Origin: a virus
IMG/VR virus record: IMGVR_UViG_3300021600_000632
Coordinates: 1-57,567 of that record
DNA: 57,567 bases
Direction: 5' to 3' (one strand)
Shown one piece after another: positions 1 to 57,567 of this stretch. Each line of letters begins with the position of its first letter. Within the stretch, counting starts at the first letter, position 1. The notes under the pieces were generated by a model. The model was not told where the DNA came from. It saw nothing but the letters and a program-made list of their open reading frames with translations, and did not search any database. The translations under genes and the position numbers were made by a program.

Positions 1-720
1 TTAACCCCTAACAACACATAATTTGGCATATTTTTGCCCAACAGTGGCCATAGCCGTCATCTCGGCGTGAGTAAACCTTGGCTTATTTTCCAATCCCCTA
101 CTCACTAAATCAGTATCAGATTTGAAAAATTGCAAATACCATTTATCAGCGCCAATAATCAACTGCCCCATCTGTTCAACGGCCTCAAGGTCATGCAAGC
201 CAGGCACGAGGGTCGTTCTAAACTCATATGGTAGGCCTGATTTTTTTATGATTGCAATGCTTTCCTCAATATTTTTCAAATCAACGGTCACGGCGGTGAC
301 CTGCTCATATTTAGCAAATGGTGCCTTGATATCCATTGCCACGTAATCAAGTAAATTTTGACTGAGTAAATCCTTGAGCATAACGGAATTCGTCCCATTT
401 GTATCGAGCTTGATCGCAAAACCCAAGTCTTTGATTTTTTTTATAAAAACTGGCAAGTCACGATGCAATGTCGGCTCACCGCCACTAATAACCACCCCAT
501 CTAGCTTGCCACGACGACTTTCTAAAAAAACAAAGAGATCAGACTCTATTATTTGCGAGTGATCTCTTTGATATTTCAACCTGCCGTCCTCAATGGGCCA
601 GACAAGCATGGGGTTATAACAATACTGACAACGAAAATTGCAACCTTGGGTAAAAATAATAGCAGCTAATTTGCCTGGATAATCTAAAAGCGTGAGTTTT
701 TCAATGCCACCTATTATCAT
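1..720 (-). CDS. nrdG: Anaerobic ribonucleotide reductase activating protein (radical SAM)
   Basis: This 239-residue protein should use S-adenosylmethionine and a 4Fe-4S cluster to put the glycyl radical on the class III ribonucleotide reductase. The cluster motif CxxxCxxC is seen at C27, C31 and C34, within TQGCNFRCQYCYNP. A GGEP motif typical of radical SAM enzymes lies near residue 80. It is the longer NrdG type (about 230 residues) rather than the short E. coli type. The start at 720 gives the usual N-terminus (GGIEKLTLLDYPGK). The gene is last in the nrdR-nrdD cluster, 35 bases after the glycyl-radical ORF. A GACGGGAA sequence before the start may serve as a ribosome binding site. Family assignment is secure. 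Confidence 0.95.
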   Translation of the reverse strand: MIIGGIEKLTLLDYPGKLAAIIFTQGCNFRCQYCYNPMLVWPIEDGRLKYQRDHSQIIESDLFVFLESRRGKLDGVVISGGEPTLHRDLPVFIKKIKDLGFAIKLDTNGTNSVMLKDLLSQNLLDYVAMDIKAPFAKYEQVTAVTVDLKNIEESIAIIKKSGLPYEFRTTLVPGLHDLEAVEQMGQLIIGADKWYLQFFKSDTDLVSRGLENKPRFTHAEMTAMATVGQKYAKLCVVRG

Positions 721-737
721 ACGAATTTTCCCGTCTC

Positions 738-750
738 AGTTCTGAACTGT
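738..750. repeat. Short inverted repeat before nrdG
   Basis: CAGTTC-T-GAACTG is a perfect 6-base inverted repeat between the small glycyl-radical ORF and the nrdG start. With a one-base loop it cannot form a good RNA hairpin, so it is more likely a protein-binding site, or chance. Confidence 0.25.
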
Positions 751-755
751 ATTTT

Positions 756-902
756 TTAACACTTACCTAATTGTTTGTCGTAAGTCTGACGATCACCGAA
801 CTCGCTCTTTTTGCCCAAATTCCAATTGCTAGTCGGAGTGATCCAACCGACAACGCGACTATAAACGGTGCATTCTTGTCTTTGTACTTCCTGTGGAGCC
901 AT
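756..902 (-). CDS. Stand-alone glycyl-radical domain of class III ribonucleotide reductase
   Basis: This 48-residue ORF carries the C-terminal glycyl-radical segment of NrdD. Residues 11-40 read CTVYSRVVGW ... NWNLGKKSEF, matching the family pattern C-x-VYSRVVGY-x2-P-x3-WN-x-GK-x2-EF; Gly19 would be the radical site. In ordinary NrdD this segment is fused to the end of the catalytic chain, but here the upstream nrdD frame stops 100 bases earlier without it. ATG at 902 is the only in-frame start that retains the motif. An AGAGGGA sequence lies about 12 bases upstream, rather far, and the gene has its own promoter-like sequence. E. coli GrcA (YfiD) is a known precedent for a free glycyl-radical domain, for pyruvate formate-lyase. 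The motif is clear; that it works as a separate subunit is inference. Confidence 0.85.
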   Translation of the reverse strand: MAPQEVQRQECTVYSRVVGWITPTSNWNLGKKSEFGDRQTYDKQLGKC

Positions 903-976
903 ACATTTTGTTTGTCCCTCTTTGTATTGAACGGGATTAGATTAATTTTTTAATATTTTAATTAACTAACTGTTTA

Positions 977-1005
977 ATTATACCACACCTTGCTACACTT
1001 TTTAA
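977..1005 (-). promoter_or_regulatory. Putative promoter for the glycyl-radical ORF and nrdG
   Basis: On the minus strand a perfect TATAAT (977-982), preceded by TGG, has TTAAAA (1000-1005) 17 bases upstream. The -35 overlaps the nrdD stop codon. Transcription would start near 970, leaving a leader of about 70 bases before the ATG at 902. Confidence 0.5.
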
Positions 1006-3083
1006 CATTCCTCGCAAGCCTCACCCAAATTGACTGCCCTAACAACATCCACCTCACCATGAAAACCTAGCTCCTCATCACACTTTGGACAATAGCGATG
1101 CTCACCACTCAAATAGCCATGTTTAGGACAAATTGAGAAGGTCGGAGTAATCGTAAAGTATGGCAATTTATAGTTCTCAGCAATTTTCTTGACTAGCATC
1201 TTACAAGTCTCTGGGTCGTTAATTTTCTCACCCAAAAAGCCGTGAAGAACCGTACCGCCAGTGTATTTGGTTTGTAACTCATCTTGCATATCTAGCGCCT
1301 CAAAAATGTCATTGGTATAACCAACTGGTAAGTGCGTCGAATTAGTATAATAAGGCGCCACACCCTGCTCCTTCCAAGCCTTTTCATTGGCCACGATTAG
1401 ATCAGGATGCAATTCCTTGTCTTTCTTGGCAAAGCGGAAAGCAGCACCTTCGGCTGGTGAAGCCTCTAAGTTGTAAAGATTGTTGGTCGTATTTTGATAA
1501 TCCATCAAGCGTTCACGCATAAAGTCCATAGCTTCCAAAGCAAATTTCTTGCCCTCAGGGGTGGTCATGTTTTCACCGGTAAGATTGAGCAAGGCCTCGT
1601 TCATGCCATTGATACCAATAGTATTGAAGTGATTTTGCCAATAAGTACCGAAACGGGCATAAATATCGCCTAAATAAAATTTTGAATAAGGATAAAGACC
1701 AGTATCAGTAAAGCGCTCAATAATTTTGCGTTTTATTTCTAAACTTTCCTTAGCTAAATCCATAAGGCGTCCTAATCGATCATAAAACTCTTCTTTGGTC
1801 TTTGCCAAATAACCAATGCGTGCCAAATTAATCGTTACCACACCGAGTGAACCAGTCAAAGGATTAGCACCAAATAAGCCGCCACCACGCTTGCGTAATT
1901 CACGATTATCAAGACGCAAGCGACAACACATTGAACGCGCATCATCACGATCCATATCTGAATTTATAAAATTTGAAAAATATGGAATACCGTATTTAGC
2001 AGTCATTTCCCAGATCGGTTTCAGGACTGGATTTTCCCAATTAAAATTCTTGTCGATACTGTACGTTGGAATCGGAAAGGCAAAAACCCTTGAAGTAGCA
2101 TCACCTTCGATCATCACTTCGGCAAAGGCTTGATTGAACATGTCCATTTCTTTCTGGAAATCGCGGTATTTCTCTTCCATATACTTTCCGCCGATAATAA
2201 CATGTTCATCCCCAGTCATTTTTGAAGGGGTGACATCAAGTGTCACGTTTATAAAAGGTGTCTGAAAACCAACCCGAGTTGGCACATTCACATTAAACAT
2301 AAACTCTTGTAAGCACTGCTTAACATCTTTATATGACAAATTATCGTAACGAATAAATGGCGCCAAATAAGTATCAAAACTCGCAAAAGCCTGAGCGCCA
2401 GCTGCCTCACCTTGCAAGGTATACAAGAAATTCACCACCTGACCAAGCGTCGAACGAAAATGTTTTGGTGGCTTGGATTGCACTTTTTCTGAAACACCAG
2501 CAAAGCCTTTGAGCAAAACATCCTTCAAATCCCAACCGCAGCAATAAGGCGCGAGCAAGCCAAGGTCATGAATATGAAAATCAGCATTAACGTGAGCATC
2601 ACGAATAGCCTCTGGATAAAGCTTATTTAACCAGTAACGAGCGGAAACCGAAGATGAGATGTAATTGTTTAAGCCTTGAACCGAAAAACTCATATTTGAA
2701 TTTTCTTTCAAGCGCCAATCAGCTTGACCCAAGTAATCTTGCATTAATTTTTCCTCATCGATACGAGAATTTAACTCCCTAAGTTGTCGATGCTGATCGC
2801 GATAAATAATATAAGCTTTTGCCAGTTCTGTATCCTTACTCTCTATTAAAACCTCTTCGACTACATCTTGAATTTCCTCAACTGCGGGAATCGAACGAAA
2901 ATGAAATTTCTTGGCGACGCGCTCAACTGACAAAGCCGTTAAACGATCAGCCAATTGTTTGTCTGGACGACCAATCGCCTCTGTTGCCTTATAAATAGCA
3001 CTGACTATCTTGGCTGGATCAAATTCGACAATGGCGCCAGAACGTTTGCGGAGCTGAGTTATTCTTGTATTTTCTTGTTGCAT
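1002..3083 (-). CDS. nrdD: Anaerobic ribonucleoside-triphosphate reductase, catalytic chain without its glycyl-radical end
   Basis: This 693-residue class III RNR chain makes deoxyribonucleotides without oxygen. Residues 4-95 form an ATP-cone allosteric domain (ITQLRKRSGAIVEFDPAKI). The barrel follows, with family motifs HIHDLG, NVPTRVGFQTPF and SMCCRLRLDNREL, the last with the cysteine pair near the active site. The zinc site is at the end: C652, H655, C665, C668 (CPKHGYLSGEH...CPKC). After it the family has RVxGY with the radical glycine, but here the tail reads VRAVNLGEACEEC and stops. No other frame across the stop restores the motif; it is in the separate ORF at 756-902. The start at 3083 gives a normal N-terminus. 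nrdR lies 44 bases upstream, suggesting co-transcription. Confidence 0.93.
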   Translation of the reverse strand: MQQENTRITQLRKRSGAIVEFDPAKIVSAIYKATEAIGRPDKQLADRLTALSVERVAKKFHFRSIPAVEEIQDVVEEVLIESKDTELAKAYIIYRDQHRQLRELNSRIDEEKLMQDYLGQADWRLKENSNMSFSVQGLNNYISSSVSARYWLNKLYPEAIRDAHVNADFHIHDLGLLAPYCCGWDLKDVLLKGFAGVSEKVQSKPPKHFRSTLGQVVNFLYTLQGEAAGAQAFASFDTYLAPFIRYDNLSYKDVKQCLQEFMFNVNVPTRVGFQTPFINVTLDVTPSKMTGDEHVIIGGKYMEEKYRDFQKEMDMFNQAFAEVMIEGDATSRVFAFPIPTYSIDKNFNWENPVLKPIWEMTAKYGIPYFSNFINSDMDRDDARSMCCRLRLDNRELRKRGGGLFGANPLTGSLGVVTINLARIGYLAKTKEEFYDRLGRLMDLAKESLEIKRKIIERFTDTGLYPYSKFYLGDIYARFGTYWQNHFNTIGINGMNEALLNLTGENMTTPEGKKFALEAMDFMRERLMDYQNTTNNLYNLEASPAEGAAFRFAKKDKELHPDLIVANEKAWKEQGVAPYYTNSTHLPVGYTNDIFEALDMQDELQTKYTGGTVLHGFLGEKINDPETCKMLVKKIAENYKLPYFTITPTFSICPKHGYLSGEHRYCPKCDEELGFHGEVDVVRAVNLGEACEEC

Positions 3084-3127
3084 GGGGTGTATTAAAATTT
3101 TGCTTTTAAACTTAACTTAACGATAAA

Positions 3128-3589
3128 TTACTTCTTATCTTTGCCAACCAATTTATTTAACTCTTTTTTGAATTCAGCCAGATCCTTGAACGACTGATAG
3201 ACACTGGCAAAACGGATATAAGCAACTTTATCGATTTTTTTCAGATTTTTCATAATAATGAAACCGATTTGATGACTAGTTACCTCGTTTTTACCGCTAA
3301 CCTGTAAATCGCGCTCAATGGCATGCACTAATTTTTTAAAAATCTCATCGGTAATTGGCCTCTTTTCAAGTGCTCGCTTCAGGCCCCTGGTTAATTTTTC
3401 TCGATTGTAATTTTCCCGCCTGCCATCACGTTTAACGACCACTAGCTCAAGAATTTCTAACTCCTCATAGGTCGAATACCTGAAACCGCATTTTAAGCAC
3501 TCTCGACGGCGACGAATCGAAAAGCCATCGGTCGCAACGCGAGAATCTATAACTTTGGTGTCTTGATGATAACAAACTGGGCACTTCAT
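3128..3589 (-). CDS. nrdR: Transcriptional repressor NrdR
   Basis: This 153-residue zinc-ribbon/ATP-cone repressor senses ATP/dATP and controls ribonucleotide reductase genes. Cys3, Cys6, Cys31 and Cys34 form the ribbon, and RRRRECLKCGFRYST is the family signature. The ATP cone spans about residues 49-139 (VVKRDGRRENYNREKL). Length and start match the family. It is first in the nrd cluster, so it probably regulates its own operon through the boxes upstream. Function is well established for the family. Confidence 0.97.
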   Translation of the reverse strand: MKCPVCYHQDTKVIDSRVATDGFSIRRRRECLKCGFRYSTYEELEILELVVVKRDGRRENYNREKLTRGLKRALEKRPITDEIFKKLVHAIERDLQVSGKNEVTSHQIGFIIMKNLKKIDKVAYIRFASVYQSFKDLAEFKKELNKLVGKDKK

Positions 3590-3887
3590 ATTTTATTTCT
3601 ATTTTTGAGTACAAAAAAACACCATATTTGCTTCAAATAACCTAATATTTTGAGCCAATGTTCGGTGTTTGATATGAGTCTGCTAAATTATCATGAGATA
3701 CCATATCTTGTGCTTCTTGATTTAAGTATACCACCATATGTGGTAATAACAAGCCCCTGTAAGTACGCTAAAATTCGTGGTTTTCCAGAGTTATTAACAG
3801 GTGATATTTATAATTTTATTATTTTATAAATATTCACTAGATTTATAATAAAAAATCAATTTTTTTATAGAAATAAAATTACCACTT
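3590..3887. other. Intergenic region upstream of nrdR
   Basis: Apart from the promoter and boxes listed separately this AT-rich stretch has no credible ORF. A third CATAT-containing sequence (ACACCATATTTGC, 3619-3631) lies close to the nrdR start and could be a further weak site. Confidence 0.4.
3698..3752 (-). promoter_or_regulatory. Putative nrdR promoter with two NrdR-box-like sites
   Basis: On the minus strand TTGTTA (3747-3752) and TATACT (3725-3730) are 16 bases apart. An imperfect palindrome, ACCACCATATGTGGTA (3730-3745), fills the spacer. A second related site, TACCATATCTTGTG (3699-3712), has its CATAT core 33 bases away, about three helical turns; paired NrdR boxes in other bacteria have similar spacing. 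The match to published NrdR boxes is partial, so this is a suggestion. Confidence 0.4.
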
Positions 3888-3922
3888 ATTCAATAAAACC
3901 GCTTAGCGCGGTTTTATTGAAT
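3888..3922 (-). terminator. Terminator after the giant secreted protein
   Basis: A perfect 15-base stem (3888-3902 with 3908-3922, loop TTAGC) lies 70 bases past the stop of the giant gene. The stem ends in a GGTTTTATT arm and no long U tract follows it, so it may be bidirectional or partly an mRNA-end stabiliser. Confidence 0.6.
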
Positions 3923-3991
3923 ATTTACGTCTTAAATTAAACACTTATCGCCCATCTGGCGCTAAAATGACAATTCATACCTATATAGCTT

Positions 3992-6900
3992 TTATTTTAG
4001 CGCCATCGCAATGCTGCGCACGAGATTCCAGTCATTCTGATTTCTAGGACCATCCTTGTAAACTGTCTGATATTTTGCCAAGGCTTCTTTTTGTAATATT
4101 TGATCATTATCAGCAGAATTGGACAAGCCATAAGCGATTATATTCAATTGTTCACGACTTTTTTGATCATTTTTTGGCCTCATTTTATATACTTGTTCAT
4201 AGCGTTTTTCCGCCCAAATATTTCTACCCTTAATTAAGTGATCTGGAGTCAAACCATTAGCTATTCTCAAGACGTCAAACCAATCTTGTGTAGAATCTGG
4301 CAATCTTCCATAAATTGCCTCATAAGATTTAAGGAGATAATAGCGCTTATTCCAACTTATTTTTTGACTACTTTTTGTACCATAAATAATAAACGTGTTT
4401 AACGTGTTAATTTGAGTTTTTTCTGTCATTTTTAGTCCGAAATTTCTGATATATTTTTTCAGGCCATATCGCTCACTCATAAGGCTACGCTTAACTCCCA
4501 AAGTATTTAAATATATTTTTTTATTTTCCTGACTATTAATCAACGCTTGTGCCTCAAGAGTTAGGCCAACCTCTTGATTAATTATTTTTACACCCTGTAT
4601 TTTTTTTGGCACCACGGAGTCGTTCATTGATTGAATTTTTACCGTTGTTACAGGACTACTAACGCCAAATCTAGTATAAAATTTTGCATACAGAGTTTTA
4701 ATCCCTTGGCCACTACTTAAAAGCCAGTCGATGGTTTCGTGATATGCCTCAAGACTAGCATTCTTAAAATTACTAAATTCTGAGATTGCAACTTTTGACA
4801 CATCTGGGCCACCGATTAATTTTAATCTAATTATCTGGTCGTAAGTCTTTGAGATTTTTTCACCCGCCCTATTTATAACCTGGATAGCAAATTTCTCAAC
4901 CTGCCCTTCAGTACCAACTGGTGGACGAGGCGGTTTATACATATCAATATTAATATTAATACTAAAATCAGAATCATAATTAATTAATAATGTACCAGAT
5001 TCTGCTAACTTAAAATATTGATAAACTTCTTCGCCAAAATTATTAACAACCAAGACTCGATCATATAGGACACCATAAAACTGACTGCCACCCTTGGTAA
5101 TCTTAATTTTATAACTACCATTTTGATCATAATCCAACCCGACCTCACTAAAGGTGGAAGTAGCCACATCTTTAAGAAACAACTTATAAAATGAGCTGGT
5201 GGAATTAAGTGGAAGTAGGGTTATGCTAAAAAGATTAGTCTCGAGTTTTTTGGCCGTAATGGTTAGTTGTGGCTGGTTATCAGTTGCCAAGGGCATATAA
5301 AATGCTCCTGCCGTTTTTTGATCAACCTGATTTTCCCCAGGAGTACTAGTTAAGTCAAATTGCGCCGCAGCATGATCAACAATCTCAATCTCATTCGCAG
5401 CCGCCTGAGAAACATTAATAAACTTCAAGCCTACATTATCATTGTTCTTATTATAATTAACAATCAAGTCTAGTAGCTGAACATCACCCGGGGCTAAATC
5501 ATCTGACAAGGAAAATCTAACTTCGGTGGTAGTAGCGTGATTAATAAGCTCTTCAGCACCGGTCGTTGCAATCATTATCGCATTGGGCAAGAATATAGAG
5601 GCCTTGGGCTGATAAGCAATGGCTGAACCAACATTTTCTAATCTCACCTTCAAGCGAACGAAATTTTCTTCATGCGGTGATAATTTTTGTGTCGATAGTT
5701 TTTCACCAGTCGATTTACCGATAATTTCAGCAGAATAATTAGTTTCTAGATTTGCTCCAGCGGCCCGGACAATCCTGTATTGCGGATCGCTCATGCGTGC
5801 TGATTTTGTGAAAGAAAATGAATCAGTATAATCACTCTTTAGATTCTGATTAACCTTATTGTCTCCGTAGGGCAGATAAACGGAATGAGATCTTACGAGA
5901 AGATACAAGACGGCAGTATCAGGACCGCTGATTTGAGGAATTGGAAATTCACTAATTCCATTATCAGCCAAGCTTAAATTTATCTTTTGATTACCATTTT
6001 CAAGACTGGTTGTTGAAAAACTATAAGCTTCACCAAAATCATTACGACTATAGAGATTTTTTAAATTGGATTGTCGCAAAACCGGATTATTAGCAGCCGC
6101 GCGAAAGTTCTGTAATTCAGACCAAGAAATTCGCTTCACCGTCAGCGGATCAACGCCGTTCGGCATCTCATCGATTACAGCAATATTATGCGAATAACCA
6201 CTAGTCCGAAAAACTTTACCCGCTCGACTGCCCTGATCTGTCGCATAAGGCACGCCAAAACGGATACTGGGTAGATTTAATTGATAATCGTGACTAACCG
6301 GATCATGTGGATGGCCAGGATATTTATCAAAAAACTTTGGCACTAACGAAACATTTATATCATAGGTCTTACCGCGCAGACTAGCAGGTAAATCACTGGA
6401 AACCTTTAAATCAATTGCGTATGTTCCCTTATAACCGTCGCGGATAGTTGTAACATTAATATTATCAAAATCAAACAAGATGCCGGGCGTACCAACATTG
6501 TGCGTCGAGGGCATAATCTGCACATAATCACTAATCTCAAGTGGAATAGCGAAGTTTAGAAAATTAAAGCTTGTTGGCTGCTTTATCGCGTGCTTAGTTT
6601 TAGACAATAAATCATTGGCACTAATCGCTTCAGCAGGTAGATCAATTGACTCGATCGCCATCTGCCCATCAGTGCTTTTAATCAGATTCCAATCATAACC
6701 AGAATTGTTAAATAATTCTAACTTGACTGTCGTCGTATCGCCAGGCTCAAGAATACTACCATTAGCTTTAAGATTATTGGCCACACCAACTTGAATGGAC
6801 GTGACCGCATCACCAAAACCATAATTCTTTAGATATGGCGATTCAGTAAATTCTCGATCGGTCTCAACTTGATCGGCAATGGTAATTAAATGATAAATAT

Positions 6901-9900
6901 CAGAATTAAAGGTCGGTACCTCAACCGGAATGATTTCTTTGTTCATGGTTATATTACTTTGCATAGCCTCAATAACATTCACAACATTATCAAGCACCAG
7001 AAAGGAATTTGGTCCATTGGCCGGATTCCAATAGGTAAAGCGGCCACCGTCATTAATTTTGGCAAAGCCCTCAAAATTTACCCCAGAAATCGGATTAAGC
7101 TCAGAAACAATATTTATGGTCTCTTTGGCGCCACCACGCAAACCCACACCAAAATATAGCCAATCTTTAGCATCGGTCTTGACCACATTGTTAAACTCAT
7201 GAATTGTAGCTGGGTCATAAAGCAAATTACCACAATTATACTCAGTCAAACGAGCATCATTTTTCTCTAAATCTGGCGCAATCGGCACCACATTATTAAC
7301 ATAGACATTATTTGGATAGACAATTTTAGAATTAACTGGATCGACTTTCGCTCGACTACGATTAAACAAACAAGCATAAATATTGTTCATGGCTGCAGCC
7401 GCTTGCGGATAAGTTTGATCCATTTGATCAATGCGCACCATTTGTGTACCGAGCAACGATGACTTATCAATTGAAATACTATTTATGGACGCCTGCCCGA
7501 CCAAAAGGGTATCATCCTTATTTTGCAAATTATCGCTCATCCAACCAGTAATCAACTGCCCATCAACATTATATAGTTGTGATTGGTAATTAGGATTATA
7601 GGACAAGCTATAACCAAGCCCCTTGTAAATCGGCTGTGCGACAATATTATGAGGCCGTAGTAAACCGTTGCGAACATTATCCATATTTGGTAACAGGTTG
7701 TCCATATGATACGAATAGCCCTTGGAAAAGGCGCTATCGTCATAATCATAATGAGTCAGGCTCCACATGGGCTCAGTAATATATCCCGTCGGATAATAAT
7801 CAGCCACGGCTTGAGAATAATTCCAATTTCCTACCTCGCCCGAAGGACGTCGTGAAATTGTCGGCGTAGTACTTGATATTACAGGGCAATTATTTTCATG
7901 CTCACAGGTCGAAGCAGTTTTAATTTCATCACGCTGAATAGGAGTCAAAAGCTGGTTGCTAACTAAATCCCCTTGGCTCTGGTAACAAACGCCGTAAGTT
8001 GCAATATTTGATCGATGCAAATAGGCGTTTGCGACAGTTGTTGAGGCAAAAAAATTTGAAACGGGCAATACAAAATACTTACTAGATAAACCGTTGGCTA
8101 AATTAGCGTTTAGCAATACTTCGTTCGCCTTGCAAACTGTCGGCTCAAAATATTTTGGATAATTATTAAGAACTTTAACTTTGTATAGTACCTCTGCCTT
8201 TCGGTCACTCGCCCACTCAAGCTGTCGAGCACCAGAGGCTTTGTCACGTACTTCAAAGGTTGTGTTCATCATAAAGTTACGCAAAGGTGGTGGGATTGGC
8301 GGCACATCAGGCATGACCGTCCGAATCGGGGTTGACCACTGTCGCTTCCAAATATCCTGATAATCAACCCGAGCTGTTTCCTGGCTTGAGGGAATCACTT
8401 GCTTAATCCCAGTTTGTAAATATTCACGAAATGGAATCGAAGAGGCACCAATATTAGAAAAGGTCGAAAAACCACCATTACTCAAAACTAATCCTGGATC
8501 TGAAACTGGATGATTTTCCGCATAACCATAAACAGTTCGATGAGCTGCTAACTCTTGAATGTAAACACCGTAACGAACAAAAGGCTCAAAGTATTCATAT
8601 TTTTGGAAATAACTTTGATCACTTTGTGCACCGCGTTTTAAGCGAAATTTCATAACCAAGCTCGGCAAACTCAAGAAAGGCTTTTTAGTTAATTCCAAAT
8701 TATCAACAAAGACTGCTGACGTATAAACTGTCATATCTCCAGGACGACCGATGTCATAGTCAAGCTTTTCCAGCCCTGCTGTAATTGTAATTGGCTTATC
8801 AGTGTTAAGCCCTTCAAGATTTAAACGCAAGACATCTGGCTTGCCATTAGTCTGGTCCGGCATCTTACCACGAATAAAATCAACCCTAATCTTACTAGTG
8901 CTTGCTTCAAAATTAATCTTACGGACAGCGACGTGATCAGCGGATAAAGTAATTAAACCGCTAGCAATTGGATCAGCAGAAAAATTTACCCCATTAGGCA
9001 AAATAAAGGTAAAGCGCCCACCCTTCGGATTTGAACTCTGATCAAGTAGAAAATCAACTGAATGGGCTTTTATAAATTTAACCTCTGGGTAATTTTTATA
9101 TTCTCCAGTTGTCGTGCTAAAATATGCCAGATCGCTAGCCTCTCCAATCTGGTCCTCACTGGCCACCGGAAATAAGTAATGAGAAACTTTAATTTTACCA
9201 CCCGAGTAATTTTCTATTTGTGAATAATCTATTTTGGTCTTGTTATTCTTACACTGAAGGGCATTGTCATATTCATTGGCCTTAATCCCGCCAGCCTTCG
9301 TATCATTGAAATATCCAGCAGTCAAAATACCTTTAGCATTACCGCAAGTTGAACTGGCGAAACGATCAATCGTCAAATACGCATTTTTATCAGTAATGCC
9401 TTCAGGCAAGGGATAATTTTTGTTCGGATAAAAATAAACATCATTGCGAGCAAAAATCAAATTTTTCTTGGCCACTAAACCTTTTTGTAAATCAACGGGA
9501 ATATTGCCACCATAATAACTAGCAGCTCCATTGGGCTTGGTCGTGTCAATGTAAACAAGTTGTCGTTGCGTTGCCTGCTCATAATAATTACTAGCATCAG
9601 CAAAATATAATTGTTTAGCCGCCAAGCTTTCACTATTTACTGTATAGGCATAATCTTTGCCAATAATTTGCTCAATACTTTGTCCCTGGCAGCCAGTCGC
9701 TGCCGGTAAACCAGCTGCACTTCGATTCATTAATATTGTTTTGACGGGCGTATCCCAGTCAGCTGACAAAGTGACGTCACTACATTTTAATGACTGATAA
9801 TCTATATAATCATGATCTCGTTGACCCTCAAGCGAATTTATAAAGGGAAAGACAAAAGAATTTGCCGTTTTTCTGGCTTGATAATAGTTATCAGCAAACT

Positions 9901-11788
9901 CCAACGTATAGGCAAGAGAGCCCTGATTATTACCGTCGACCACGGGTGAAATTAGTGGCACAACCGCCACATGCTCCACCTCATTAGCATTAGTATCCTC
10001 TTTGTTTTCGGCCGTTAAAACATTATCTATATAAACCCCCTCACCCTTCAGAGGATAGAAACTCGAGGGATCAGGATTGTACTCTGACCTTATCTCGGCA
10101 CCACGATAAGCCGTCAAATAACTACCGCCCGTCTGTAATTCCTCGGCTTCACCACTGGAGCGCAAATAAGTTATTTTTGCCGCCGCCGCCAGAATACCCC
10201 ATTTTTTCTGTGTAATCGCAGCGTCGACTATCTTAAATTTAAAATCATAAGTCGTTGAAGCAAAACCAGCCAACGCAGACTGCGTACAGTCAATTTTTGA
10301 ACTATAAAACTGGTTGTTCAGATTAGTCAGTATGCAACCGCTTGGTAAACTTTCCTGATCGTCAACTGAAATGCCTTTGGCTACATTAACAGAAGCCAAG
10401 ACATTATGAATCGGCTGATTGAAATAATTAACAAGCTTCAACTCTCCGTTGAGAATTACATTGGACTCAAGCGCAGGTATCACCGTCTCATCCAAGGCCG
10501 GATTAGTCTTTTGAACGACTTTCAAATTTGCAATAATGTCCTTAGACATAGCACCAAAGACAGCATCTAAGACATAAGGATAATATTTTTCCGCACCCGA
10601 GGCTGGCTGTCCAGCCAAAATATAGGCCCCGCCCTGCCCAAACTTTTTATAACCAAGAGCCAAGGCTTGACCAACTGGTGTTGAAGTGGCACGCAACGAT
10701 GTTCGGTCCTGAAAATAATAATTACTATCACCGAGTAAATCCAAATTAGCAATATCTATCAAGTCCGGATCAACTTCTGGTCGCACGAAAAACGAAGACA
10801 GGAAGTAAGTATTAAAATAACCATTTTCCGGAACTTGACCTAATTGCAACAAGTGGCTTTCAAAATCAACACCATTTGTAAACAGTAGCCGACCCTTATT
10901 TTGTTTATGCTTTATAAGAATTTGTTGCTCAACAGAGTTTATAGCCAAGATGCCTGCCTGCTCGAGCAGGAGGCTTGATTTACCAGAGGAAATTACCACT
11001 CCGCCCTTGTTTACAAAATCACTGATCGCCGCTAAACCACTCGAGCCGAGCTCGGCAATCGTTACGCCCTCTAGGCCCGAGGTAATGTCAGGTAAAATCA
11101 AGATCTTAAAAAAGGGGTTATTAGCATTTAATAACTTACCACCCTGAATATCAGCCGCATTCAACATAACCAAACTTGAAACTTCCTTATTGGGAACGTT
11201 GCTATCATTTTGGTAAGCTTGAAAATCTGCGAAACCGTGAAAACATTGTTCATGTTTAGCCAGATAAGTGTGCAAAATGTGGCAATAGGCCTCAGATTCA
11301 TAAGTCAAATGACGATTTTGCCCATTAGTTATTTTGGAAATATCAAGTATGGCCATCGAACCATCATACAAGGCCCGAGCACGGCCAATATCAATTGTCG
11401 TTGATGATTTCAGAAAAGCAAAGGCACTGGCCCCTAATTCAGACAGCTTTTCCGGCTTTAAATCAAAAACAGCACCACCAAAAAATTGGGTGCTGCTGCC
11501 ATGTTGATATGAAAAATTCTCAGGATAAAGTAAAAACTTAGAGCTATTAGGTAGAATTTTTTTAGCGATAAACTGGTAAGCGTGCTGCAACTTGCTGTAA
11601 TCACCTGATTCTACCTGATCAGCACCAAGACCGATAATTGTCGGCTCATTAAGCGCGGAACCCTGCCCCGAATTAACACCTGTAATAAACTTTTCAGCTA
11701 AAACAATCGGAATATTATTTACTGTCAGACTTAAAAGCAAGAAACAATTAATTGCAAATTTAAATTTTTTAGAAGTATTTTTCTTCAT
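3992..11788 (-). CDS. Giant secreted or surface protein with C-terminal repeats
   Basis: The start at 11788 gives a 2598-residue protein with a clean signal peptide: MKKNTSKKFKF, then a hydrophobic stretch, then VLAEKF. The open frame continues 51 codons upstream, but that part is the untranslated leader. The body is rich in Asn, Ser, Thr and Tyr, with beta-sandwich-like segments reminiscent of CARDB or DUF11-type surface modules (for example ENVGSAIAYQPKASIFLP and VKLELFNNSGYDW). The last 190 residues carry about three helical repeats with the pattern Y-x3-Y-x2-P-x4-DW-x5-IA-x-G, as in IYGRLPDSTQDWFDVLRIANG. Probably an exported cell-surface protein for attachment or envelope. No enzyme motif was recognised. 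It appears to be a single-gene unit between its own leader and a terminator. Confidence 0.8.
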   Translation of the reverse strand: MKKNTSKKFKFAINCFLLLSLTVNNIPIVLAEKFITGVNSGQGSALNEPTIIGLGADQVESGDYSKLQHAYQFIAKKILPNSSKFLLYPENFSYQHGSSTQFFGGAVFDLKPEKLSELGASAFAFLKSSTTIDIGRARALYDGSMAILDISKITNGQNRHLTYESEAYCHILHTYLAKHEQCFHGFADFQAYQNDSNVPNKEVSSLVMLNAADIQGGKLLNANNPFFKILILPDITSGLEGVTIAELGSSGLAAISDFVNKGGVVISSGKSSLLLEQAGILAINSVEQQILIKHKQNKGRLLFTNGVDFESHLLQLGQVPENGYFNTYFLSSFFVRPEVDPDLIDIANLDLLGDSNYYFQDRTSLRATSTPVGQALALGYKKFGQGGAYILAGQPASGAEKYYPYVLDAVFGAMSKDIIANLKVVQKTNPALDETVIPALESNVILNGELKLVNYFNQPIHNVLASVNVAKGISVDDQESLPSGCILTNLNNQFYSSKIDCTQSALAGFASTTYDFKFKIVDAAITQKKWGILAAAAKITYLRSSGEAEELQTGGSYLTAYRGAEIRSEYNPDPSSFYPLKGEGVYIDNVLTAENKEDTNANEVEHVAVVPLISPVVDGNNQGSLAYTLEFADNYYQARKTANSFVFPFINSLEGQRDHDYIDYQSLKCSDVTLSADWDTPVKTILMNRSAAGLPAATGCQGQSIEQIIGKDYAYTVNSESLAAKQLYFADASNYYEQATQRQLVYIDTTKPNGAASYYGGNIPVDLQKGLVAKKNLIFARNDVYFYPNKNYPLPEGITDKNAYLTIDRFASSTCGNAKGILTAGYFNDTKAGGIKANEYDNALQCKNNKTKIDYSQIENYSGGKIKVSHYLFPVASEDQIGEASDLAYFSTTTGEYKNYPEVKFIKAHSVDFLLDQSSNPKGGRFTFILPNGVNFSADPIASGLITLSADHVAVRKINFEASTSKIRVDFIRGKMPDQTNGKPDVLRLNLEGLNTDKPITITAGLEKLDYDIGRPGDMTVYTSAVFVDNLELTKKPFLSLPSLVMKFRLKRGAQSDQSYFQKYEYFEPFVRYGVYIQELAAHRTVYGYAENHPVSDPGLVLSNGGFSTFSNIGASSIPFREYLQTGIKQVIPSSQETARVDYQDIWKRQWSTPIRTVMPDVPPIPPPLRNFMMNTTFEVRDKASGARQLEWASDRKAEVLYKVKVLNNYPKYFEPTVCKANEVLLNANLANGLSSKYFVLPVSNFFASTTVANAYLHRSNIATYGVCYQSQGDLVSNQLLTPIQRDEIKTASTCEHENNCPVISSTTPTISRRPSGEVGNWNYSQAVADYYPTGYITEPMWSLTHYDYDDSAFSKGYSYHMDNLLPNMDNVRNGLLRPHNIVAQPIYKGLGYSLSYNPNYQSQLYNVDGQLITGWMSDNLQNKDDTLLVGQASINSISIDKSSLLGTQMVRIDQMDQTYPQAAAAMNNIYACLFNRSRAKVDPVNSKIVYPNNVYVNNVVPIAPDLEKNDARLTEYNCGNLLYDPATIHEFNNVVKTDAKDWLYFGVGLRGGAKETINIVSELNPISGVNFEGFAKINDGGRFTYWNPANGPNSFLVLDNVVNVIEAMQSNITMNKEIIPVEVPTFNSDIYHLITIADQVETDREFTESPYLKNYGFGDAVTSIQVGVANNLKANGSILEPGDTTTVKLELFNNSGYDWNLIKSTDGQMAIESIDLPAEAISANDLLSKTKHAIKQPTSFNFLNFAIPLEISDYVQIMPSTHNVGTPGILFDFDNINVTTIRDGYKGTYAIDLKVSSDLPASLRGKTYDINVSLVPKFFDKYPGHPHDPVSHDYQLNLPSIRFGVPYATDQGSRAGKVFRTSGYSHNIAVIDEMPNGVDPLTVKRISWSELQNFRAAANNPVLRQSNLKNLYSRNDFGEAYSFSTTSLENGNQKINLSLADNGISEFPIPQISGPDTAVLYLLVRSHSVYLPYGDNKVNQNLKSDYTDSFSFTKSARMSDPQYRIVRAAGANLETNYSAEIIGKSTGEKLSTQKLSPHEENFVRLKVRLENVGSAIAYQPKASIFLPNAIMIATTGAEELINHATTTEVRFSLSDDLAPGDVQLLDLIVNYNKNNDNVGLKFINVSQAAANEIEIVDHAAAQFDLTSTPGENQVDQKTAGAFYMPLATDNQPQLTITAKKLETNLFSITLLPLNSTSSFYKLFLKDVATSTFSEVGLDYDQNGSYKIKITKGGSQFYGVLYDRVLVVNNFGEEVYQYFKLAESGTLLINYDSDFSININIDMYKPPRPPVGTEGQVEKFAIQVINRAGEKISKTYDQIIRLKLIGGPDVSKVAISEFSNFKNASLEAYHETIDWLLSSGQGIKTLYAKFYTRFGVSSPVTTVKIQSMNDSVVPKKIQGVKIINQEVGLTLEAQALINSQENKKIYLNTLGVKRSLMSERYGLKKYIRNFGLKMTEKTQINTLNTFIIYGTKSSQKISWNKRYYLLKSYEAIYGRLPDSTQDWFDVLRIANGLTPDHLIKGRNIWAEKRYEQVYKMRPKNDQKSREQLNIIAYGLSNSADNDQILQKEALAKYQTVYKDGPRNQNDWNLVRSIAMALK

Positions 11789-11952
11789 ATTGATTAAGTT
11801 AATAAATGCTGAGTCCAAAATAAAGAGCCCCCAATGAAGGCTCATGACTGCTTTGAACACAATTGCTCGCATTTGCAAACAAAAAAAATAGTTCAAAGTG
11901 ACCGGTTGCGCCACTGGCTCCATATAATCCCAGGCGCCCAATATGGATTATA
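11789..11952 (-). promoter_or_regulatory. Promoter and structured 5' leader of the giant secreted protein
   Basis: A perfect TATAAT on the minus strand (11947-11952) would start an RNA near 11940. The leader of about 150 bases has GC-rich blocks, a pairing TTTGAAC...GTTCAAA (near 11893 and 11852) and a hairpin GAGCC-TTCATTGGG-GGCTC followed by TTTATTTT (about 11817-11844), which looks like an attenuator. It could be a riboswitch or protein-controlled leader. I could not match it to a known class. The -35 is poor. Confidence 0.45.
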
Positions 11953-12109
11953 ATTCATTGCCTTCACTTCTCTTATTAGCCTATTCCTGAATAATTAAAA
12001 TGTCAAGAACATTTATGTCTCAACATCAAGTAATGTTAATTACTCAATAAACTTATAAATTAATTATTCAATAACTCAACTTGGATAACTACAATTACTT
12101 AAATAAACA

Positions 12110-12136
12110 AAAAATAGGGTGTGCCCTATTTTTTTA
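12110..12136. terminator. Strong intrinsic terminator
   Basis: AAAAATAGGG-TGTG-CCCTATTTTTTT is a stem of about 10 bases with T runs on both strands. It can end the candidate small RNA on the minus strand. Confidence 0.75.
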
Positions 12137-12276
12137 TAACTATATTTACTTAAAAAACCAAGTGCCTGACTGCGGCGATAAATTACATCATTTTTTTCCG
12201 AATAAATGCTGGATAGCACTTTCTTTCTGATGAATTGCGAAAATCCACTATAATCTCACTTGGATTTTCAATTTAC
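12110..12276 (-). ncRNA. Candidate small RNA between a promoter and a terminator
   Basis: Minus-strand transcription from the TGC-TATAAT element at 12283-12291 would begin near 12276 and end at the terminator at 12110-12136, giving about 165 nt without a credible ORF. Internal pairing is visible: GAAAATCC with GGATTTTC (extended by AATT arms) around 12230-12270, and AAGTGC with GCACTT around 12162-12223. The class is unknown. It resembles none of the 6S, tmRNA, SRP or RNase P signatures that I can recognise. Confidence 0.45.
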
Positions 12277-12282
12277 ACCTCA

Positions 12283-12291
12283 ATTATAGCA
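12283..12291 (-). promoter_or_regulatory. Extended -10 promoter for the candidate small RNA
   Basis: The minus strand reads TGCTATAAT, an extended -10. The same nine bases occur at 13576-13584 and 31902-31910, which suggests a standard promoter form in this genome. No -35 is needed for this type. Confidence 0.5.
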
Positions 12292-12295
12292 TACG

Positions 12296-12324
12296 GGTGG
12301 GGGTTGGCAAGTCCAACCCCCACC
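12296..12324. terminator. GC-rich hairpin at the end of the recombinase gene
   Basis: A perfect 12-base stem (GGTGGGGGTTGG with CCAACCCCCACC) and loop CAAGT lies 8 bases past the recombinase stop. The T run (TTTTT) is on the plus-strand side, so it is a better terminator for plus-strand RNA. On the minus strand it may act as an mRNA end. It could also be a recombination site, though nothing shows that. Confidence 0.5.
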
Positions 12325-12331
12325 TTTTTGG

Positions 12332-13240
12332 CTAAAAATTCATCAATCTTTTATGAATCTGCTTCAACTCCGGATTAACATAATGAGTGTATACTTGAGT
12401 ACTCCGCAGATCACTATGCCCCAAAAACATCTGCACCGCCCGCAAGTCTGCTCCATTCTTCAACATATGAGTGGCAAATGAATGCCGAAAACTATGCGTA
12501 GAAATGTCGCTTCTTAACCCTGCCAACTTAACATACTTCTTGACCACCTCCTGAGCTGACCTCTTGCCAATCCTGCCTTTATTAAGCTCGGTCCATTCAT
12601 TTCGCCTTCTGGTGAAGGTAAACAGTGCTGGGTAATTATCCTCTCTAGTTTTTAGATACTCACCAATCCAGTAAATCGCTCTATCATTAAGATAGACTGT
12701 TCTAATCTTATCAAACTTGCCCTGCACTATTATCTCCCCATAATTTATATCAATGTCCTTATTAAGCTTAATCATTTCCTCAAGTCTCATGCCAGTCGCA
12801 AACAAAACCTCTAAAATCGCTCGATTTCTCTTGCCCTCATTATTAAAGGTATTAACTGTACGAACCATTCGCTCAAATTCATCCTGATTGAAAAAAATAA
12901 TCCGATCATCTGCCCGCACGCCCTTTGGCACTCGTGATGGGGCTAAAGCCTTAATTCCCTTTTTCTCCATGTATATCAAAAACATCCTAATCATCTTCAA
13001 TTTCTCACTCACAGTGGATAACTTAATTTTACGATTCTTTTGATAAGCGTGATCCGTGTCCAATAAATGCTTCTTGTATTTCAAAACCAAATCCTCGCTT
13101 ATTTTCCGAACCTCGAGATCACCTGTCCATTCATAAAAATGTCGAAAATGATGCTCGTAGTTTGCAACTGTCTTTTTTGAATGATTTTGCTCCACCTCAC
13201 ACCATTCAAAGAATTTTAGCCCTGCTTCCGATATCATCAT
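12332..13240 (-). CDS. Tyrosine recombinase (XerC/D or integrase type)
   Basis: This 302-residue protein has the full catalytic set of tyrosine recombinases: R152 (ATGMRLEEM), K175 (GKFDKIR), H249 and R252 (HSFRHSFATH), H275 (LGHSDLRS) and Y284 (TQVYTHY). A SAM-like core-binding domain fills residues 1-105. The size and compact form fit chromosomal Xer proteins, but an integrase of a mobile element is equally possible because a prophage and a large unusual cluster lie on the same side. Its start overlaps the end of the small upstream gene by 4 bases, so the two are probably translated together. No attachment site was identified. Confidence 0.9.
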   Translation of the reverse strand: MMISEAGLKFFEWCEVEQNHSKKTVANYEHHFRHFYEWTGDLEVRKISEDLVLKYKKHLLDTDHAYQKNRKIKLSTVSEKLKMIRMFLIYMEKKGIKALAPSRVPKGVRADDRIIFFNQDEFERMVRTVNTFNNEGKRNRAILEVLFATGMRLEEMIKLNKDIDINYGEIIVQGKFDKIRTVYLNDRAIYWIGEYLKTREDNYPALFTFTRRRNEWTELNKGRIGKRSAQEVVKKYVKLAGLRSDISTHSFRHSFATHMLKNGADLRAVQMFLGHSDLRSTQVYTHYVNPELKQIHKRLMNF

Positions 13241-13521
13241 ACAATTATCACATCAACTAGATTAAGGCTCTCGATTGCAAAGTCGGCCAAATTGATGATC
13301 AATAATGAAAACATCAAAGCACCGAATGCCCTTTGAAATAACTCCACCCGACCTTTAAACCTTTGCAGGCCTGTCTTTGGCCTGAGGTAACTGTTACTAA
13401 TCACCTCCTGCACTTGATCGACTGTTAAATAATGCTCTTTGCCACAGTCATGACACTCACCGAGAAAAATTTTCCCGCCATAGGCATAACGGCCCAAGGC
13501 TTTGTGGTTTGCTTTGTTCAT
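13237..13521 (-). CDS. Small zinc-binding membrane protein, partner of the recombinase
   Basis: This 94-residue protein has one CxxC near the N-terminus (ECHDCGKEHYLT) and a hydrophobic segment in the last 30 residues (ALMFSLLIINLADFAIESLN), which could be one membrane helix. A good ribosome binding site (AAAAGGTG) precedes the ATG at 13521. Its last codons overlap the recombinase start, forming a two-gene unit. No family was recognised. Confidence 0.65.
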   Translation of the reverse strand: MNKANHKALGRYAYGGKIFLGECHDCGKEHYLTVDQVQEVISNSYLRPKTGLQRFKGRVELFQRAFGALMFSLLIINLADFAIESLNLVDVIIV

Positions 13522-13575
13522 AACACCTTTTAGCCAAGCAACAAAATAACACTAATATATTATTAATGTTGCCCG

Positions 13576-13584
13576 TGCTATAAT
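13576..13584 (+). promoter_or_regulatory. Extended -10 promoter before the hairpin array
   Basis: TGCTATAAT on the plus strand, identical to the element at 12283-12291. RNA would start near 13591, just before the first of four hairpins. Confidence 0.45.
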
Positions 13585-13592
13585 TAAATCAA

Positions 13593-13728
13593 CCTAAATG
13601 AAGAGTGCATTCTCTTTTTTAGGCGAGAAAAGGCGGACTTTTAGCCGTCTTTTCGGTTAATAAAAACTTATCCGGGGTAGATAGTAACGCTTCCCACGGA
13701 TAAGTCAAATTAATGCCCTTAATTTGAC
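13593..13728 (+). ncRNA. Array of four consecutive hairpins in a divergent intergenic region
   Basis: Four stems follow one another: 13593-13623 (CCTAAA...AAGAG/CTCTT...TTTAGG), 13627-13654 (10 pairs, GAAAAGGCGG with CCGTCTTTTC), 13666-13705 (9 perfect pairs, ACTTATCCG with CGGATAAGT) and 13704-13728 (10 perfect pairs, GTCAAATTAA with TTAATTTGAC). They sit between the divergent genes at 13521 and 13864, downstream of a promoter-like element. They could be a structured RNA, a leader for the plus-strand genes, or a DNA site for the adjacent recombinase. No known RNA family was recognised. Confidence 0.45.
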
Positions 13729-13776
13729 ATTAACTTGCCAATATAGCACATTATGGGCATAATTCCAGCAAAACCC

Positions 13777-13805
13777 TTGACAAATAGGCACTTTTGTGAT
13801 AGCGT
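13777..13805 (+). promoter_or_regulatory. Putative promoter for the two small plus-strand genes
   Basis: A perfect TTGACA (13777-13782) is followed after 17 bases by a poor -10, TAGCGT, itself preceded by TGA (extended form). A strong ribosome binding site GGGAGGA at 13850-13856 precedes the ATG at 13864. Confidence 0.45.
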
Positions 13806-13863
13806 AAAATATTCAGAATCACTGAATTGAACCTTAAAAACAACTACTCGGGAGGATACAAAA

Positions 13864-14337
13864 ATGAATATTTTAATTGTCGGCAATGATTATCATGAAC
13901 TGGTCAAAATTGCTCGAGAAGCCGAAACGACTAGCAACAAATTCTTTTTTGCCCACACCTACAATGATGCAGTAAGTATTCTTGGGTGGATCAAATCTGA
14001 ACATATCAATCCTGAAAAAATTGATGGCATTATCACCTACCTAAACTTTCGCAGATTCAATGAGTCGGATTTTGCTAGCGGTAATTTACCATTTGGACTT
14101 GTTATGATGTTTGAAGCCAGGACAAATAATATACCTTGCGTATTGTGTGTCGATATTGATCCCAACAACAACGATGGCTGGGAATACAGACTAACAAAAA
14201 GCATGCTAAGCTCCAACATTATCAAAGAAGATAATCTCGCCTGCGATGGTGAGTCAACAACGGCAATTGATAAAATGGCGAAGTTGCTAATAATCAATCA
14301 ATTGCGCGCGGATCTAAATGAACCGATACAAGGCTAA
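13864..14337 (+). CDS. Hypothetical protein, possible receiver-like fold
   Basis: This 157-residue soluble protein starts MNILIVGNDY and has alternating hydrophobic strands and helices, which could form a small Rossmann or receiver-like fold. The phosphoacceptor Asp and other residues of a true response regulator are not evident. It has its own promoter and a strong ribosome binding site, and is followed after 38 bases by a zinc-ribbon gene. Function unknown. Confidence 0.65.
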   Translation: MNILIVGNDYHELVKIAREAETTSNKFFFAHTYNDAVSILGWIKSEHINPEKIDGIITYLNFRRFNESDFASGNLPFGLVMMFEARTNNIPCVLCVDIDPNNNDGWEYRLTKSMLSSNIIKEDNLACDGESTTAIDKMAKLLIINQLRADLNEPIQG

Positions 14338-14343
14338 CTACGA

Positions 14344-14361
14344 AAAAACCTCGAACTAAAA
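14344..14361 (+). repeat. 18-base direct repeat, copy 1
   Basis: AAAAACCTCGAACTAAAA is repeated exactly at 14653-14670, where it forms the left arm of a terminator. The two copies flank the zinc-ribbon gene. Confidence 0.6.
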
Positions 14362-14375
14362 AAGGAGTAACTGTT

Positions 14376-14615
14376 ATGAACGTAGATACAAAAGAAACTC
14401 CGTTCTTTGTTTGTCCGACTGGTTGTGAAAAAACTACTTTCTATCAGGATGGCACACTTGAGGTTACAAGACATTTTTCAAGTGAAGGTGAAAAACTGGA
14501 AAGCAGTGATAATGAATATGGCTTCACTCCTAAAACTGAAATGAAATGCCGCAGATGTGATGCCGTGGCTGTCAAAAAGATTAAAAGAGTGACTATCACA
14601 ACAGTCATCGAATAG
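14376..14615 (+). CDS. Small zinc-ribbon protein
   Basis: This 79-residue protein has two cysteine pairs, CPTGC near residue 13 and CRRC near residue 58, probably a zinc ribbon. An AAAGGAG ribosome binding site precedes the ATG at 14376. It is the second gene of a two-gene plus-strand unit and is followed by a terminator. No specific family was recognised. Confidence 0.65.
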   Translation: MNVDTKETPFFVCPTGCEKTTFYQDGTLEVTRHFSSEGEKLESSDNEYGFTPKTEMKCRRCDAVAVKKIKRVTITTVIE

Positions 14616-14653
14616 ACAAATAACACCCCGCCAATCAAGGTCGTCTAAACTAA

Positions 14654-14682
14654 AAACCTCGAACTAAAAATTCGAGGTTTTA
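14654..14682. terminator. Bidirectional intrinsic terminator
   Basis: AAAACCTCGAA and TTCGAGGTTTT form a perfect 11-base stem with loop CTAAAAA. T runs on both strands let it end both the plus-strand pair and the minus-strand genes coming from 14702 and above. Confidence 0.85.
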
Positions 14683-14701
14683 TTATATCTAACTATTTTA
14701 T

Positions 14702-14980
14702 TTACTTCTGAAACTTCTTCTGACAATCAATGGCAATTTTTATGCACTCCTCCGGATCATAACCCAAGTCATCGCACCAACGAATTGTGGAAAATATTAT
14801 ATTGCCTAGCTCCTTTTTTAATTCCTCATCTGTATGCGTATTTGTATCCTTGATCGCATCTCGCTCCCAGCGACAAAGGTCACCAAAGACCTTGCCCATA
14901 CGAACAATAATTTGGCTTAAACTTAATTTTTGGCCCGACCAGATTTCTTGACTTTGTTGTAATAGATTTTTTATTTCCAT
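14702..14980 (-). CDS. MazG-like nucleotide pyrophosphohydrolase
   Basis: This 92-residue protein fits the all-alpha MazG-like group, which hydrolyses (d)NTPs to monophosphates. The helix pattern EELKKELGNIIFSTIRWCDDLGYDPEE resembles the family's EExxE...ExxD metal-binding layout, with Asn at the place of one usual Asp. It lies after the NCPQLK-family cluster in the same direction and may be co-transcribed. Substrate unknown. Confidence 0.6.
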   Translation of the reverse strand: MEIKNLLQQSQEIWSGQKLSLSQIIVRMGKVFGDLCRWERDAIKDTNTHTDEELKKELGNIIFSTIRWCDDLGYDPEECIKIAIDCQKKFQK

Positions 14981-14997
14981 AGAATTATTTTAAACTT

Positions 14998-15164
14998 TTA
15001 TATCACCAATTTTTTTACTAATTTAATTCCTGTCAAAATATAGTGATCAAAAATCTTCCTTTTAATAAATACATTTTTTAAGCCTTTTTGTAAATCAAAA
15101 TTTTTAGCCAAATCTTGTATTTTTTCTAATCTTTTTTAAATTGTAGGCAATTTTTATTTGACAT
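14998..15164 (-). pseudogene. Frameshifted remnant or mini-gene of the NCPQLK family
   Basis: From ATG at 15164 the frame reads MSNKNCLQFKKD and stops. Adding one A to the run of six A (15132-15137) lets it continue for 55 codons (KRLEKIQDLAKNF...LVKKLVI) to TAA at 14998. The start matches the N-terminal signature of the cluster genes just upstream, 8 bases from the stop of the last one. It is either a decaying copy lacking its C-terminal module or a base-calling error in a homopolymer. Confidence 0.7.
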
Positions 15165-15171
15165 AAAAATT

Positions 15172-16131
15172 TTACTTTGAAAAATCAACAATAAATCTAA
15201 ACGCACGATCATTAGTGGCATCAAATGAGTCATCAGACTTGAATTGACACGGACTTATGTCACCCAAATGATTAAAGTTTGCAATTGACCGTCCTCCTCT
15301 CAGCCGATATCCATCCAGCGTTTCATCGGAAAATAATTCCTCACTATCACTAAGTCCCCAATGACTGTAATGCATGTTGCCTAAAACATTAAATTCAATA
15401 GCTCGCAGTAATCTAACCTGTTCAGCTCTTACCTTTAACTTTTCAGCAACAGCTGAGACAAAATCACTATTATTAAATACTGCTCCTTCGATATTAAATC
15501 TACTGCCAGCATCTTGCTCCTTGCCACTAATTGCTCCGTTAGCTCGATAATACTTAATAATATCAGACAAATAGTCATTCTTGAATTCTCCTGCGTGATT
15601 ATTGTAAGTATCACAACCTGGACGCTCACGCTTATCAACCAGCAACCATGAACCTTTTAAAGTAGCTGAATCATGCTGAATGTGCGGCCCCTTAGTTTTA
15701 AAAATTCCCAGTTTAGCATAATTCATCATTTGGTAGAACTCTTTATATGGTCGAAATTTCCAAGCAGCAAGCTTCGCCTTCTCCGTCATTTCAATTGACG
15801 GTAAATACCGTAACTCCATTTCCATTTTTTCCCAATGCTGGATATTCTCCAATGTAGCCTCAGCAGGTAATTCTGGCACATCAATATTTTTACCAAAAAA
15901 TTTACTAAGATCTTTACATTCTCTATTTTTTAGCAATTCAATTTTTAATTCTTTACGTTTTTCAATAACACTTACTCTCAATTTAGAAATATTAGCCATG
16001 TTTCTATCGAAATTTAAGGCATCATTACTTTGAGCGCTTGACGCAATGTTGACCTGTTTAGCAACAATGAAAAATTGCTCTTTTAGAGAGCCAATAAATA
16101 TTTTATGTTGCTTACAGCTTATATTTATCAT
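15172..16131 (-). CDS. NCPQLK-family protein with C-type-lectin/FGE-like end (last of cluster)
   Basis: This 319-residue protein is the most divergent lectin-like member. The N-terminal signature is weakened to NISCKQHK, but the central block remains: FFGKNIDVPELPAE, MELRYLPSIEM, LKGSWLLVDKRERP, and RAIEFNVLGNMHYSHWG. The C-terminal module has the EL-F-SD start, a GG pair and an R-AFRFIVDF ending in place of GFRL. The variable stretch is longer than in its relatives. It is the last intact gene of the minus-strand run, 8 bases after its neighbour's stop. Ligand and partners unknown. The fold assignment rests on the motif order only. Confidence 0.75.
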   Translation of the reverse strand: MINISCKQHKIFIGSLKEQFFIVAKQVNIASSAQSNDALNFDRNMANISKLRVSVIEKRKELKIELLKNRECKDLSKFFGKNIDVPELPAEATLENIQHWEKMEMELRYLPSIEMTEKAKLAAWKFRPYKEFYQMMNYAKLGIFKTKGPHIQHDSATLKGSWLLVDKRERPGCDTYNNHAGEFKNDYLSDIIKYYRANGAISGKEQDAGSRFNIEGAVFNNSDFVSAVAEKLKVRAEQVRLLRAIEFNVLGNMHYSHWGLSDSEELFSDETLDGYRLRGGRSIANFNHLGDISPCQFKSDDSFDATNDRAFRFIVDFSK

Positions 16132-16139
16132 AACAATTA

Positions 16140-17069
16140 CTACTGATTAAGCCTAATCATAACCCTAAAACCAACGCCAGTCGATCTGTCACTAGCGGAG
16201 AATGAATCCACCTGATCAATATCCCGTGTTGCACCGAAAACAAATTTAAATGTTTTTCCGTCTTGACCACGATCAGAGCAATGTTCGCTTGAATTTGCCT
16301 GACCCAACTGAGGATAATACATATTTGCTAAAACATTAAATTCAATTGCCCTTGGATAATCAATGCATTCGGGGCTTACAGCAAATATTGACGCAAATTC
16401 TTTTTTAGTTCTTTCGTCTTCAAGCTCGTCTAAAGTTATGCTACACCTTGATTCTTTCTTAATTTTTCCGGTTTTTGATGACTCGGCTATCGCAGCCTCA
16501 TCTACAACACCCTTGGATTTAAGTCCAGAAATTATAGCAGCTAGTAGGTCATCTTCATATTCCTGAGTTTCACCCATACTAATACGCCATGGCTTCTTGA
16601 TATTTTCAATTAAAAACCAACCTGATTTTAACTGAGTAATATCTTTGGGAAATGTTCCTTTATTTATCATGTCCCACATTCCAAATGCCCCACTATGTGG
16701 CTTTTTCCTCCAACCCGGATACTTAGCGCTCTTGTTCATGTTTATCTCTGGTAAGTAATGAAGATCTAGACCGAGCTGCTTCCATTGTTCGAGTTTATCT
16801 TGTGTTATTTCTTTAGGTAAAAATGACACCTCAATTTTTTCACCAAAAAATTTTTCCAGGGCCATTGCCTCTCCTTTTCTAATTTCAAAACCAAATGGCA
16901 ATAACTCTCGAAGATCAGTAATTAGAAACTCAAGAAACATCATCTTACCGTTTATTTTATCGGCATGATCACACGTGCTGGCCGTCTGAATAGATTCATT
17001 AATATCATCAATTCTGAACTTTAATTCGTCAAGTTGTTTTTTTAATTGTGGGCAATTTAGATTTCGCAT
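16140..17069 (-). CDS. NCPQLK-family protein with C-type-lectin/FGE-like end
   Basis: This 309-residue paralogue starts MRNLNCPQLKKQL, followed by a helical segment, then the conserved centre: FFGEKIEVSFLPKEIT, LDLHYLPEINM, YPGWRKKPH and LKSGWFLIENIKKP. The end begins PRAIEFNVLANMYYPQLG and closes with TGVGFRVMIRL. Between them are 40-odd variable residues rich in Ser and Asp. GFR(L/V) endings after a variable stretch are typical of the C-type-lectin-like fold used by diversified bacterial proteins. It lies 9 bases from each neighbour in the cluster. Function unknown. Confidence 0.8.
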   Translation of the reverse strand: MRNLNCPQLKKQLDELKFRIDDINESIQTASTCDHADKINGKMMFLEFLITDLRELLPFGFEIRKGEAMALEKFFGEKIEVSFLPKEITQDKLEQWKQLGLDLHYLPEINMNKSAKYPGWRKKPHSGAFGMWDMINKGTFPKDITQLKSGWFLIENIKKPWRISMGETQEYEDDLLAAIISGLKSKGVVDEAAIAESSKTGKIKKESRCSITLDELEDERTKKEFASIFAVSPECIDYPRAIEFNVLANMYYPQLGQANSSEHCSDRGQDGKTFKFVFGATRDIDQVDSFSASDRSTGVGFRVMIRLNQ

Positions 17070-17078
17070 AATTTCAAT

Positions 17079-17753
17079 CTATTTCTCATTTTCTATATCT
17101 GGAATTACAAAGATATATTTCTGCTCCCAGTCTTGACTAGGTAGCACAGCTAACGTTTGTCGATAACCACCCAGGGAGGAATATCGACGATTTGTTAAAC
17201 AAAACACATACTTTTGACTACCATAAGCTATTGGCTCCATCGCTACAGCGAACCTTTCACCTTCTGCTAAATGTAAATCCTCTCGCCCTAAATACAATGC
17301 TGTTTCGGTCTGACAAAGATCAAATCCGATATCCATAGCTTTTTTATTAACCTCATTGAGATTACTCAAGTAATCTACACCAAGCGTTTTATAGTCAATA
17401 AATGCTATTCTTATTTTTTTTGGAGTATCTGACAGAATGCAATTTATACTCCTAACTACTCCAATCCTAGTGCTTTCAGCGGGTCCTATAATTTCAGATT
17501 CAAGCTTGTTTTTATCAAGAGTGCCACCAATTAACAACTCCTTGGTCTGTATTTGCTCTTTAATTAAAAATTTTTCAAGACTAACATGTCGCTTAAATTC
17601 AAGAACAATATCAAGCAGCTCCTGTGATAAATCTTCAATCTCAGCGAAGTTTTTTCCAGTATCAATATTTGCAATATGCTCACCCATAATTAATACTTGC
17701 TCTTTAAGGTATTCTAATTTGTATTTTAGCTGTGGGCAATTATTATTGTTCAT
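17079..17753 (-). CDS. NCPQLK-family protein with a different C-terminal module
   Basis: This 224-residue protein opens MNNNNCPQLKYKLEYLKEQ but lacks the lectin-like end. Its C-terminal half contains KAMDIGFDLCQTETAL, then FAVAMEPIAYG, then a closing strand KYIFVIPD. The neighbour at 17756-18463 has the same order (AQSMGFELCPAQ ... PVDPITDV), so the two share one module, distinct from lectin, WG and LRR types. The shared A-x2-(M)GF-x-LC core may be a small alpha/beta domain. Function unknown. It lies 2 bases after the upstream stop. Confidence 0.75.
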   Translation of the reverse strand: MNNNNCPQLKYKLEYLKEQVLIMGEHIANIDTGKNFAEIEDLSQELLDIVLEFKRHVSLEKFLIKEQIQTKELLIGGTLDKNKLESEIIGPAESTRIGVVRSINCILSDTPKKIRIAFIDYKTLGVDYLSNLNEVNKKAMDIGFDLCQTETALYLGREDLHLAEGERFAVAMEPIAYGSQKYVFCLTNRRYSSLGGYRQTLAVLPSQDWEQKYIFVIPDIENEK

Positions 17754-17755
17754 CT

Positions 17756-18463
17756 TTAAACTTTAAATATATATTCGCCAAAATTTGCCTGAGACTTGTA
17801 AGATTTTGCACTAATCAATGGATTAACCTCCTCAACTCTAATAAATATCATATTATTGTCCCTGACATCAGTGATTGGATCCACAGGAAAATTATACATA
17901 CCCTGCTTTGCATTTTTTTGACTAGCGAACTGTTCAATAAAAGATACAATGGACTGTGCCGGACAAAGTTCGAAGCCCATACTCTGAGCCCTTTTTACCA
18001 GCTCTACTGACGTTGCACCGTCTTCCAGACCGATTTCATGTGCATCAACACAAACTAACCTTAATTTATTTGGACATGTCTCGCTCAAATCAAATCCTAT
18101 CTGTTCGCGCGTTTTATGAAAGAGCGCAATATTCAATAGTGTGTCTGCGGCCGTTTTATCCATTTCAAGACCGAAGTTTTTCAATTTAGCAATAGTGCCC
18201 TTGTTGGCCAGACAAGAAGGATCTACATTAACCTCCACTAGACCAAACTTTTTAAATAGCTCGTCCTTGCGTAGTTGCACAAGATTTATTTTTAACTCAC
18301 CTACCAAATCCTCTAATTTAGCCAACTTATCAAGCATAAAACCAATTTCGTTAGGTTTACAACTACCATCTTTAAGTATTTTAACCTCTGTATTCAGCAA
18401 ATTTTTCTTTGCGATAATATTTACTAGCTGTTTTTTTAGTTGTGGGCAATTCAAATTAGACAT
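17756..18463 (-). CDS. NCPQLK-family protein, module as in its downstream neighbour
   Basis: This 235-residue protein opens MSNLNCPQLKKQL with a helical segment to about residue 75. The remainder has LRLVCVDAHEIG, SMGFELCPAQ and NMIFIRVEEVNPL, which align with the next gene (17079-17753). The two are therefore a tandem pair of the same subtype. No catalytic motif was recognised. It lies 3 bases from both neighbours, so translation is probably coupled. Confidence 0.75.
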   Translation of the reverse strand: MSNLNCPQLKKQLVNIIAKKNLLNTEVKILKDGSCKPNEIGFMLDKLAKLEDLVGELKINLVQLRKDELFKKFGLVEVNVDPSCLANKGTIAKLKNFGLEMDKTAADTLLNIALFHKTREQIGFDLSETCPNKLRLVCVDAHEIGLEDGATSVELVKRAQSMGFELCPAQSIVSFIEQFASQKNAKQGMYNFPVDPITDVRDNNMIFIRVEEVNPLISAKSYKSQANFGEYIFKV

Positions 18464-18466
18464 AAA

Positions 18467-19381
18467 TTATTTATCAATACGAACAACCAGACGAAAACCA
18501 ATATTCTGACTTCTGTACTCGCTGTTAAAATGTCCAATACCGGAGAAGCCATTTTTTGTAGAGCTGCCAGAGCAGATCGTTGAGCCCAGACTAGCAAAAT
18601 CATTGTTTAACCATTCCATAGTGCTGGTCTTGCTCCACTCAGGATGATGTATATTACCTAAAAAGTAATACTCTGGTAATCTTGGCAAGCCAACTTGAGT
18701 CCACTCTACATTTAACAAGTCAGCAAATGCTTGTTTAACACCAATTTTACTCTCTAGTTCTATTGGCGTTTGTCCATACCTTGATGACTGACTGATCTGC
18801 ATTTTTTTGTCAGATGCTTGTTGCTTTGAGGCCTTAACTTTTGGCTCGGCCTCAAGTAACCCCATAGCCTTTAACTTAACAATTACTGGAGCCAAGCTAT
18901 CATTATTATACTCAGTAACCGGCTCACTTATTTCCGGCTTTGGGCAAGTATCAACTAATATCCAACAGCCATTTAGCTCGAATTTTGAAAAAAATCCAAG
19001 TGATGCACCAAATTGATATAAACTATTTTTTAAATTATTATCAAAATCTTCAAAGCTCGTCTTAGGCAAGCAATGAAGTTTAAAACCCAGTCTTTCCCAG
19101 TTTCTTATTTTTTCATGAGTAACTGACTTCGGAAATTCTGGCAACTCAACTTCACGTTTGAAAAAACGGCCTATCTTTTGTCTCTCTCTTTTTTGCAACA
19201 TCAAACCAACCGGCAGCAGTTCTTCAAGCTTAATCATTAAAGATGAGAGCATGTTTATCATCTTATCTAAATCAGATAAACCTTGTTTATCAACATCAAC
19301 AATCATCAACTCTATATCGGCCTGAATTTTATCAATTTCTTGAAGCTGTTTTTTTAGTTGTGGGCAGTTTATATTTTGCAT
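18467..19381 (-). CDS. NCPQLK-family protein with C-type-lectin/FGE-like end
   Basis: This 304-residue paralogue starts MQNINCPQLKKQL. The centre has FFKREVELPEFPKSVT, FKLHCLPKTSF and LNGCWILVDTCPKP. A lysine/glutamine-rich insert (KVKASKQQASDKK, near 190) is not seen in its relatives. The end begins LPRLPEYYFLGNIHHPEWS, has a Ser/Gly-rich variable stretch and closes SQNIGFRLVVRI. It is spaced 2-3 bases from its neighbours. Function is inferred only as ligand recognition. Confidence 0.8.
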   Translation of the reverse strand: MQNINCPQLKKQLQEIDKIQADIELMIVDVDKQGLSDLDKMINMLSSLMIKLEELLPVGLMLQKRERQKIGRFFKREVELPEFPKSVTHEKIRNWERLGFKLHCLPKTSFEDFDNNLKNSLYQFGASLGFFSKFELNGCWILVDTCPKPEISEPVTEYNNDSLAPVIVKLKAMGLLEAEPKVKASKQQASDKKMQISQSSRYGQTPIELESKIGVKQAFADLLNVEWTQVGLPRLPEYYFLGNIHHPEWSKTSTMEWLNNDFASLGSTICSGSSTKNGFSGIGHFNSEYRSQNIGFRLVVRIDK

Positions 19382-19383
19382 AA

Positions 19384-20259
19384 CTATTTATTTTCATTCA
19401 ATCTGGCCATTAATCTAAAGCCGGTATTATCTGAGCTTCGTTCGAAACCAGTTAGGCCAACAGACGATAGATTGTTATCACCAACCCAGCCCGCCACAAG
19501 ATTTTTCACAATTAATTGGCTATCAGCCAGCCATTCATTACATTCCGTATCGCCCCATTCTGGATGATGCATATTTCCCAAAACACTATATTCTATCGCT
19601 CTAGGCAACCCCAAGCTTTCAACTGGCACGTTAATTACATACGCCAGTTCATTTAAAATACTCTGGCTCTTTAGTTCCCGAGCTGTAATATTAAATCTTG
19701 AACCACCCTTATCAATACTTTTGATTGCAAAAATGCTTCGCAAATATGCCAAGACGTCACCAAGTAAGTCATCAACGTAACCATCTCTAGATTTTTTAAT
19801 TCCTTCAATAAGTATCCACCCAGCCTTAAGTCTTGTTGAGTTTGCTGGTAAAGTGCCGTCGGCAACTAAATCATAAAAACTTTTATCAAGCTTATTTTGC
19901 CAGCCAGGACAACCAACATCTTTTGACATATCCACATCTGGTAAGTAATGAAGCTCCATGCCAAGTTCTTGCCATTCCATATACTGCTCGGGCGTAACAG
20001 TTGCTGGCACATGCAGCACCTTAATTTTATTACCAAAGAATTTTTCCAAGGCAACTGCCTCTTGCCTAATTATCTTTCGGTCAAACAATAACGCATCAAA
20101 GGTAAGTATCGCATTGGTCAACTCCTCTAATTTATCATTTATATATTCAATTTTTACGTCCTTGTGGCTAGGAACCTGCAATAACTCAACAACACCGTTT
20201 TCAAGCGCTTTTAGTGTGGCTAAATTATTTTTCAGACTCGGACAGTTAATATTTGACAT
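19384..20259 (-). CDS. NCPQLK-family protein with C-type-lectin/FGE-like end
   Basis: This 291-residue paralogue has MSNINCPSLKNNL at the start. The centre has FFGNKIKVLHVPATVT, MELHYLPDVDM, CPGWQNK and LKAGWILIEGIKK. The module starts LPRAIEYSVLGNMHHPEWGDT, with EWLAD then a variable stretch, and closes DNTGFRLMARL. The centre is closer to the gene at 16140-17069 than to the upstream trio at 31.9-34.6 kb. It lies 9 bases after the preceding gene. Confidence 0.8.
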   Translation of the reverse strand: MSNINCPSLKNNLATLKALENGVVELLQVPSHKDVKIEYINDKLEELTNAILTFDALLFDRKIIRQEAVALEKFFGNKIKVLHVPATVTPEQYMEWQELGMELHYLPDVDMSKDVGCPGWQNKLDKSFYDLVADGTLPANSTRLKAGWILIEGIKKSRDGYVDDLLGDVLAYLRSIFAIKSIDKGGSRFNITARELKSQSILNELAYVINVPVESLGLPRAIEYSVLGNMHHPEWGDTECNEWLADSQLIVKNLVAGWVGDNNLSSVGLTGFERSSDNTGFRLMARLNENK

Positions 20260-20268
20260 TCAATATAT

Positions 20269-20907
20269 TTATTTAGGCCAGGTTTTTACCCAACTCTTGC
20301 CTTGTTCATTAAATCCAAAGATCATCTGGTTCTCCATGTTACCATCCACAAGGACACCACGATTTATCTCCGTATCTCTTTGCATGCTTGCCTCACCTCT
20401 AACATCAATACTCCCAGATTTAAGCATAAATGCATATGACAGACCGTCGGTGACCTCACCGGTATTTTCGTATTCACTAAAATCTTTTATATCGCCCTCA
20501 CTAGCCATTAACATTAATAAATTCCCTTGCTGATCAATAATTTCAGACACCAATTTCAACTTGGCAAAATCATCACCCAATTCTGCAGTAAACTTCTTAA
20601 ATAAATCAACAATTTCCTGTCGACTAAAAATAACCTTGCCGAGCATTTGCGAAGTTACGAACTGACTAACAAAATGCTCACTTTTTGGCATCAAGTCATC
20701 CAAGCCACGCTCTTTTTTAATATTTCGCACAATATCCTTCACACAATAAAGCTGAGCGATCGCAAATCGCTCTTTTTGTATTCCCTGATCCAAATCATGA
20801 ATATCAACTGCCTGATCAACATCCTTAATACTCTCGCCAAAATCAACTAAAGCTTGGGCTAGTTTTTGAAATTCATTTTTTAGTTGTGGGCAGTTTGGAT
20901 TATTCAT
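20269..20907 (-). CDS. NCPQLK-family protein with unique C-terminal module
   Basis: This 212-residue protein starts MNNPNCPQLKNEFQKLAQ. Helical residues to about 130 are followed by a short beta-rich end (LSYAFMLKSGSIDVRGEASM ... QMIFGFNEQGKSW) unlike the other members. Its start overlaps the end of the WG-repeat gene by 8 bases, indicating translational coupling. No known domain was recognised. Confidence 0.7.
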   Translation of the reverse strand: MNNPNCPQLKNEFQKLAQALVDFGESIKDVDQAVDIHDLDQGIQKERFAIAQLYCVKDIVRNIKKERGLDDLMPKSEHFVSQFVTSQMLGKVIFSRQEIVDLFKKFTAELGDDFAKLKLVSEIIDQQGNLLMLMASEGDIKDFSEYENTGEVTDGLSYAFMLKSGSIDVRGEASMQRDTEINRGVLVDGNMENQMIFGFNEQGKSWVKTWPK

Positions 20908-22066
20908 AATTTATATCAAAAACCTTTTCACCTTTTTTATTTATATAGTAAGACGCGCCACCTTTACTAACAAACGCAATATCACCAACGAAGGGATTCG
21001 TTTTACTGAAAGAATCTTTTATTGCTAATTCGCCACTCTTATTGATATACCCCCACCTACCGTTTATCATTATCGAAGCAAGGCCTTCATAAAAATCAGA
21101 TACTACATTAAATGAATTTCCATAAAAATTTTGACCACTTTTAAAAATAATATTTTCACCCCTATCTATTGCAATTATCTCTTCGTTAACAACTGCCCAA
21201 GCAATACCATCACTAAACTGTCGTAAAAATTGGTATTTTTTATTTGATACTTTTTCTCCATCAAGACCTACAAAATAGCAAGAATCTTTTTCTTTAATGA
21301 CCGCCAACCCATCTTTAAAATCTGAAACAGCTTCACCATACATTTCATATAGCTCGTCTCCTGTATTGTCAATTAAGATCGTATCATCGCCAAATTTAAC
21401 AAACGCTCTTTCATTATGAAACTCACCAGCTTCATCATATTCACCAAAAACCTTTTCACCCTTACTATTTATATAAAAACAATCATTGTCCTGTTTGACC
21501 GAGCAAAACCCCTCACTAAATCGCCCAACATCGTCATAGCATTCATCGTTCAAACTACCTCCATCTTTAGTCACAAAATTATATCCAGTTCCAAGATTCC
21601 AATGTGCAACACCTTCATAAAAATCACTAACATCTTGATAGCCAGATCCAATTTCCTCACCATTTTCATCTATCCAAGTCCAATCGCCATACATGCTTAC
21701 CCTGGCCATGCCTTCGTGAAAATCACAAACCTCATCATAGTCAACTCCAATTTTTTGCCCTGACTTATCGATAAAAAATTGTCTATCACCCTGAATTACT
21801 TTTGCACGATCATCAATAAATCTACCAACAAAATTATAATTAAATTTCTCGGCTAGTTTAAGCCTATACTTTAAACCAAAAAACGCCTCATTTGTTTTGA
21901 TCAGTTCTATTTGATTTTGAAGATCATCAATAACTGCTGAAAAATTTTCCAATTCACCAATATTTGTAGCTTCGTGAATATGACTAACAAAATTATGTGC
22001 CTTATCTTCCAAGGCTTTTATTGCACTTAAACTCATTCTAAGTTGTGGACAGTATAAATTGTTCAT
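20900..22066 (-). CDS. NCPQLK-family protein with WG repeats
   Basis: This 388-residue protein starts MNNLYCPQLRMSL, followed by a helical spacer to about residue 70 and then about eleven WG-type repeats of roughly 24-30 residues. The pattern is F-x-EGxAxV...W-x-ID-x-xG-x-x, for example VCDFHEGMARVSMYGDWTWID. WG repeats form beta-propeller-like or solenoid surfaces used for binding, with no catalytic role known. A second WG protein lies at 26125-27582 in the same cluster. It is 16 bases after the preceding gene. Confidence 0.85.
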   Translation of the reverse strand: MNNLYCPQLRMSLSAIKALEDKAHNFVSHIHEATNIGELENFSAVIDDLQNQIELIKTNEAFFGLKYRLKLAEKFNYNFVGRFIDDRAKVIQGDRQFFIDKSGQKIGVDYDEVCDFHEGMARVSMYGDWTWIDENGEEIGSGYQDVSDFYEGVAHWNLGTGYNFVTKDGGSLNDECYDDVGRFSEGFCSVKQDNDCFYINSKGEKVFGEYDEAGEFHNERAFVKFGDDTILIDNTGDELYEMYGEAVSDFKDGLAVIKEKDSCYFVGLDGEKVSNKKYQFLRQFSDGIAWAVVNEEIIAIDRGENIIFKSGQNFYGNSFNVVSDFYEGLASIMINGRWGYINKSGELAIKDSFSKTNPFVGDIAFVSKGGASYYINKKGEKVFDINYE

Positions 22067-22082
22067 AATTTTATATAAATTT

Positions 22083-23093
22083 TCAACTGCGAGAAAAGAC
22101 TACTCCAACATTGCGACGTGAATCGCTAAGCCCTCTGCCATAAACACTCGCACCGCCAAGATCAACATTACCAACATCGACTATATTACCAACCGAATCA
22201 CAGCGCATCGTCCATGCCTTAGTATTTTCCAATAATTTTTCATCATTATTCTGTCTATAACTAAAAATATCATATAAAACCTCGGCGGGAGTTTGCCTGG
22301 ATAACTGATTGATTTTCAATGCCGAGAGCTCACGTGCGTACTTTTTAGAGGTCGGACCACTAATTAAATCTTGAATCTCACCATCAGTTTTGCCTTTAAA
22401 ATTCTTCACAAAGTAATCAACATACTCATCCATGGCTTCGATAAATTTTCTTGGTATAGCAGTGCCGCCACACTCTGTGTTGAATAAATCATCTACATAA
22501 TCATAAAGAACTCTCGTTTGCTCGAAATAATTCTTATCCGTTGAGGCTGGAATAATTTCTTTGGAAGTTAGCGACCATCTGAATTTAATTGGATCGTTTT
22601 GCCAAAAATCTTCTAGACTAAACAACTCTTTCAAATCAGCTAATTCCTTGTAGGTAATTTTTCCTTTTTGACTTTCGTCATAACCACCGTCCAATAAGCT
22701 AGCTCGTACTCGCTCCATAGTCAATGGTTGACCTTCACGGTCTATATCAGAACGCAATACCAAGAACTGACCAAGCTCTTTGGCTTTAATTAATTCCTCT
22801 TTTGAGAATTGAATAGCCGGAATATTTTCTTTTGAAATCTCAATGCCAAAAGCTTTTTTGACCTCATCTGGCCCCAACACCTCCCTGGTACCCATGATTT
22901 CTTTGGCACGCTCAATTGATACTGGTGTTTGTTTTTTTAACTCTTTTAATAATACTTCGGCCTGATTCAAGTTTGCTTGAACATCAAAGATATTTTTTTT
23001 GTTAACAACACCAATCTCCATCTTAATTACTGATTGAAGCTTCTTGAGTTCTTTGAGTTGTGATTTTAGTTGTGGGCAATTCAAATTACTCAT
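22083..23093 (-). CDS. NCPQLK-family protein with VGVVFSR-type lectin-like end
   Basis: This 336-residue protein starts MSNLNCPQLKSQLKELKKLQ. The middle differs from the GFRL group and is mostly helical. The last 45 residues (AWTMRCDSVGNIVDVGN ... LSDSRRNVGVVFSRS) have the layout of another C-type-lectin-like subtype: an opening Trp, a variable middle and R-N-VGVVFSR. The first codons overlap the end of the VWA gene by 8 bases, tying its expression to the core. The fold is inference. Confidence 0.75.
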   Translation of the reverse strand: MSNLNCPQLKSQLKELKKLQSVIKMEIGVVNKKNIFDVQANLNQAEVLLKELKKQTPVSIERAKEIMGTREVLGPDEVKKAFGIEISKENIPAIQFSKEELIKAKELGQFLVLRSDIDREGQPLTMERVRASLLDGGYDESQKGKITYKELADLKELFSLEDFWQNDPIKFRWSLTSKEIIPASTDKNYFEQTRVLYDYVDDLFNTECGGTAIPRKFIEAMDEYVDYFVKNFKGKTDGEIQDLISGPTSKKYARELSALKINQLSRQTPAEVLYDIFSYRQNNDEKLLENTKAWTMRCDSVGNIVDVGNVDLGGASVYGRGLSDSRRNVGVVFSRS

Positions 23094-26000
23094 ATTGTTT
23101 TAAGTTTTCCGTCATCACGTCTTCGATTTTTTCCTTAACCATTTTGACAAGTAGCGTACTGAACTGATCAACTATTTCTTGAGGCGTATTGGCTGAGATT
23201 ACATTCCCAACACCCAAACGATCCTCAAGTGATTTTTTAGCTCCATCGCTACCAATGGCCATTCCGCCAACTCCTACATTCATTCTTCTTAACTTTTCGG
23301 CTATTTCAGCGGCTTCATAACCATCAATCTCACCATCAGAAATCTGAAATATCATCTCGGTCATTTTCTGATCTTTTAGCAAGCGCTGAATTATCTCATC
23401 TTGATGTTGTGCTTCGAGTATCTGCCAACAATCATCGTCCTGAGTACCACCCATAGCCTTTATTTTCTTAAATGAACGTATTGTTGAGATAGTTTCGTAG
23501 TCAGCATCTTGCGTTGGTGCTGTACCTTCTGCTTTTTCAAGAAACGACAAATCTTCTATATCAAAACGTTTCACTTGATGAGTACTACTCTCAAAACCAA
23601 GAATCTGCAGATCGGTTAAAACATCTTCCTTGGCAGCTGCTGGTCCAATAATACGCTCAAGCTCGTTCTTGAATAATACCCGAAAGCTACGGAGCGAGGA
23701 ATTAATCAACATTACAGCCATTCTTACGGCATCAATATTACCACTCATACTACCAGACAAATCAACTAAAAGATTCACTCTAAGTAATTTTGGACGCAAC
23801 TCTGCGACAATCTTTTCGATAAACTGTTCGTAGACACGTTTTTGGTCAAAGCCATAACCTAATTCAATTTCGGGCCAATGTCTTTGCAAGCGTTTAGCAT
23901 CTAGTTTACCCTCGCGGTAATATTTGTCTTTAAGGATCTCAAATTTCTGACTAATATTGCGTACAACATCTGACCATGTCTCTGCCATCTTATTGGCATA
24001 TGGTGCTAACTCGTTTTCAAGTTTCTTGAATTGATCATACAACTCGGCATCAACCTCAAGTGGATCTTCTTTATAGCCTCCGCTACCAGCCCCTGAACCG
24101 GACATTTTTTTTAAAATACGATCCTTGTCTCTCTCGGCAGCCTGTTTAGCTTGAAATTCTGGACTCTTGAGCTGAGCCTCAACGTCTTTGAGTGTTTTTT
24201 CTCGCTTATCTTGCGCCATCATATCACGCAATGATTTTTCCATATCACTCATTGCCTCACCCAAATCAACATCCTCCCCGTTTTCACCCGAAGACTCTCC
24301 ACTACCATCACTCCTTTCCTTCTTTTCTTTTTCCTTCGACTGCAGATCTTTATCTTGTTGATCTTTATCCTTACTCTTTTCTTTTGAATCTTTATTCTTC
24401 TTGTCTTTTTTCTCCTTCGGCTCGCGTTTACGCTTATCATCTTTACTAACACTCTGACCACCATCATCAGCTTCATCGTAAAGCAAGATCAGTTCCTGGT
24501 CTGGACGAAAGAATACTTCTGTCTTAGTCGAAACGCCTACGCCTGAAGCCATAGCCTGCTCTTCATCAAAATACCTAACCTCAACAGATCTGACCCCATG
24601 AGTAGCCTCATCTGGAATTACATTTACAATCACTCCTTTCTGACCAGTTTTAGCATTCTTAACTTCGTCACCAGCTTTCCAGCTTGGCGACTCTTGATTT
24701 TCTGGTGAACTATCACCATCCTCGCCTTCACCTTCTTCACCTGGCTCTTTTTCTGGTGGCAATTTTACTTCGAAGTTATCATCTATAATGCACAATAAGG
24801 TATAAATAGGTTCAAGCACTTGACGCATAACTCGTGTACGTTCGGTTAGACCAAATTTAAGTGGACGAGTAGCCGAGTAGCCGCTAGCCGCCTTCGTTTC
24901 CTTAAACCGGTCAAATAATTCAATAAAGGTTAGACTATCAAAACTCTTGATACCCATACTTTGTTGAACGCGCCTAATCTTGGCTCCAAACTGAGCATTG
25001 GCCCACGCTGCATTAATGCATGGCTCAATTTGACCAGACTTTTGCTCCTTGTCAGTCATTAACACGCCATTATCATAAAGCTCACTCCCCACCTTTTCTG
25101 ATTCACCGTTTTTAAGCGCAAAATTATTTACCAAATGTACTTGTTTTAGGAAACGCGAATAGCGTTCAAGCTTTTCCGGTTCGGCCTGATTCTTATTATT
25201 AACTATACCGAGCAATGACTCGTATGCTTCGGCGAGTGGCTTTCGCAATACGATACTCGCCGCCTCACTCAGATGATGTTTACCATTTGGATTTTCTTTT
25301 TCATCATAAACATCTTGTGGTTTCATGCCAATCATCTGGTTCTTGATAAAAAAAGTCAGAAACTCACCAGCATTTTTAAGTTCAGGCCTTGCTTTGGTAA
25401 AATCGATACCTTTTTCATAATCGACTTCATCAAGTAAACGCAAATCTCCAGTACCTGTCTCAACTTTATGAATCTCACCCTTTTCATTTTGCGCAAAGTC
25501 ACCGCTAACTACGTCTTCATACAAAGAAAACATTTTGGTGGTATACATAGACTCGATACTTTCGGTACGCTTTTTACCCTCGGCTGTAAAGTTTGAGGCA
25601 AAGTATGCCGACTTCAGCACTAAGTGGTTGACCATGGCATCCTCAAGAATATTGTAATATTGACGATAGGTTGATGACAAAGATACGAACTTGCCAGGAT
25701 TATCTATGCTCGGGATTTTTTTACTGCGTTCATAGTTGAACTGCTCCAGTTGGTTATACTTACCAGCTGGATCAAGCTCCATCATGGTCTTGAGATGGGC
25801 AAATTCATGACAACCAACAAAAACAAATTGTTCCTCGGTCATCTTGCCGCCTTCGCGCATGGCCTTAAACTCTGGTGTCGACAAAGAGATCTTGTCCGCA
25901 CCTGGCTCATGATAAAAACCCATACCGCCAACGAGTTTGAATTTGGCATTGCGATTATCAAGAAAGGTTGTAAAAATATCCGACTTGGTGCGTGCCCATT

Positions 26001-26112
26001 CTTGTAGTTCATCTCTTTGGGTCCACAGTTCACGTGGTACACCATTTTCATCAAAGGGCTTTTCTTGTTTTACAGCATCAATTGATTCTATTTTTGGTTG
26101 AAATTGTTTCAT
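23086..26112 (-). CDS. VWA protein with N-terminal HExxH metallopeptidase-like domain
   Basis: This 1008-residue protein is one of two core components. The N-terminal domain has HEFAH at 102-106 and N-x2-ED at 154-158 (YNILEDAMVNH), the layout of metallopeptidase-like domains found in CobT/DUF2201-type VWA proteins. Residues about 445-670 are a highly charged low-complexity linker (Lys, Glu, Asp). The C-terminal VWA domain has all MIDAS residues: DLSGS near 783, the Thr in GGTQDD near 886, and SDGE near 926. MoxR ATPases and VWA proteins commonly work as pairs, as in CobS/CobT and RavA/ViaA. The MoxR partner is encoded three genes upstream. Whether the HExxH cuts peptide or only binds metal cannot be told. 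Confidence 0.88.
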   Translation of the reverse strand: MKQFQPKIESIDAVKQEKPFDENGVPRELWTQRDELQEWARTKSDIFTTFLDNRNAKFKLVGGMGFYHEPGADKISLSTPEFKAMREGGKMTEEQFVFVGCHEFAHLKTMMELDPAGKYNQLEQFNYERSKKIPSIDNPGKFVSLSSTYRQYYNILEDAMVNHLVLKSAYFASNFTAEGKKRTESIESMYTTKMFSLYEDVVSGDFAQNEKGEIHKVETGTGDLRLLDEVDYEKGIDFTKARPELKNAGEFLTFFIKNQMIGMKPQDVYDEKENPNGKHHLSEAASIVLRKPLAEAYESLLGIVNNKNQAEPEKLERYSRFLKQVHLVNNFALKNGESEKVGSELYDNGVLMTDKEQKSGQIEPCINAAWANAQFGAKIRRVQQSMGIKSFDSLTFIELFDRFKETKAASGYSATRPLKFGLTERTRVMRQVLEPIYTLLCIIDDNFEVKLPPEKEPGEEGEGEDGDSSPENQESPSWKAGDEVKNAKTGQKGVIVNVIPDEATHGVRSVEVRYFDEEQAMASGVGVSTKTEVFFRPDQELILLYDEADDGGQSVSKDDKRKREPKEKKDKKNKDSKEKSKDKDQQDKDLQSKEKEKKERSDGSGESSGENGEDVDLGEAMSDMEKSLRDMMAQDKREKTLKDVEAQLKSPEFQAKQAAERDKDRILKKMSGSGAGSGGYKEDPLEVDAELYDQFKKLENELAPYANKMAETWSDVVRNISQKFEILKDKYYREGKLDAKRLQRHWPEIELGYGFDQKRVYEQFIEKIVAELRPKLLRVNLLVDLSGSMSGNIDAVRMAVMLINSSLRSFRVLFKNELERIIGPAAAKEDVLTDLQILGFESSTHQVKRFDIEDLSFLEKAEGTAPTQDADYETISTIRSFKKIKAMGGTQDDDCWQILEAQHQDEIIQRLLKDQKMTEMIFQISDGEIDGYEAAEIAEKLRRMNVGVGGMAIGSDGAKKSLEDRLGVGNVISANTPQEIVDQFSTLLVKMVKEKIEDVMTENLKQYE

Positions 26113-26124
26113 GTAAATTATAAA

Positions 26125-27582
26125 TTAATCATCATCCCAATCTTCCTCATATTCTGGCTCTAGCTTTTTTGGTGTAAATATTGTTTCACCTTTTTTGTTT
26201 ATGTAAAAACTTTCATCACTTTCATCTTTGCGCACTTGCCATAAACCATCTTTATAGCCATAAAATTGAGCAATATCTCTAATAATTTCTTTACCTTCCA
26301 TAGTATAACCATCATAGACCACGTCATTTCCCATTATTCTGCTGGATGTAAAAGTTATGCCATTACAGACATCACTTGGATCATATTCTGATTCGAAATT
26401 CGTAAAATATTTATTTAGCTGTCCTTGCTTGTCAATAAAACTCCAAGTCAAGAATTCTTCATTGCCAGGATATTCATTTTTCACCTTTGCATACCCTTCT
26501 TTAAACGAATGTACCTCAAATTGCCACACTTCAAGCAAAATAACCCCATTAGTATCTATGAAATTATATCTTAAATATTCCTCAGATTCGTCTGGTAAGT
26601 TATTCCCATGCTCATCTTCATATTCTTGAGTGAATCTTGTGCTCACTACTGCATAACCTTCAGAAAAAGATTTTACAGACTCATAGCCCTCAAAGCATAC
26701 TTCGCCTTTGAGATCCAAAAAATACTCATTACCCTCAAGGTCCTTAACTCTTGTGTAACCATTACTATATCCGTCAACCTCTTGATACTCACCTTCATGA
26801 AAAACTTTTCTTGTCGCCACGTCATAAAATACAAACTCATCACCTTGCTTTCCGGTAATAACACCTTCAGAATACTGTGAATAGTTAAGACTTGGCAAAT
26901 CACAAATCTGAGTGTAACTCTGATCTAATATCAAATCACCGCTAACGCCACCATGAATAATAACCACCCCGTCATTACTTTTGTCAACACCAAAACCACT
27001 ACGAACCTCGCGGAATATCTTCGACTCCTCTTCTAGCTTGTTTCCCTTTTTATCAATAAAATAATAAGGTGATGAATCGATACTTTTTTTTACGATTGCC
27101 CGACCATTAGCAAACTGACTAGCATATACAAATTCTCCATCACTAAAACCTCCGTAACCACAAATATAGCCATCTTTATTAAGGTATACATGTTTATTTT
27201 TTATCTTCACCACCGCCATGCCATCAGAAAAGTGTGAAACCAAACAAGCACCTTTTGAAAATCTATTCTTTACTCCACCCTCTTGATCAACAATAAACAG
27301 TTCCTCATCCTTCTCACCAAAAGCGCGACCTTCGGAAAATTTACTTAAAAAATTAAAACCATGGATTTTGGCGATCCTGTCACGAAATTTGATTTGATTT
27401 GGATCACTTTTTTCCGATAGTGCGCAGAATAATTCAGACACTGAGGCAAAACTTGCTTCAATGTCTTTAAAGTCAGTTGACTTGCCAGCCTGCAAAAAGC
27501 CTTGAAACTCAAGCTCAAAATCCTCAAGGTTTTTCTTAAGTTTTTGAAGATCTAATTTTATCACTGAACAATCGGTCTGCAT
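26125..27582 (-). CDS. WG-repeat protein of the NCPQLK cluster
   Basis: I place the start at 27582, one base after the stop of the preceding small gene; the frame is open 18 codons further, but those overlap that gene. The 485-residue product opens MQTDCSVIKLDLQKLKK, a diverged form of the cluster's N-terminal Cys signature. Helices to about 85 are followed by about fourteen WG-type repeats, for example FSEGRAFGEKDEELFIVD and FANGRAIVKK...YYFIDKKG. The C-terminus is very acidic (EPEYEEDWDDD). It lies between the MoxR and VWA genes, so it may be a fixed scaffold rather than a swappable member. Confidence 0.85.
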   Translation of the reverse strand: MQTDCSVIKLDLQKLKKNLEDFELEFQGFLQAGKSTDFKDIEASFASVSELFCALSEKSDPNQIKFRDRIAKIHGFNFLSKFSEGRAFGEKDEELFIVDQEGGVKNRFSKGACLVSHFSDGMAVVKIKNKHVYLNKDGYICGYGGFSDGEFVYASQFANGRAIVKKSIDSSPYYFIDKKGNKLEEESKIFREVRSGFGVDKSNDGVVIIHGGVSGDLILDQSYTQICDLPSLNYSQYSEGVITGKQGDEFVFYDVATRKVFHEGEYQEVDGYSNGYTRVKDLEGNEYFLDLKGEVCFEGYESVKSFSEGYAVVSTRFTQEYEDEHGNNLPDESEEYLRYNFIDTNGVILLEVWQFEVHSFKEGYAKVKNEYPGNEEFLTWSFIDKQGQLNKYFTNFESEYDPSDVCNGITFTSSRIMGNDVVYDGYTMEGKEIIRDIAQFYGYKDGLWQVRKDESDESFYINKKGETIFTPKKLEPEYEEDWDDD

Positions 27583-27583
27583 A

Positions 27584-27784
27584 CTAAGCAGCAACCTCGG
27601 CCGTATCTGGGCAAAGCTCGGCAATTTCCTCCTCAAGTGACTTAATCTCCTCCTGCAAGCCCTTAAACTTTTCTACTAACTCCTTCTTTTGCATTTCAAA
27701 CTTTTTTTGTTCTAGTGCCTCAGTGCTTTGTGTAAATGTTTCTTTTGCAGCAGATTCAAATCCGCCCATGCCTGGATTTTTCAT
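27584..27784 (-). CDS. Small coiled-coil protein between MoxR and WG genes
   Basis: This 66-residue protein is nearly all coiled coil: Glu/Lys heptads from about residue 25 (KKFEMQKKELVEKFKGLQEE), ending ELCPDTAEVAA. The LCPDT near the end recalls the Cys-Pro of the paralogue signature, perhaps by chance. It is 4 bases after the MoxR gene and 1 base before the WG gene, so it is translated with the core pair. It may be an adaptor. No known family. Confidence 0.7.
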   Translation of the reverse strand: MKNPGMGGFESAAKETFTQSTEALEQKKFEMQKKELVEKFKGLQEEIKSLEEEIAELCPDTAEVAA

Positions 27785-27788
27785 AGAT

Positions 27789-30700
27789 TTATTTATTAGA
27801 TAATTTATTAATTAAATTTTGTGCTCTTTGTTCTGGTGTCATATTCGCAGCTTCTGCTAATTCTTCGTCACTAAGCATACTTCTTTTGTGCAAATACCCT
27901 TCAAGGAAGGCGAAGAACTCTTCATAGGTTTCAAGCTTCGCACCCTTCTCTGCTTCATCAAATTTGACCTCATACTCCTTAATCTTATCTATGACCATAT
28001 CGAGCTCCTTAATACTGTCATATTCCAACCCAACCATAAGCTCCATTATCTTCTTGACCTGCTTAACCATCTCAAGTCCGCGAATTTCTGCCTCCGTGTC
28101 ATCTTCACCTTCACGCATCTTGCCAGCTATCTTCTCATATTCCTCTTTTTTGCGCATCGGTAAATAGCCAAAGACTAACTGGGTCATTTCGAGCGAAGAA
28201 AAATATGACAACTCATATTGCCCCTGTGTATTGAGCATACTGACATAGTCGCCATTCTGGGCAATACGTTTATATTTCCCATCGACTTCACCAGCAACAC
28301 CTTCATATTTGCCCAAATCTCGCAATGGATCAAAATTCATCATTTGCTTAAAATCAGTAACCGCCTGACTCTGATTTGAATCAACTCTCATATAATCAGG
28401 CCAACCACCGTCGGCACTAAAAAATCCTGCTTTATTTAAAGTCGCATAAATCACAGCCTGAGCCTGGGGGTGCTGGTCATATTTCTTCACATAATTCCAC
28501 AGATAATATTCGATATCCATAGATCCACCCTGGTCAACATAAGCCCCCAAAATCTGATCCATCAATTCACGCATGGTTAGATTAGCACTACTCAAAGAAC
28601 TAGCGATAAGGGCTGGTGTCACGTCTGCACCAAGAATTGGCTTCAAGTTATCAAGTCTCAAGCCACTATTTCCAGCCTTGCCCTCAAAAACATCCATTAT
28701 CAAACGAGCACCAACACTTAGGCGATACATGTCCTTGAAAAATGAATAACGATCATCTTTTTTGACCAAGACCCTGGCACCCAAGCGCTGATTCATCATC
28801 TTCATGAGTAACACCTCAAATATCTGATCATTTTTAGCCAGCGACTTTGAATCATCAATAATTTTCTGTAGCTCCTCATCATCTTTAAACTCGTCAGTAA
28901 TATGACCCAAGTTCAAACGCTCAATATCAGTTTTAGCCTCATTAAGTTGATTGCTTTGTGGCAAATAATTAACTTGCACCGGAATAATACGACTGTAAGT
29001 AGCTGGATCAGTGTCATTATGGCGCGCTTTGGTATAGCGGTCACCAGTGTTACCAGTCCAAATTACACAATAGCCGGGCTTAATTTGGAATTCACCAATC
29101 GAAGCCTGAGTTTTTTGTGTCTCGCCAATCTTCTTGGTTAAGAGATCGTTAAAAGCAATTAAAACTTCTGGGGGGATGGCGTTTGCCTCGTCAATAATAA
29201 GCGGTACGCCCTGGCGCATGGCTTCATACATTGCACCTAATACAAATCTACCTTGTACTGGATTACCATAGACACTAGCGAGTTGGCCATTAACCAACTC
29301 TTCTGTCTCACCTCTTAATTTTTTCTCATTTTTCTTAAAATACGCTTCAAAACCACTCTCAGTATCATCTTGATCTTCGGACAATGAATTATGATATTCC
29401 TGACGAGCCACCTGCATAAATACCGCCTCACGCTGCTCTTTTTCTGATCCTACCATGGCAGCAATTGTCTTGGTCAAAGACTCATTACTGCTTAAGTCCA
29501 CGTCTTCGCCAAATTTCTTGGCAATAATTTTGAAATGCTCTTCTGGTGTCAAATTCTCAATCTTGAAAGTTTCAGTAAAGCGGTCCGGCTCTAAATATTT
29601 ACTACCAGAAACAATAATCGGATCTTTTGATTTGCCGTTTTCATCTTTACCTGTCAGATAATTTCGAGCAATGTGAGTCGCCAAGGCAGTCTTGCCCGTA
29701 CCATGGTCACCATGTAAATAAACGATAGTTGGTGACTTGCCCTCTTGCACTTTAAGCACTGGCAAAATCTTTTCGATAATACTTTTGATGTATGGCGTCT
29801 CAACAATTTTACCATTGTGTAGCATCTGCCAAAGATTACCCAATTCACGCTTGTAGTTTACGTAGGCCGGCAAAAACTCCTTTGCCACAATATTTCCAGA
29901 CTTTTCATATTCAGTCTCCATGCCAACATTCAAATTCAAACCTAAATTCTTTTTGGCTAATCGAGAAAAGCGCTCATTTAGTTTACCAATTCTTTCCTGC
30001 TTCAACCTAGGTCGCATTGCACCAAGCTCCTCAGAGCTTCTAAGCATATCGACATTTCGACTAGACTTGCTTGCCGCCAAGGTAGATTTATTTTGCCTAA
30101 GTTTTCGTATCGTATCTCGAACATCTGGATACTGGGCTTGAGCATATTTTTCAATCGATTTCATTTCGTCATCAGAATATGCACCAAGCTCTTGATCTAA
30201 TTCAAAATATTCTTCCAGGTTTAAAAAAGCTCGATGAGATTTACCAGCAGCTCGATTTTCTGCTTCGCGATAAGCATTACTACTAGTATTCTCTTGATCA
30301 TGTTCAGATAAACTTGCCAACTCTTTGTTCTCAATTGACTGCATTATAAAGTCATAAAAATCATCACCATCTTCTGTTTCGGCTATTTTTAACAAGTCCT
30401 TAAAGACTTCAACATTTACATTATTCGTTTTATTCTCATCACTTTTTTCGACCAAGGCAATTTTAGCTGCTGTTAATGTTTTATGAATAATTTCTGGCGA
30501 CATTTCTCTCGACTCAAGTTCTTTAGCCAAACCATCAATTTTTTTGAAATCTTTTGCATGAGCTAATATCTCTTCCACATCTTCACGATGCACACCATCG
30601 AACAATGATTGCAAGGTTTCACTCGATAAATCTTTTACGGTAATATTCTCAACCATTTCATCCATCAAGGCACGTGATTCTTCGAGTTTAGCCATGTAGC

Positions 30701-30797
30701 CAAAGGCTAAATCCTCAGCTTCAAACGTATTCTCTAATTTAGTATCTTTTGCCGCCTCGGTCGAACGTGCGACTGGCGGTCGATTTTCCTTAAACAT
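27789..30797 (-). CDS. Large MoxR-type AAA+ ATPase
   Basis: This 1002-residue protein is the motor of the cluster. The AAA+ domain starts near 335, with Walker A GDHGTGKTAL at about 362-371, Walker B PLIIDEANAI at about 526-535, and WTGNTGD as sensor region near 580. Residues 1-330 are helical and charged, far longer than the short N-terminus of a typical 300-400-residue MoxR. Some 300 residues follow the lid. No transmembrane segment is seen. MoxR enzymes remodel protein partners using VWA proteins as adaptors; this fits the neighbouring VWA gene. The particular substrate is unknown, but the paralogue family around it is the obvious candidate. Confidence 0.88.
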   Translation of the reverse strand: MFKENRPPVARSTEAAKDTKLENTFEAEDLAFGYMAKLEESRALMDEMVENITVKDLSSETLQSLFDGVHREDVEEILAHAKDFKKIDGLAKELESREMSPEIIHKTLTAAKIALVEKSDENKTNNVNVEVFKDLLKIAETEDGDDFYDFIMQSIENKELASLSEHDQENTSSNAYREAENRAAGKSHRAFLNLEEYFELDQELGAYSDDEMKSIEKYAQAQYPDVRDTIRKLRQNKSTLAASKSSRNVDMLRSSEELGAMRPRLKQERIGKLNERFSRLAKKNLGLNLNVGMETEYEKSGNIVAKEFLPAYVNYKRELGNLWQMLHNGKIVETPYIKSIIEKILPVLKVQEGKSPTIVYLHGDHGTGKTALATHIARNYLTGKDENGKSKDPIIVSGSKYLEPDRFTETFKIENLTPEEHFKIIAKKFGEDVDLSSNESLTKTIAAMVGSEKEQREAVFMQVARQEYHNSLSEDQDDTESGFEAYFKKNEKKLRGETEELVNGQLASVYGNPVQGRFVLGAMYEAMRQGVPLIIDEANAIPPEVLIAFNDLLTKKIGETQKTQASIGEFQIKPGYCVIWTGNTGDRYTKARHNDTDPATYSRIIPVQVNYLPQSNQLNEAKTDIERLNLGHITDEFKDDEELQKIIDDSKSLAKNDQIFEVLLMKMMNQRLGARVLVKKDDRYSFFKDMYRLSVGARLIMDVFEGKAGNSGLRLDNLKPILGADVTPALIASSLSSANLTMRELMDQILGAYVDQGGSMDIEYYLWNYVKKYDQHPQAQAVIYATLNKAGFFSADGGWPDYMRVDSNQSQAVTDFKQMMNFDPLRDLGKYEGVAGEVDGKYKRIAQNGDYVSMLNTQGQYELSYFSSLEMTQLVFGYLPMRKKEEYEKIAGKMREGEDDTEAEIRGLEMVKQVKKIMELMVGLEYDSIKELDMVIDKIKEYEVKFDEAEKGAKLETYEEFFAFLEGYLHKRSMLSDEELAEAANMTPEQRAQNLINKLSNK

Positions 30798-30818
30798 AGG
30801 GTTAAAAATTATTGATCT

Positions 30819-31823
30819 TTAAAAACGTGTTTTATATGTTACTCCATACAAATTTTTATATTGACCTTCATCTATCTCCTCTGCTAACGTCTTGTCTATT
30901 ACCACGAGATTATCATGAAACAAGGCAAAATCTCTATGGATATCTAACATCTCAGCTAAGTTGTTATCAATAACGAGTTCTGGCTGCTTGAAGGCACGGA
31001 TCTCAAGGTAATAATCTTTATGCTTAATCAAGTCACAAAGCATTTCGCGGGTCATTGGATCGTTGGTTTCTATTACTAGTTTGCCCTTAAACTTTACTAA
31101 TTCCTTACATATCTCTGGCGTTATGTTGCAATTAAGCGAAATTGCCTCATTGTGCTGCATTAATAATTTAGCAGCCTCAACGTCTGCCACCCCGCCAAAC
31201 CGCAGATCTCCTTTAACATCTTCCAATGCCGATAAAGCTTCCTTGGAATAAGTTTTAAAATCGCCTAAGTATATTTTTCCGTCATGTCCATCAAGTTTCT
31301 GCAATGACTCAACGCTTATTTTGTCAAAAGTTTGCAAATTAAGTGTACCTACATGTTCGCTCAAGCCCTCGGCTGCCCCTGGCGTTAACTCTTCTAACGC
31401 CTCAAAAGTCAAATTACCTTCATGCTTCCCAAGCTGTTCTGCCACTTCTGGCGTCAAGTGCGACAATCGTCGGAGATAGATTTCATTACTCTTTCTTTTG
31501 CCCTTCAATAAATTAATATTTCCCATCGGCCCTTGAGTTAACGGGGTACTCCTGGCCGCAACCTTTTCATGTCGTTCAACCAAAAATTCAGCAACCTCAG
31601 CATTCAACTCAGTTATTTCTTCGCACTTATCCAGCTTACCATTCACAATCTCTTGCCATAACTTCATATTACGAAGTTCTTCTATCTGGTCATGCAAATA
31701 GATAAACAAATCCTTAGCATCGGTGAATTCGTCCCTTGATTTAATATCACACAACAAATCACCCAAAACTTTTTCGGTATTTCTAAGTGCTGGTAATTTT
31801 AACTTAAGACTAGGGCAATACAT
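30819..31823 (-). CDS. Cys-signature protein with LRR-like repeats
   Basis: This 334-residue protein starts MYCPSLKLKLPALRNTEKVL, a short form of the cluster's N-terminal signature. Residues about 120-270 hold six to seven leucine-rich-like repeats of about 22-24 residues, such as LTPEVAEQLGKHEGNLTFEALEE and LTPGAAEGLSEHVGTLNLQTF. LRRs are binding surfaces. It is the first gene of the second transcription unit, immediately before the MoxR gene, with a promoter-like sequence just upstream at 31843-31872. Confidence 0.8.
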   Translation of the reverse strand: MYCPSLKLKLPALRNTEKVLGDLLCDIKSRDEFTDAKDLFIYLHDQIEELRNMKLWQEIVNGKLDKCEEITELNAEVAEFLVERHEKVAARSTPLTQGPMGNINLLKGKRKSNEIYLRRLSHLTPEVAEQLGKHEGNLTFEALEELTPGAAEGLSEHVGTLNLQTFDKISVESLQKLDGHDGKIYLGDFKTYSKEALSALEDVKGDLRFGGVADVEAAKLLMQHNEAISLNCNITPEICKELVKFKGKLVIETNDPMTREMLCDLIKHKDYYLEIRAFKQPELVIDNNLAEMLDIHRDFALFHDNLVVIDKTLAEEIDEGQYKNLYGVTYKTRF

Positions 31824-31842
31824 GGGGTTTGATATTTACTTT

Positions 31843-31872
31843 ATTTTACCAACTTTTCACAAATTTGACCAA
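31843..31872 (-). promoter_or_regulatory. Putative promoter of the core unit (LRR-MoxR-VWA)
   Basis: On the minus strand TTGGTC (31867-31872) and TAAAAT (31843-31848), 18 bases apart, with TGG before the -10. It lies just past the terminator at 31873-31893 and 20 bases before the LRR gene start. Confidence 0.45.
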
Positions 31873-31893
31873 CAAAAAAGAGGGCTTGCCCTC
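31873..31893 (-). terminator. Terminator separating the lectin-like trio from the core unit
   Basis: GAGGGC-AA-GCCCTC followed by TTTTTTG on the minus strand, 27 bases after the stop at 31920. A TGCTATAAT extended -10 (31902-31910) precedes it by only a few bases, so it may also act as an attenuator of a promoter there. Confidence 0.75.
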
Positions 31894-31901
31894 CTGTGGA
31901 T

Positions 31902-31910
31902 ATTATAGCA
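31902..31910 (-). promoter_or_regulatory. Extended -10 element just before a terminator
   Basis: The minus strand reads TGCTATAAT, the same as at two other sites in this window. Its RNA would begin within a few bases of the hairpin at 31880-31893, suggesting attenuation control of the core unit. Confidence 0.4.
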
Positions 31911-31919
31911 GGTTTTATA

Positions 31920-32795
31920 TTAAAAACGAACCATAGGGCGGAAACCCATCGTGTTATCACGACGACTTTCTGGATAATAGTTAACATGCGAAAGACCGCC
32001 GTCAACAGAAATACCACCATAAAGCCGGTAACCTCCATCATATATGTCACTAAACCATTCGTAATTTGTGGTCGTGCCCCATTCCTGGTGATGTATATTA
32101 CCCAGAACATTGAAATCAATCGCACGAGGTAACGTCATCTTATCTGCTTGAACTTTTAATACACTGGCTAATGTCTCTCGAACTTCTATTTTTTCTAATT
32201 CTTTAGCAATAATGCCGAATCTTGAATCCTTTTTCTCAAAATCATCTATTACTCCATCTTGACGTAAAAGCGCTAACGATTCAGCAAGAATATCATTCTC
32301 ATACTGCATTTTTTGGCTTGGTTTTTGTCGACCATCAATCAATACCCAACCAGACTTTAATTCGTCTGAAGTAATAGAAATCTTTCCATCAAGCATACAG
32401 TCATAAAACCATTTTTTTGGCCTTTCCCTCCATCCGGGGTAATCTTTATCTTGGCTCATTTCTATTTCAGGCAAATAATGCAATTCAAAGCCTTGCTCTT
32501 TCCATTTCTCCGCCTGTTTAACTGTAATTTCTTCTGGTAATTTAGGCACCTCAATCGGCATACCAAAAAAGGCTTCGAGTTTTTGCTTCTCTGATTTTAT
32601 CAATTCACGAAAGTGTAGTTTTTCGTTTATCTCATTGATTAGCTCCAAGGCGTCATTAAAAATAGCATAAACCTCGGAAACTTTAGACTCCTTGAAATTT
32701 GTTAAGTTCAATTCTTCTAGCTCAACAGCAATCGTATTTTCTTTGGCTTTGAGGAGAAAGAGTTGTTTTTTTAATTGTGGGCAGTTAAATGTCAT
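31920..32795 (-). CDS. NCPQLK-family protein with C-type-lectin/FGE-like end
   Basis: This 291-residue paralogue starts MTFNCPQLKKQLFLLKAKE. The centre has FFGMPIEVPKLPEEIT, FELHYLPEIEM, YPGWRERPK and LKSGWVLIDGRQKP, which are nearly consensus for the family. The end begins LPRAIDFNVLGNIHHQEWGTT, then EWFSD, a Gly/Tyr-rich variable stretch with GG, LSHV, and closes DNTMGFRPMVRF. It is the third of a close trio (about 12-14 bases between genes) and is followed by a terminator. Confidence 0.82.
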   Translation of the reverse strand: MTFNCPQLKKQLFLLKAKENTIAVELEELNLTNFKESKVSEVYAIFNDALELINEINEKLHFRELIKSEKQKLEAFFGMPIEVPKLPEEITVKQAEKWKEQGFELHYLPEIEMSQDKDYPGWRERPKKWFYDCMLDGKISITSDELKSGWVLIDGRQKPSQKMQYENDILAESLALLRQDGVIDDFEKKDSRFGIIAKELEKIEVRETLASVLKVQADKMTLPRAIDFNVLGNIHHQEWGTTTNYEWFSDIYDGGYRLYGGISVDGGLSHVNYYPESRRDNTMGFRPMVRF

Positions 32796-32806
32796 AATTC
32801 AATACA

Positions 32807-33697
32807 TTAAAATCTAACCATAAGGCGAAAACCTAGCATCTTATCTCGAAAATTTGAATCAACAACTCGAATATCAGAAAGACCACCTGCATCGCTATTT
32901 CCACCGCAAAGATGCCGATCATCATCAATCAAACTATCACTAAACCATTCGCGATTCTCTGTATTATCCCAATCTTGATAATGTAAGTTGCCTAAAATAT
33001 TAAAATCAATGGCCCTTGGCAATGAGACGTTATCAGGTGACACGGCCAAAACCTCCGCCAGTAATGTCATAACTTCAACTTGTTTTAATTCATCAAAACT
33101 AATATCATACCTACTTCCAGTGTTTTTTGTTTTAATTTGCCCTGACTTCTCCAACTTAGCCAACGCATCTTTAAAACAATCATTCTCATATGAATGGGCA
33201 TTAAAATTCTGCCCATACGGCTTTTGCCGACCATCAATTAATACCCACCCGGATTTTACTTCATCTGAATCAATTGAAAGGCTCCCAAAATTAACAGAAT
33301 CGTAAAACAAATTATTAGGCTTCTTGGTCCAACCGGGAAACTCCCTGTCATTTGACATTTTAACATTTGGCAAATAATGCAATTCGAATTGTTGCTTCTG
33401 CCAAGCTTCTACCATATCCTTGGTTATTTCAGCTGGTGGGTTTGGCACATCAATCGAAAAACCAAAAAATTCATCAAGTTTAGCTTTTTCAGTTTCAATT
33501 AAATCCCTAAATGGCATTAGCTCTTTAATTTTATTAATCAAATTACTAGTCTCTTGAAAAGTGTCATAAACCTTATCAACGTTCGATCGTTCGAAGTTAG
33601 TCAAACTCAACTCATCAAGTTCTACAGCAATCATATCTTGCTTAGCGAGTAACTGATGAAGTAATATTTTAATTTGTGGGCAATTCTTATTTCGCAT
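32807..33697 (-). CDS. NCPQLK-family protein with C-type-lectin/FGE-like end
   Basis: This 296-residue paralogue starts MRNKNCPQIKILLHQLLAKQ. The centre has FFGFSIDVPNPPAEIT, FELHYLPNVKM, FPGWTKKPN and VKSGWVLIDGRQKP. The end is LPRAIDFNILGNLHYQDWDNT, EWFSD, a variable stretch and MLGFRLMVRF. Of all pairs in the cluster, this and the next gene (31920-32795) look most alike, suggesting recent duplication. Even so their variable stretches differ at most positions. Confidence 0.82.
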   Translation of the reverse strand: MRNKNCPQIKILLHQLLAKQDMIAVELDELSLTNFERSNVDKVYDTFQETSNLINKIKELMPFRDLIETEKAKLDEFFGFSIDVPNPPAEITKDMVEAWQKQQFELHYLPNVKMSNDREFPGWTKKPNNLFYDSVNFGSLSIDSDEVKSGWVLIDGRQKPYGQNFNAHSYENDCFKDALAKLEKSGQIKTKNTGSRYDISFDELKQVEVMTLLAEVLAVSPDNVSLPRAIDFNILGNLHYQDWDNTENREWFSDSLIDDDRHLCGGNSDAGGLSDIRVVDSNFRDKMLGFRLMVRF

Positions 33698-33710
33698 TTA
33701 CTTATTTAAA

Positions 33711-34601
33711 CTAAAAGTGAATAAAAAGACGAAAGCCCAAATTGTCACGTTCCTCATTGCAGGCCATATTTTTAATATCAGAAAACTTACAATTTCCATA
33801 GTTATCACCACTAACCAAATAGTCATTATTCCCAAGTTTATCATTAAACCATTCAAAATTGTAGGATTTCTCCCACTCCTTATGGTGCATTTGCCCTATT
33901 ACATTATACTCGATTGCCCTTGGTAGTTCTATTTGACGTAAAGATACCCCTAAAACCTCACTAAAACCCTGCTTGGCTTCTCCGGTATTCAAGCGCAGTG
34001 GATTTGTTCTAAATCTAGTAGTGGCTGTTTGCGAATTATTCCTAATTATACCTTCTTGTCTCATTTCTGCAATTTTTTCGCCTAAGGCATCATTTATGTA
34101 TACATCACCTCTGCTATCTGGCTTCTGTGTTGCGTCAACAAGAATCCAACCAGCTTTCAACTGATCTGCGCTAGCATCAATTTTACCGTTTTTAATATAT
34201 TTATAGAATGAATCATTGGGCTTTTTCTTCCAGCCAGGAAATACATCTTTTTCGCCCATTTTGATATCTGGCAAATAATGAAGCTCAAAATTTTGCTCTT
34301 GCCACATGGCCATTTTCTCATAGGTCACCTCTGACGGCAAACTAGGCACCTCAATTGTCATGCCAAAAAACGCCTCGAGCTTTTGCTTTTCTGATTTAAT
34401 CAATTCATTGAAAGGCAACTTTTCCTTCAATTTTAATACTAAATCACTAGTCTGCTCTAGCATCTTATAAACTTCGTCAGCTTTTGCTTGTTTATAGCCA
34501 CCAGCCAACTGCAGTTCTTCAATTTCTACCTTTAAGGTATTCTGCTTGGCCAAAATAATATGCAACCTTGATTTTAATTGTAAGCAGAGTTTACTTGCCA
34601 T
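33711..34601 (-). CDS. NCPQLK-family protein with C-type-lectin/FGE-like end (first of cluster)
   Basis: I take ATG at 34601, four codons inside the longest frame, because it gives MASKLCLQLKSRL with Cys at the family position. The 296-residue protein has FFGMTIEVPSLPSEVT, FELHYLPDIKM, FPGWKKKPN and LKAGWILVDATQKP. The end is LPRAIEYNVIGQMHHKEWEKS, EWFND, a variable stretch and DNLGFRLFIHF. It is the first gene of the cluster; a promoter with an operator-like repeat lies just upstream. Confidence 0.8.
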   Translation of the reverse strand: MASKLCLQLKSRLHIILAKQNTLKVEIEELQLAGGYKQAKADEVYKMLEQTSDLVLKLKEKLPFNELIKSEKQKLEAFFGMTIEVPSLPSEVTYEKMAMWQEQNFELHYLPDIKMGEKDVFPGWKKKPNDSFYKYIKNGKIDASADQLKAGWILVDATQKPDSRGDVYINDALGEKIAEMRQEGIIRNNSQTATTRFRTNPLRLNTGEAKQGFSEVLGVSLRQIELPRAIEYNVIGQMHHKEWEKSYNFEWFNDKLGNNDYLVSGDNYGNCKFSDIKNMACNEERDNLGFRLFIHF

Positions 34602-34621
34602 AAATAATAACATGAATGAAT

Positions 34622-34671
34622 TTTATAAGTTTGGCAGGTAACCAAAAATTTTGCCAACTTTTTTGCCAAAC
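34622..34671 (-). promoter_or_regulatory. Putative cluster promoter with TTTGGCA operator-like repeats
   Basis: A TTATAAA -10-like sequence (minus strand, 34622-34628) lies 20 bases before the first cluster gene. Next to it are an inverted pair, GTTTGGCA (34629-34636) and TGCCAAAC (34664-34671), and a further half-site TTGCCAAC (34651-34658). The layout suggests repressor control. No -35 is convincing. Confidence 0.4.
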
Positions 34672-34673
34672 CA

Positions 34674-36077
34674 CTAAATCATCATCAAGATTAAATAATA
34701 AGGAATGTAGTATAATGTCTGTCCATTAACTTCTTTCTTACCCAACTCACTCCTTGTAATTACAACTCCGAATTCAGTTTTTTTCTTTCTCATATAATCA
34801 GTAGTTGGCGTCAAGTCTCTCGGGCTAACACTGTTCGTAAATTTTACCTCAATTGGTAACTGCTTATCATCCTGACTCACTAGGAAATCTATCTCCTTTT
34901 CACCCTGCCTCCAAAAACTCAAAACCTCACTCATGCCGTTTCCTTTGTATTTTTGAGCCAAAACATTGTAGACAACATTCTCAATAATCTTGCCAAAAGC
35001 CTGAGGAACCTCATCAATATGACTTTCTTTATAATGATTTAGGGCGCAAGTAAAATTCACACATGGCGTGTAAATCTTTTTTAGTATTCTACCCTGCTTA
35101 ATCGGACTTTTATGGTATTTATAGAGTATTTCAAAAATATAACTCTCCTTGAGATACTCGAGGTACTTATCCAAGGTCGCACGTGACAACGCAATCTCTC
35201 TGCCAATATTTGTCTGCTCAAAAACTGAACTAACATTATTCAGCAAATGTCTTGCAATCAATTTAAATTCATCAGGTTTGTCAATGCTAAATATTCTAAT
35301 GCAATCTTCCAAGACCTTGCCAATAACCGATTCTGCAATGTATTCATGCCTCGACTCAACAGTTGGCAAATGACTTGTTTCGGGAAATTGGCCAGTAACA
35401 ATATATTCGCGACTCAATTTAGCAACTTCAGCACCATGATAAGCATCATACGAACTTAACTCACCAAAAAATTCTGGCAACTTCAACAAGTCAAACTGCT
35501 CGGTCATTTTAACATTGCCGTAATTAATTCTTGCAAACTCCCTGAACGATAACGGTGGAAGATAATAATCAAAAACTCTACCAGCCAAACTTTCTCTAAA
35601 CTTACCTTTTAGTAAAATGCTTTGGGAACCAGTTACGATAAACTTAATTTTTTTGCCCGACAAATCATAGTATCTTTTAAGTACTGACTGCCAATCCTCA
35701 ATGTACTGCACTTCATCAAGTAAAACATAAACTTTTTCTTGCAATGACAGGCTTGGCTTATTAAGCACATCTTTAAAATACACCGATAACACCTCATCCA
35801 AGAACTCTGGCTTTTGTATTTGCGTAGAATAATCAAACAGGAAATAAAAAATATTGTCACGCTTAACATCTCGATCAAGCAATTGACCGATTATTTGTTT
35901 TAAAATCGTACTTTTGCCAACCCGTCTAAGGCCAACAATATTAAGCATCAGGGGATGATCAAGATTGTCCTCAATTAAAGAAAATAAATCACGCCGTGGC
36001 AATTTAACCTCTTCGATCTGATATTGATCATTTACCCACCATTCATTTTTTAAACTTAACTCCTGCCTTGTTATCAT
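34674..36077 (-). CDS. AAA_14/DUF4143 ATPase with nuclease-like end
   Basis: This 467-residue protein has Walker A GLRRVGKS at 49-56, Walker B VYVLLDEVQYIEDW near 120, the sensor FIVTGSQS, and the family sequence LAGRVFDYYLPPLSFREF. The DUF4143 part follows; near the end EIDFLV...LPIEVKF resembles the PD-(D/E)xK nuclease core. Members are widespread and scattered, are often transferred between genomes, and have poorly known roles. It is a separate gene between the prophage terminator and the NCPQLK cluster. Its stop lies 2 bases from the cluster operator repeats. Whether it belongs to the cluster is unclear. Confidence 0.88.
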   Translation of the reverse strand: MITRQELSLKNEWWVNDQYQIEEVKLPRRDLFSLIEDNLDHPLMLNIVGLRRVGKSTILKQIIGQLLDRDVKRDNIFYFLFDYSTQIQKPEFLDEVLSVYFKDVLNKPSLSLQEKVYVLLDEVQYIEDWQSVLKRYYDLSGKKIKFIVTGSQSILLKGKFRESLAGRVFDYYLPPLSFREFARINYGNVKMTEQFDLLKLPEFFGELSSYDAYHGAEVAKLSREYIVTGQFPETSHLPTVESRHEYIAESVIGKVLEDCIRIFSIDKPDEFKLIARHLLNNVSSVFEQTNIGREIALSRATLDKYLEYLKESYIFEILYKYHKSPIKQGRILKKIYTPCVNFTCALNHYKESHIDEVPQAFGKIIENVVYNVLAQKYKGNGMSEVLSFWRQGEKEIDFLVSQDDKQLPIEVKFTNSVSPRDLTPTTDYMRKKKTEFGVVITRSELGKKEVNGQTLYYIPYYLILMMI

Positions 36078-36234
36078 ATGGATATGTAATTTATACTAGA
36101 CATAAATATCTAATTTAAGTATACCGTGCCTACAATATCCCGTCAAGTCATTAAAATATGCTAATATTACAATCATTTTTATCAATATTTTTCACAAAAA
36201 TACAGCCAAAACAGCTCAAAATGACGGTAAAAAT

Positions 36235-36263
36235 CAAAAAAGACCTTCATTTTAAGAAGATCT
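36235..36263 (-). terminator. Terminator at the low-coordinate end of the prophage genes
   Basis: The minus strand reads AGATCTTC-TTAAAAT-GAAGGTCT followed by TTTTT; one pair is a G-U. It lies 27 bases after the stop of the last small phage-side gene. Confidence 0.75.
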
Positions 36264-36289
36264 CGTATAAAACTAACCATTAAATCTAG

Positions 36290-36616
36290 CTATTCAACCT
36301 TAAGCAAGAACGACAGAGCATCTTTGACTCGTGGATTTTTACCACCCAAACTCCACTGTTTAATTTGCTCAATTGGATGTCGACTCTTAAAATCATAGAT
36401 TGTGAAAATCAAATCCGGATCACCGTTAATCATAAACGCCCACTCTGCCCTGATCTTCTTATCACTTGAATACCACTCGCCTTCATGAGAACAGTCGTGT
36501 GGCTCACCCAAAACGTTAATCAGTTCTTGAAAGCTGGCATGTACCGTACCGATGCGACCTGATCTGTATGTGTCTTGCTTCATGGCTGGTTTCAATGGCA
36601 ATTGTGCGTAAAACAT
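36290..36616 (-). CDS. Hypothetical protein at the prophage edge
   Basis: This 108-residue soluble protein contains a Trp/Asp-rich segment (WYSSDKKIRAEWAFMINGDPDLIFTIYDFK) often seen in small phage proteins of unknown role. The start could also be Met12 (36583); neither has a good ribosome binding site. It is followed by a terminator. Confidence 0.6.
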   Translation of the reverse strand: MFYAQLPLKPAMKQDTYRSGRIGTVHASFQELINVLGEPHDCSHEGEWYSSDKKIRAEWAFMINGDPDLIFTIYDFKSRHPIEQIKQWSLGGKNPRVKDALSFLLKVE

Positions 36617-36620
36617 AATT

Positions 36621-36800
36621 TTATAATTGACTATTTAAATCCTCAATAACAATTTTTATTATCTCCTTTTTTGTTCGACTCTTGCCCCTATAATATAAAT
36701 TCTCATAGATCGCTACGTGAGCATCAATATTCTCACTGATTATCTCGAGCAAGCTCGTGCCATTACGAATATCATCTCTAAGCGTTTTCTTTTTTATCAT
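36621..36800 (-). CDS. Small hypothetical protein
   Basis: A start at 36800 gives a 59-residue protein, MIKKKTLRDDIRNGTSLLEI..., mostly helical. The longer open frame upstream (to 36944) is arginine-rich and overlaps the preceding gene, so it is unlikely. The preceding frame overlaps by 23 bases. No family recognised. Confidence 0.5.
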   Translation of the reverse strand: MIKKKTLRDDIRNGTSLLEIISENIDAHVAIYENLYYRGKSRTKKEIIKIVIEDLNSQL

Positions 36801-36969
36801 TGCTTTGATATTTAAACTTAAGCACCGAATAATTAGTAATAATTTTCTTGACCGTCTCCTGATCAATCTTACCGAGTTTGGCCACCATCTGAAAATCAAA
36901 CATATTGGTCTTGCCCGATAGCCTGACTTTTTCAAACGCCTCAAATTGTTGCTTTGAAATATTAATCAT
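36778..36969 (-). CDS. Small hypothetical protein after the lysis terminator
   Basis: A start at 36969 gives 63 residues, MINISKQQFEAFEKVRLSGKTNMFDFQMV..., which is helical. The open frame upstream runs through the terminator hairpin at 36993-37031 and is not likely to be translated. This type of small 'Q-x-F-x3-R-x-SG-x-TNM' protein is common in prophages. Role unknown. Confidence 0.6.
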   Translation of the reverse strand: MINISKQQFEAFEKVRLSGKTNMFDFQMVAKLGKIDQETVKKIITNYSVLKFKYQSNDKKENA

Positions 36970-36992
36970 ATTGCGTTGGATGTTACCGTAGT

Positions 36993-37031
36993 AAAAAAAC
37001 CTTGGCAAGAGCCGAAACCATTGCCAAGGTT
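36993..37031 (-). terminator. Strong terminator after the endolysin
   Basis: The minus strand reads AACCTTGGCAA, a 12-base loop, TTGCCAAGGTT, then further T (seven in a row). It is an 11-base perfect stem 15 bases past the endolysin stop, probably the end of the late phage transcript. Confidence 0.9.
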
Positions 37032-37045
37032 GCACGTATATTTGC

Positions 37046-37501
37046 CTATTTTTTGAACACATTCGAACTTACCAGACTGCGGACAAACATAATATCCATA
37101 TTCTTGCCTGGGCACGTCTTTTGAGCATAAGCCGAATGAAACACGATATTGTCCTTATTAATCCCATAACTTTTGACTAATTGCTTAAGCAAATCCCGCA
37201 ATGCGTAAATCTGCTCCGGTGTAGGTTTTTCAATATCGAAATTGCCATCCAAACATACATGAACACATTGCCCGCTGTTCATATTCGCCTGATAACAAGC
37301 TGCTGTTTGCTCACCGTCTTGTCTTGCTTGTCTCTTTAAGCCTGACTTGGCAATCTCATAATTATAACCAAGGTAAAAGCCCATTGAACTCTTAAAATTC
37401 CATTGAGCCTTGTGATAATTATTGTTCGCTTCAAACTGATCAGCGTTTAGCGTATACGAAACCGCCGAATGATGGATCATGATAAATTTAGGTTTTTGCA
37501 T
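37046..37501 (-). CDS. Endolysin, N-acetylmuramoyl-L-alanine amidase (Amidase_2)
   Basis: This 151-residue protein should cut the amide bond between muramic acid and the peptide in cell-wall peptidoglycan. Zinc ligands are visible: H10 or H11 (MIHHSAVS), H122 (FHSAY) and C130 (KTCPGKN). Lys128 and a Tyr near 43-46 are placed as in T7 lysozyme, whose ligands are H17, H122 and C130. The size is that of a single-domain endolysin with no cell-wall binding domain. It lies directly after two holin-like genes and before a terminator, the usual place for lysis genes. Confidence 0.93.
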   Translation of the reverse strand: MQKPKFIMIHHSAVSYTLNADQFEANNNYHKAQWNFKSSMGFYLGYNYEIAKSGLKRQARQDGEQTAACYQANMNSGQCVHVCLDGNFDIEKPTPEQIYALRDLLKQLVKSYGINKDNIVFHSAYAQKTCPGKNMDIMFVRSLVSSNVFKK

Positions 37502-37502
37502 A

Positions 37503-37736
37503 TTAGTGTCTTAAAAATTCGTAAATTAGATTGGCAATATTACCAAGCCCCAAAAGACCTAAAAGCCACTTGAGATTTTTAATTGTTGTGGAAACTTCAA
37601 TCCTAAAGGCGGTGTTTTTCATAACATTGCCATTAGTAAAATCAAGTCTTTTTTTAATCTCATCATGCTCGCTTGAGTTACCATCTTTAAAATCGTTTAT
37701 TTTGTCGAGAATTAAATCGAGTTTGCTGGTTGCCAT
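37503..37736 (-). CDS. Small membrane protein of the lysis cassette (XhlA-like)
   Basis: A start at 37736 (MATSKLDLILDKINDFK) gives 77 residues; it is 1 base after the stop of the preceding gene. The helical N-terminus ends in NGNVMKNTAFRIEVSTTIKNLKW, followed by a membrane segment LLGLLGLGNIANLIYEFLR. The order resembles XhlA-type phage proteins, which help holins. It lies 1 base before the endolysin gene. Confidence 0.7.
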   Translation of the reverse strand: MATSKLDLILDKINDFKDGNSSEHDEIKKRLDFTNGNVMKNTAFRIEVSTTIKNLKWLLGLLGLGNIANLIYEFLRH

Positions 37737-37737
37737 A

Positions 37738-37902
37738 CTATTGATTGCCAAAATATTTTTTATAGAAACCTCGGGCAAAAAACACCCCAACACCGACCAG
37801 CATTAAAACCGACCCAGCGATAAGATCAGTCTTGATCAGACTGACACCTGTGCTAACGAAGATAACGGCAACCGTAAGTAAAAACTCTTTTGTGTAATCC
37901 AT
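37738..37902 (-). CDS. Holin-like small membrane protein
   Basis: This 54-residue ORF starts MDYTKEFLLTVAVIFVSTG and has two hydrophobic stretches (about 7-20 and 29-43) separated by a short polar turn, ending in a basic tail (FYKKYFGNQ). That is the layout of small class II holins. It lies 12 bases after the tail fibre gene and 1 base before the XhlA-like gene. The assignment is from position and topology. Confidence 0.65.
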   Translation of the reverse strand: MDYTKEFLLTVAVIFVSTGVSLIKTDLIAGSVLMLVGVGVFFARGFYKKYFGNQ

Positions 37903-37914
37903 ATGTTTTATTAA

Positions 37915-40161
37915 TTAAATTATCCTAACAATATTCAATGTTGCCTGTGCGTTACCATTTGCCCATGCATCGGCATACGCTCCAGCCGTATTGGATATAA
38001 AAATCTGATCACCTGCTGATAACTGAATAACAAATGAATAGGTCAAATCAGTAATGATCGTGCCACCAATTTCATTCGTCCCCTGACTCTGATACAAAAC
38101 ATTATTCTTATATAAACCAATTCTTGCACCCATATCACCACTGCTATAATTTATGAATAAATAAGTAATACCGGTAACCAAATACACTCCGCTATTCTTG
38201 GCTGTGAATTTTCCAGTAGTCGGATCATACTCATTCATGTTGTCTGCAATTTTATTCTCAAACTTGATCGGACTGCCAAATCCGAAACTAACCTGTGAAT
38301 TGCGGTAATAGGCGCAAAAACTGCCCGAGGGTAAAACTGCTGACGGAATCTCCCCTTTATCATTCAACTTGGCAATCTTGTTATAATCAGAATAACCTGC
38401 CACCTCAATTGCGTTGCTCGCACAATCAAGATATGAAGTTGCTCCATTACCGGTGATGTCCGTACCGGCACTAGGTGCTAATAACTTCAATATCGATCCG
38501 TTAGCCGCTTTTGTGGATGTAATCTCGAATCTGTTGGCCGTAGCATTAAACACACAAGTCTCGGTTGATCCAGTTACCAACCTCAACCTTGATTGCAAAA
38601 TAAATGCCACATCTGCAAGTGTTGCAATGCTTAGCCAAGGATATCCTGACATTGAAAATTGTACATTCGCATTCTGCCACGCTCCATTGTATGCCTGACC
38701 GTTAGTATAACTGTAATAACCTGAACGATACTCAAATCTCGCACCTACATTTGCCGAGAACGTAAAGCAATAAGTTTGTCCCCTCACAACCTGAACGGGA
38801 GTGGCAAATGTCCATGTGCAAGGCAAAGTCCCTGATCCAGGTGAACCTTGATAGGCTGTGGCAATAATTGTGCCATTCATGTCCTTGCCGTTTCTAACAT
38901 ACATATAACCATCACCATTGCCCCAATAATCTGCTGTAACAGTAATTGAAGTGATGCAGCCGGTATCATTGGCCAAGAACGATTGACCAGCATAACCGCC
39001 ACCATTAAACGAACCGCCACCGTTGCCGATCATGCCAGCAATTGTCGTCTGAACATTGTTCAACAAATCAATAGCCACATTATCGTAAACATTGCCATCG
39101 ACTGAAATCTTGATCTTGCCATTATTAGCACCATTGGCTAAAGCCTGCCAAACTGCAATAGCACTTAGAGTTTTACCACCAAGCAACTTGCCCAAAATAT
39201 TGATCGTATGACCAACTCCAGCAACTTCTGTCGCATGACTAGCACAATCCAAATACAAAGTCCCGCCATTGCCACTAATATCAACTCCACTGCTCGGGGC
39301 CATTAATTTTAAGACCTGACTTGCTTGCCCAGTGATGCCAGAAGTGATGACATATCTACCATTTGCAAATTTAACTGTTTCCAGTCCGCAAGTGATTGCC
39401 CTGATACCAGCCTGAACGGCAGAAGATATAGTTGTCGTGGTGTGATTGCCAAAAGTCTTGCCCATGACCTCAAACGTAATATCTTCACCTGAATAAGAAG
39501 TGCCATTATACCAACACTGCCCGCCAGCGTATGGATTGGTTTGTGCTCTAGCGATGGTCGCATTGTTCGTGCAAGTTCCTAGTTTTAAAACGTAGGTCTG
39601 TCCAGCGGTCACATTTAATGGCGTAGTGAGCGTAAAGGTGAACCAACCAGCCGCATTGACTGGCGAGGTAATAGTTACCGACTGCGTGTAAACAACTGAA
39701 CCACCACCCGGCACCGAACCTGATCTAATTTCAAAAGTTGTAACCGGTGCCGTGCCACCGACATTAGCAAAATAAACCTTGAATGCTGTTAATTGCAACA
39801 TGCCTGCCGGTATGGTTATCATTTGCTCGACTGCCCCACTATTTAAAATAAACGACACACCGCCATTCACGAGTTGTGAAATTAAATTGCTTTCTGCCGA
39901 ATACTGAAAAAGATTGACTGCCACATTGTCATAGATTGCATTATCAACACTGATCTTAAATTTTCCACTATTTGCACCCTGACCTAAAGCATCAAAAACC
40001 GTTGTTGCACTAGGACTGGTGCCACCATTCAGATAGCCGGCACTTGTATTAATAATGCCGTCAATTATTTCTCGCCTAACAGACAACTCATTGTTCAAAT
40101 CAGATGCGTATAATTTCTCACCAGCTACCCATTTTTTAGTTATAAAACCTAATAAGCCCAT
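37915..40161 (-). CDS. Tail fibre / receptor-binding protein with C1q-like end
   Basis: This 748-residue protein begins with a tail-attachment-type start (MGLLGFITKKWVAGEKLYASDLNNEL). Residues about 45-330 and 330-600 carry two versions of one block: each has a VFDALGQGANSGKFKISVD or VWQALANGANNGKIKISVD unit, then a jelly-roll-like GGS/Tyr-rich domain, then LKLLAPS. The last 135 residues resemble a C1q/TNF-like domain (YDPTTGKFTAKNSGVYLV, GLYKNN), which usually forms trimers. It is probably the host-binding fibre. It is next to the lysis genes, as in many siphoviruses. Confidence 0.8.
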   Translation of the reverse strand: MGLLGFITKKWVAGEKLYASDLNNELSVRREIIDGIINTSAGYLNGGTSPSATTVFDALGQGANSGKFKISVDNAIYDNVAVNLFQYSAESNLISQLVNGGVSFILNSGAVEQMITIPAGMLQLTAFKVYFANVGGTAPVTTFEIRSGSVPGGGSVVYTQSVTITSPVNAAGWFTFTLTTPLNVTAGQTYVLKLGTCTNNATIARAQTNPYAGGQCWYNGTSYSGEDITFEVMGKTFGNHTTTTISSAVQAGIRAITCGLETVKFANGRYVITSGITGQASQVLKLMAPSSGVDISGNGGTLYLDCASHATEVAGVGHTINILGKLLGGKTLSAIAVWQALANGANNGKIKISVDGNVYDNVAIDLLNNVQTTIAGMIGNGGGSFNGGGYAGQSFLANDTGCITSITVTADYWGNGDGYMYVRNGKDMNGTIIATAYQGSPGSGTLPCTWTFATPVQVVRGQTYCFTFSANVGARFEYRSGYYSYTNGQAYNGAWQNANVQFSMSGYPWLSIATLADVAFILQSRLRLVTGSTETCVFNATANRFEITSTKAANGSILKLLAPSAGTDITGNGATSYLDCASNAIEVAGYSDYNKIAKLNDKGEIPSAVLPSGSFCAYYRNSQVSFGFGSPIKFENKIADNMNEYDPTTGKFTAKNSGVYLVTGITYLFINYSSGDMGARIGLYKNNVLYQSQGTNEIGGTIITDLTYSFVIQLSAGDQIFISNTAGAYADAWANGNAQATLNIVRII

Positions 40162-40164
40162 ATA

Positions 40165-40374
40165 TTATTCTTTGAAATCATCGGTCTTGGCTCTGCCAAC
40201 CAATTCATTCGTTTTAGCATTCTTAAGAAAATGGCAAGGTTTAACCTGCTTGTCGAACTTCTCTATGTGACCATCCAAATCGGCACTGACAACCTGATGT
40301 TCAAAACCCAATTCCGAAACCACCTTATACGCCTCAAGTTCATCACTGACTTCGATTTTTATCTTTAAAATCAT
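40165..40374 (-). CDS. Small phage protein of unknown function
   Basis: This 69-residue protein starts MILKIKIEVSDELEAYKVV and is probably a small alpha/beta fold. It is spaced 1-3 bases from the adjoining tail genes, so it is part of the tail operon. No family recognised. Confidence 0.6.
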   Translation of the reverse strand: MILKIKIEVSDELEAYKVVSELGFEHQVVSADLDGHIEKFDKQVKPCHFLKNAKTNELVGRAKTDDFKE

Positions 40375-40375
40375 A

Positions 40376-40933
40376 TTAAGCGTTTAATAAAGTGTATTTG
40401 CATGAAACAACCAAAACCACTGTGTTTGTCTTAACCCAATTCAGCCCAGCAATATGTGACCATAATTGACCAGTATTTGCCCCAGCTAAACCATCGATGC
40501 AATTGCCAAATTCGGTATAAGTACCAACACACTCGGTCTCGGTAAAATAGCCGGTCAGATAAGACACCTTGCCTGATGCTGTTGCACTTGCTGTATTGTT
40601 GCGATAAGTTTCGGTAAACAACTGCGTATCGGTTTCAGCTGGTGTACCACTGCCAGTGCCTAAAATCATTTTATTGATAATGCCGGTATAGGTTGTATCT
40701 CCCGCCAAACGACGTGCTACTGCATTAAAACCATTAGCACAAATAACATTTTTAATCTCTTCAGCTCTTACTAATTGCCCCAGCTGATATAATTTCATGA
40801 TTGACGGCTGGTATTTGCGACATTTCAATAAAACCTTATTCAAAGCCACCTGCCATTCTGCTAAATTGCTCTGATCGTAAAACTCGGCTTTGATTTCTCC
40901 TGTCGCTCCAATATTTTGATCTAACTTGTTCAT
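40376..40933 (-). CDS. Tail-tip/fibre-associated protein
   Basis: This 185-residue protein has the pattern GTGSGTPAETDTQLFTETYRN, followed by a closing beta strand VVLVVSCKYTLL. Proteins with GTG-x-GTPA-x-x-DT-x-LF-x-E-x-x-R are common in phage tail or baseplate regions. A related one lies at 52659-53072. Probably structural. Confidence 0.6.
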   Translation of the reverse strand: MNKLDQNIGATGEIKAEFYDQSNLAEWQVALNKVLLKCRKYQPSIMKLYQLGQLVRAEEIKNVICANGFNAVARRLAGDTTYTGIINKMILGTGSGTPAETDTQLFTETYRNNTASATASGKVSYLTGYFTETECVGTYTEFGNCIDGLAGANTGQLWSHIAGLNWVKTNTVVLVVSCKYTLLNA

Positions 40934-40939
40934 ATATTT

Positions 40940-42442
40940 CTAGTTTAAAGTTGTTCTGTCCAAACATAGTTCACGCTTAGGATCGGTCTGACTGGTCGGC
41001 ACATACGGTGCTAACACGAAATCTGGTCTAACCCCTGCTCCAAACGGATCCTTTATAATATCCTCAGAAATGCCAGCTGACTGCACATCAGCCATTTTAA
41101 TTTTTAACGAAATATCCTCACTAACACCCACTTCTTCATTCAAAACATAATACTTCTTCAATACTGCATTCTCATTTAAAACCAACCTCTTGTTTTGATC
41201 AGTCAAAAGTTTCTGCAAGAAACTGATAATGCCCAAAGTTCTCATGGTGGCAAGTTCTGCCGTCCATTCCCCCTGACTGGCGGTCAACATCTTAAGCGAC
41301 ACCCGCATGATCAAAAAGTTTTCTGATATATTTCTGTTAGCCAAATCAATCTGAATAGTCTGCCCTGATGACAAACCACTCCTGTATGTCCTGAAACTGC
41401 CCTCCCTGATCGTATTAGCGTATGCTCCCAGCTGTGCCTCGCCATACATCTTCGCCTCTTCTGCACTTTTGATATTGGTGTCCACCTTGCTGAACTCAAA
41501 CCGCCCATATTGAGCAATGCTGATCTCATCCTCAACTTGCACCATAATCGGAATCAAATACTTTCCACTAAACTCAATAACTGCATTGTTTGCTGGTGCA
41601 TTTACAAAACGAATATATTTCTCATTGAAACTCCATAAACAATCGAAGTCTGCATCGTTATCCAAAAAATCCACGCCAACCCTAACTGCAACATTGCTCA
41701 CCTTAACCGTAGGCTTGTTTGAAAATTTAAAATCAGTCGGAAAGCTCTTCTTTGAACCATTGCCCACATAAGTCGTGGTTCTCGGGTTATCTGAAGTAAT
41801 CTCACCACCCTCAATGACCACGACATTCCGTAACTGGCTCAAATCGCTATCAATCACCAAACTGTCGCGAATATAGACTGTACTATCGGCATCGGTTAAA
41901 TCAAACGGTGCTGGTTTGTCATTCTTGGCAAACAAATGAATGTCTTTGTCATAATCAATATACCAACTGTAATTCAACAATTCGCATATTTCCGAGATGC
42001 ACTTGCTCACGCTCAACTGATCAAAAACAATTGTGGTGATTGAAATATTGCAATTTAAATTGTGACCAGTAATGCCTGAACCTACTAAATAATTGGTAAT
42101 AATAAAACTAACAACCTGATTGCCGGTCTTATTATCAAACCGCTCTGTCACTAAAATCCTGTCCAAGTCCAAGGTGTAGTCCTTAGCCTCAATTTCATAA
42201 AAATTAACATCGCCTGAACTAGAACTAGCCACCCTGATAATCCTCCCGCCAAATATCTTCAATACCCCATCATAAACCTCGACCGTATCACTTATAGACG
42301 GCTTGAAACTCTGCCCTTCATAAACTCTGATCGTGAAATTGCACAAATTCGGTTGTTCATTAATATTGTCCTCAATGCCAAAACTCTCCCAATCGATCAG
42401 GTTCGTTTTATCTGAATTGTTGATTTTTACAATCACATTCAT
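40940..42442 (-). CDS. Tail-tip / distal tail protein
   Basis: This 500-residue protein is beta-rich. The N-terminus (VKINNSDKTNLIDWESFGIED and DTVEVYDGVLKIFGGRIIRV) and the middle (CISEICELLNYSWYIDYDKDIHLFAK) resemble hub or tail-tip proteins of siphoviruses that join the tail tube to the fibre. It is immediately downstream of the tape measure gene, as expected for that role. Confidence 0.7.
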   Translation of the reverse strand: MNVIVKINNSDKTNLIDWESFGIEDNINEQPNLCNFTIRVYEGQSFKPSISDTVEVYDGVLKIFGGRIIRVASSSSGDVNFYEIEAKDYTLDLDRILVTERFDNKTGNQVVSFIITNYLVGSGITGHNLNCNISITTIVFDQLSVSKCISEICELLNYSWYIDYDKDIHLFAKNDKPAPFDLTDADSTVYIRDSLVIDSDLSQLRNVVVIEGGEITSDNPRTTTYVGNGSKKSFPTDFKFSNKPTVKVSNVAVRVGVDFLDNDADFDCLWSFNEKYIRFVNAPANNAVIEFSGKYLIPIMVQVEDEISIAQYGRFEFSKVDTNIKSAEEAKMYGEAQLGAYANTIREGSFRTYRSGLSSGQTIQIDLANRNISENFLIMRVSLKMLTASQGEWTAELATMRTLGIISFLQKLLTDQNKRLVLNENAVLKKYYVLNEEVGVSEDISLKIKMADVQSAGISEDIIKDPFGAGVRPDFVLAPYVPTSQTDPKRELCLDRTTLN

Positions 42443-42443
42443 A

Positions 42444-44078
42444 CTAGCCGAGCAAATTGCTTGCTTTAAGTTTCTTAATCATCATGTCACCGATTTTCTC
42501 TGCACTCTGCCTATCCAAAAAAGTATTGCCTGACATATTGATCACAATGCTCCCACTACCGCCTAAACGATTATTCGGCACGATATTGCCACCACCGCTC
42601 GGCACAAACAACTCGGGTCCCTGTTCACCCACCAAATAAGCCTGCCCGCCAAAAACACTGCCACCGCCCGCCCTTGCACCGCCGAACCCCAGCATTCCAC
42701 TGACTGCATTCTTGGCATTGGACACGATGTTCAAACTGTTCAACTTATTAATCAGATTATCGATATATCCAATAACTGATGAAATAACGCCTGTTACACT
42801 TTCCCAGCCTGCCTTGAAAAAATTGATCCATTGCACCACCTTCTCGATAACAACCGTTAAACCCTGAATCAGAACAATCAAGTTGACCTCAATGATTTTG
42901 GTAACGGCAATTAATGCCCCAAGTAAGATAATGCCAATAACCTTGGCCAAGGTTTCCAAAAATGGCTGAAGTGGCAATAATGCTTGCCATAACTTCTGCA
43001 ATTCCGGTGATAAATTCTGCCTAAATACCAAGGCGATATTATTCCAAGAGTTCTGAAAGATATCGAGCAAACCCTTATAGTCATTAATTATCTTCATGCC
43101 ATCCTTGAACAAATCCGACAATTTTTTGTAAACATCAATCACCTCGATCACAATCGCCCGCATAACCTGAAATGACTGCAATATGACCTGCCCAATAAGC
43201 CTTGCTGTTTCCTTTAATTTCGGATTGACTTCATTGTCGCTGGTATACGCCCAATTTCTGAACGACTTGATTGCCTCGTAAACATAGGTAACCAATGGCT
43301 TCATAGCATCATCGAGTAAATCACCCAAGATGAGCTTTAAACTGACAATGCCGTCCTGAACTGACATCGATAACTTATACCAACTGCCCATTGCCTCGTG
43401 ATATGACCCCTGCATGCGAGTAGCCTCCTGAACGACTGCGTTATACATTGCCTGCGTTTTTTGAGCATAAGTCATCTGACTTGTTTTGATGCCCAAGGCT
43501 TTGGAAAAATCACCGTAAACTTTGATCAGATTAACTTCAATACCATACTCACTCAACAATTCCGGTCGCAATTTAATAATTGACTCCATCATCGCCTTAA
43601 TAGCATCGTTTGAATTCTTGTTCGAAGCGGCTGCAACATCACGACCACGAGTCACCAGCTCCAAGGCTTGCTTTTCGTTCATGTGGGTCATGATTGCCGT
43701 TTTGGTCAAATCAATAGCCGTCAACATGTCCTTGTTTTCATCCCTGATACTTTTGACCAAGCCATCGATCTGCTGGCGTGTCCAATCATTATTCTTGCCC
43801 AAATTATAGATAACAGCTTTTGACTGCTCTAACTGACCAGACAAGCCAATACTCTCCTTCACCAAGTCCGTAAACCCGCTGGCGACCTTAGTGACAATGC
43901 TGGCAAAAGCGTTATATGCCAAATTACCAACAGCCACTGCTTTTGTCATCACGCCAAAAGAGTCTGACGATTGTTTAACATTGTCATTCATGTTATTCAT
44001 CGCCAAACCAACCTTTTTAATCTCGCCTGATGCTTCATCAACTGCCTTTAATATAATTTGTAGCTCTCTATTTTCCAT
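42444..44078 (-). CDS. Tail tape measure protein
   Basis: This 544-residue protein sets tail length. It starts MENRELQIILKAVDEASGEIKKV, has long helical stretches, hydrophobic segments (LAKVIGIILLGALIAV near 380) and a Gly-rich end (GGARAGGGSVFGG). At 544 residues it is short; at about 1.5 A per residue this would suggest a tail near 80 nm, if the usual rule holds. Its first codons overlap the frameshifted chaperone end by 11 bases. Confidence 0.85.
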   Translation of the reverse strand: MENRELQIILKAVDEASGEIKKVGLAMNNMNDNVKQSSDSFGVMTKAVAVGNLAYNAFASIVTKVASGFTDLVKESIGLSGQLEQSKAVIYNLGKNNDWTRQQIDGLVKSIRDENKDMLTAIDLTKTAIMTHMNEKQALELVTRGRDVAAASNKNSNDAIKAMMESIIKLRPELLSEYGIEVNLIKVYGDFSKALGIKTSQMTYAQKTQAMYNAVVQEATRMQGSYHEAMGSWYKLSMSVQDGIVSLKLILGDLLDDAMKPLVTYVYEAIKSFRNWAYTSDNEVNPKLKETARLIGQVILQSFQVMRAIVIEVIDVYKKLSDLFKDGMKIINDYKGLLDIFQNSWNNIALVFRQNLSPELQKLWQALLPLQPFLETLAKVIGIILLGALIAVTKIIEVNLIVLIQGLTVVIEKVVQWINFFKAGWESVTGVISSVIGYIDNLINKLNSLNIVSNAKNAVSGMLGFGGARAGGGSVFGGQAYLVGEQGPELFVPSGGGNIVPNNRLGGSGSIVINMSGNTFLDRQSAEKIGDMMIKKLKASNLLG

Positions 44079-44268
44079 TTTGTGCTTCTCTTATTTCCAT
44101 AATGAATGCGAACACACCCCTGATGAATTCGACTTTTTGCCCTAAAAACTCCTCTTCAGTCCAGCCCATCTCTTTGCATAAAAACAACTTAATTGTCTGC
44201 TGATTCCACTCACTATATCGGACTGCCCGCTTTATCTCATAAACTAATTCGGAGTTACCGCTAAAAAA
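44068..44268 (-). CDS. Tail assembly chaperone frameshift extension (T part)
   Basis: Read in the -1 frame after the slippery site, this stretch continues for about 64 codons (AGC GGT AAC ...; SGNSELVYEIKRAVRYSEW...GKVEF-like) and ends at TAG 44068-44070, inside the tape measure start. It has no start codon of its own. By analogy with lambda G-GT, a small share of ribosomes would make a fusion of about 160 residues needed for tail assembly. Confidence 0.8.
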   Translation of the reverse strand, partial: FFSGNSELVYEIKRAVRYSEWNQQTIKLFLCKEMGWTEEEFLGQKVEFIRGVFAFIMEIREAQNGK

Positions 44269-44549
44269 CTCTTTAAGAATGAAAGATTGTCCTGAATGAA
44301 CTTCAAATCAGTAAAACCCAATAAATTGACCGAATTGAAATCTACTGGCAACCTTGACCCATCTTCACCCTCTGCATCCCATTCGATAATCAAGCGAGTA
44401 ATCATGGCAATCATCTTCTTGAACTCTGATTGCTCCCCTTCCAATGCCTCAAGATCGCCTGCCAACAAACCGTCCTTGATCTTTACCGTAATGCCACTCT
44501 CGGGCAAAACTAAATCTTTTATAACTCTCGTGTCTCTTAATACCGGCAT
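44244..44549 (-). CDS. Tail assembly chaperone (G part)
   Basis: This 101-residue protein lies between the tail tube and tape measure genes, the place of the lambda G gene. It has an IKDGLLAGDLEALEGEQSEF...IIEWDAEGEDG pattern, typical of small phage chaperones. The slippery heptamer T-TTT-TTA lies 22 bases before its stop, at 44262-44268. Confidence 0.75.
   Translation of the reverse strand: MPVLRDTRVIKDLVLPESGITVKIKDGLLAGDLEALEGEQSEFKKMIAMITRLIIEWDAEGEDGSRLPVDFNSVNLLGFTDLKFIQDNLSFLKSFLAVTPN
44262..44268 (-). other. Programmed -1 ribosomal frameshift site
   Basis: The minus strand reads T-TTT-TTA in the zero frame (AGT TTT TTA), a classical X-XXY-YYZ slippery heptamer. Slipping back one base opens the T extension down to 44068. 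Confidence 0.8.
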
Positions 44550-44553
44550 ACGT

Positions 44554-45531
44554 TTAGTAATTAGTTTCTAAATTAGTTAATACCGCCTCAATGCTTTTCG
44601 AGTCGGTGGATGAATACAAGCCCTTGAATCCAACCGTCACTTTGACAATGTCATTATTGTCACCACCCTCGACTGGATCCTTAAACTTGATCTTTGCCAA
44701 ATCAATCTTTAATCTCGGATTGCTTGAAGTGCCAATAGTCTTGGAGCTATTAACAATATCAATTCGCAAGGCTTTCTGCGTGCCATTTAAGGCATAATCC
44801 TTGAGCGTGGTATCCTTGAACAGAATCTCAAGCGTACCTTCGATTGATAACTCCTTATTCAAGAAGTCATTCGGTTCATTTGTCCCCAATCGCTTGTCCT
44901 CCTCCAAGTTTTTCGCAATCGTCAAGGTAATCTTGCGGGCATCAATAGACGTAGCCGAATCAAGCCCTGATAAGCTATCAGCTAGCTTAATGCTGACATC
45001 TTTGCCCATGAAGTAATTCTCGGTCACATAACCTGCACTATTAGCCGATACTGCACTTGTCTTGCCCTTTAACTTAGCCTCAAACTTCACATAATCATGG
45101 GCTTGGCTCTCAATCTTCAAACTTTCAATCACACAATTGCCATAAGCCTTCTGCTCCACATCACCCCTTTTAACCTCAATCGTTAAGGTCGGGTGTTTAG
45201 CCGACTGCAAGACTGAAAAGGTGTGATCATAAACCGTCACATCACCCACCTTGGCAACACTCGACACCTGACCCAATGCCCCTAAAATAAACAAACCGAA
45301 ACTCTTATCAAATGCCTCACCTTGAATCTGACCATCGGAATATTTATTCTTAATGATCATATCTTCCGAATCCTCAATGACTCCGCAAGCCCGCTCACTG
45401 ACCACCGTCTCAATCTTGTCATTGTATTCAGCCGTCAATGGTTTTAACCAATACTTCGGCACGACTTTCGTACCTCGAACAGTTTCCCGCCCGATACCAA
45501 TATTATATTTTCTCTTGATTGACTCGCTCAT
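44554..45531 (-). CDS. Major tail tube protein
   Basis: This 325-residue protein (MSESIKRKYNIGIGRETVRGT...) has the beta-rich layout of siphovirus tail tube proteins, with a lambda gpV-like position right before the tail chaperone. Segments such as HPTLTIEVKRGDVEQKAYGN fit the tube fold. The start overlaps the preceding small gene by ATGA. Confidence 0.8.
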   Translation of the reverse strand: MSESIKRKYNIGIGRETVRGTKVVPKYWLKPLTAEYNDKIETVVSERACGVIEDSEDMIIKNKYSDGQIQGEAFDKSFGLFILGALGQVSSVAKVGDVTVYDHTFSVLQSAKHPTLTIEVKRGDVEQKAYGNCVIESLKIESQAHDYVKFEAKLKGKTSAVSANSAGYVTENYFMGKDVSIKLADSLSGLDSATSIDARKITLTIAKNLEEDKRLGTNEPNDFLNKELSIEGTLEILFKDTTLKDYALNGTQKALRIDIVNSSKTIGTSSNPRLKIDLAKIKFKDPVEGGDNNDIVKVTVGFKGLYSSTDSKSIEAVLTNLETNY

Positions 45532-45692
45532 ATATTTTCTTGATTAATTATTTGATTTAACTGCTCATCGGCATCCTCTTTATTCAATGCCTTGATCGTG
45601 ATGTTAAACTCCGGATAATTAAACTCGATTAATTCCTCACGTTTCTCCGGTCTGATTGATTTGTCTTCAATCTCGCTTTTTTTAATAGACAT
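45528..45692 (-). CDS. Small phage protein between tail completion and tail tube genes
   Basis: This 54-residue ORF starts MSIKKSEIEDKSIRPEKREEL and ends with TGA overlapping the tail tube start (ATGA). It is charged and helical, with a short strand FNITIKAL. The tight overlaps on one side and 4-base gap on the other make it very likely real. Function unknown. Confidence 0.6.
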   Translation of the reverse strand: MSIKKSEIEDKSIRPEKREELIEFNYPEFNITIKALNKEDADEQLNQIINQENI

Positions 45693-45696
45693 AGTT

Positions 45697-46107
45697 TTAA
45701 TTTAATTGTTTAAGTTTTGTGCAAACGACTTCTAACTGTAAAACCCGCATGAGCAACTCCCGATCATCCCAAGCATATGAACTAATAACCGACACATCAT
45801 CACAAATTCCTCCCAAGGTGTCATCTTCATCAAACATATCGTCAATCCGATCACCAATCGCAATAATCACATCCTCACCTGACTCCTGACCCCTAGCCTC
45901 CTGATTAATCTCCTGAAATATCTGCACTTTGAATTTATAGGTTTTCTTAACCGTCTTAATACTCTCCCGCTGTTTAGTGTTATCACTGCCCAAAATGACT
46001 GCTGTCGGAAATTTCGTGAAATGCCCCTTGTTATACTTGAATACCGCCTCAATGCCCTCCATGTTATATAACTTCGTGTATAAGGCGTTTAATATTTCTG
46101 ATCTCAT
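45697..46107 (-). CDS. Tail terminator / completion protein
   Basis: This 136-residue protein (MRSEILNALYTKLYNMEGI...LQLEVVCTKL) has the length, strand order and position, between HK97-gp10-like and tail tube genes, of siphovirus tail terminators (lambda gpU-like). Assignment by position and fold pattern. Confidence 0.65.
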   Translation of the reverse strand: MRSEILNALYTKLYNMEGIEAVFKYNKGHFTKFPTAVILGSDNTKQRESIKTVKKTYKFKVQIFQEINQEARGQESGEDVIIAIGDRIDDMFDEDDTLGGICDDVSVISSYAWDDRELLMRVLQLEVVCTKLKQLN

Positions 46108-46565
46108 ATGCGTTTGATTATATTTTCTAAAACTTGGCTGAATATTTGTCTGACTTCCCCCTCCGCACTTGCTACCGTTCGTTCAACAAACGGATTCGGC
46201 TTTGTGCCTTTTTTGGCAATCGACCGCTGAACTGCGTATGGATTAATGCCTTTCTTAATCGCCCAAATCCTCAAAGGATCTCGTGGATTTTTAACCGACA
46301 CATAATGTGGTGGCGTACCTTCGTGAACATCAATGGCGTAATTCTTATCCGGTGCAATGGTCACATTATTCGGTACCAACCTCATCATGATACTTTGCCG
46401 TAATTGCCCACTGACACCAATTGGCACTTCTTCCTTCTCAATGCGAGTGATTAATTTACCCGCTCGCTCCAAGCCGTCCTGTATTTCCTGATCGGCTATG
46501 CTCGGAAACTGTCGAAATACCTCCCTAATTTCGTTTAAATTTTCAAGATGTATTTCAAATGGCAT
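46104..46565 (-). CDS. HK97 gp10-like neck/tail protein
   Basis: A start at 46565 (MPFEIHLENLNEIREVFRQF) gives 153 residues. VPIGVSGQLRQSIMMR and DVHEGTPPHYV...KPNPFVERTV match the HK97 gp10-like family of head-tail joining proteins. It overlaps the next gene by 4 bases. Confidence 0.8.
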   Translation of the reverse strand: MPFEIHLENLNEIREVFRQFPSIADQEIQDGLERAGKLITRIEKEEVPIGVSGQLRQSIMMRLVPNNVTIAPDKNYAIDVHEGTPPHYVSVKNPRDPLRIWAIKKGINPYAVQRSIAKKGTKPNPFVERTVASAEGEVRQIFSQVLENIIKRI

Positions 46566-46566
46566 A

Positions 46567-46872
46567 TTAATTACTTGGCTTATATATAATCGCTTCAGTC
46601 CATCTAAGAGCCTTATCTCCAACCCTTACAATATTTTTAATTATATATTCTACCCCTTCGCAGATTAATTTATCAGTTTCGTTAATATCGATTTTCTGAT
46701 CAGCATACAATTTGGCCATCTTGGCCGGATTACCTTCACTTATAAGCAAATCTTCAGCTTTTATCTGCCTGATAGATACCTTGCATTCTCCGTAATATTC
46801 GTACGCCTCCTTGGTCTTGCCTTGATCACTGACTAATCGGTAAATCATTGCTTTTTGTTTGAAGTCATTCAT
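46567..46872 (-). CDS. Head-tail connector / stopper protein
   Basis: This 101-residue beta-rich protein lies between the head-tail adaptor and gp10-like genes, the usual position of the head closure or stopper protein (SPP1 gp16-like). It starts MNDFKQKAMIYRLV and contains VEYIIKNIVRVGD. Assignment by position. Confidence 0.65.
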   Translation of the reverse strand: MNDFKQKAMIYRLVSDQGKTKEAYEYYGECKVSIRQIKAEDLLISEGNPAKMAKLYADQKIDINETDKLICEGVEYIIKNIVRVGDKALRWTEAIIYKPSN

Positions 46873-47402
46873 ATGCCGTATAAACGATATTTCAAAATCA
46901 CCTTAAAAGCTGGATCAGACAAATCCTCTTCCCAAATAATTTGAGCATCGGCAAATTTTTCATTCTGAATGCCATCACTTTTTCTTTTATTCCAGATCTT
47001 TCCCATTATCTTTAAAATCGCTAACTTCAAATCAAGGGGCAGATTTTCAGCCTCAAAACCAGCAGTATAAGTAACACGATAATTGCGATAACCATCAACG
47101 CGAGCCTGAAGCATGACCATACCACCTTCAATAAAGGCGACATATTCCCATTCCTCCAACTCAACCCAACCACCATTCCGATATTGATCAACCTTTATAT
47201 TTTTAATATTGGTGGTATTCTCTAAAAACAAATCATCACTGTTGCCATCAAATATTTCTACAAATTCTTTAGCCTTAATCGAATTACTACAAAATGCTTC
47301 AGACCAAGCAATTACTCCTGGCAAGATTAATTCGATCGCTTCATCATCATCATCTGTGTCGATGCCTGCATAAGTTTTAAAATCGTCTACTGTGATAATC
47401 AT
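46869..47402 (-). CDS. Head-tail adaptor (gp6-like)
   Basis: A start at 47402 (MIITVDDFKTYAGID) gives 177 residues. TVDDFKTYAGIDTDDDDE and ILPGVIAWSEAFCS, with PLDLKLAILKIMGKIWNKR near the end, match the HK97 gp6-like adaptor family that joins the portal to the tail. The open frame upstream of 47402 has no basis as coding. Confidence 0.75.
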   Translation of the reverse strand: MIITVDDFKTYAGIDTDDDDEAIELILPGVIAWSEAFCSNSIKAKEFVEIFDGNSDDLFLENTTNIKNIKVDQYRNGGWVELEEWEYVAFIEGGMVMLQARVDGYRNYRVTYTAGFEAENLPLDLKLAILKIMGKIWNKRKSDGIQNEKFADAQIIWEEDLSDPAFKVILKYRLYGI

Positions 47403-47455
47403 AAAGTTAAAAATCTTATTCCAATCCCGAATTGCTTCGGGATTGAGTAAACCTT

Positions 47456-47683
47456 TTAAGCCTTGGAACAAATCTTCTCTTCAATCAACTTGTTGGCCAT
47501 TACAGGCTCAAAGCCTGCAACTTCTCCCTTTAAATAAGGTGTGTGACTTTTATTAAACACTACCTTCACCAACTTTGACTTGGCAGGCTTTTCTTTAACT
47601 TCTGCTCTTTCACTGCCTTTTTCGCCATTTGATTCACCTTCATTCGGATTTTTATCCGCTTGCTTTTCTTTGTCATTTGCCAT
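47456..47683 (-). CDS. Small charged phage protein
   Basis: This 75-residue protein has a low-complexity acidic/basic first half (EKQADKNPNEGESNGEKGSE) and an ordered end (VVFNKSHTPYLKGEVAGFEP). Similar small proteins follow the capsid gene in many phages. Role unknown. Confidence 0.6.
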   Translation of the reverse strand: MANDKEKQADKNPNEGESNGEKGSERAEVKEKPAKSKLVKVVFNKSHTPYLKGEVAGFEPVMANKLIEEKICSKA

Positions 47684-47706
47684 AGATTTAATTCTTTATT
47701 ATCTAA

Positions 47707-47753
47707 ATCGTTCCCGCCTCAACCACCCCATGCTACGGCGAGGCGGGAACGAT
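47707..47753. terminator. Hairpin after the capsid gene
   Basis: ATCGTTCCCGCCTC (47707-47720) and GAGGCGGGAACGAT (47740-47753) form a perfect 14-base stem with a 19-base loop, 6 bases past the capsid stop. There is no T run, so it is probably a processing or stabilising hairpin that raises capsid mRNA relative to later genes. Confidence 0.6.
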
Positions 47754-47758
47754 ATTAG

Positions 47759-48811
47759 TTATTTAACGCCGGTCAATCTCTTGCCAGCATCGGGCATGGT
47801 AAATACACCATCAATTGCTTCGGCAACAACCACCTCGGTCTGCAATTTGCTGATAACCTTGTCAGTATCAATGAACATCTCCTCACCATCCTTAATCCAG
47901 TAGTACCAAGGATCGAAGAACAAGATCTCGGTTTCATCCATTCCATCACCTAAGTTAGCCGGAATATCAACGCACTCCAATACCGGGCGATTGAATATCG
48001 TCTGATCTCGAACATCAAATATCGGCATATTATTCTCATCAGTCAAAGACCTGATTAATTTCATGCCAGCTCCAGAGGTCATGAATACCGCATTTTGTCG
48101 ATACTGCTCTGGCAACTCATAATAGAGATTTACCAAATCTTTATACTTGAAAGCTGTATCAAATTGAGCAATCTCCGCAAGTCCTGCGGCTCTTACACCG
48201 GTAGGCTTACCCACACCATCACCTGCCACAAATGCCGACTCCTCTGAATCTCTTAATTTCCTTGAACTCAACTCACCAATAAAATTGACAATGTTATATG
48301 CCGAGGTATTCAACAACTTGCGAGGAATTAAAACCCTGGCCGCCAAGTAGAAATCAGACAGACTTCGCTTTTCAATTGTTGGGTCGCTGTCCGTGATGGT
48401 CTCATTGTCGTCTACCCAATATGCAGTGACTCCAGTCCCCTCAACTGGCAACTGAAAATTGCCGCTTAGCTTAAAGACATAGGCCAACTGGCGAAGTCTA
48501 GAAATTTTATCTTTTTTAGTAAGAATAAAATTAGCTAATTCGGTTGGAACAGTGTATCCGAATGATGCGTTGTTAACACTTACCACCTTCTCCTCAATTT
48601 TGCCCATGCATACGTCTTTAACGAACTGGGCTGCTTTTTCAATCTTCTCATCTTCAGTCACGACCTTAAAATCCTTCAATCCCTCTTGAGATTCCTTTAA
48701 TATCTCCTGCTTTAGCTCGACTGCAACCTCCTTAACTCCGTCAGCGATTAGGCCTTTTAATTCTTCCATAGTCACTTCCATGACTTGGGCTTGCTTTTCT
48801 TTTGGATCCAT
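47759..48811 (-). CDS. Major capsid protein (HK97 fold)
   Basis: This 350-residue protein has a helical, charged first 75 residues like the HK97 delta (scaffold) domain. The capsid part shows GYTVPTELANFILTKK, SDFYLAARVLIPRKLLNTSAYN, ESAFVAGDGVGKPTGV and FNRPVLECVDIP, typical of the HK97 family. It is directly after the protease gene. The start at 48811 gives the full delta domain. Confidence 0.93.
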   Translation of the reverse strand: MDPKEKQAQVMEVTMEELKGLIADGVKEVAVELKQEILKESQEGLKDFKVVTEDEKIEKAAQFVKDVCMGKIEEKVVSVNNASFGYTVPTELANFILTKKDKISRLRQLAYVFKLSGNFQLPVEGTGVTAYWVDDNETITDSDPTIEKRSLSDFYLAARVLIPRKLLNTSAYNIVNFIGELSSRKLRDSEESAFVAGDGVGKPTGVRAAGLAEIAQFDTAFKYKDLVNLYYELPEQYRQNAVFMTSGAGMKLIRSLTDENNMPIFDVRDQTIFNRPVLECVDIPANLGDGMDETEILFFDPWYYWIKDGEEMFIDTDKVISKLQTEVVVAEAIDGVFTMPDAGKRLTGVK

Positions 48812-48818
48812 ATTTTTA

Positions 48819-49580
48819 TCACTTAGTTATGCGGAGCAAATACTCCGCCTGTTTATCAATTTGTTTAACCACCTGCCTAATACGGAGAACTTTTTGTGTG
48901 TCCGCAAGAGTATCGACCTTTTGCCCCTCTTCATCAAGGGATTTTAAATAAGCGATATATTTATTGCTCATCTTTATGCTTTGCTTTTCACCACCCTTAT
49001 AAAACAACTTCACTTCTTTGCTTTTATTATCCACTTCAACAAAATCAACTATTTGCTCTGCCTTATTATCATCTTTCACGCTCACTAACTCAGTATCAGG
49101 ATTGGCACCAGCCAAGACCGGTGACCATTCGTACAACTTAACCTTTTTAATGATCCGATTATCTTTCTCATCCCATTCGTAATCAAGAATCTTAAAACCA
49201 ATACTAAATTCATCGATGATGCCAAACTTGATATCCGAGTATGCTTCTTTACCCCGCTGAGTTTCCAAATTAAACTGTCCCTGAATAAACAAACCCTTGT
49301 TGTCCTCATACGCCTTCAAGGTCTTGGCAATCGGTTCATCCCAATTGTGCATCCAAACACCCTTGGGTAGTTTATTATTCAAACTCTCAGAAAATGCCCC
49401 TCGGCGGATGATGTCGCCCACCAGATCAATGTTGTCAAAGATTGAAACATAGGCCTCAACAATGCCTTCTGACTGTGCATCCTTTTCCTCAACAATCTTA
49501 ATATTAGCCTTAGCCTTAATCCTGATCATCGTATTTATATCAAAATTATTTTGGCCTTGTTTTTTAATTGTTTCGCTCAT
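48819..49580 (-). CDS. Prohead protease (S78 family)
   Basis: This 253-residue protein cuts the capsid scaffold during maturation. Catalytic His78 (VWMHNWDEPI) and Ser126 (DEFSIGFK) are visible. VEAYVSIFDNIDLVGDIIRRGAF is the family start. It lies 8 bases before the capsid gene. Confidence 0.92.
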   Translation of the reverse strand: MSETIKKQGQNNFDINTMIRIKAKANIKIVEEKDAQSEGIVEAYVSIFDNIDLVGDIIRRGAFSESLNNKLPKGVWMHNWDEPIAKTLKAYEDNKGLFIQGQFNLETQRGKEAYSDIKFGIIDEFSIGFKILDYEWDEKDNRIIKKVKLYEWSPVLAGANPDTELVSVKDDNKAEQIVDFVEVDNKSKEVKLFYKGGEKQSIKMSNKYIAYLKSLDEEGQKVDTLADTQKVLRIRQVVKQIDKQAEYLLRITK

Positions 49581-49597
49581 ATTGTTTTGTTAATTAT

Positions 49598-51643
49598 TTA
49601 TAATGGCGTAAAATCACACTTGCAGTTCGGATGAACTGGAATCTGTCCTGCTATATCCTTAACTGTCCACCCCTGTGTTGCCCTGTCTTGGCAAGTTGAG
49701 CATGCATCGGGCGATAATAGCCACTCAACATCCGTAAAACCGTAATGCTCATATGTTTGCCGATGTGCCTCTGCCACACCTCGTGATGTTTCGGTACGAG
49801 CAATCAATTCGGCACGATAATCAACCGCAAAATCAAATACTTTTTCAACCCTAGTCTTTAACTCCGACAAACTCTCACCCGCCGAAATACCCTCGTTCAT
49901 GGTTTTTTCAAAATCGGCAATCGTAGTCTCGGTAATGCTTGTGCCAATTTCTTCACTGACCTGATCGAGCCAGGACTTGATGAAATCCATGTCCATGATC
50001 ACATCTTGGTCAATCAAGGCACTTGCCCCTGCCACGCCAGTCATCACTGTCTCATACATTAATGGGCTGATAACTTGAATCGTGGCTGTCACCTCATCCG
50101 TCTTACTAAGACTTTTAAAATCAACGCCGACTTGATCGCTTTTCTCAATTGAATTAATAAACCGCTGCTCTTGCTCCACGAACAAACTTGTCATTTTGCT
50201 TTTCCACAAACCTTCTAGCTTTGATTCACTCAACATTCTCTCTTGATAAAACTTGTGTTTTTGCTCGTCAGTTAGTCGCTGATTCTTATTTACTATCTTT
50301 AAAATTATTCTCTTGTTTTTAAACAAACTGGACATTGCCTTCTTAGTTGCCTTTTCTGCCAATCTTTTCATTTTCAAGTTGCGATTTAGTACTCGTTTTT
50401 TGACATACTCCTGCTTCTTCAAATTAACTCGACTGGAACTGAACGCCTTGATTTTGATAATCTCCTTCTTCTCACCGCCAATTAAAGGCATATTGGATAA
50501 CGGCATGTAAATATAATCACCACCTGCGACTGGTTGCAGTCCCTCATCAACCCTAATCTCATTCGTGGTCAACCATTTATTCCAGCCCTCGACTTTACGT
50601 TTTAAATCCATTTCCTCATCTGCTCTGGCGAGGGGAGAAAAATCAAGCCACAAGTCACTACCAAACATTGGCACTAAAAATTCATTCAACTGCTCAATTA
50701 ACTCGGTGGCCAAGGGTTCTAACGTCCATTTATTGAAAGCATATTCTGCCGCAACAGCACTGGCACGATTAACATCCTCAAACACGCCAAGAATTGGCTT
50801 CGGCACACCAAAGATCGACAAGATCTCATCCCTATTCATCTTGCGACTTTCAATGAAATCCAAATCCTTTGGCGGAATTGTTGCCGGCTTGAATTTCATA
50901 CCTGCCTCCAACACCTGAACATGATACGAATTCTCATAACCCTGAAACTTTTCTTTGAATTCTTTCTTTAGGCGACTGATCATCCCTTTGCTCGCATTGC
51001 CCTCAAGTTCTAAAAATCCCGATGGTCTTGCATTGTTTTTAAGTAAGTTGCTATTTGATTGAACGATGTAATCATCGTTCTCGGCTGTCTGCCTTACTGC
51101 TTCAATTACGCCAATGCCTTTGTCAGGATTACGTGGATTATAATTCTTGAGCCAGATAACCTCCTCCTTGTTAAAAGTACGTTTATATGTCCCGATTTCA
51201 TAAACATAATTCACCACCTGTCCGTTATCATCACGATTGACTCTGAAATACTCTGGCCGAGCCAAATATATATTTGAGGGATATTTATCGCTTTCATTAG
51301 CCTTAGTTAAAATCCAAGGACTAGCACCCAATAAATCACGATAAATAAAACTTAATTGCAAAAAATTGTATTTAGTCATCTCAGGATTAATACGATAAAG
51401 TAAATCCAGCAACTCATGTTCAATAACCTCCTCCACCTCACCATTCTTCTTATTTCGATACAATTTAAAATCAATCTGTGCCAATCCCATGGAACGACGT
51501 GCTACGCAAGCATAAATCCATGACTTGTAAAAATCTAAAGCATCGGCACGAGTAATTACGTTAGACATCATGCCGCTGTTCATAAAAAACGAGAATGGCA
51601 CGCCTTGCGTTGCGGTTTTAAATAATTTATTCCAAAAACTCAT
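49598..51643 (-). CDS. Portal protein fused to a Mu F-like domain
   Basis: This 681-residue chain joins two usually separate proteins. Residues about 1-395 are an HK97-type portal (FYKSWIYACVARRSMGLAQIDFKLYR, RDEILSIFGVPKPILGV). A basic linker (about 405-470) follows. The last 130 residues are a Mu F-like minor head domain: ELIARTETSRGVAEAHRQTY, W-x-LSPDACSTCQ and IPVHPNCKC. The cysteine/histidine set suggests metal binding. In other phages the Mu F domain is injected or helps head assembly. Confidence 0.88.
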   Translation of the reverse strand: MSFWNKLFKTATQGVPFSFFMNSGMMSNVITRADALDFYKSWIYACVARRSMGLAQIDFKLYRNKKNGEVEEVIEHELLDLLYRINPEMTKYNFLQLSFIYRDLLGASPWILTKANESDKYPSNIYLARPEYFRVNRDDNGQVVNYVYEIGTYKRTFNKEEVIWLKNYNPRNPDKGIGVIEAVRQTAENDDYIVQSNSNLLKNNARPSGFLELEGNASKGMISRLKKEFKEKFQGYENSYHVQVLEAGMKFKPATIPPKDLDFIESRKMNRDEILSIFGVPKPILGVFEDVNRASAVAAEYAFNKWTLEPLATELIEQLNEFLVPMFGSDLWLDFSPLARADEEMDLKRKVEGWNKWLTTNEIRVDEGLQPVAGGDYIYMPLSNMPLIGGEKKEIIKIKAFSSSRVNLKKQEYVKKRVLNRNLKMKRLAEKATKKAMSSLFKNKRIILKIVNKNQRLTDEQKHKFYQERMLSESKLEGLWKSKMTSLFVEQEQRFINSIEKSDQVGVDFKSLSKTDEVTATIQVISPLMYETVMTGVAGASALIDQDVIMDMDFIKSWLDQVSEEIGTSITETTIADFEKTMNEGISAGESLSELKTRVEKVFDFAVDYRAELIARTETSRGVAEAHRQTYEHYGFTDVEWLLSPDACSTCQDRATQGWTVKDIAGQIPVHPNCKCDFTPL

Positions 51644-51644
51644 A

Positions 51645-51971
51645 CTATTTTGGCAAATCGCTTTTAACTTTTATTAATATGTCATCAAAGGTCACGGTTT
51701 GACCATCCTCAAAAACCACTCGAATCTCACCGTAATACTTACCCACCTCATCAAAGTCACCAGCCTTCACTGTGTACTTAATCTGACCTTGTGGTCCATC
51801 AACAACCACCATTTCTCCCTCGAACTTAATCTCATTTGCCCTCTTTTTCTGGACTCGCAACTTGATACTAGATGCAGCATTGAGATTAATAGCATTGCCA
51901 TTGAAGTCACGCAAAGTGAAATCAAGGTCGAAGCCCACATCATTCTTAATTGTCTCAATATCCGTTCTCAT
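51645..51971 (-). CDS. Small beta-rich phage structural protein
   Basis: This 108-residue protein resembles the N-terminal domain of baseplate upper (BppU-like) proteins: DIETIKNDVGFDLDFTLRDFNGNAINL...VGKYYGEIRVVFEDGQTVTF. It probably has an Ig-like fold. It is unusual to see it between terminase and portal genes. Confidence 0.65.
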   Translation of the reverse strand: MRTDIETIKNDVGFDLDFTLRDFNGNAINLNAASSIKLRVQKKRANEIKFEGEMVVVDGPQGQIKYTVKAGDFDEVGKYYGEIRVVFEDGQTVTFDDILIKVKSDLPK

Positions 51972-52672
51972 GCTTTTGACTTTAAAATAAATTGGCGTGT
52001 CTTATCTGTCATCTCATAAATCTTTTTACGGGCACTGGAAAATAGCTTGGCAAATGTCGATAACTTAACTATTGAAAATACAGAACAACTCAATACCAAC
52101 TGCCAAAACATGATCGGCACTAACGCCACTACTCCAGTGGCCACCTGACTCAGAACTTTGAATCTGATCGAAACCTGCTTCAAACTAATAGCACCAGTAC
52201 CAAGTAAACTGATCGACTGTTTTATTACCGGCTCGGTATAATATACTTTGAAAGCAAAATCATGACTCGGATGTGGCGTAGTATCAATGTACGACATGCC
52301 ATCGGGATACGGATTACCAAAAACGTTCTTGCCCCAACTCATGTAACTGCCACCTGGCCTCTGCAAATTAATGTAATACATCTTGCCTGGCGTAACTGTG
52401 AAAACTGTGTCAAACCAAAACTCATTCCAACCCATCTGCGTAAAATGCACTGTCTGATAATACAATGCCGGTCCAGTCAGGCTGTCTTTAATGGCAATAG
52501 CCATATAGGCATCGTAAGGTGAGCCATCGGCATACAAATCCATCTTGCAAATATTCTTCATGCCGGTAGGAATAAGAATCCCCTGATGCCACGAATTATT
52601 AATAATGGTCGATGAATTGTTAATTGAAGTCTGGCTAATGCCTAATATCGCCTCCATATCACTGAATTTCAA
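51968..52672 (-). CDS. Putative adsorption or tail appendage protein
   Basis: This 234-residue protein has a first part resembling a jelly-roll carbohydrate-binding domain (ILIPTGMKNICKMDLYADGSPYDAYMAIAIKDS...YYINLQRPGGSY). The same type of domain appears in the tail fibre (37915-40161). The last third has one hydrophobic segment (IMFWQLVLSCSVFSIV) and a basic end. It overlaps the preceding gene by 14 bases. Function inferred only. Confidence 0.5.
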   Translation of the reverse strand: MKFSDMEAILGISQTSINNSSTIINNSWHQGILIPTGMKNICKMDLYADGSPYDAYMAIAIKDSLTGPALYYQTVHFTQMGWNEFWFDTVFTVTPGKMYYINLQRPGGSYMSWGKNVFGNPYPDGMSYIDTTPHPSHDFAFKVYYTEPVIKQSISLLGTGAISLKQVSIRFKVLSQVATGVVALVPIMFWQLVLSCSVFSIVKLSTFAKLFSSARKKIYEMTDKTRQFILKSKA

Positions 52673-53072
52673 GAATTATGGTAAATTCCACCTTATCCCC
52701 GCTATTTACCCCAATGCCCACAAAATCGCCATGTATGAGCAAATTTCCGGCCGTAATGGCCGTAAATAACCCCGCCTCGGTGATCGTTTTAGTCGCATTG
52801 GCCGTATGCATGGAAACCCACTGTATCTGATCGGATCTCGGTTGTGTTCTAGTGGCCGATATGCGAGCCTCACTGGACTCGTTAAACAAAGTGGTGTTAT
52901 TCTTGGCAATCGTCCCGGCACCGGTTCCCCAACCCACGTACTCGCCCGCATTTAAGGTCTGGCCGTCAATCTTGTCGATAATCCAGTCCTCGCATGCATT
53001 GGTCAACACGACTGCAAAATACAGAAAACGATTGATCAATTTTTGTAGTTTATTCTCGATGACTAAAATCAT
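52659..53072 (-). CDS. Tail-fibre-like protein
   Basis: This 137-residue protein has VGWGTGAGTIAKNNTTLFNESSEARISATRTQPRSDQ and TITEAGLFTAITAG, the same pattern as the gene at 40376-40933. Such proteins occur at phage tail tips. It lies far from the other tail genes, between terminase and portal. Confidence 0.55.
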   Translation of the reverse strand: MILVIENKLQKLINRFLYFAVVLTNACEDWIIDKIDGQTLNAGEYVGWGTGAGTIAKNNTTLFNESSEARISATRTQPRSDQIQWVSMHTANATKTITEAGLFTAITAGNLLIHGDFVGIGVNSGDKVEFTIILEIQ

Positions 53073-53268
53073 ATTGTTTATTTATAAAATGTTTTCTAAA
53101 TTTAAGTCCTTGCTTTAACAATCTCGATTCACTCCACTTGCCTTCACCCGCTCGCATGACACGTGCGCAGATACTGGTTCGCTTGACTACTGCCACTCGC
53201 AGATGACCGCCCAGTCGATTGACGAATCTCAATAAGGTTTTAAATAATTGTCGTTTAATCCATGTCAT
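53050..53268 (-). CDS. Small basic phage protein
   Basis: This 72-residue, strongly basic protein starts MTWIKRQLFKTLLRFVNR. The frame overlaps the downstream gene by 23 bases and the terminase end by 4 (ATGA). It could bind nucleic acid. Family unknown, moderate confidence that it is real. Confidence 0.5.
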   Translation of the reverse strand: MTWIKRQLFKTLLRFVNRLGGHLRVAVVKRTSICARVMRAGEGKWSESRLLKQGLKFRKHFINKQYDFSHRE

Positions 53269-54704
53269 AAAGTTATTATTCTAGGCACTGATTGATTTCG
53301 TTTATAATAGGTGAAGCATAGGCCGTCCCAAAAGTCTGGACTTGGTACGCCTCGGGCAATCAACTCATCCTTGGACTCCATTTGAATCTTGCCGTCCCCA
53401 CCACTCGCTATTTTCCACTTGATCTCATCTACTTCGGCAAACTCCTTGCCATAGATTTTACCACCCTGCTCGGTGAGCATCTTCTTGGCTTGAAAATTTG
53501 CCTCAGCTTTTACGTTAACGTACACATCCTTGCCTGCATCACTGGCTTGATCGTTAGCCCGACAAGAATTAACAAAAATACCATCCTCTTCTAGCCGATC
53601 AACCACACCAGCCCCTACACCGACCACATCCACAAAGACATCCAAATAATCAATATGCTCTTCTCGACAAATCAACTTAATCTCTTTGGCCACATCCATG
53701 ATGTTCTTCGTCTTAATCTTCCGCTTTACGTATGCCCTAGGTAGACTTGAACCTTCCTCTAAACCTCGGATAATAAATGCCGTCCAATTACCACCCCTTG
53801 CCACATCAACACCTAACCGTTTACCCTCCCGCTTCAATTTAGGTCGTTCCTCGCAATACATCACTTTCTGCTCTGTTGAAGTCATCAACTTTCGATAACC
53901 CTTAGCATCAACCTCATTCTCATCCGGGAACTTGCAACGATACAGGATATCAGCCAAGGGTAACTTCAGGGCTTTGCTTAAGAACTCCGGCGTATACCTG
54001 CCCTCCTTCAAGGCCTGATCAGAATTTATAAAGATTTTGAAATAATCCTTATCCTTCCATGACCGCTTAAAATGATTATTGTGAAAGGGGTTGCCGATCT
54101 TGATATAGCACGACTGCTTGCGTTCTTTACCCACCTTCTGCTTACCGGCAATCATGCGAAAAATCGTGGCTTCAATTTCGTCTGGGATCAAGGCACTCTC
54201 ATCCTGAATAACAATACGACCACCCTCACCCATAACTGCTTTAACTCCATTAGCCGCACTTCTAGCCTCAACACTTAAAGCGAATAGACCACCACCATTG
54301 CGTAAAACGATTCTATCCTTACTGGCCTCTTGTCTTAACATGTCGATTCGATCTTTCTTTTCGAGCAAGGAACTAAACAACGGGCTATCATCGATATGCT
54401 CGATGTAGTAACGCATAATCTTCTTGGCCTGTTCTTTTTTCGGGGCAACCACCGGTATCAACTCGCCCTGAATACAACTGACCACAATACACGCCAAGGC
54501 AACAATTAAGGACTTACCATACTGGGTACATGCAATGATTTGAATGTACCCATAGTGCCTGAACACGATCGCCCAGAAAATCACCAGCTGACCTTCCGAT
54601 ATCACCTCATTCGCCGGTTCACCTTCTAACTTGAATTGTTTTAAAAGAGCGATGCATGTCTCCCTTTCGCTAGTCGGTATGATTGGCAATTGGGGGTTTT
54701 GCAT
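53265..54704 (-). CDS. terL: Large terminase subunit
   Basis: This 479-residue protein packages DNA. The ATPase has an unusual Walker A, ACTQYGKSL at 58-66, and Walker B IVIQDESALI with D168/E169. The RNase H-like nuclease carries D300 (LGVDVARGG), D359 (VFVDVVGVGAGVV) and an acidic PSPDFWDG near 454-461. It follows the small subunit gene with a 35-base overlap. Confidence 0.92.
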   Translation of the reverse strand: MQNPQLPIIPTSERETCIALLKQFKLEGEPANEVISEGQLVIFWAIVFRHYGYIQIIACTQYGKSLIVALACIVVSCIQGELIPVVAPKKEQAKKIMRYYIEHIDDSPLFSSLLEKKDRIDMLRQEASKDRIVLRNGGGLFALSVEARSAANGVKAVMGEGGRIVIQDESALIPDEIEATIFRMIAGKQKVGKERKQSCYIKIGNPFHNNHFKRSWKDKDYFKIFINSDQALKEGRYTPEFLSKALKLPLADILYRCKFPDENEVDAKGYRKLMTSTEQKVMYCEERPKLKREGKRLGVDVARGGNWTAFIIRGLEEGSSLPRAYVKRKIKTKNIMDVAKEIKLICREEHIDYLDVFVDVVGVGAGVVDRLEEDGIFVNSCRANDQASDAGKDVYVNVKAEANFQAKKMLTEQGGKIYGKEFAEVDEIKWKIASGGDGKIQMESKDELIARGVPSPDFWDGLCFTYYKRNQSVPRIITL

Positions 54705-55116
54705 TATTATCTTGCTTTAACTGGTTTATTAAATCACTGAAATCTTTCCTCATTTGCTCCATGTCCGCTGAATTGCCGGTATCGATTTCTGACTTTACTT
54801 TGTAATTTGGATGTCGACATTTCAGATAGAAAATAATCGAAGCAGTATCATCATTAGCGATTTTTCCCAGTAACTTACCCTCGACATAGTACCGCTGTGC
54901 CCACTCAACCACATCAACCTTCTTGGCAAACTCCTCATCTTCTTGTAACCACAAATAATAGGTTTTAGGCGAAATGCCAACTTTTTTGCATGCATTCCTG
55001 ACAATGCCCATGTTCTTCTCCAGCTCGTCCAGAATCTTCTCTTTGTTCTTGATAATCCTCAGTTCGATTTTCCCCTTTTTTATAGTGTTACATTTGTTAC
55101 ATTTCTCTTGTTCCAT
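54670..55116 (-). CDS. terS: Small terminase subunit
   Basis: This 148-residue protein has a helix-turn-helix near 40-60 (GIVRNACKKVGISPKTYYLWLQ) that should bind the packaging site, followed by helices for ring assembly. Two CxxC-like cysteines (CNKCNT) at the start may bind zinc. It lies directly before terL. Confidence 0.8.
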   Translation of the reverse strand: MEQEKCNKCNTIKKGKIELRIIKNKEKILDELEKNMGIVRNACKKVGISPKTYYLWLQEDEEFAKKVDVVEWAQRYYVEGKLLGKIANDDTASIIFYLKCRHPNYKVKSEIDTGNSADMEQMRKDFSDLINQLKQDNNAKPPIANHTD

Positions 55117-55286
55117 ACAACTTCAGACTCACACTGTTTAAGAACTTTGCCTTGACGGAAAAAATGGAGTTTAGCCGACATTTCGGTCTTGAAAAGGCGA
55201 TAATTACCCCTACACTCCCCCATACACAATCCGAAGGCTTTCTTAGTATCTATGACCTCTCCAGTTTTTATACAATAAAAATTCAT
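55080..55286 (-). CDS. Small phage protein of unknown function
   Basis: This 68-residue protein starts MNFYCIKTGEVIDTKKAF, with CMGEC cysteines near 21. It overlaps the methyltransferase stop by 4 bases and the terS start by 37. Role unknown. Confidence 0.55.
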   Translation of the reverse strand: MNFYCIKTGEVIDTKKAFGLCMGECRGNYRLFKTEMSAKLHFFRQGKVLKQCESEVVWNKRNVTNVTL

Positions 55287-56521
55287 AACTTTTTGACTTT
55301 CTTATTGGTAAATTCCTCCCAGCGCTTAATTATTACATCAACATATTTCGGATCCATTTCCATCGAATAGCACACTCGATCCATTTGTTCACAACTCATC
55401 AGTGTTGAACCTGAACCACCAAACAGATCGACCACAATATCCCCACGCTCACTGTTCTTTTTGATGCCCCTTTCTGCAAGTCTCAATGGTTTCTGTGTCG
55501 GGTGAACATATTTCTGCGTAATATCCCGTTTTTCGTACCAAACATCCATCATCTCGCTGTAATCATCAAAATCAAGATTGAATACGTCCTTGAAATTTGT
55601 GATCTTCCGATTTTTGTAATGCACCTTTTTGTTCTTCCAGCCAACCATGCAAGGCTCATACTGACGGTGATAATCTTGACCTCGCGAGAAGACCATCGAA
55701 TTCTTAAGCCAAATAATGATCTGACTCATATGCCAACCTGAATTGTCAAAGGCATGCCGATTAATACTGTTATTCTTGTTGGCAAACCACCAGTAAATCG
55801 TCACATCATCAGTACTAAAGTCGAATAGATTCTTCAAGACATCGATGTAAAACTCTAAGCAATCCTCGTCCGATTTGTTATCATTGAAAATCTTGCCACC
55901 TGTACCACCGAACTTGGTCGAACTATAATCTAGACCTCCGGGTGATTTATAGTCCACGTTGTAAGGCGGATCAGTAAAGACTAGCCTTGCCTTCTTTTCC
56001 TTCATCAAAACCTCCACGTCTGACCGCTTAGCCGAATCACCGCACATCAAGCGATGTCTACCTAACTCGTAAACATCTCCGGTCTTGGCTTTTGGCTCCT
56101 TGATCTTGTCATACTCCTCCTGAGCATCAAATCCGTCCTCCCTAACTTCAGTAATGATGTCCTCATCGAAACCAGTAAGCTTAAGCATCTCATCGTCCAA
56201 CTCCTTCAACTCCTTAATCACCAGCTCCATATCCCAAGGACTCTCGTTGAGCTTATTATCAGCTAAACGATAAGCAATAGCCTTCTTGGCCGGTAAGTCA
56301 ACAATGATGCACGGCACTTCTTTGAGCTTTAAAAGTTTAGCTGCTTCGAATCTGCCATGACCGACAATAATGACATTCTTCTTGTCCAAGACCATTGGCT
56401 GATTAAAACCAAACTCTCGAATACTATCAGCTATCAGTTTGACCTGCTTGTTCGCATGCTTTTTGGCATTCCTCTCGTATGGCTTGATCGCCTCGAGTGG
56501 TATCATTTGTTCTGTTCGCAT
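55283..56521 (-). CDS. ParB-like/DNA methyltransferase fusion
   Basis: This 412-residue protein has an N-terminal ParB/sulfiredoxin-like domain (NAKKHANKQVKLIADSIREFGF, with GHGR at 54-57). A DNA amino-methyltransferase domain follows: TDPPYNVDY with DPPY at 184-187, and a downstream AdoMet motif VDLFGGSGSTL near 369-379. This order is common in phages, next to terminase, and may guard phage DNA from host nucleases. Target sequence unknown. Both motifs are intact. Confidence 0.9.
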   Translation of the reverse strand: MRTEQMIPLEAIKPYERNAKKHANKQVKLIADSIREFGFNQPMVLDKKNVIIVGHGRFEAAKLLKLKEVPCIIVDLPAKKAIAYRLADNKLNESPWDMELVIKELKELDDEMLKLTGFDEDIITEVREDGFDAQEEYDKIKEPKAKTGDVYELGRHRLMCGDSAKRSDVEVLMKEKKARLVFTDPPYNVDYKSPGGLDYSSTKFGGTGGKIFNDNKSDEDCLEFYIDVLKNLFDFSTDDVTIYWWFANKNNSINRHAFDNSGWHMSQIIIWLKNSMVFSRGQDYHRQYEPCMVGWKNKKVHYKNRKITNFKDVFNLDFDDYSEMMDVWYEKRDITQKYVHPTQKPLRLAERGIKKNSERGDIVVDLFGGSGSTLMSCEQMDRVCYSMEMDPKYVDVIIKRWEEFTNKKVKKL

Positions 56522-56888
56522 ATTTTACTATTAAAATTTTTGATATTTCTCGATTATTAAATTTGCCATCCCTGACTGTTTTTAAAATTGCACCCTCTAA
56601 TCCCCTCACTATTTCCTTAACCTTCTGATTGTAATTTTTAATCTTCATTCGATCGGTTGCCTTAACTCCCTGTAAAAGTCGTAGGAACGGATCCTTGGCG
56701 ACTGACAAAGCGTAATTGATTAATGCCCGCTCGTTGGTCCCATCTTGATAAAAAACGGCCACCTGAACGACTCCGATTAAAAAATACTTGGTACCAATAA
56801 TGTCCCCATGCTCAGTTTGCTCGACCGAATTATTGAAATCGACACGCAAAATGAGATTTTTCTCAATTAGTCTTTTTAAATCTTCCAT
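56427..56888 (-). CDS. Hypothetical phage protein
   Basis: A start at 56888 (MEDLKRLIEKNLILRVDFNN) gives 153 residues and sits 4 bases after the upstream gene. The longer frame overlaps that gene. It includes a QTEHGDIIGTKYFLIGVVQVAVFYQDG strand pair and a basic end. It overlaps the methyltransferase start by 95 bases, which is unusual but common in phages. Function unknown. Confidence 0.55.
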   Translation of the reverse strand: MEDLKRLIEKNLILRVDFNNSVEQTEHGDIIGTKYFLIGVVQVAVFYQDGTNERALINYALSVAKDPFLRLLQGVKATDRMKIKNYNQKVKEIVRGLEGAILKTVRDGKFNNREISKILIVKYANRTNDTTRGDQAIREECQKACEQAGQTDS

Positions 56889-56892
56889 ATCG

Positions 56893-57567
56893 CTATTTAT
56901 TTGGTCTAAATATTTTAAATCCTGCCTTCTTTGCCAAACCCATTGCACATGCTCCCTTGTTCTTGGCATCCACACTCTCTGACACATCCAGTAGAATATT
57001 TTGCACTTTTTGAAATCCGATCTGCCGAACAACTCCAACCCATGCTTTGTGATTTTTTTGATCGCCTATCCTGCCCAACAGATAATGCAATTTGCCACTT
57101 TCCTCGTCCGATAGTTTATCCACAGTTTTCTCTGTAACGTTAACGTTGTTTTTATAACTATTAGTATTATTATCGTGTTCGTTTTCGCGAATAGGTAACC
57201 GTTCGCCAAACTGGACAGTTTCGGGATCTTTTGTGTTGTGACTATTCGTATTCGTGAACAGTTCATCGACCTTGGGTAAAAGCCGTACATACAGTCTTTG
57301 ATGAATTATCCGGCAAGCAACATAACCCTCCTTTTCAATTTTTTTAATTCTTGGTGTAATCGCACTTTTGCTTTTAATACGCAATAAAGGCATCTCTTTC
57401 ATAAGATGCTTATAATTCACCCATGTATAACCGTCTTGACGCTCCTTCTCTATTTTTTCATTGAGAGAGGTGCAGATGAAACACAAATATTCAATAATAG
57501 CACTCTCGATAAGATCGAGTTTTGTGTAGGCTAAAACTAATTGATTTATTGTTATCGTGTATTGCAT
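56893..57567 (-). CDS. Winged-helix, replication-like phage protein
   Basis: This 224-residue frame begins at the window edge with ATG at 57567; whether translation starts further upstream cannot be seen. The first 100 residues look like a winged-helix domain of the type in phage replication proteins (LIESAIIEYLCFICTS...SKSAITPRIKKIEKEGYVACRI). An Asn-rich linker separates it from a small C-terminal helical domain (HYLLGRIGDQKNHKAWVG), resembling DnaD-like ends. Function is inference. Confidence 0.6.
   Translation of the reverse strand: MQYTITINQLVLAYTKLDLIESAIIEYLCFICTSLNEKIEKERQDGYTWVNYKHLMKEMPLLRIKSKSAITPRIKKIEKEGYVACRIIHQRLYVRLLPKVDELFTNTNSHNTKDPETVQFGERLPIRENEHDNNTNSYKNNVNVTEKTVDKLSDEESGKLHYLLGRIGDQKNHKAWVGVVRQIGFQKVQNILLDVSESVDAKNKGACAMGLAKKAGFKIFRPNK

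Follow-up and report, generated by a model that had tools for sequence, protein, structure and literature searches.

A run of 16 genes on the minus strand of the DNA analysed here (57,567 nucleotides of a virus record, in the following called the window) probably encodes a modular system for sensing inside the cell, in which one MoxR/zincin-VWA engine would serve many docked sensors; its most likely target is a virus or another intruder. This reading builds on the composition of the cluster, on the swapping of N-termini and modules among its proteins, on the recurrence of such arrangements with MoxR and VWA in other genomes, on their linkage to DGRs, on the lack of signal and membrane segments and on a fusion of MoxR to a CLec domain.

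Organization of the gene cluster

The window, an IMG/VR record, looks like Patescibacteria chromosome plus a prophage, with a tiny, uncultured Patescibacteria-type bacterium as the bearer of the cluster. At 15172-34613 lie one MoxR gene, one zincin-VWA gene and 14 genes for proteins with a common Cys-containing N-terminus (N-Cys proteins), accompanied by a 12-codon remnant. The modules behind this N-terminus are seven of the GFRL type, a tandem CLec-type pair, two WG, one VGVVFSR, one LRR-like and one unclassified. The features are listed below.

Left part of window: nrdG/nrdD/nrdR-like genes
3992-11941: 2649-aa protein, N-terminal hydrophobic segment, no Pfam match; probably a large surface protein
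12332-13240: tyrosine recombinase
15126-15164, minus strand: remnant of a 15th N-Cys gene, MSNKNCLQFKKD followed by a stop; 47-nt repeat family D1
15172-16131, minus strand: N-Cys + GFRL (CLec-type), 319 aa
16140-17069, minus strand: N-Cys + GFRL (CLec-type), 309 aa
17079-17753, minus strand: N-Cys + second CLec-type family, member 1 of tandem pair; paralogue of 17756, aligned with the L050 DGR target
17756-18463, minus strand: N-Cys + second CLec-type family, member 2 of tandem pair; phmmer 5.2e-5 against L050:2193-3005 (DGR-target homologue, G151)
18467-19381, minus strand: N-Cys + GFRL (CLec-type)
19384-20259, minus strand: N-Cys + GFRL (CLec-type)
20269-20907, minus strand: N-Cys + unclassified module, 212 aa, no Pfam match
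20900-22066, minus strand: N-Cys + WG-repeat propeller, PF14903 9.1e-30
22083-23093, minus strand: N-Cys + VGVVFSR module (family of a DGR target); matches L029 array proteins and the L066 DGR target
23086-26112, minus strand: zincin (HEFAH) + VWA (MIDAS DLSGS), 1008 aa
26125-27636, minus strand: N-Cys + WG-repeat propeller, PF14903 2e-13
27789-30797, minus strand: MoxR-type AAA+ ATPase, 1002 aa; AAA_5 8.8e-8, Walker A GDHGTGKT
30819-31823, minus strand: N-Cys + LRR-like repeats, assigned by sequence, no Pfam match
31920-32795, minus strand: N-Cys + GFRL (CLec-type)
32807-33697, minus strand: N-Cys + GFRL (CLec-type), structure predicted with pLDDT 89
33711-34613, minus strand: N-Cys + GFRL (CLec-type)
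34674-36077: AAA_14/DUF4143-type ATPase, adjoining the cluster
37-57 kb: phage lysis, tail, head and terminase genes

The gene-by-gene inventory of the initial annotation, 14 genes and one remnant around a MoxR/VWA core, proved correct, including the remnant, and the same split of modules was found again. Regarding spacing, the tight packing described there applies to most genes, with some overlaps and gaps mostly between -8 and 21 bases; the exceptions are 152 bases before the MoxR gene and a further gap of 96 bases. All cluster genes do lie on the minus strand, but so does nearly every gene in the window, so that the co-direction of the cluster alone means little. Translation of 26125-27636 probably starts downstream, at MQTDCSV, and relatives of this protein are held by genome G174 (6e-7 with the G174 N-terminal profile). 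Just past the cluster end, an exact 19-nt direct repeat (AAAAACCTCGAACTAAAAA) is found at 14344-14362 and 14652-14670, 308 bases apart. An ATPase similar in appearance to the one adjoining the cluster also lies next to the DGR locus of G151 (L050 815-2035).

A common N-terminus with interchangeable modules

The short Cys start and helical spacer that had been proposed for most of the genes were both recovered. In all 14 N-Cys proteins, a Cys follows the likely start by no more than a few residues (pattern C-x-x-[LIVH]-[KR]), whereas such a start is rare elsewhere (1 of 36 other window ORFs, 11 of 216 ORFs of related loci), and the front end is predicted to form a helical hairpin with helices at residues 5-32 and 37-60. 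Compared in pairs, some of the window's front ends resemble each other weakly, the LRR-like and the second WG protein resting mainly on the Cys motif. The domain carries no name in Pfam or PADLOC.

By hydropathy, neither signal peptide nor membrane segment was detected in any of the 16 cluster proteins, and the system is therefore read as cytoplasmic. The surface recognition or host-cell interaction considered in the initial annotation thus found no support. Nor did the N-terminus, a predicted hairpin free of such segments, prove to be a known secretion or anchoring tag. A lipoprotein reading of the N-terminal Cys was rejected, since no hydrophobic stretch lies ahead of it. Conservation of the 5' ends as a handle for DNA recombination was likewise considered and rejected, since their codon choice is slightly more uniform than background at best.

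N-termini can be aligned inside a locus and just marginally across loci, and the one of the G084 array is Cys-free. In the case of the window and G174, their similarity is weak and above background in profile ranking (Mann-Whitney p=1.5e-5); hhalign gave E values of about 0.001-0.004 at a probability of 8-21%, compared to 0.025-0.9 for reversed or shuffled controls.

Exchange of modules can be followed in the protein at 22083-23093. Over residues 1-60, it matches paralogues from the window whose remaining parts are quite different (e.g. 18467, 8.7e-11). Its residues ~48-335, on the other hand, match proteins of the G084 array (L029, down to 5.6e-32) and the DGR target of L066 (5.7e-24), both of which have different front ends. 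At the sequence level, this domain-swap breakpoint is the clearest single result for swapping between N-termini and modules. Together with the MoxR/VWA association and the same grammar in independent loci (see below), it supports the proposal of a common N-terminus with interchangeable modules, and with it a part of the interpretation given in the initial annotation. The structure prediction of this protein reached a pLDDT of 35 and was set aside.

The GFRL modules are predicted to adopt a C-type-lectin/FGE fold. In the case of the 32807-33697 model, CarF, SenA, TvpA, EgtB and PvdO head the Foldseek list of PDB matches and FGE is also matched, with probabilities up to 0.99 but E values of 0.007-0.03; TvpA is a hypervariable protein. 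The second CLec family (the tandem pair) and the VGVVFSR family are homologues of Patescibacteria DGR targets, and the WG propellers of 20900 and 26125 are plain.

The MoxR and zincin-VWA core

The ATPase at 27789-30797 matches AAA_5 in Pfam (8.8e-8), and a profile built from seven relatives matches midasin (7.6e-21); judged by these matches, it sits on the AAA_5/midasin side, in the MoxR clade. Its neighbour at 23086-26112 carries HEFAH at residue 102 and the MIDAS motif DLSGS at residue 784. In a six-sequence alignment of the VWA proteins, the H, E and H of HExxH and the D-x-SGSM were invariant. HExxH was present in all seven zincin-VWA proteins checked, a motif from which metalloprotease activity is predicted, and the relatives match PF00092. 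Pfam gave no propeller match on the 1008-aa VWA protein. Its membership in a known metallopeptidase-VWA Pfam family was rejected, as no Pfam match was obtained.

Recurrence in other genomes

Profile searches found the zincin-VWA protein in 11 of 380 sampled genomes of the phylum, in 5 of 55 of one class and in 22 of 381 of another; GFRL relatives came from Candidatus Uhrbacteria, Levybacteriota and Roizmanbacteria. The genomes compared are draft assemblies, in which contig ends truncate several loci. Within the stretch examined, MoxR was seen in 27 of 36 zincin-VWA loci (window and Patescibacteria), most of the nine others being on short contigs or close to the end of a contig. Arrays of paralogues sharing their N-terminus stood next to the core in about 11 of the 36. 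This count demands at least two neighbours with a common N-terminus, excludes the unrelated paralogue pairs of L049 and L097, keeps DGR loci apart and includes G174, where the array was detected by profile and not pairwise.

In the case of G174 (contig 46, 11-69 kb, L022-L025), a genome of about 1.1 Mb, some 45 co-directional genes, about 40 of them with an N-Cys start, extend over 58 kb; this array adjoins MoxR and VWA and runs to the contig end. One of its module families, of unknown fold, has eight members, and hhalign found no link between this family and the CLec families. The G084 array comprises 11 genes, including a VGVVFSR module and propellers, and LRR-like, helical-repeat or unknown modules appear at other loci. 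A Cys-start protein also stands beside the core in G014, G197, G284 and G707. MoxR and VWA occur together without a recognisable sensor at L007, L008 and L026, and GFRL modules are present with VWA absent in G002 and G003. Between MoxR and VWA of L007 (8395-9780), about 1.4 kb hold no convincing gene, where a sensor gene may have been lost. In L053 (1-4661, G246), the VWA gene is flanked by paralogues of near-identical N-terminus whose short helical repeats vary in number.

Altogether, such clusters recur in relatives, and the scattered single genes that would have spoken against the initial annotation were not the rule. The association of its N-terminus with MoxR and VWA, central to the initial annotation, was found in other genomes, and module content differs radically between genomes under the same grammar.

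Linkage to hypermutation

A DGR-type reverse transcriptase was found in 9 of the 36 zincin-VWA loci. In G151 (L050), it adjoins MoxR and VWA, and 20 of 20 TR/VR mismatches fall at template adenines. In G422 (L063 699-3509), a single protein of 936 aa consists of a MoxR AAA+ domain fused to a DGR-variable lectin domain, with the zincin-VWA gene next door and 7 of 7 TR/VR mismatches at template adenines over an 80-nt core. The phage-like IMG/VR contig L066 (7958-12503) holds a reverse transcriptase, an Avd-like protein, a VGVVFSR-type variable protein and MoxR in a row, again with all seven TR/VR mismatches within the repeat at template adenines. These pairs indicate that families of modules which stay static in the window undergo hypermutation elsewhere, around a like engine. 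As far as sequence can tell, the fusion in G422 is the strongest argument for lectin modules and MoxR working together. The reverse transcriptase of L063 is split in two pieces.

The 57.6-kb window itself contains neither a reverse-transcriptase-like ORF nor an A-biased (TR/VR) repeat pair, and DGR activity was therefore rejected for this stretch. Across loci, mutual exclusion of DGRs and arrays was not significant (Fisher p=0.43).

The presence of L066 bears on the ownership of the array, which might belong to the adjacent prophage as cargo, e.g. for superinfection exclusion by a lysogen, rather than to the chromosome. The cluster lies between the tyrosine recombinase (12332-13240) and the phage genes at 37-57 kb, and L066 combines a DGR, a VGVVFSR target and MoxR on a phage-like contig. 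However, in one Patescibacteria class 56 of the 57 genomes sampled have a homologue of the recombinase, with identities of mostly 33-41% among full-length matches, so that this protein may be the Xer recombinase of the host. No phage genes lie close to the G174 and G084 loci or to most of the others. Scans of IMG/VR with a single VWA, with MoxR, with the GFRL alignment or with the VWA profile as query gave no other copy, and tblastn found no MoxR in phage records. The far end of the phage falls beyond the window. We regard prophage ownership as rather unlikely; it would in any case be compatible with a sensing system.

Proposed mechanism

For the sensing system, we infer docking on MoxR/VWA, the type of ligand, a protease output and a role in defence as follows. 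The MoxR AAA+ ring and its zincin-VWA partner would form one ATP-driven engine. The third component would be a repertoire of sensors, all docking through the N-Cys helical hairpin of about 60 residues as their shared plug, and each reading its ligand with the module at the C-terminus, be it CLec, WG-propeller or LRR-like. Ligand binding would alter the docked complex, MoxR/VWA would remodel it, and zincin proteolysis would thereby be unleashed or directed. Two routes could supply the repertoire: duplication with module swapping (window, G174, G084) and DGR hypermutation (G151, G422 and others). As pure speculation, the Cys of the plug might ligate the zincin metal in the fashion of a cysteine switch. 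No known defence family was recognised in the cluster (Pfam for all 16 proteins, PADLOC for ten), where two weak generic AAA matches were obtained.

Cargo tags follow the same scheme of a short common N-terminus and a variable C-terminus. The N-terminus could hence be a targeting tag, with MoxR/VWA as a chaperone in the maturation or export of various binding proteins or effectors, similar to the trafficking domains of polymorphic toxins. Patescibacteria often live on other cells, which would suit such an export. Yet the lack of signal peptides and membrane segments, the ligand-binding scaffolds of the modules, the lack of recognised secretion, toxin or immunity genes in the cluster and the MoxR-CLec fusion of G422, odd for an exported cargo, make this improbable. 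Less probable still is a housekeeping assembly machine in the manner of NorQD, RavA-ViaA or MoxR itself, building a complex with N-Cys subunits: the best-studied MoxR-VWA pairs do serve complex assembly or metal insertion (PMC7159879), but radically different module content between genomes, patchy occurrence (11/380 of the phylum) and DGR hypermutation of a partner are hard to square with fixed subunits.

Relation to known systems

The proposed sensing system has precedents. In the MoxR-vWA ternary conflict systems, a MoxR AAA+ ATPase and a VWA co-chaperone are joined by a variable third component (Kaur et al. 2020, PMC7159879), and the same logic of sensor and engine was proposed for other phyla by these authors and by Dore et al. 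2024 (PMC10907252). The window cluster has a MoxR-clade ATPase, a nearby MIDAS VWA and a variable third component, and it shares with the systems of Kaur et al. the CLec/FGS and propeller modules and, in a subset of loci, the DGR linkage. In contrast to them, the VWA is here fused to an HExxH zincin and brings along no effector module, variability is spread over many separate genes whose products have their N-terminus in common, and the hosts are Patescibacteria and not multicellular bacteria. Unlike in the beta-propeller subsystem, where the propeller is C-terminal on the VWA protein, the window propellers sit on separate N-Cys proteins. For VMAP, iSTAND (inactive STAND) or double FtsH third components, no match rose above cut-off (Pfam for all 16 proteins, NCBIfam and PADLOC for ten), a search that very divergent forms could escape.

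As in the CLec antigen sensors beside MoxR (Dore et al. 2024, PMC10907252), CLec modules are proposed here as sensors upstream of a MoxR engine. TR/VR pairs accompany families related to these modules in G151 and L066, and a different lectin module in G422. The window differs in having no reverse transcriptase or TR, its diversity being a static gene array that includes non-CLec modules. Regarding Patescibacteria themselves, targets of their DGR clade were described without recognisable partner domains and with their role left open (Roux et al. 2021, PMC8144416), and CLec-AAA fusions among CPR/Patescibacteria DGR targets are cited in PMC10907252. The second CLec and VGVVFSR families of the window are homologous to such targets, and G422 adds a MoxR-CLec fusion; unlike in those papers, which left partner or function open, the partners here are MoxR and zincin-VWA.

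The combination, unfamiliar at the time of the initial annotation, is consequently less isolated than it seemed, several of its modules belonging to families diversified by DGRs in Patescibacteria and MoxR-VWA with DGR lectins being known in other phyla (PMC7159879, PMC10907252). MoxR-VWA ternary systems, DGR lectin sensors beside MoxR and Patescibacteria DGRs are all published (PMC7159879, PMC10907252, PMC8144416). In the literature covered, which included few subscription papers, we found no description of Patescibacteria loci that combine a zincin-VWA engine with numerous sensor genes sharing a plug. There is perhaps an even chance that Patescibacteria carry an undescribed MoxR-VWA class, defined by a VWA engine of zinc-metalloprotease type and many separate, plug-compatible sensors with a locus-specific plug, the repertoire being either a static array, which reaches some 40 genes across 58 kb in a genome of about 1.1 Mb, or the product of retroelement hypermutation.

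MoxR/zincin-VWA thus offers a concrete and testable partner for Patescibacteria DGR-type modules, by fusion in G422 and by swappable plugs elsewhere, and two routes to a repertoire, array or hypermutation, would be found around one engine. Large sensor repertoires, in systems previously tied to multicellular bacteria, would be placed in ultra-small genomes. If true, some of the smallest bacterial genomes would hold an immune-like repertoire of sensors.
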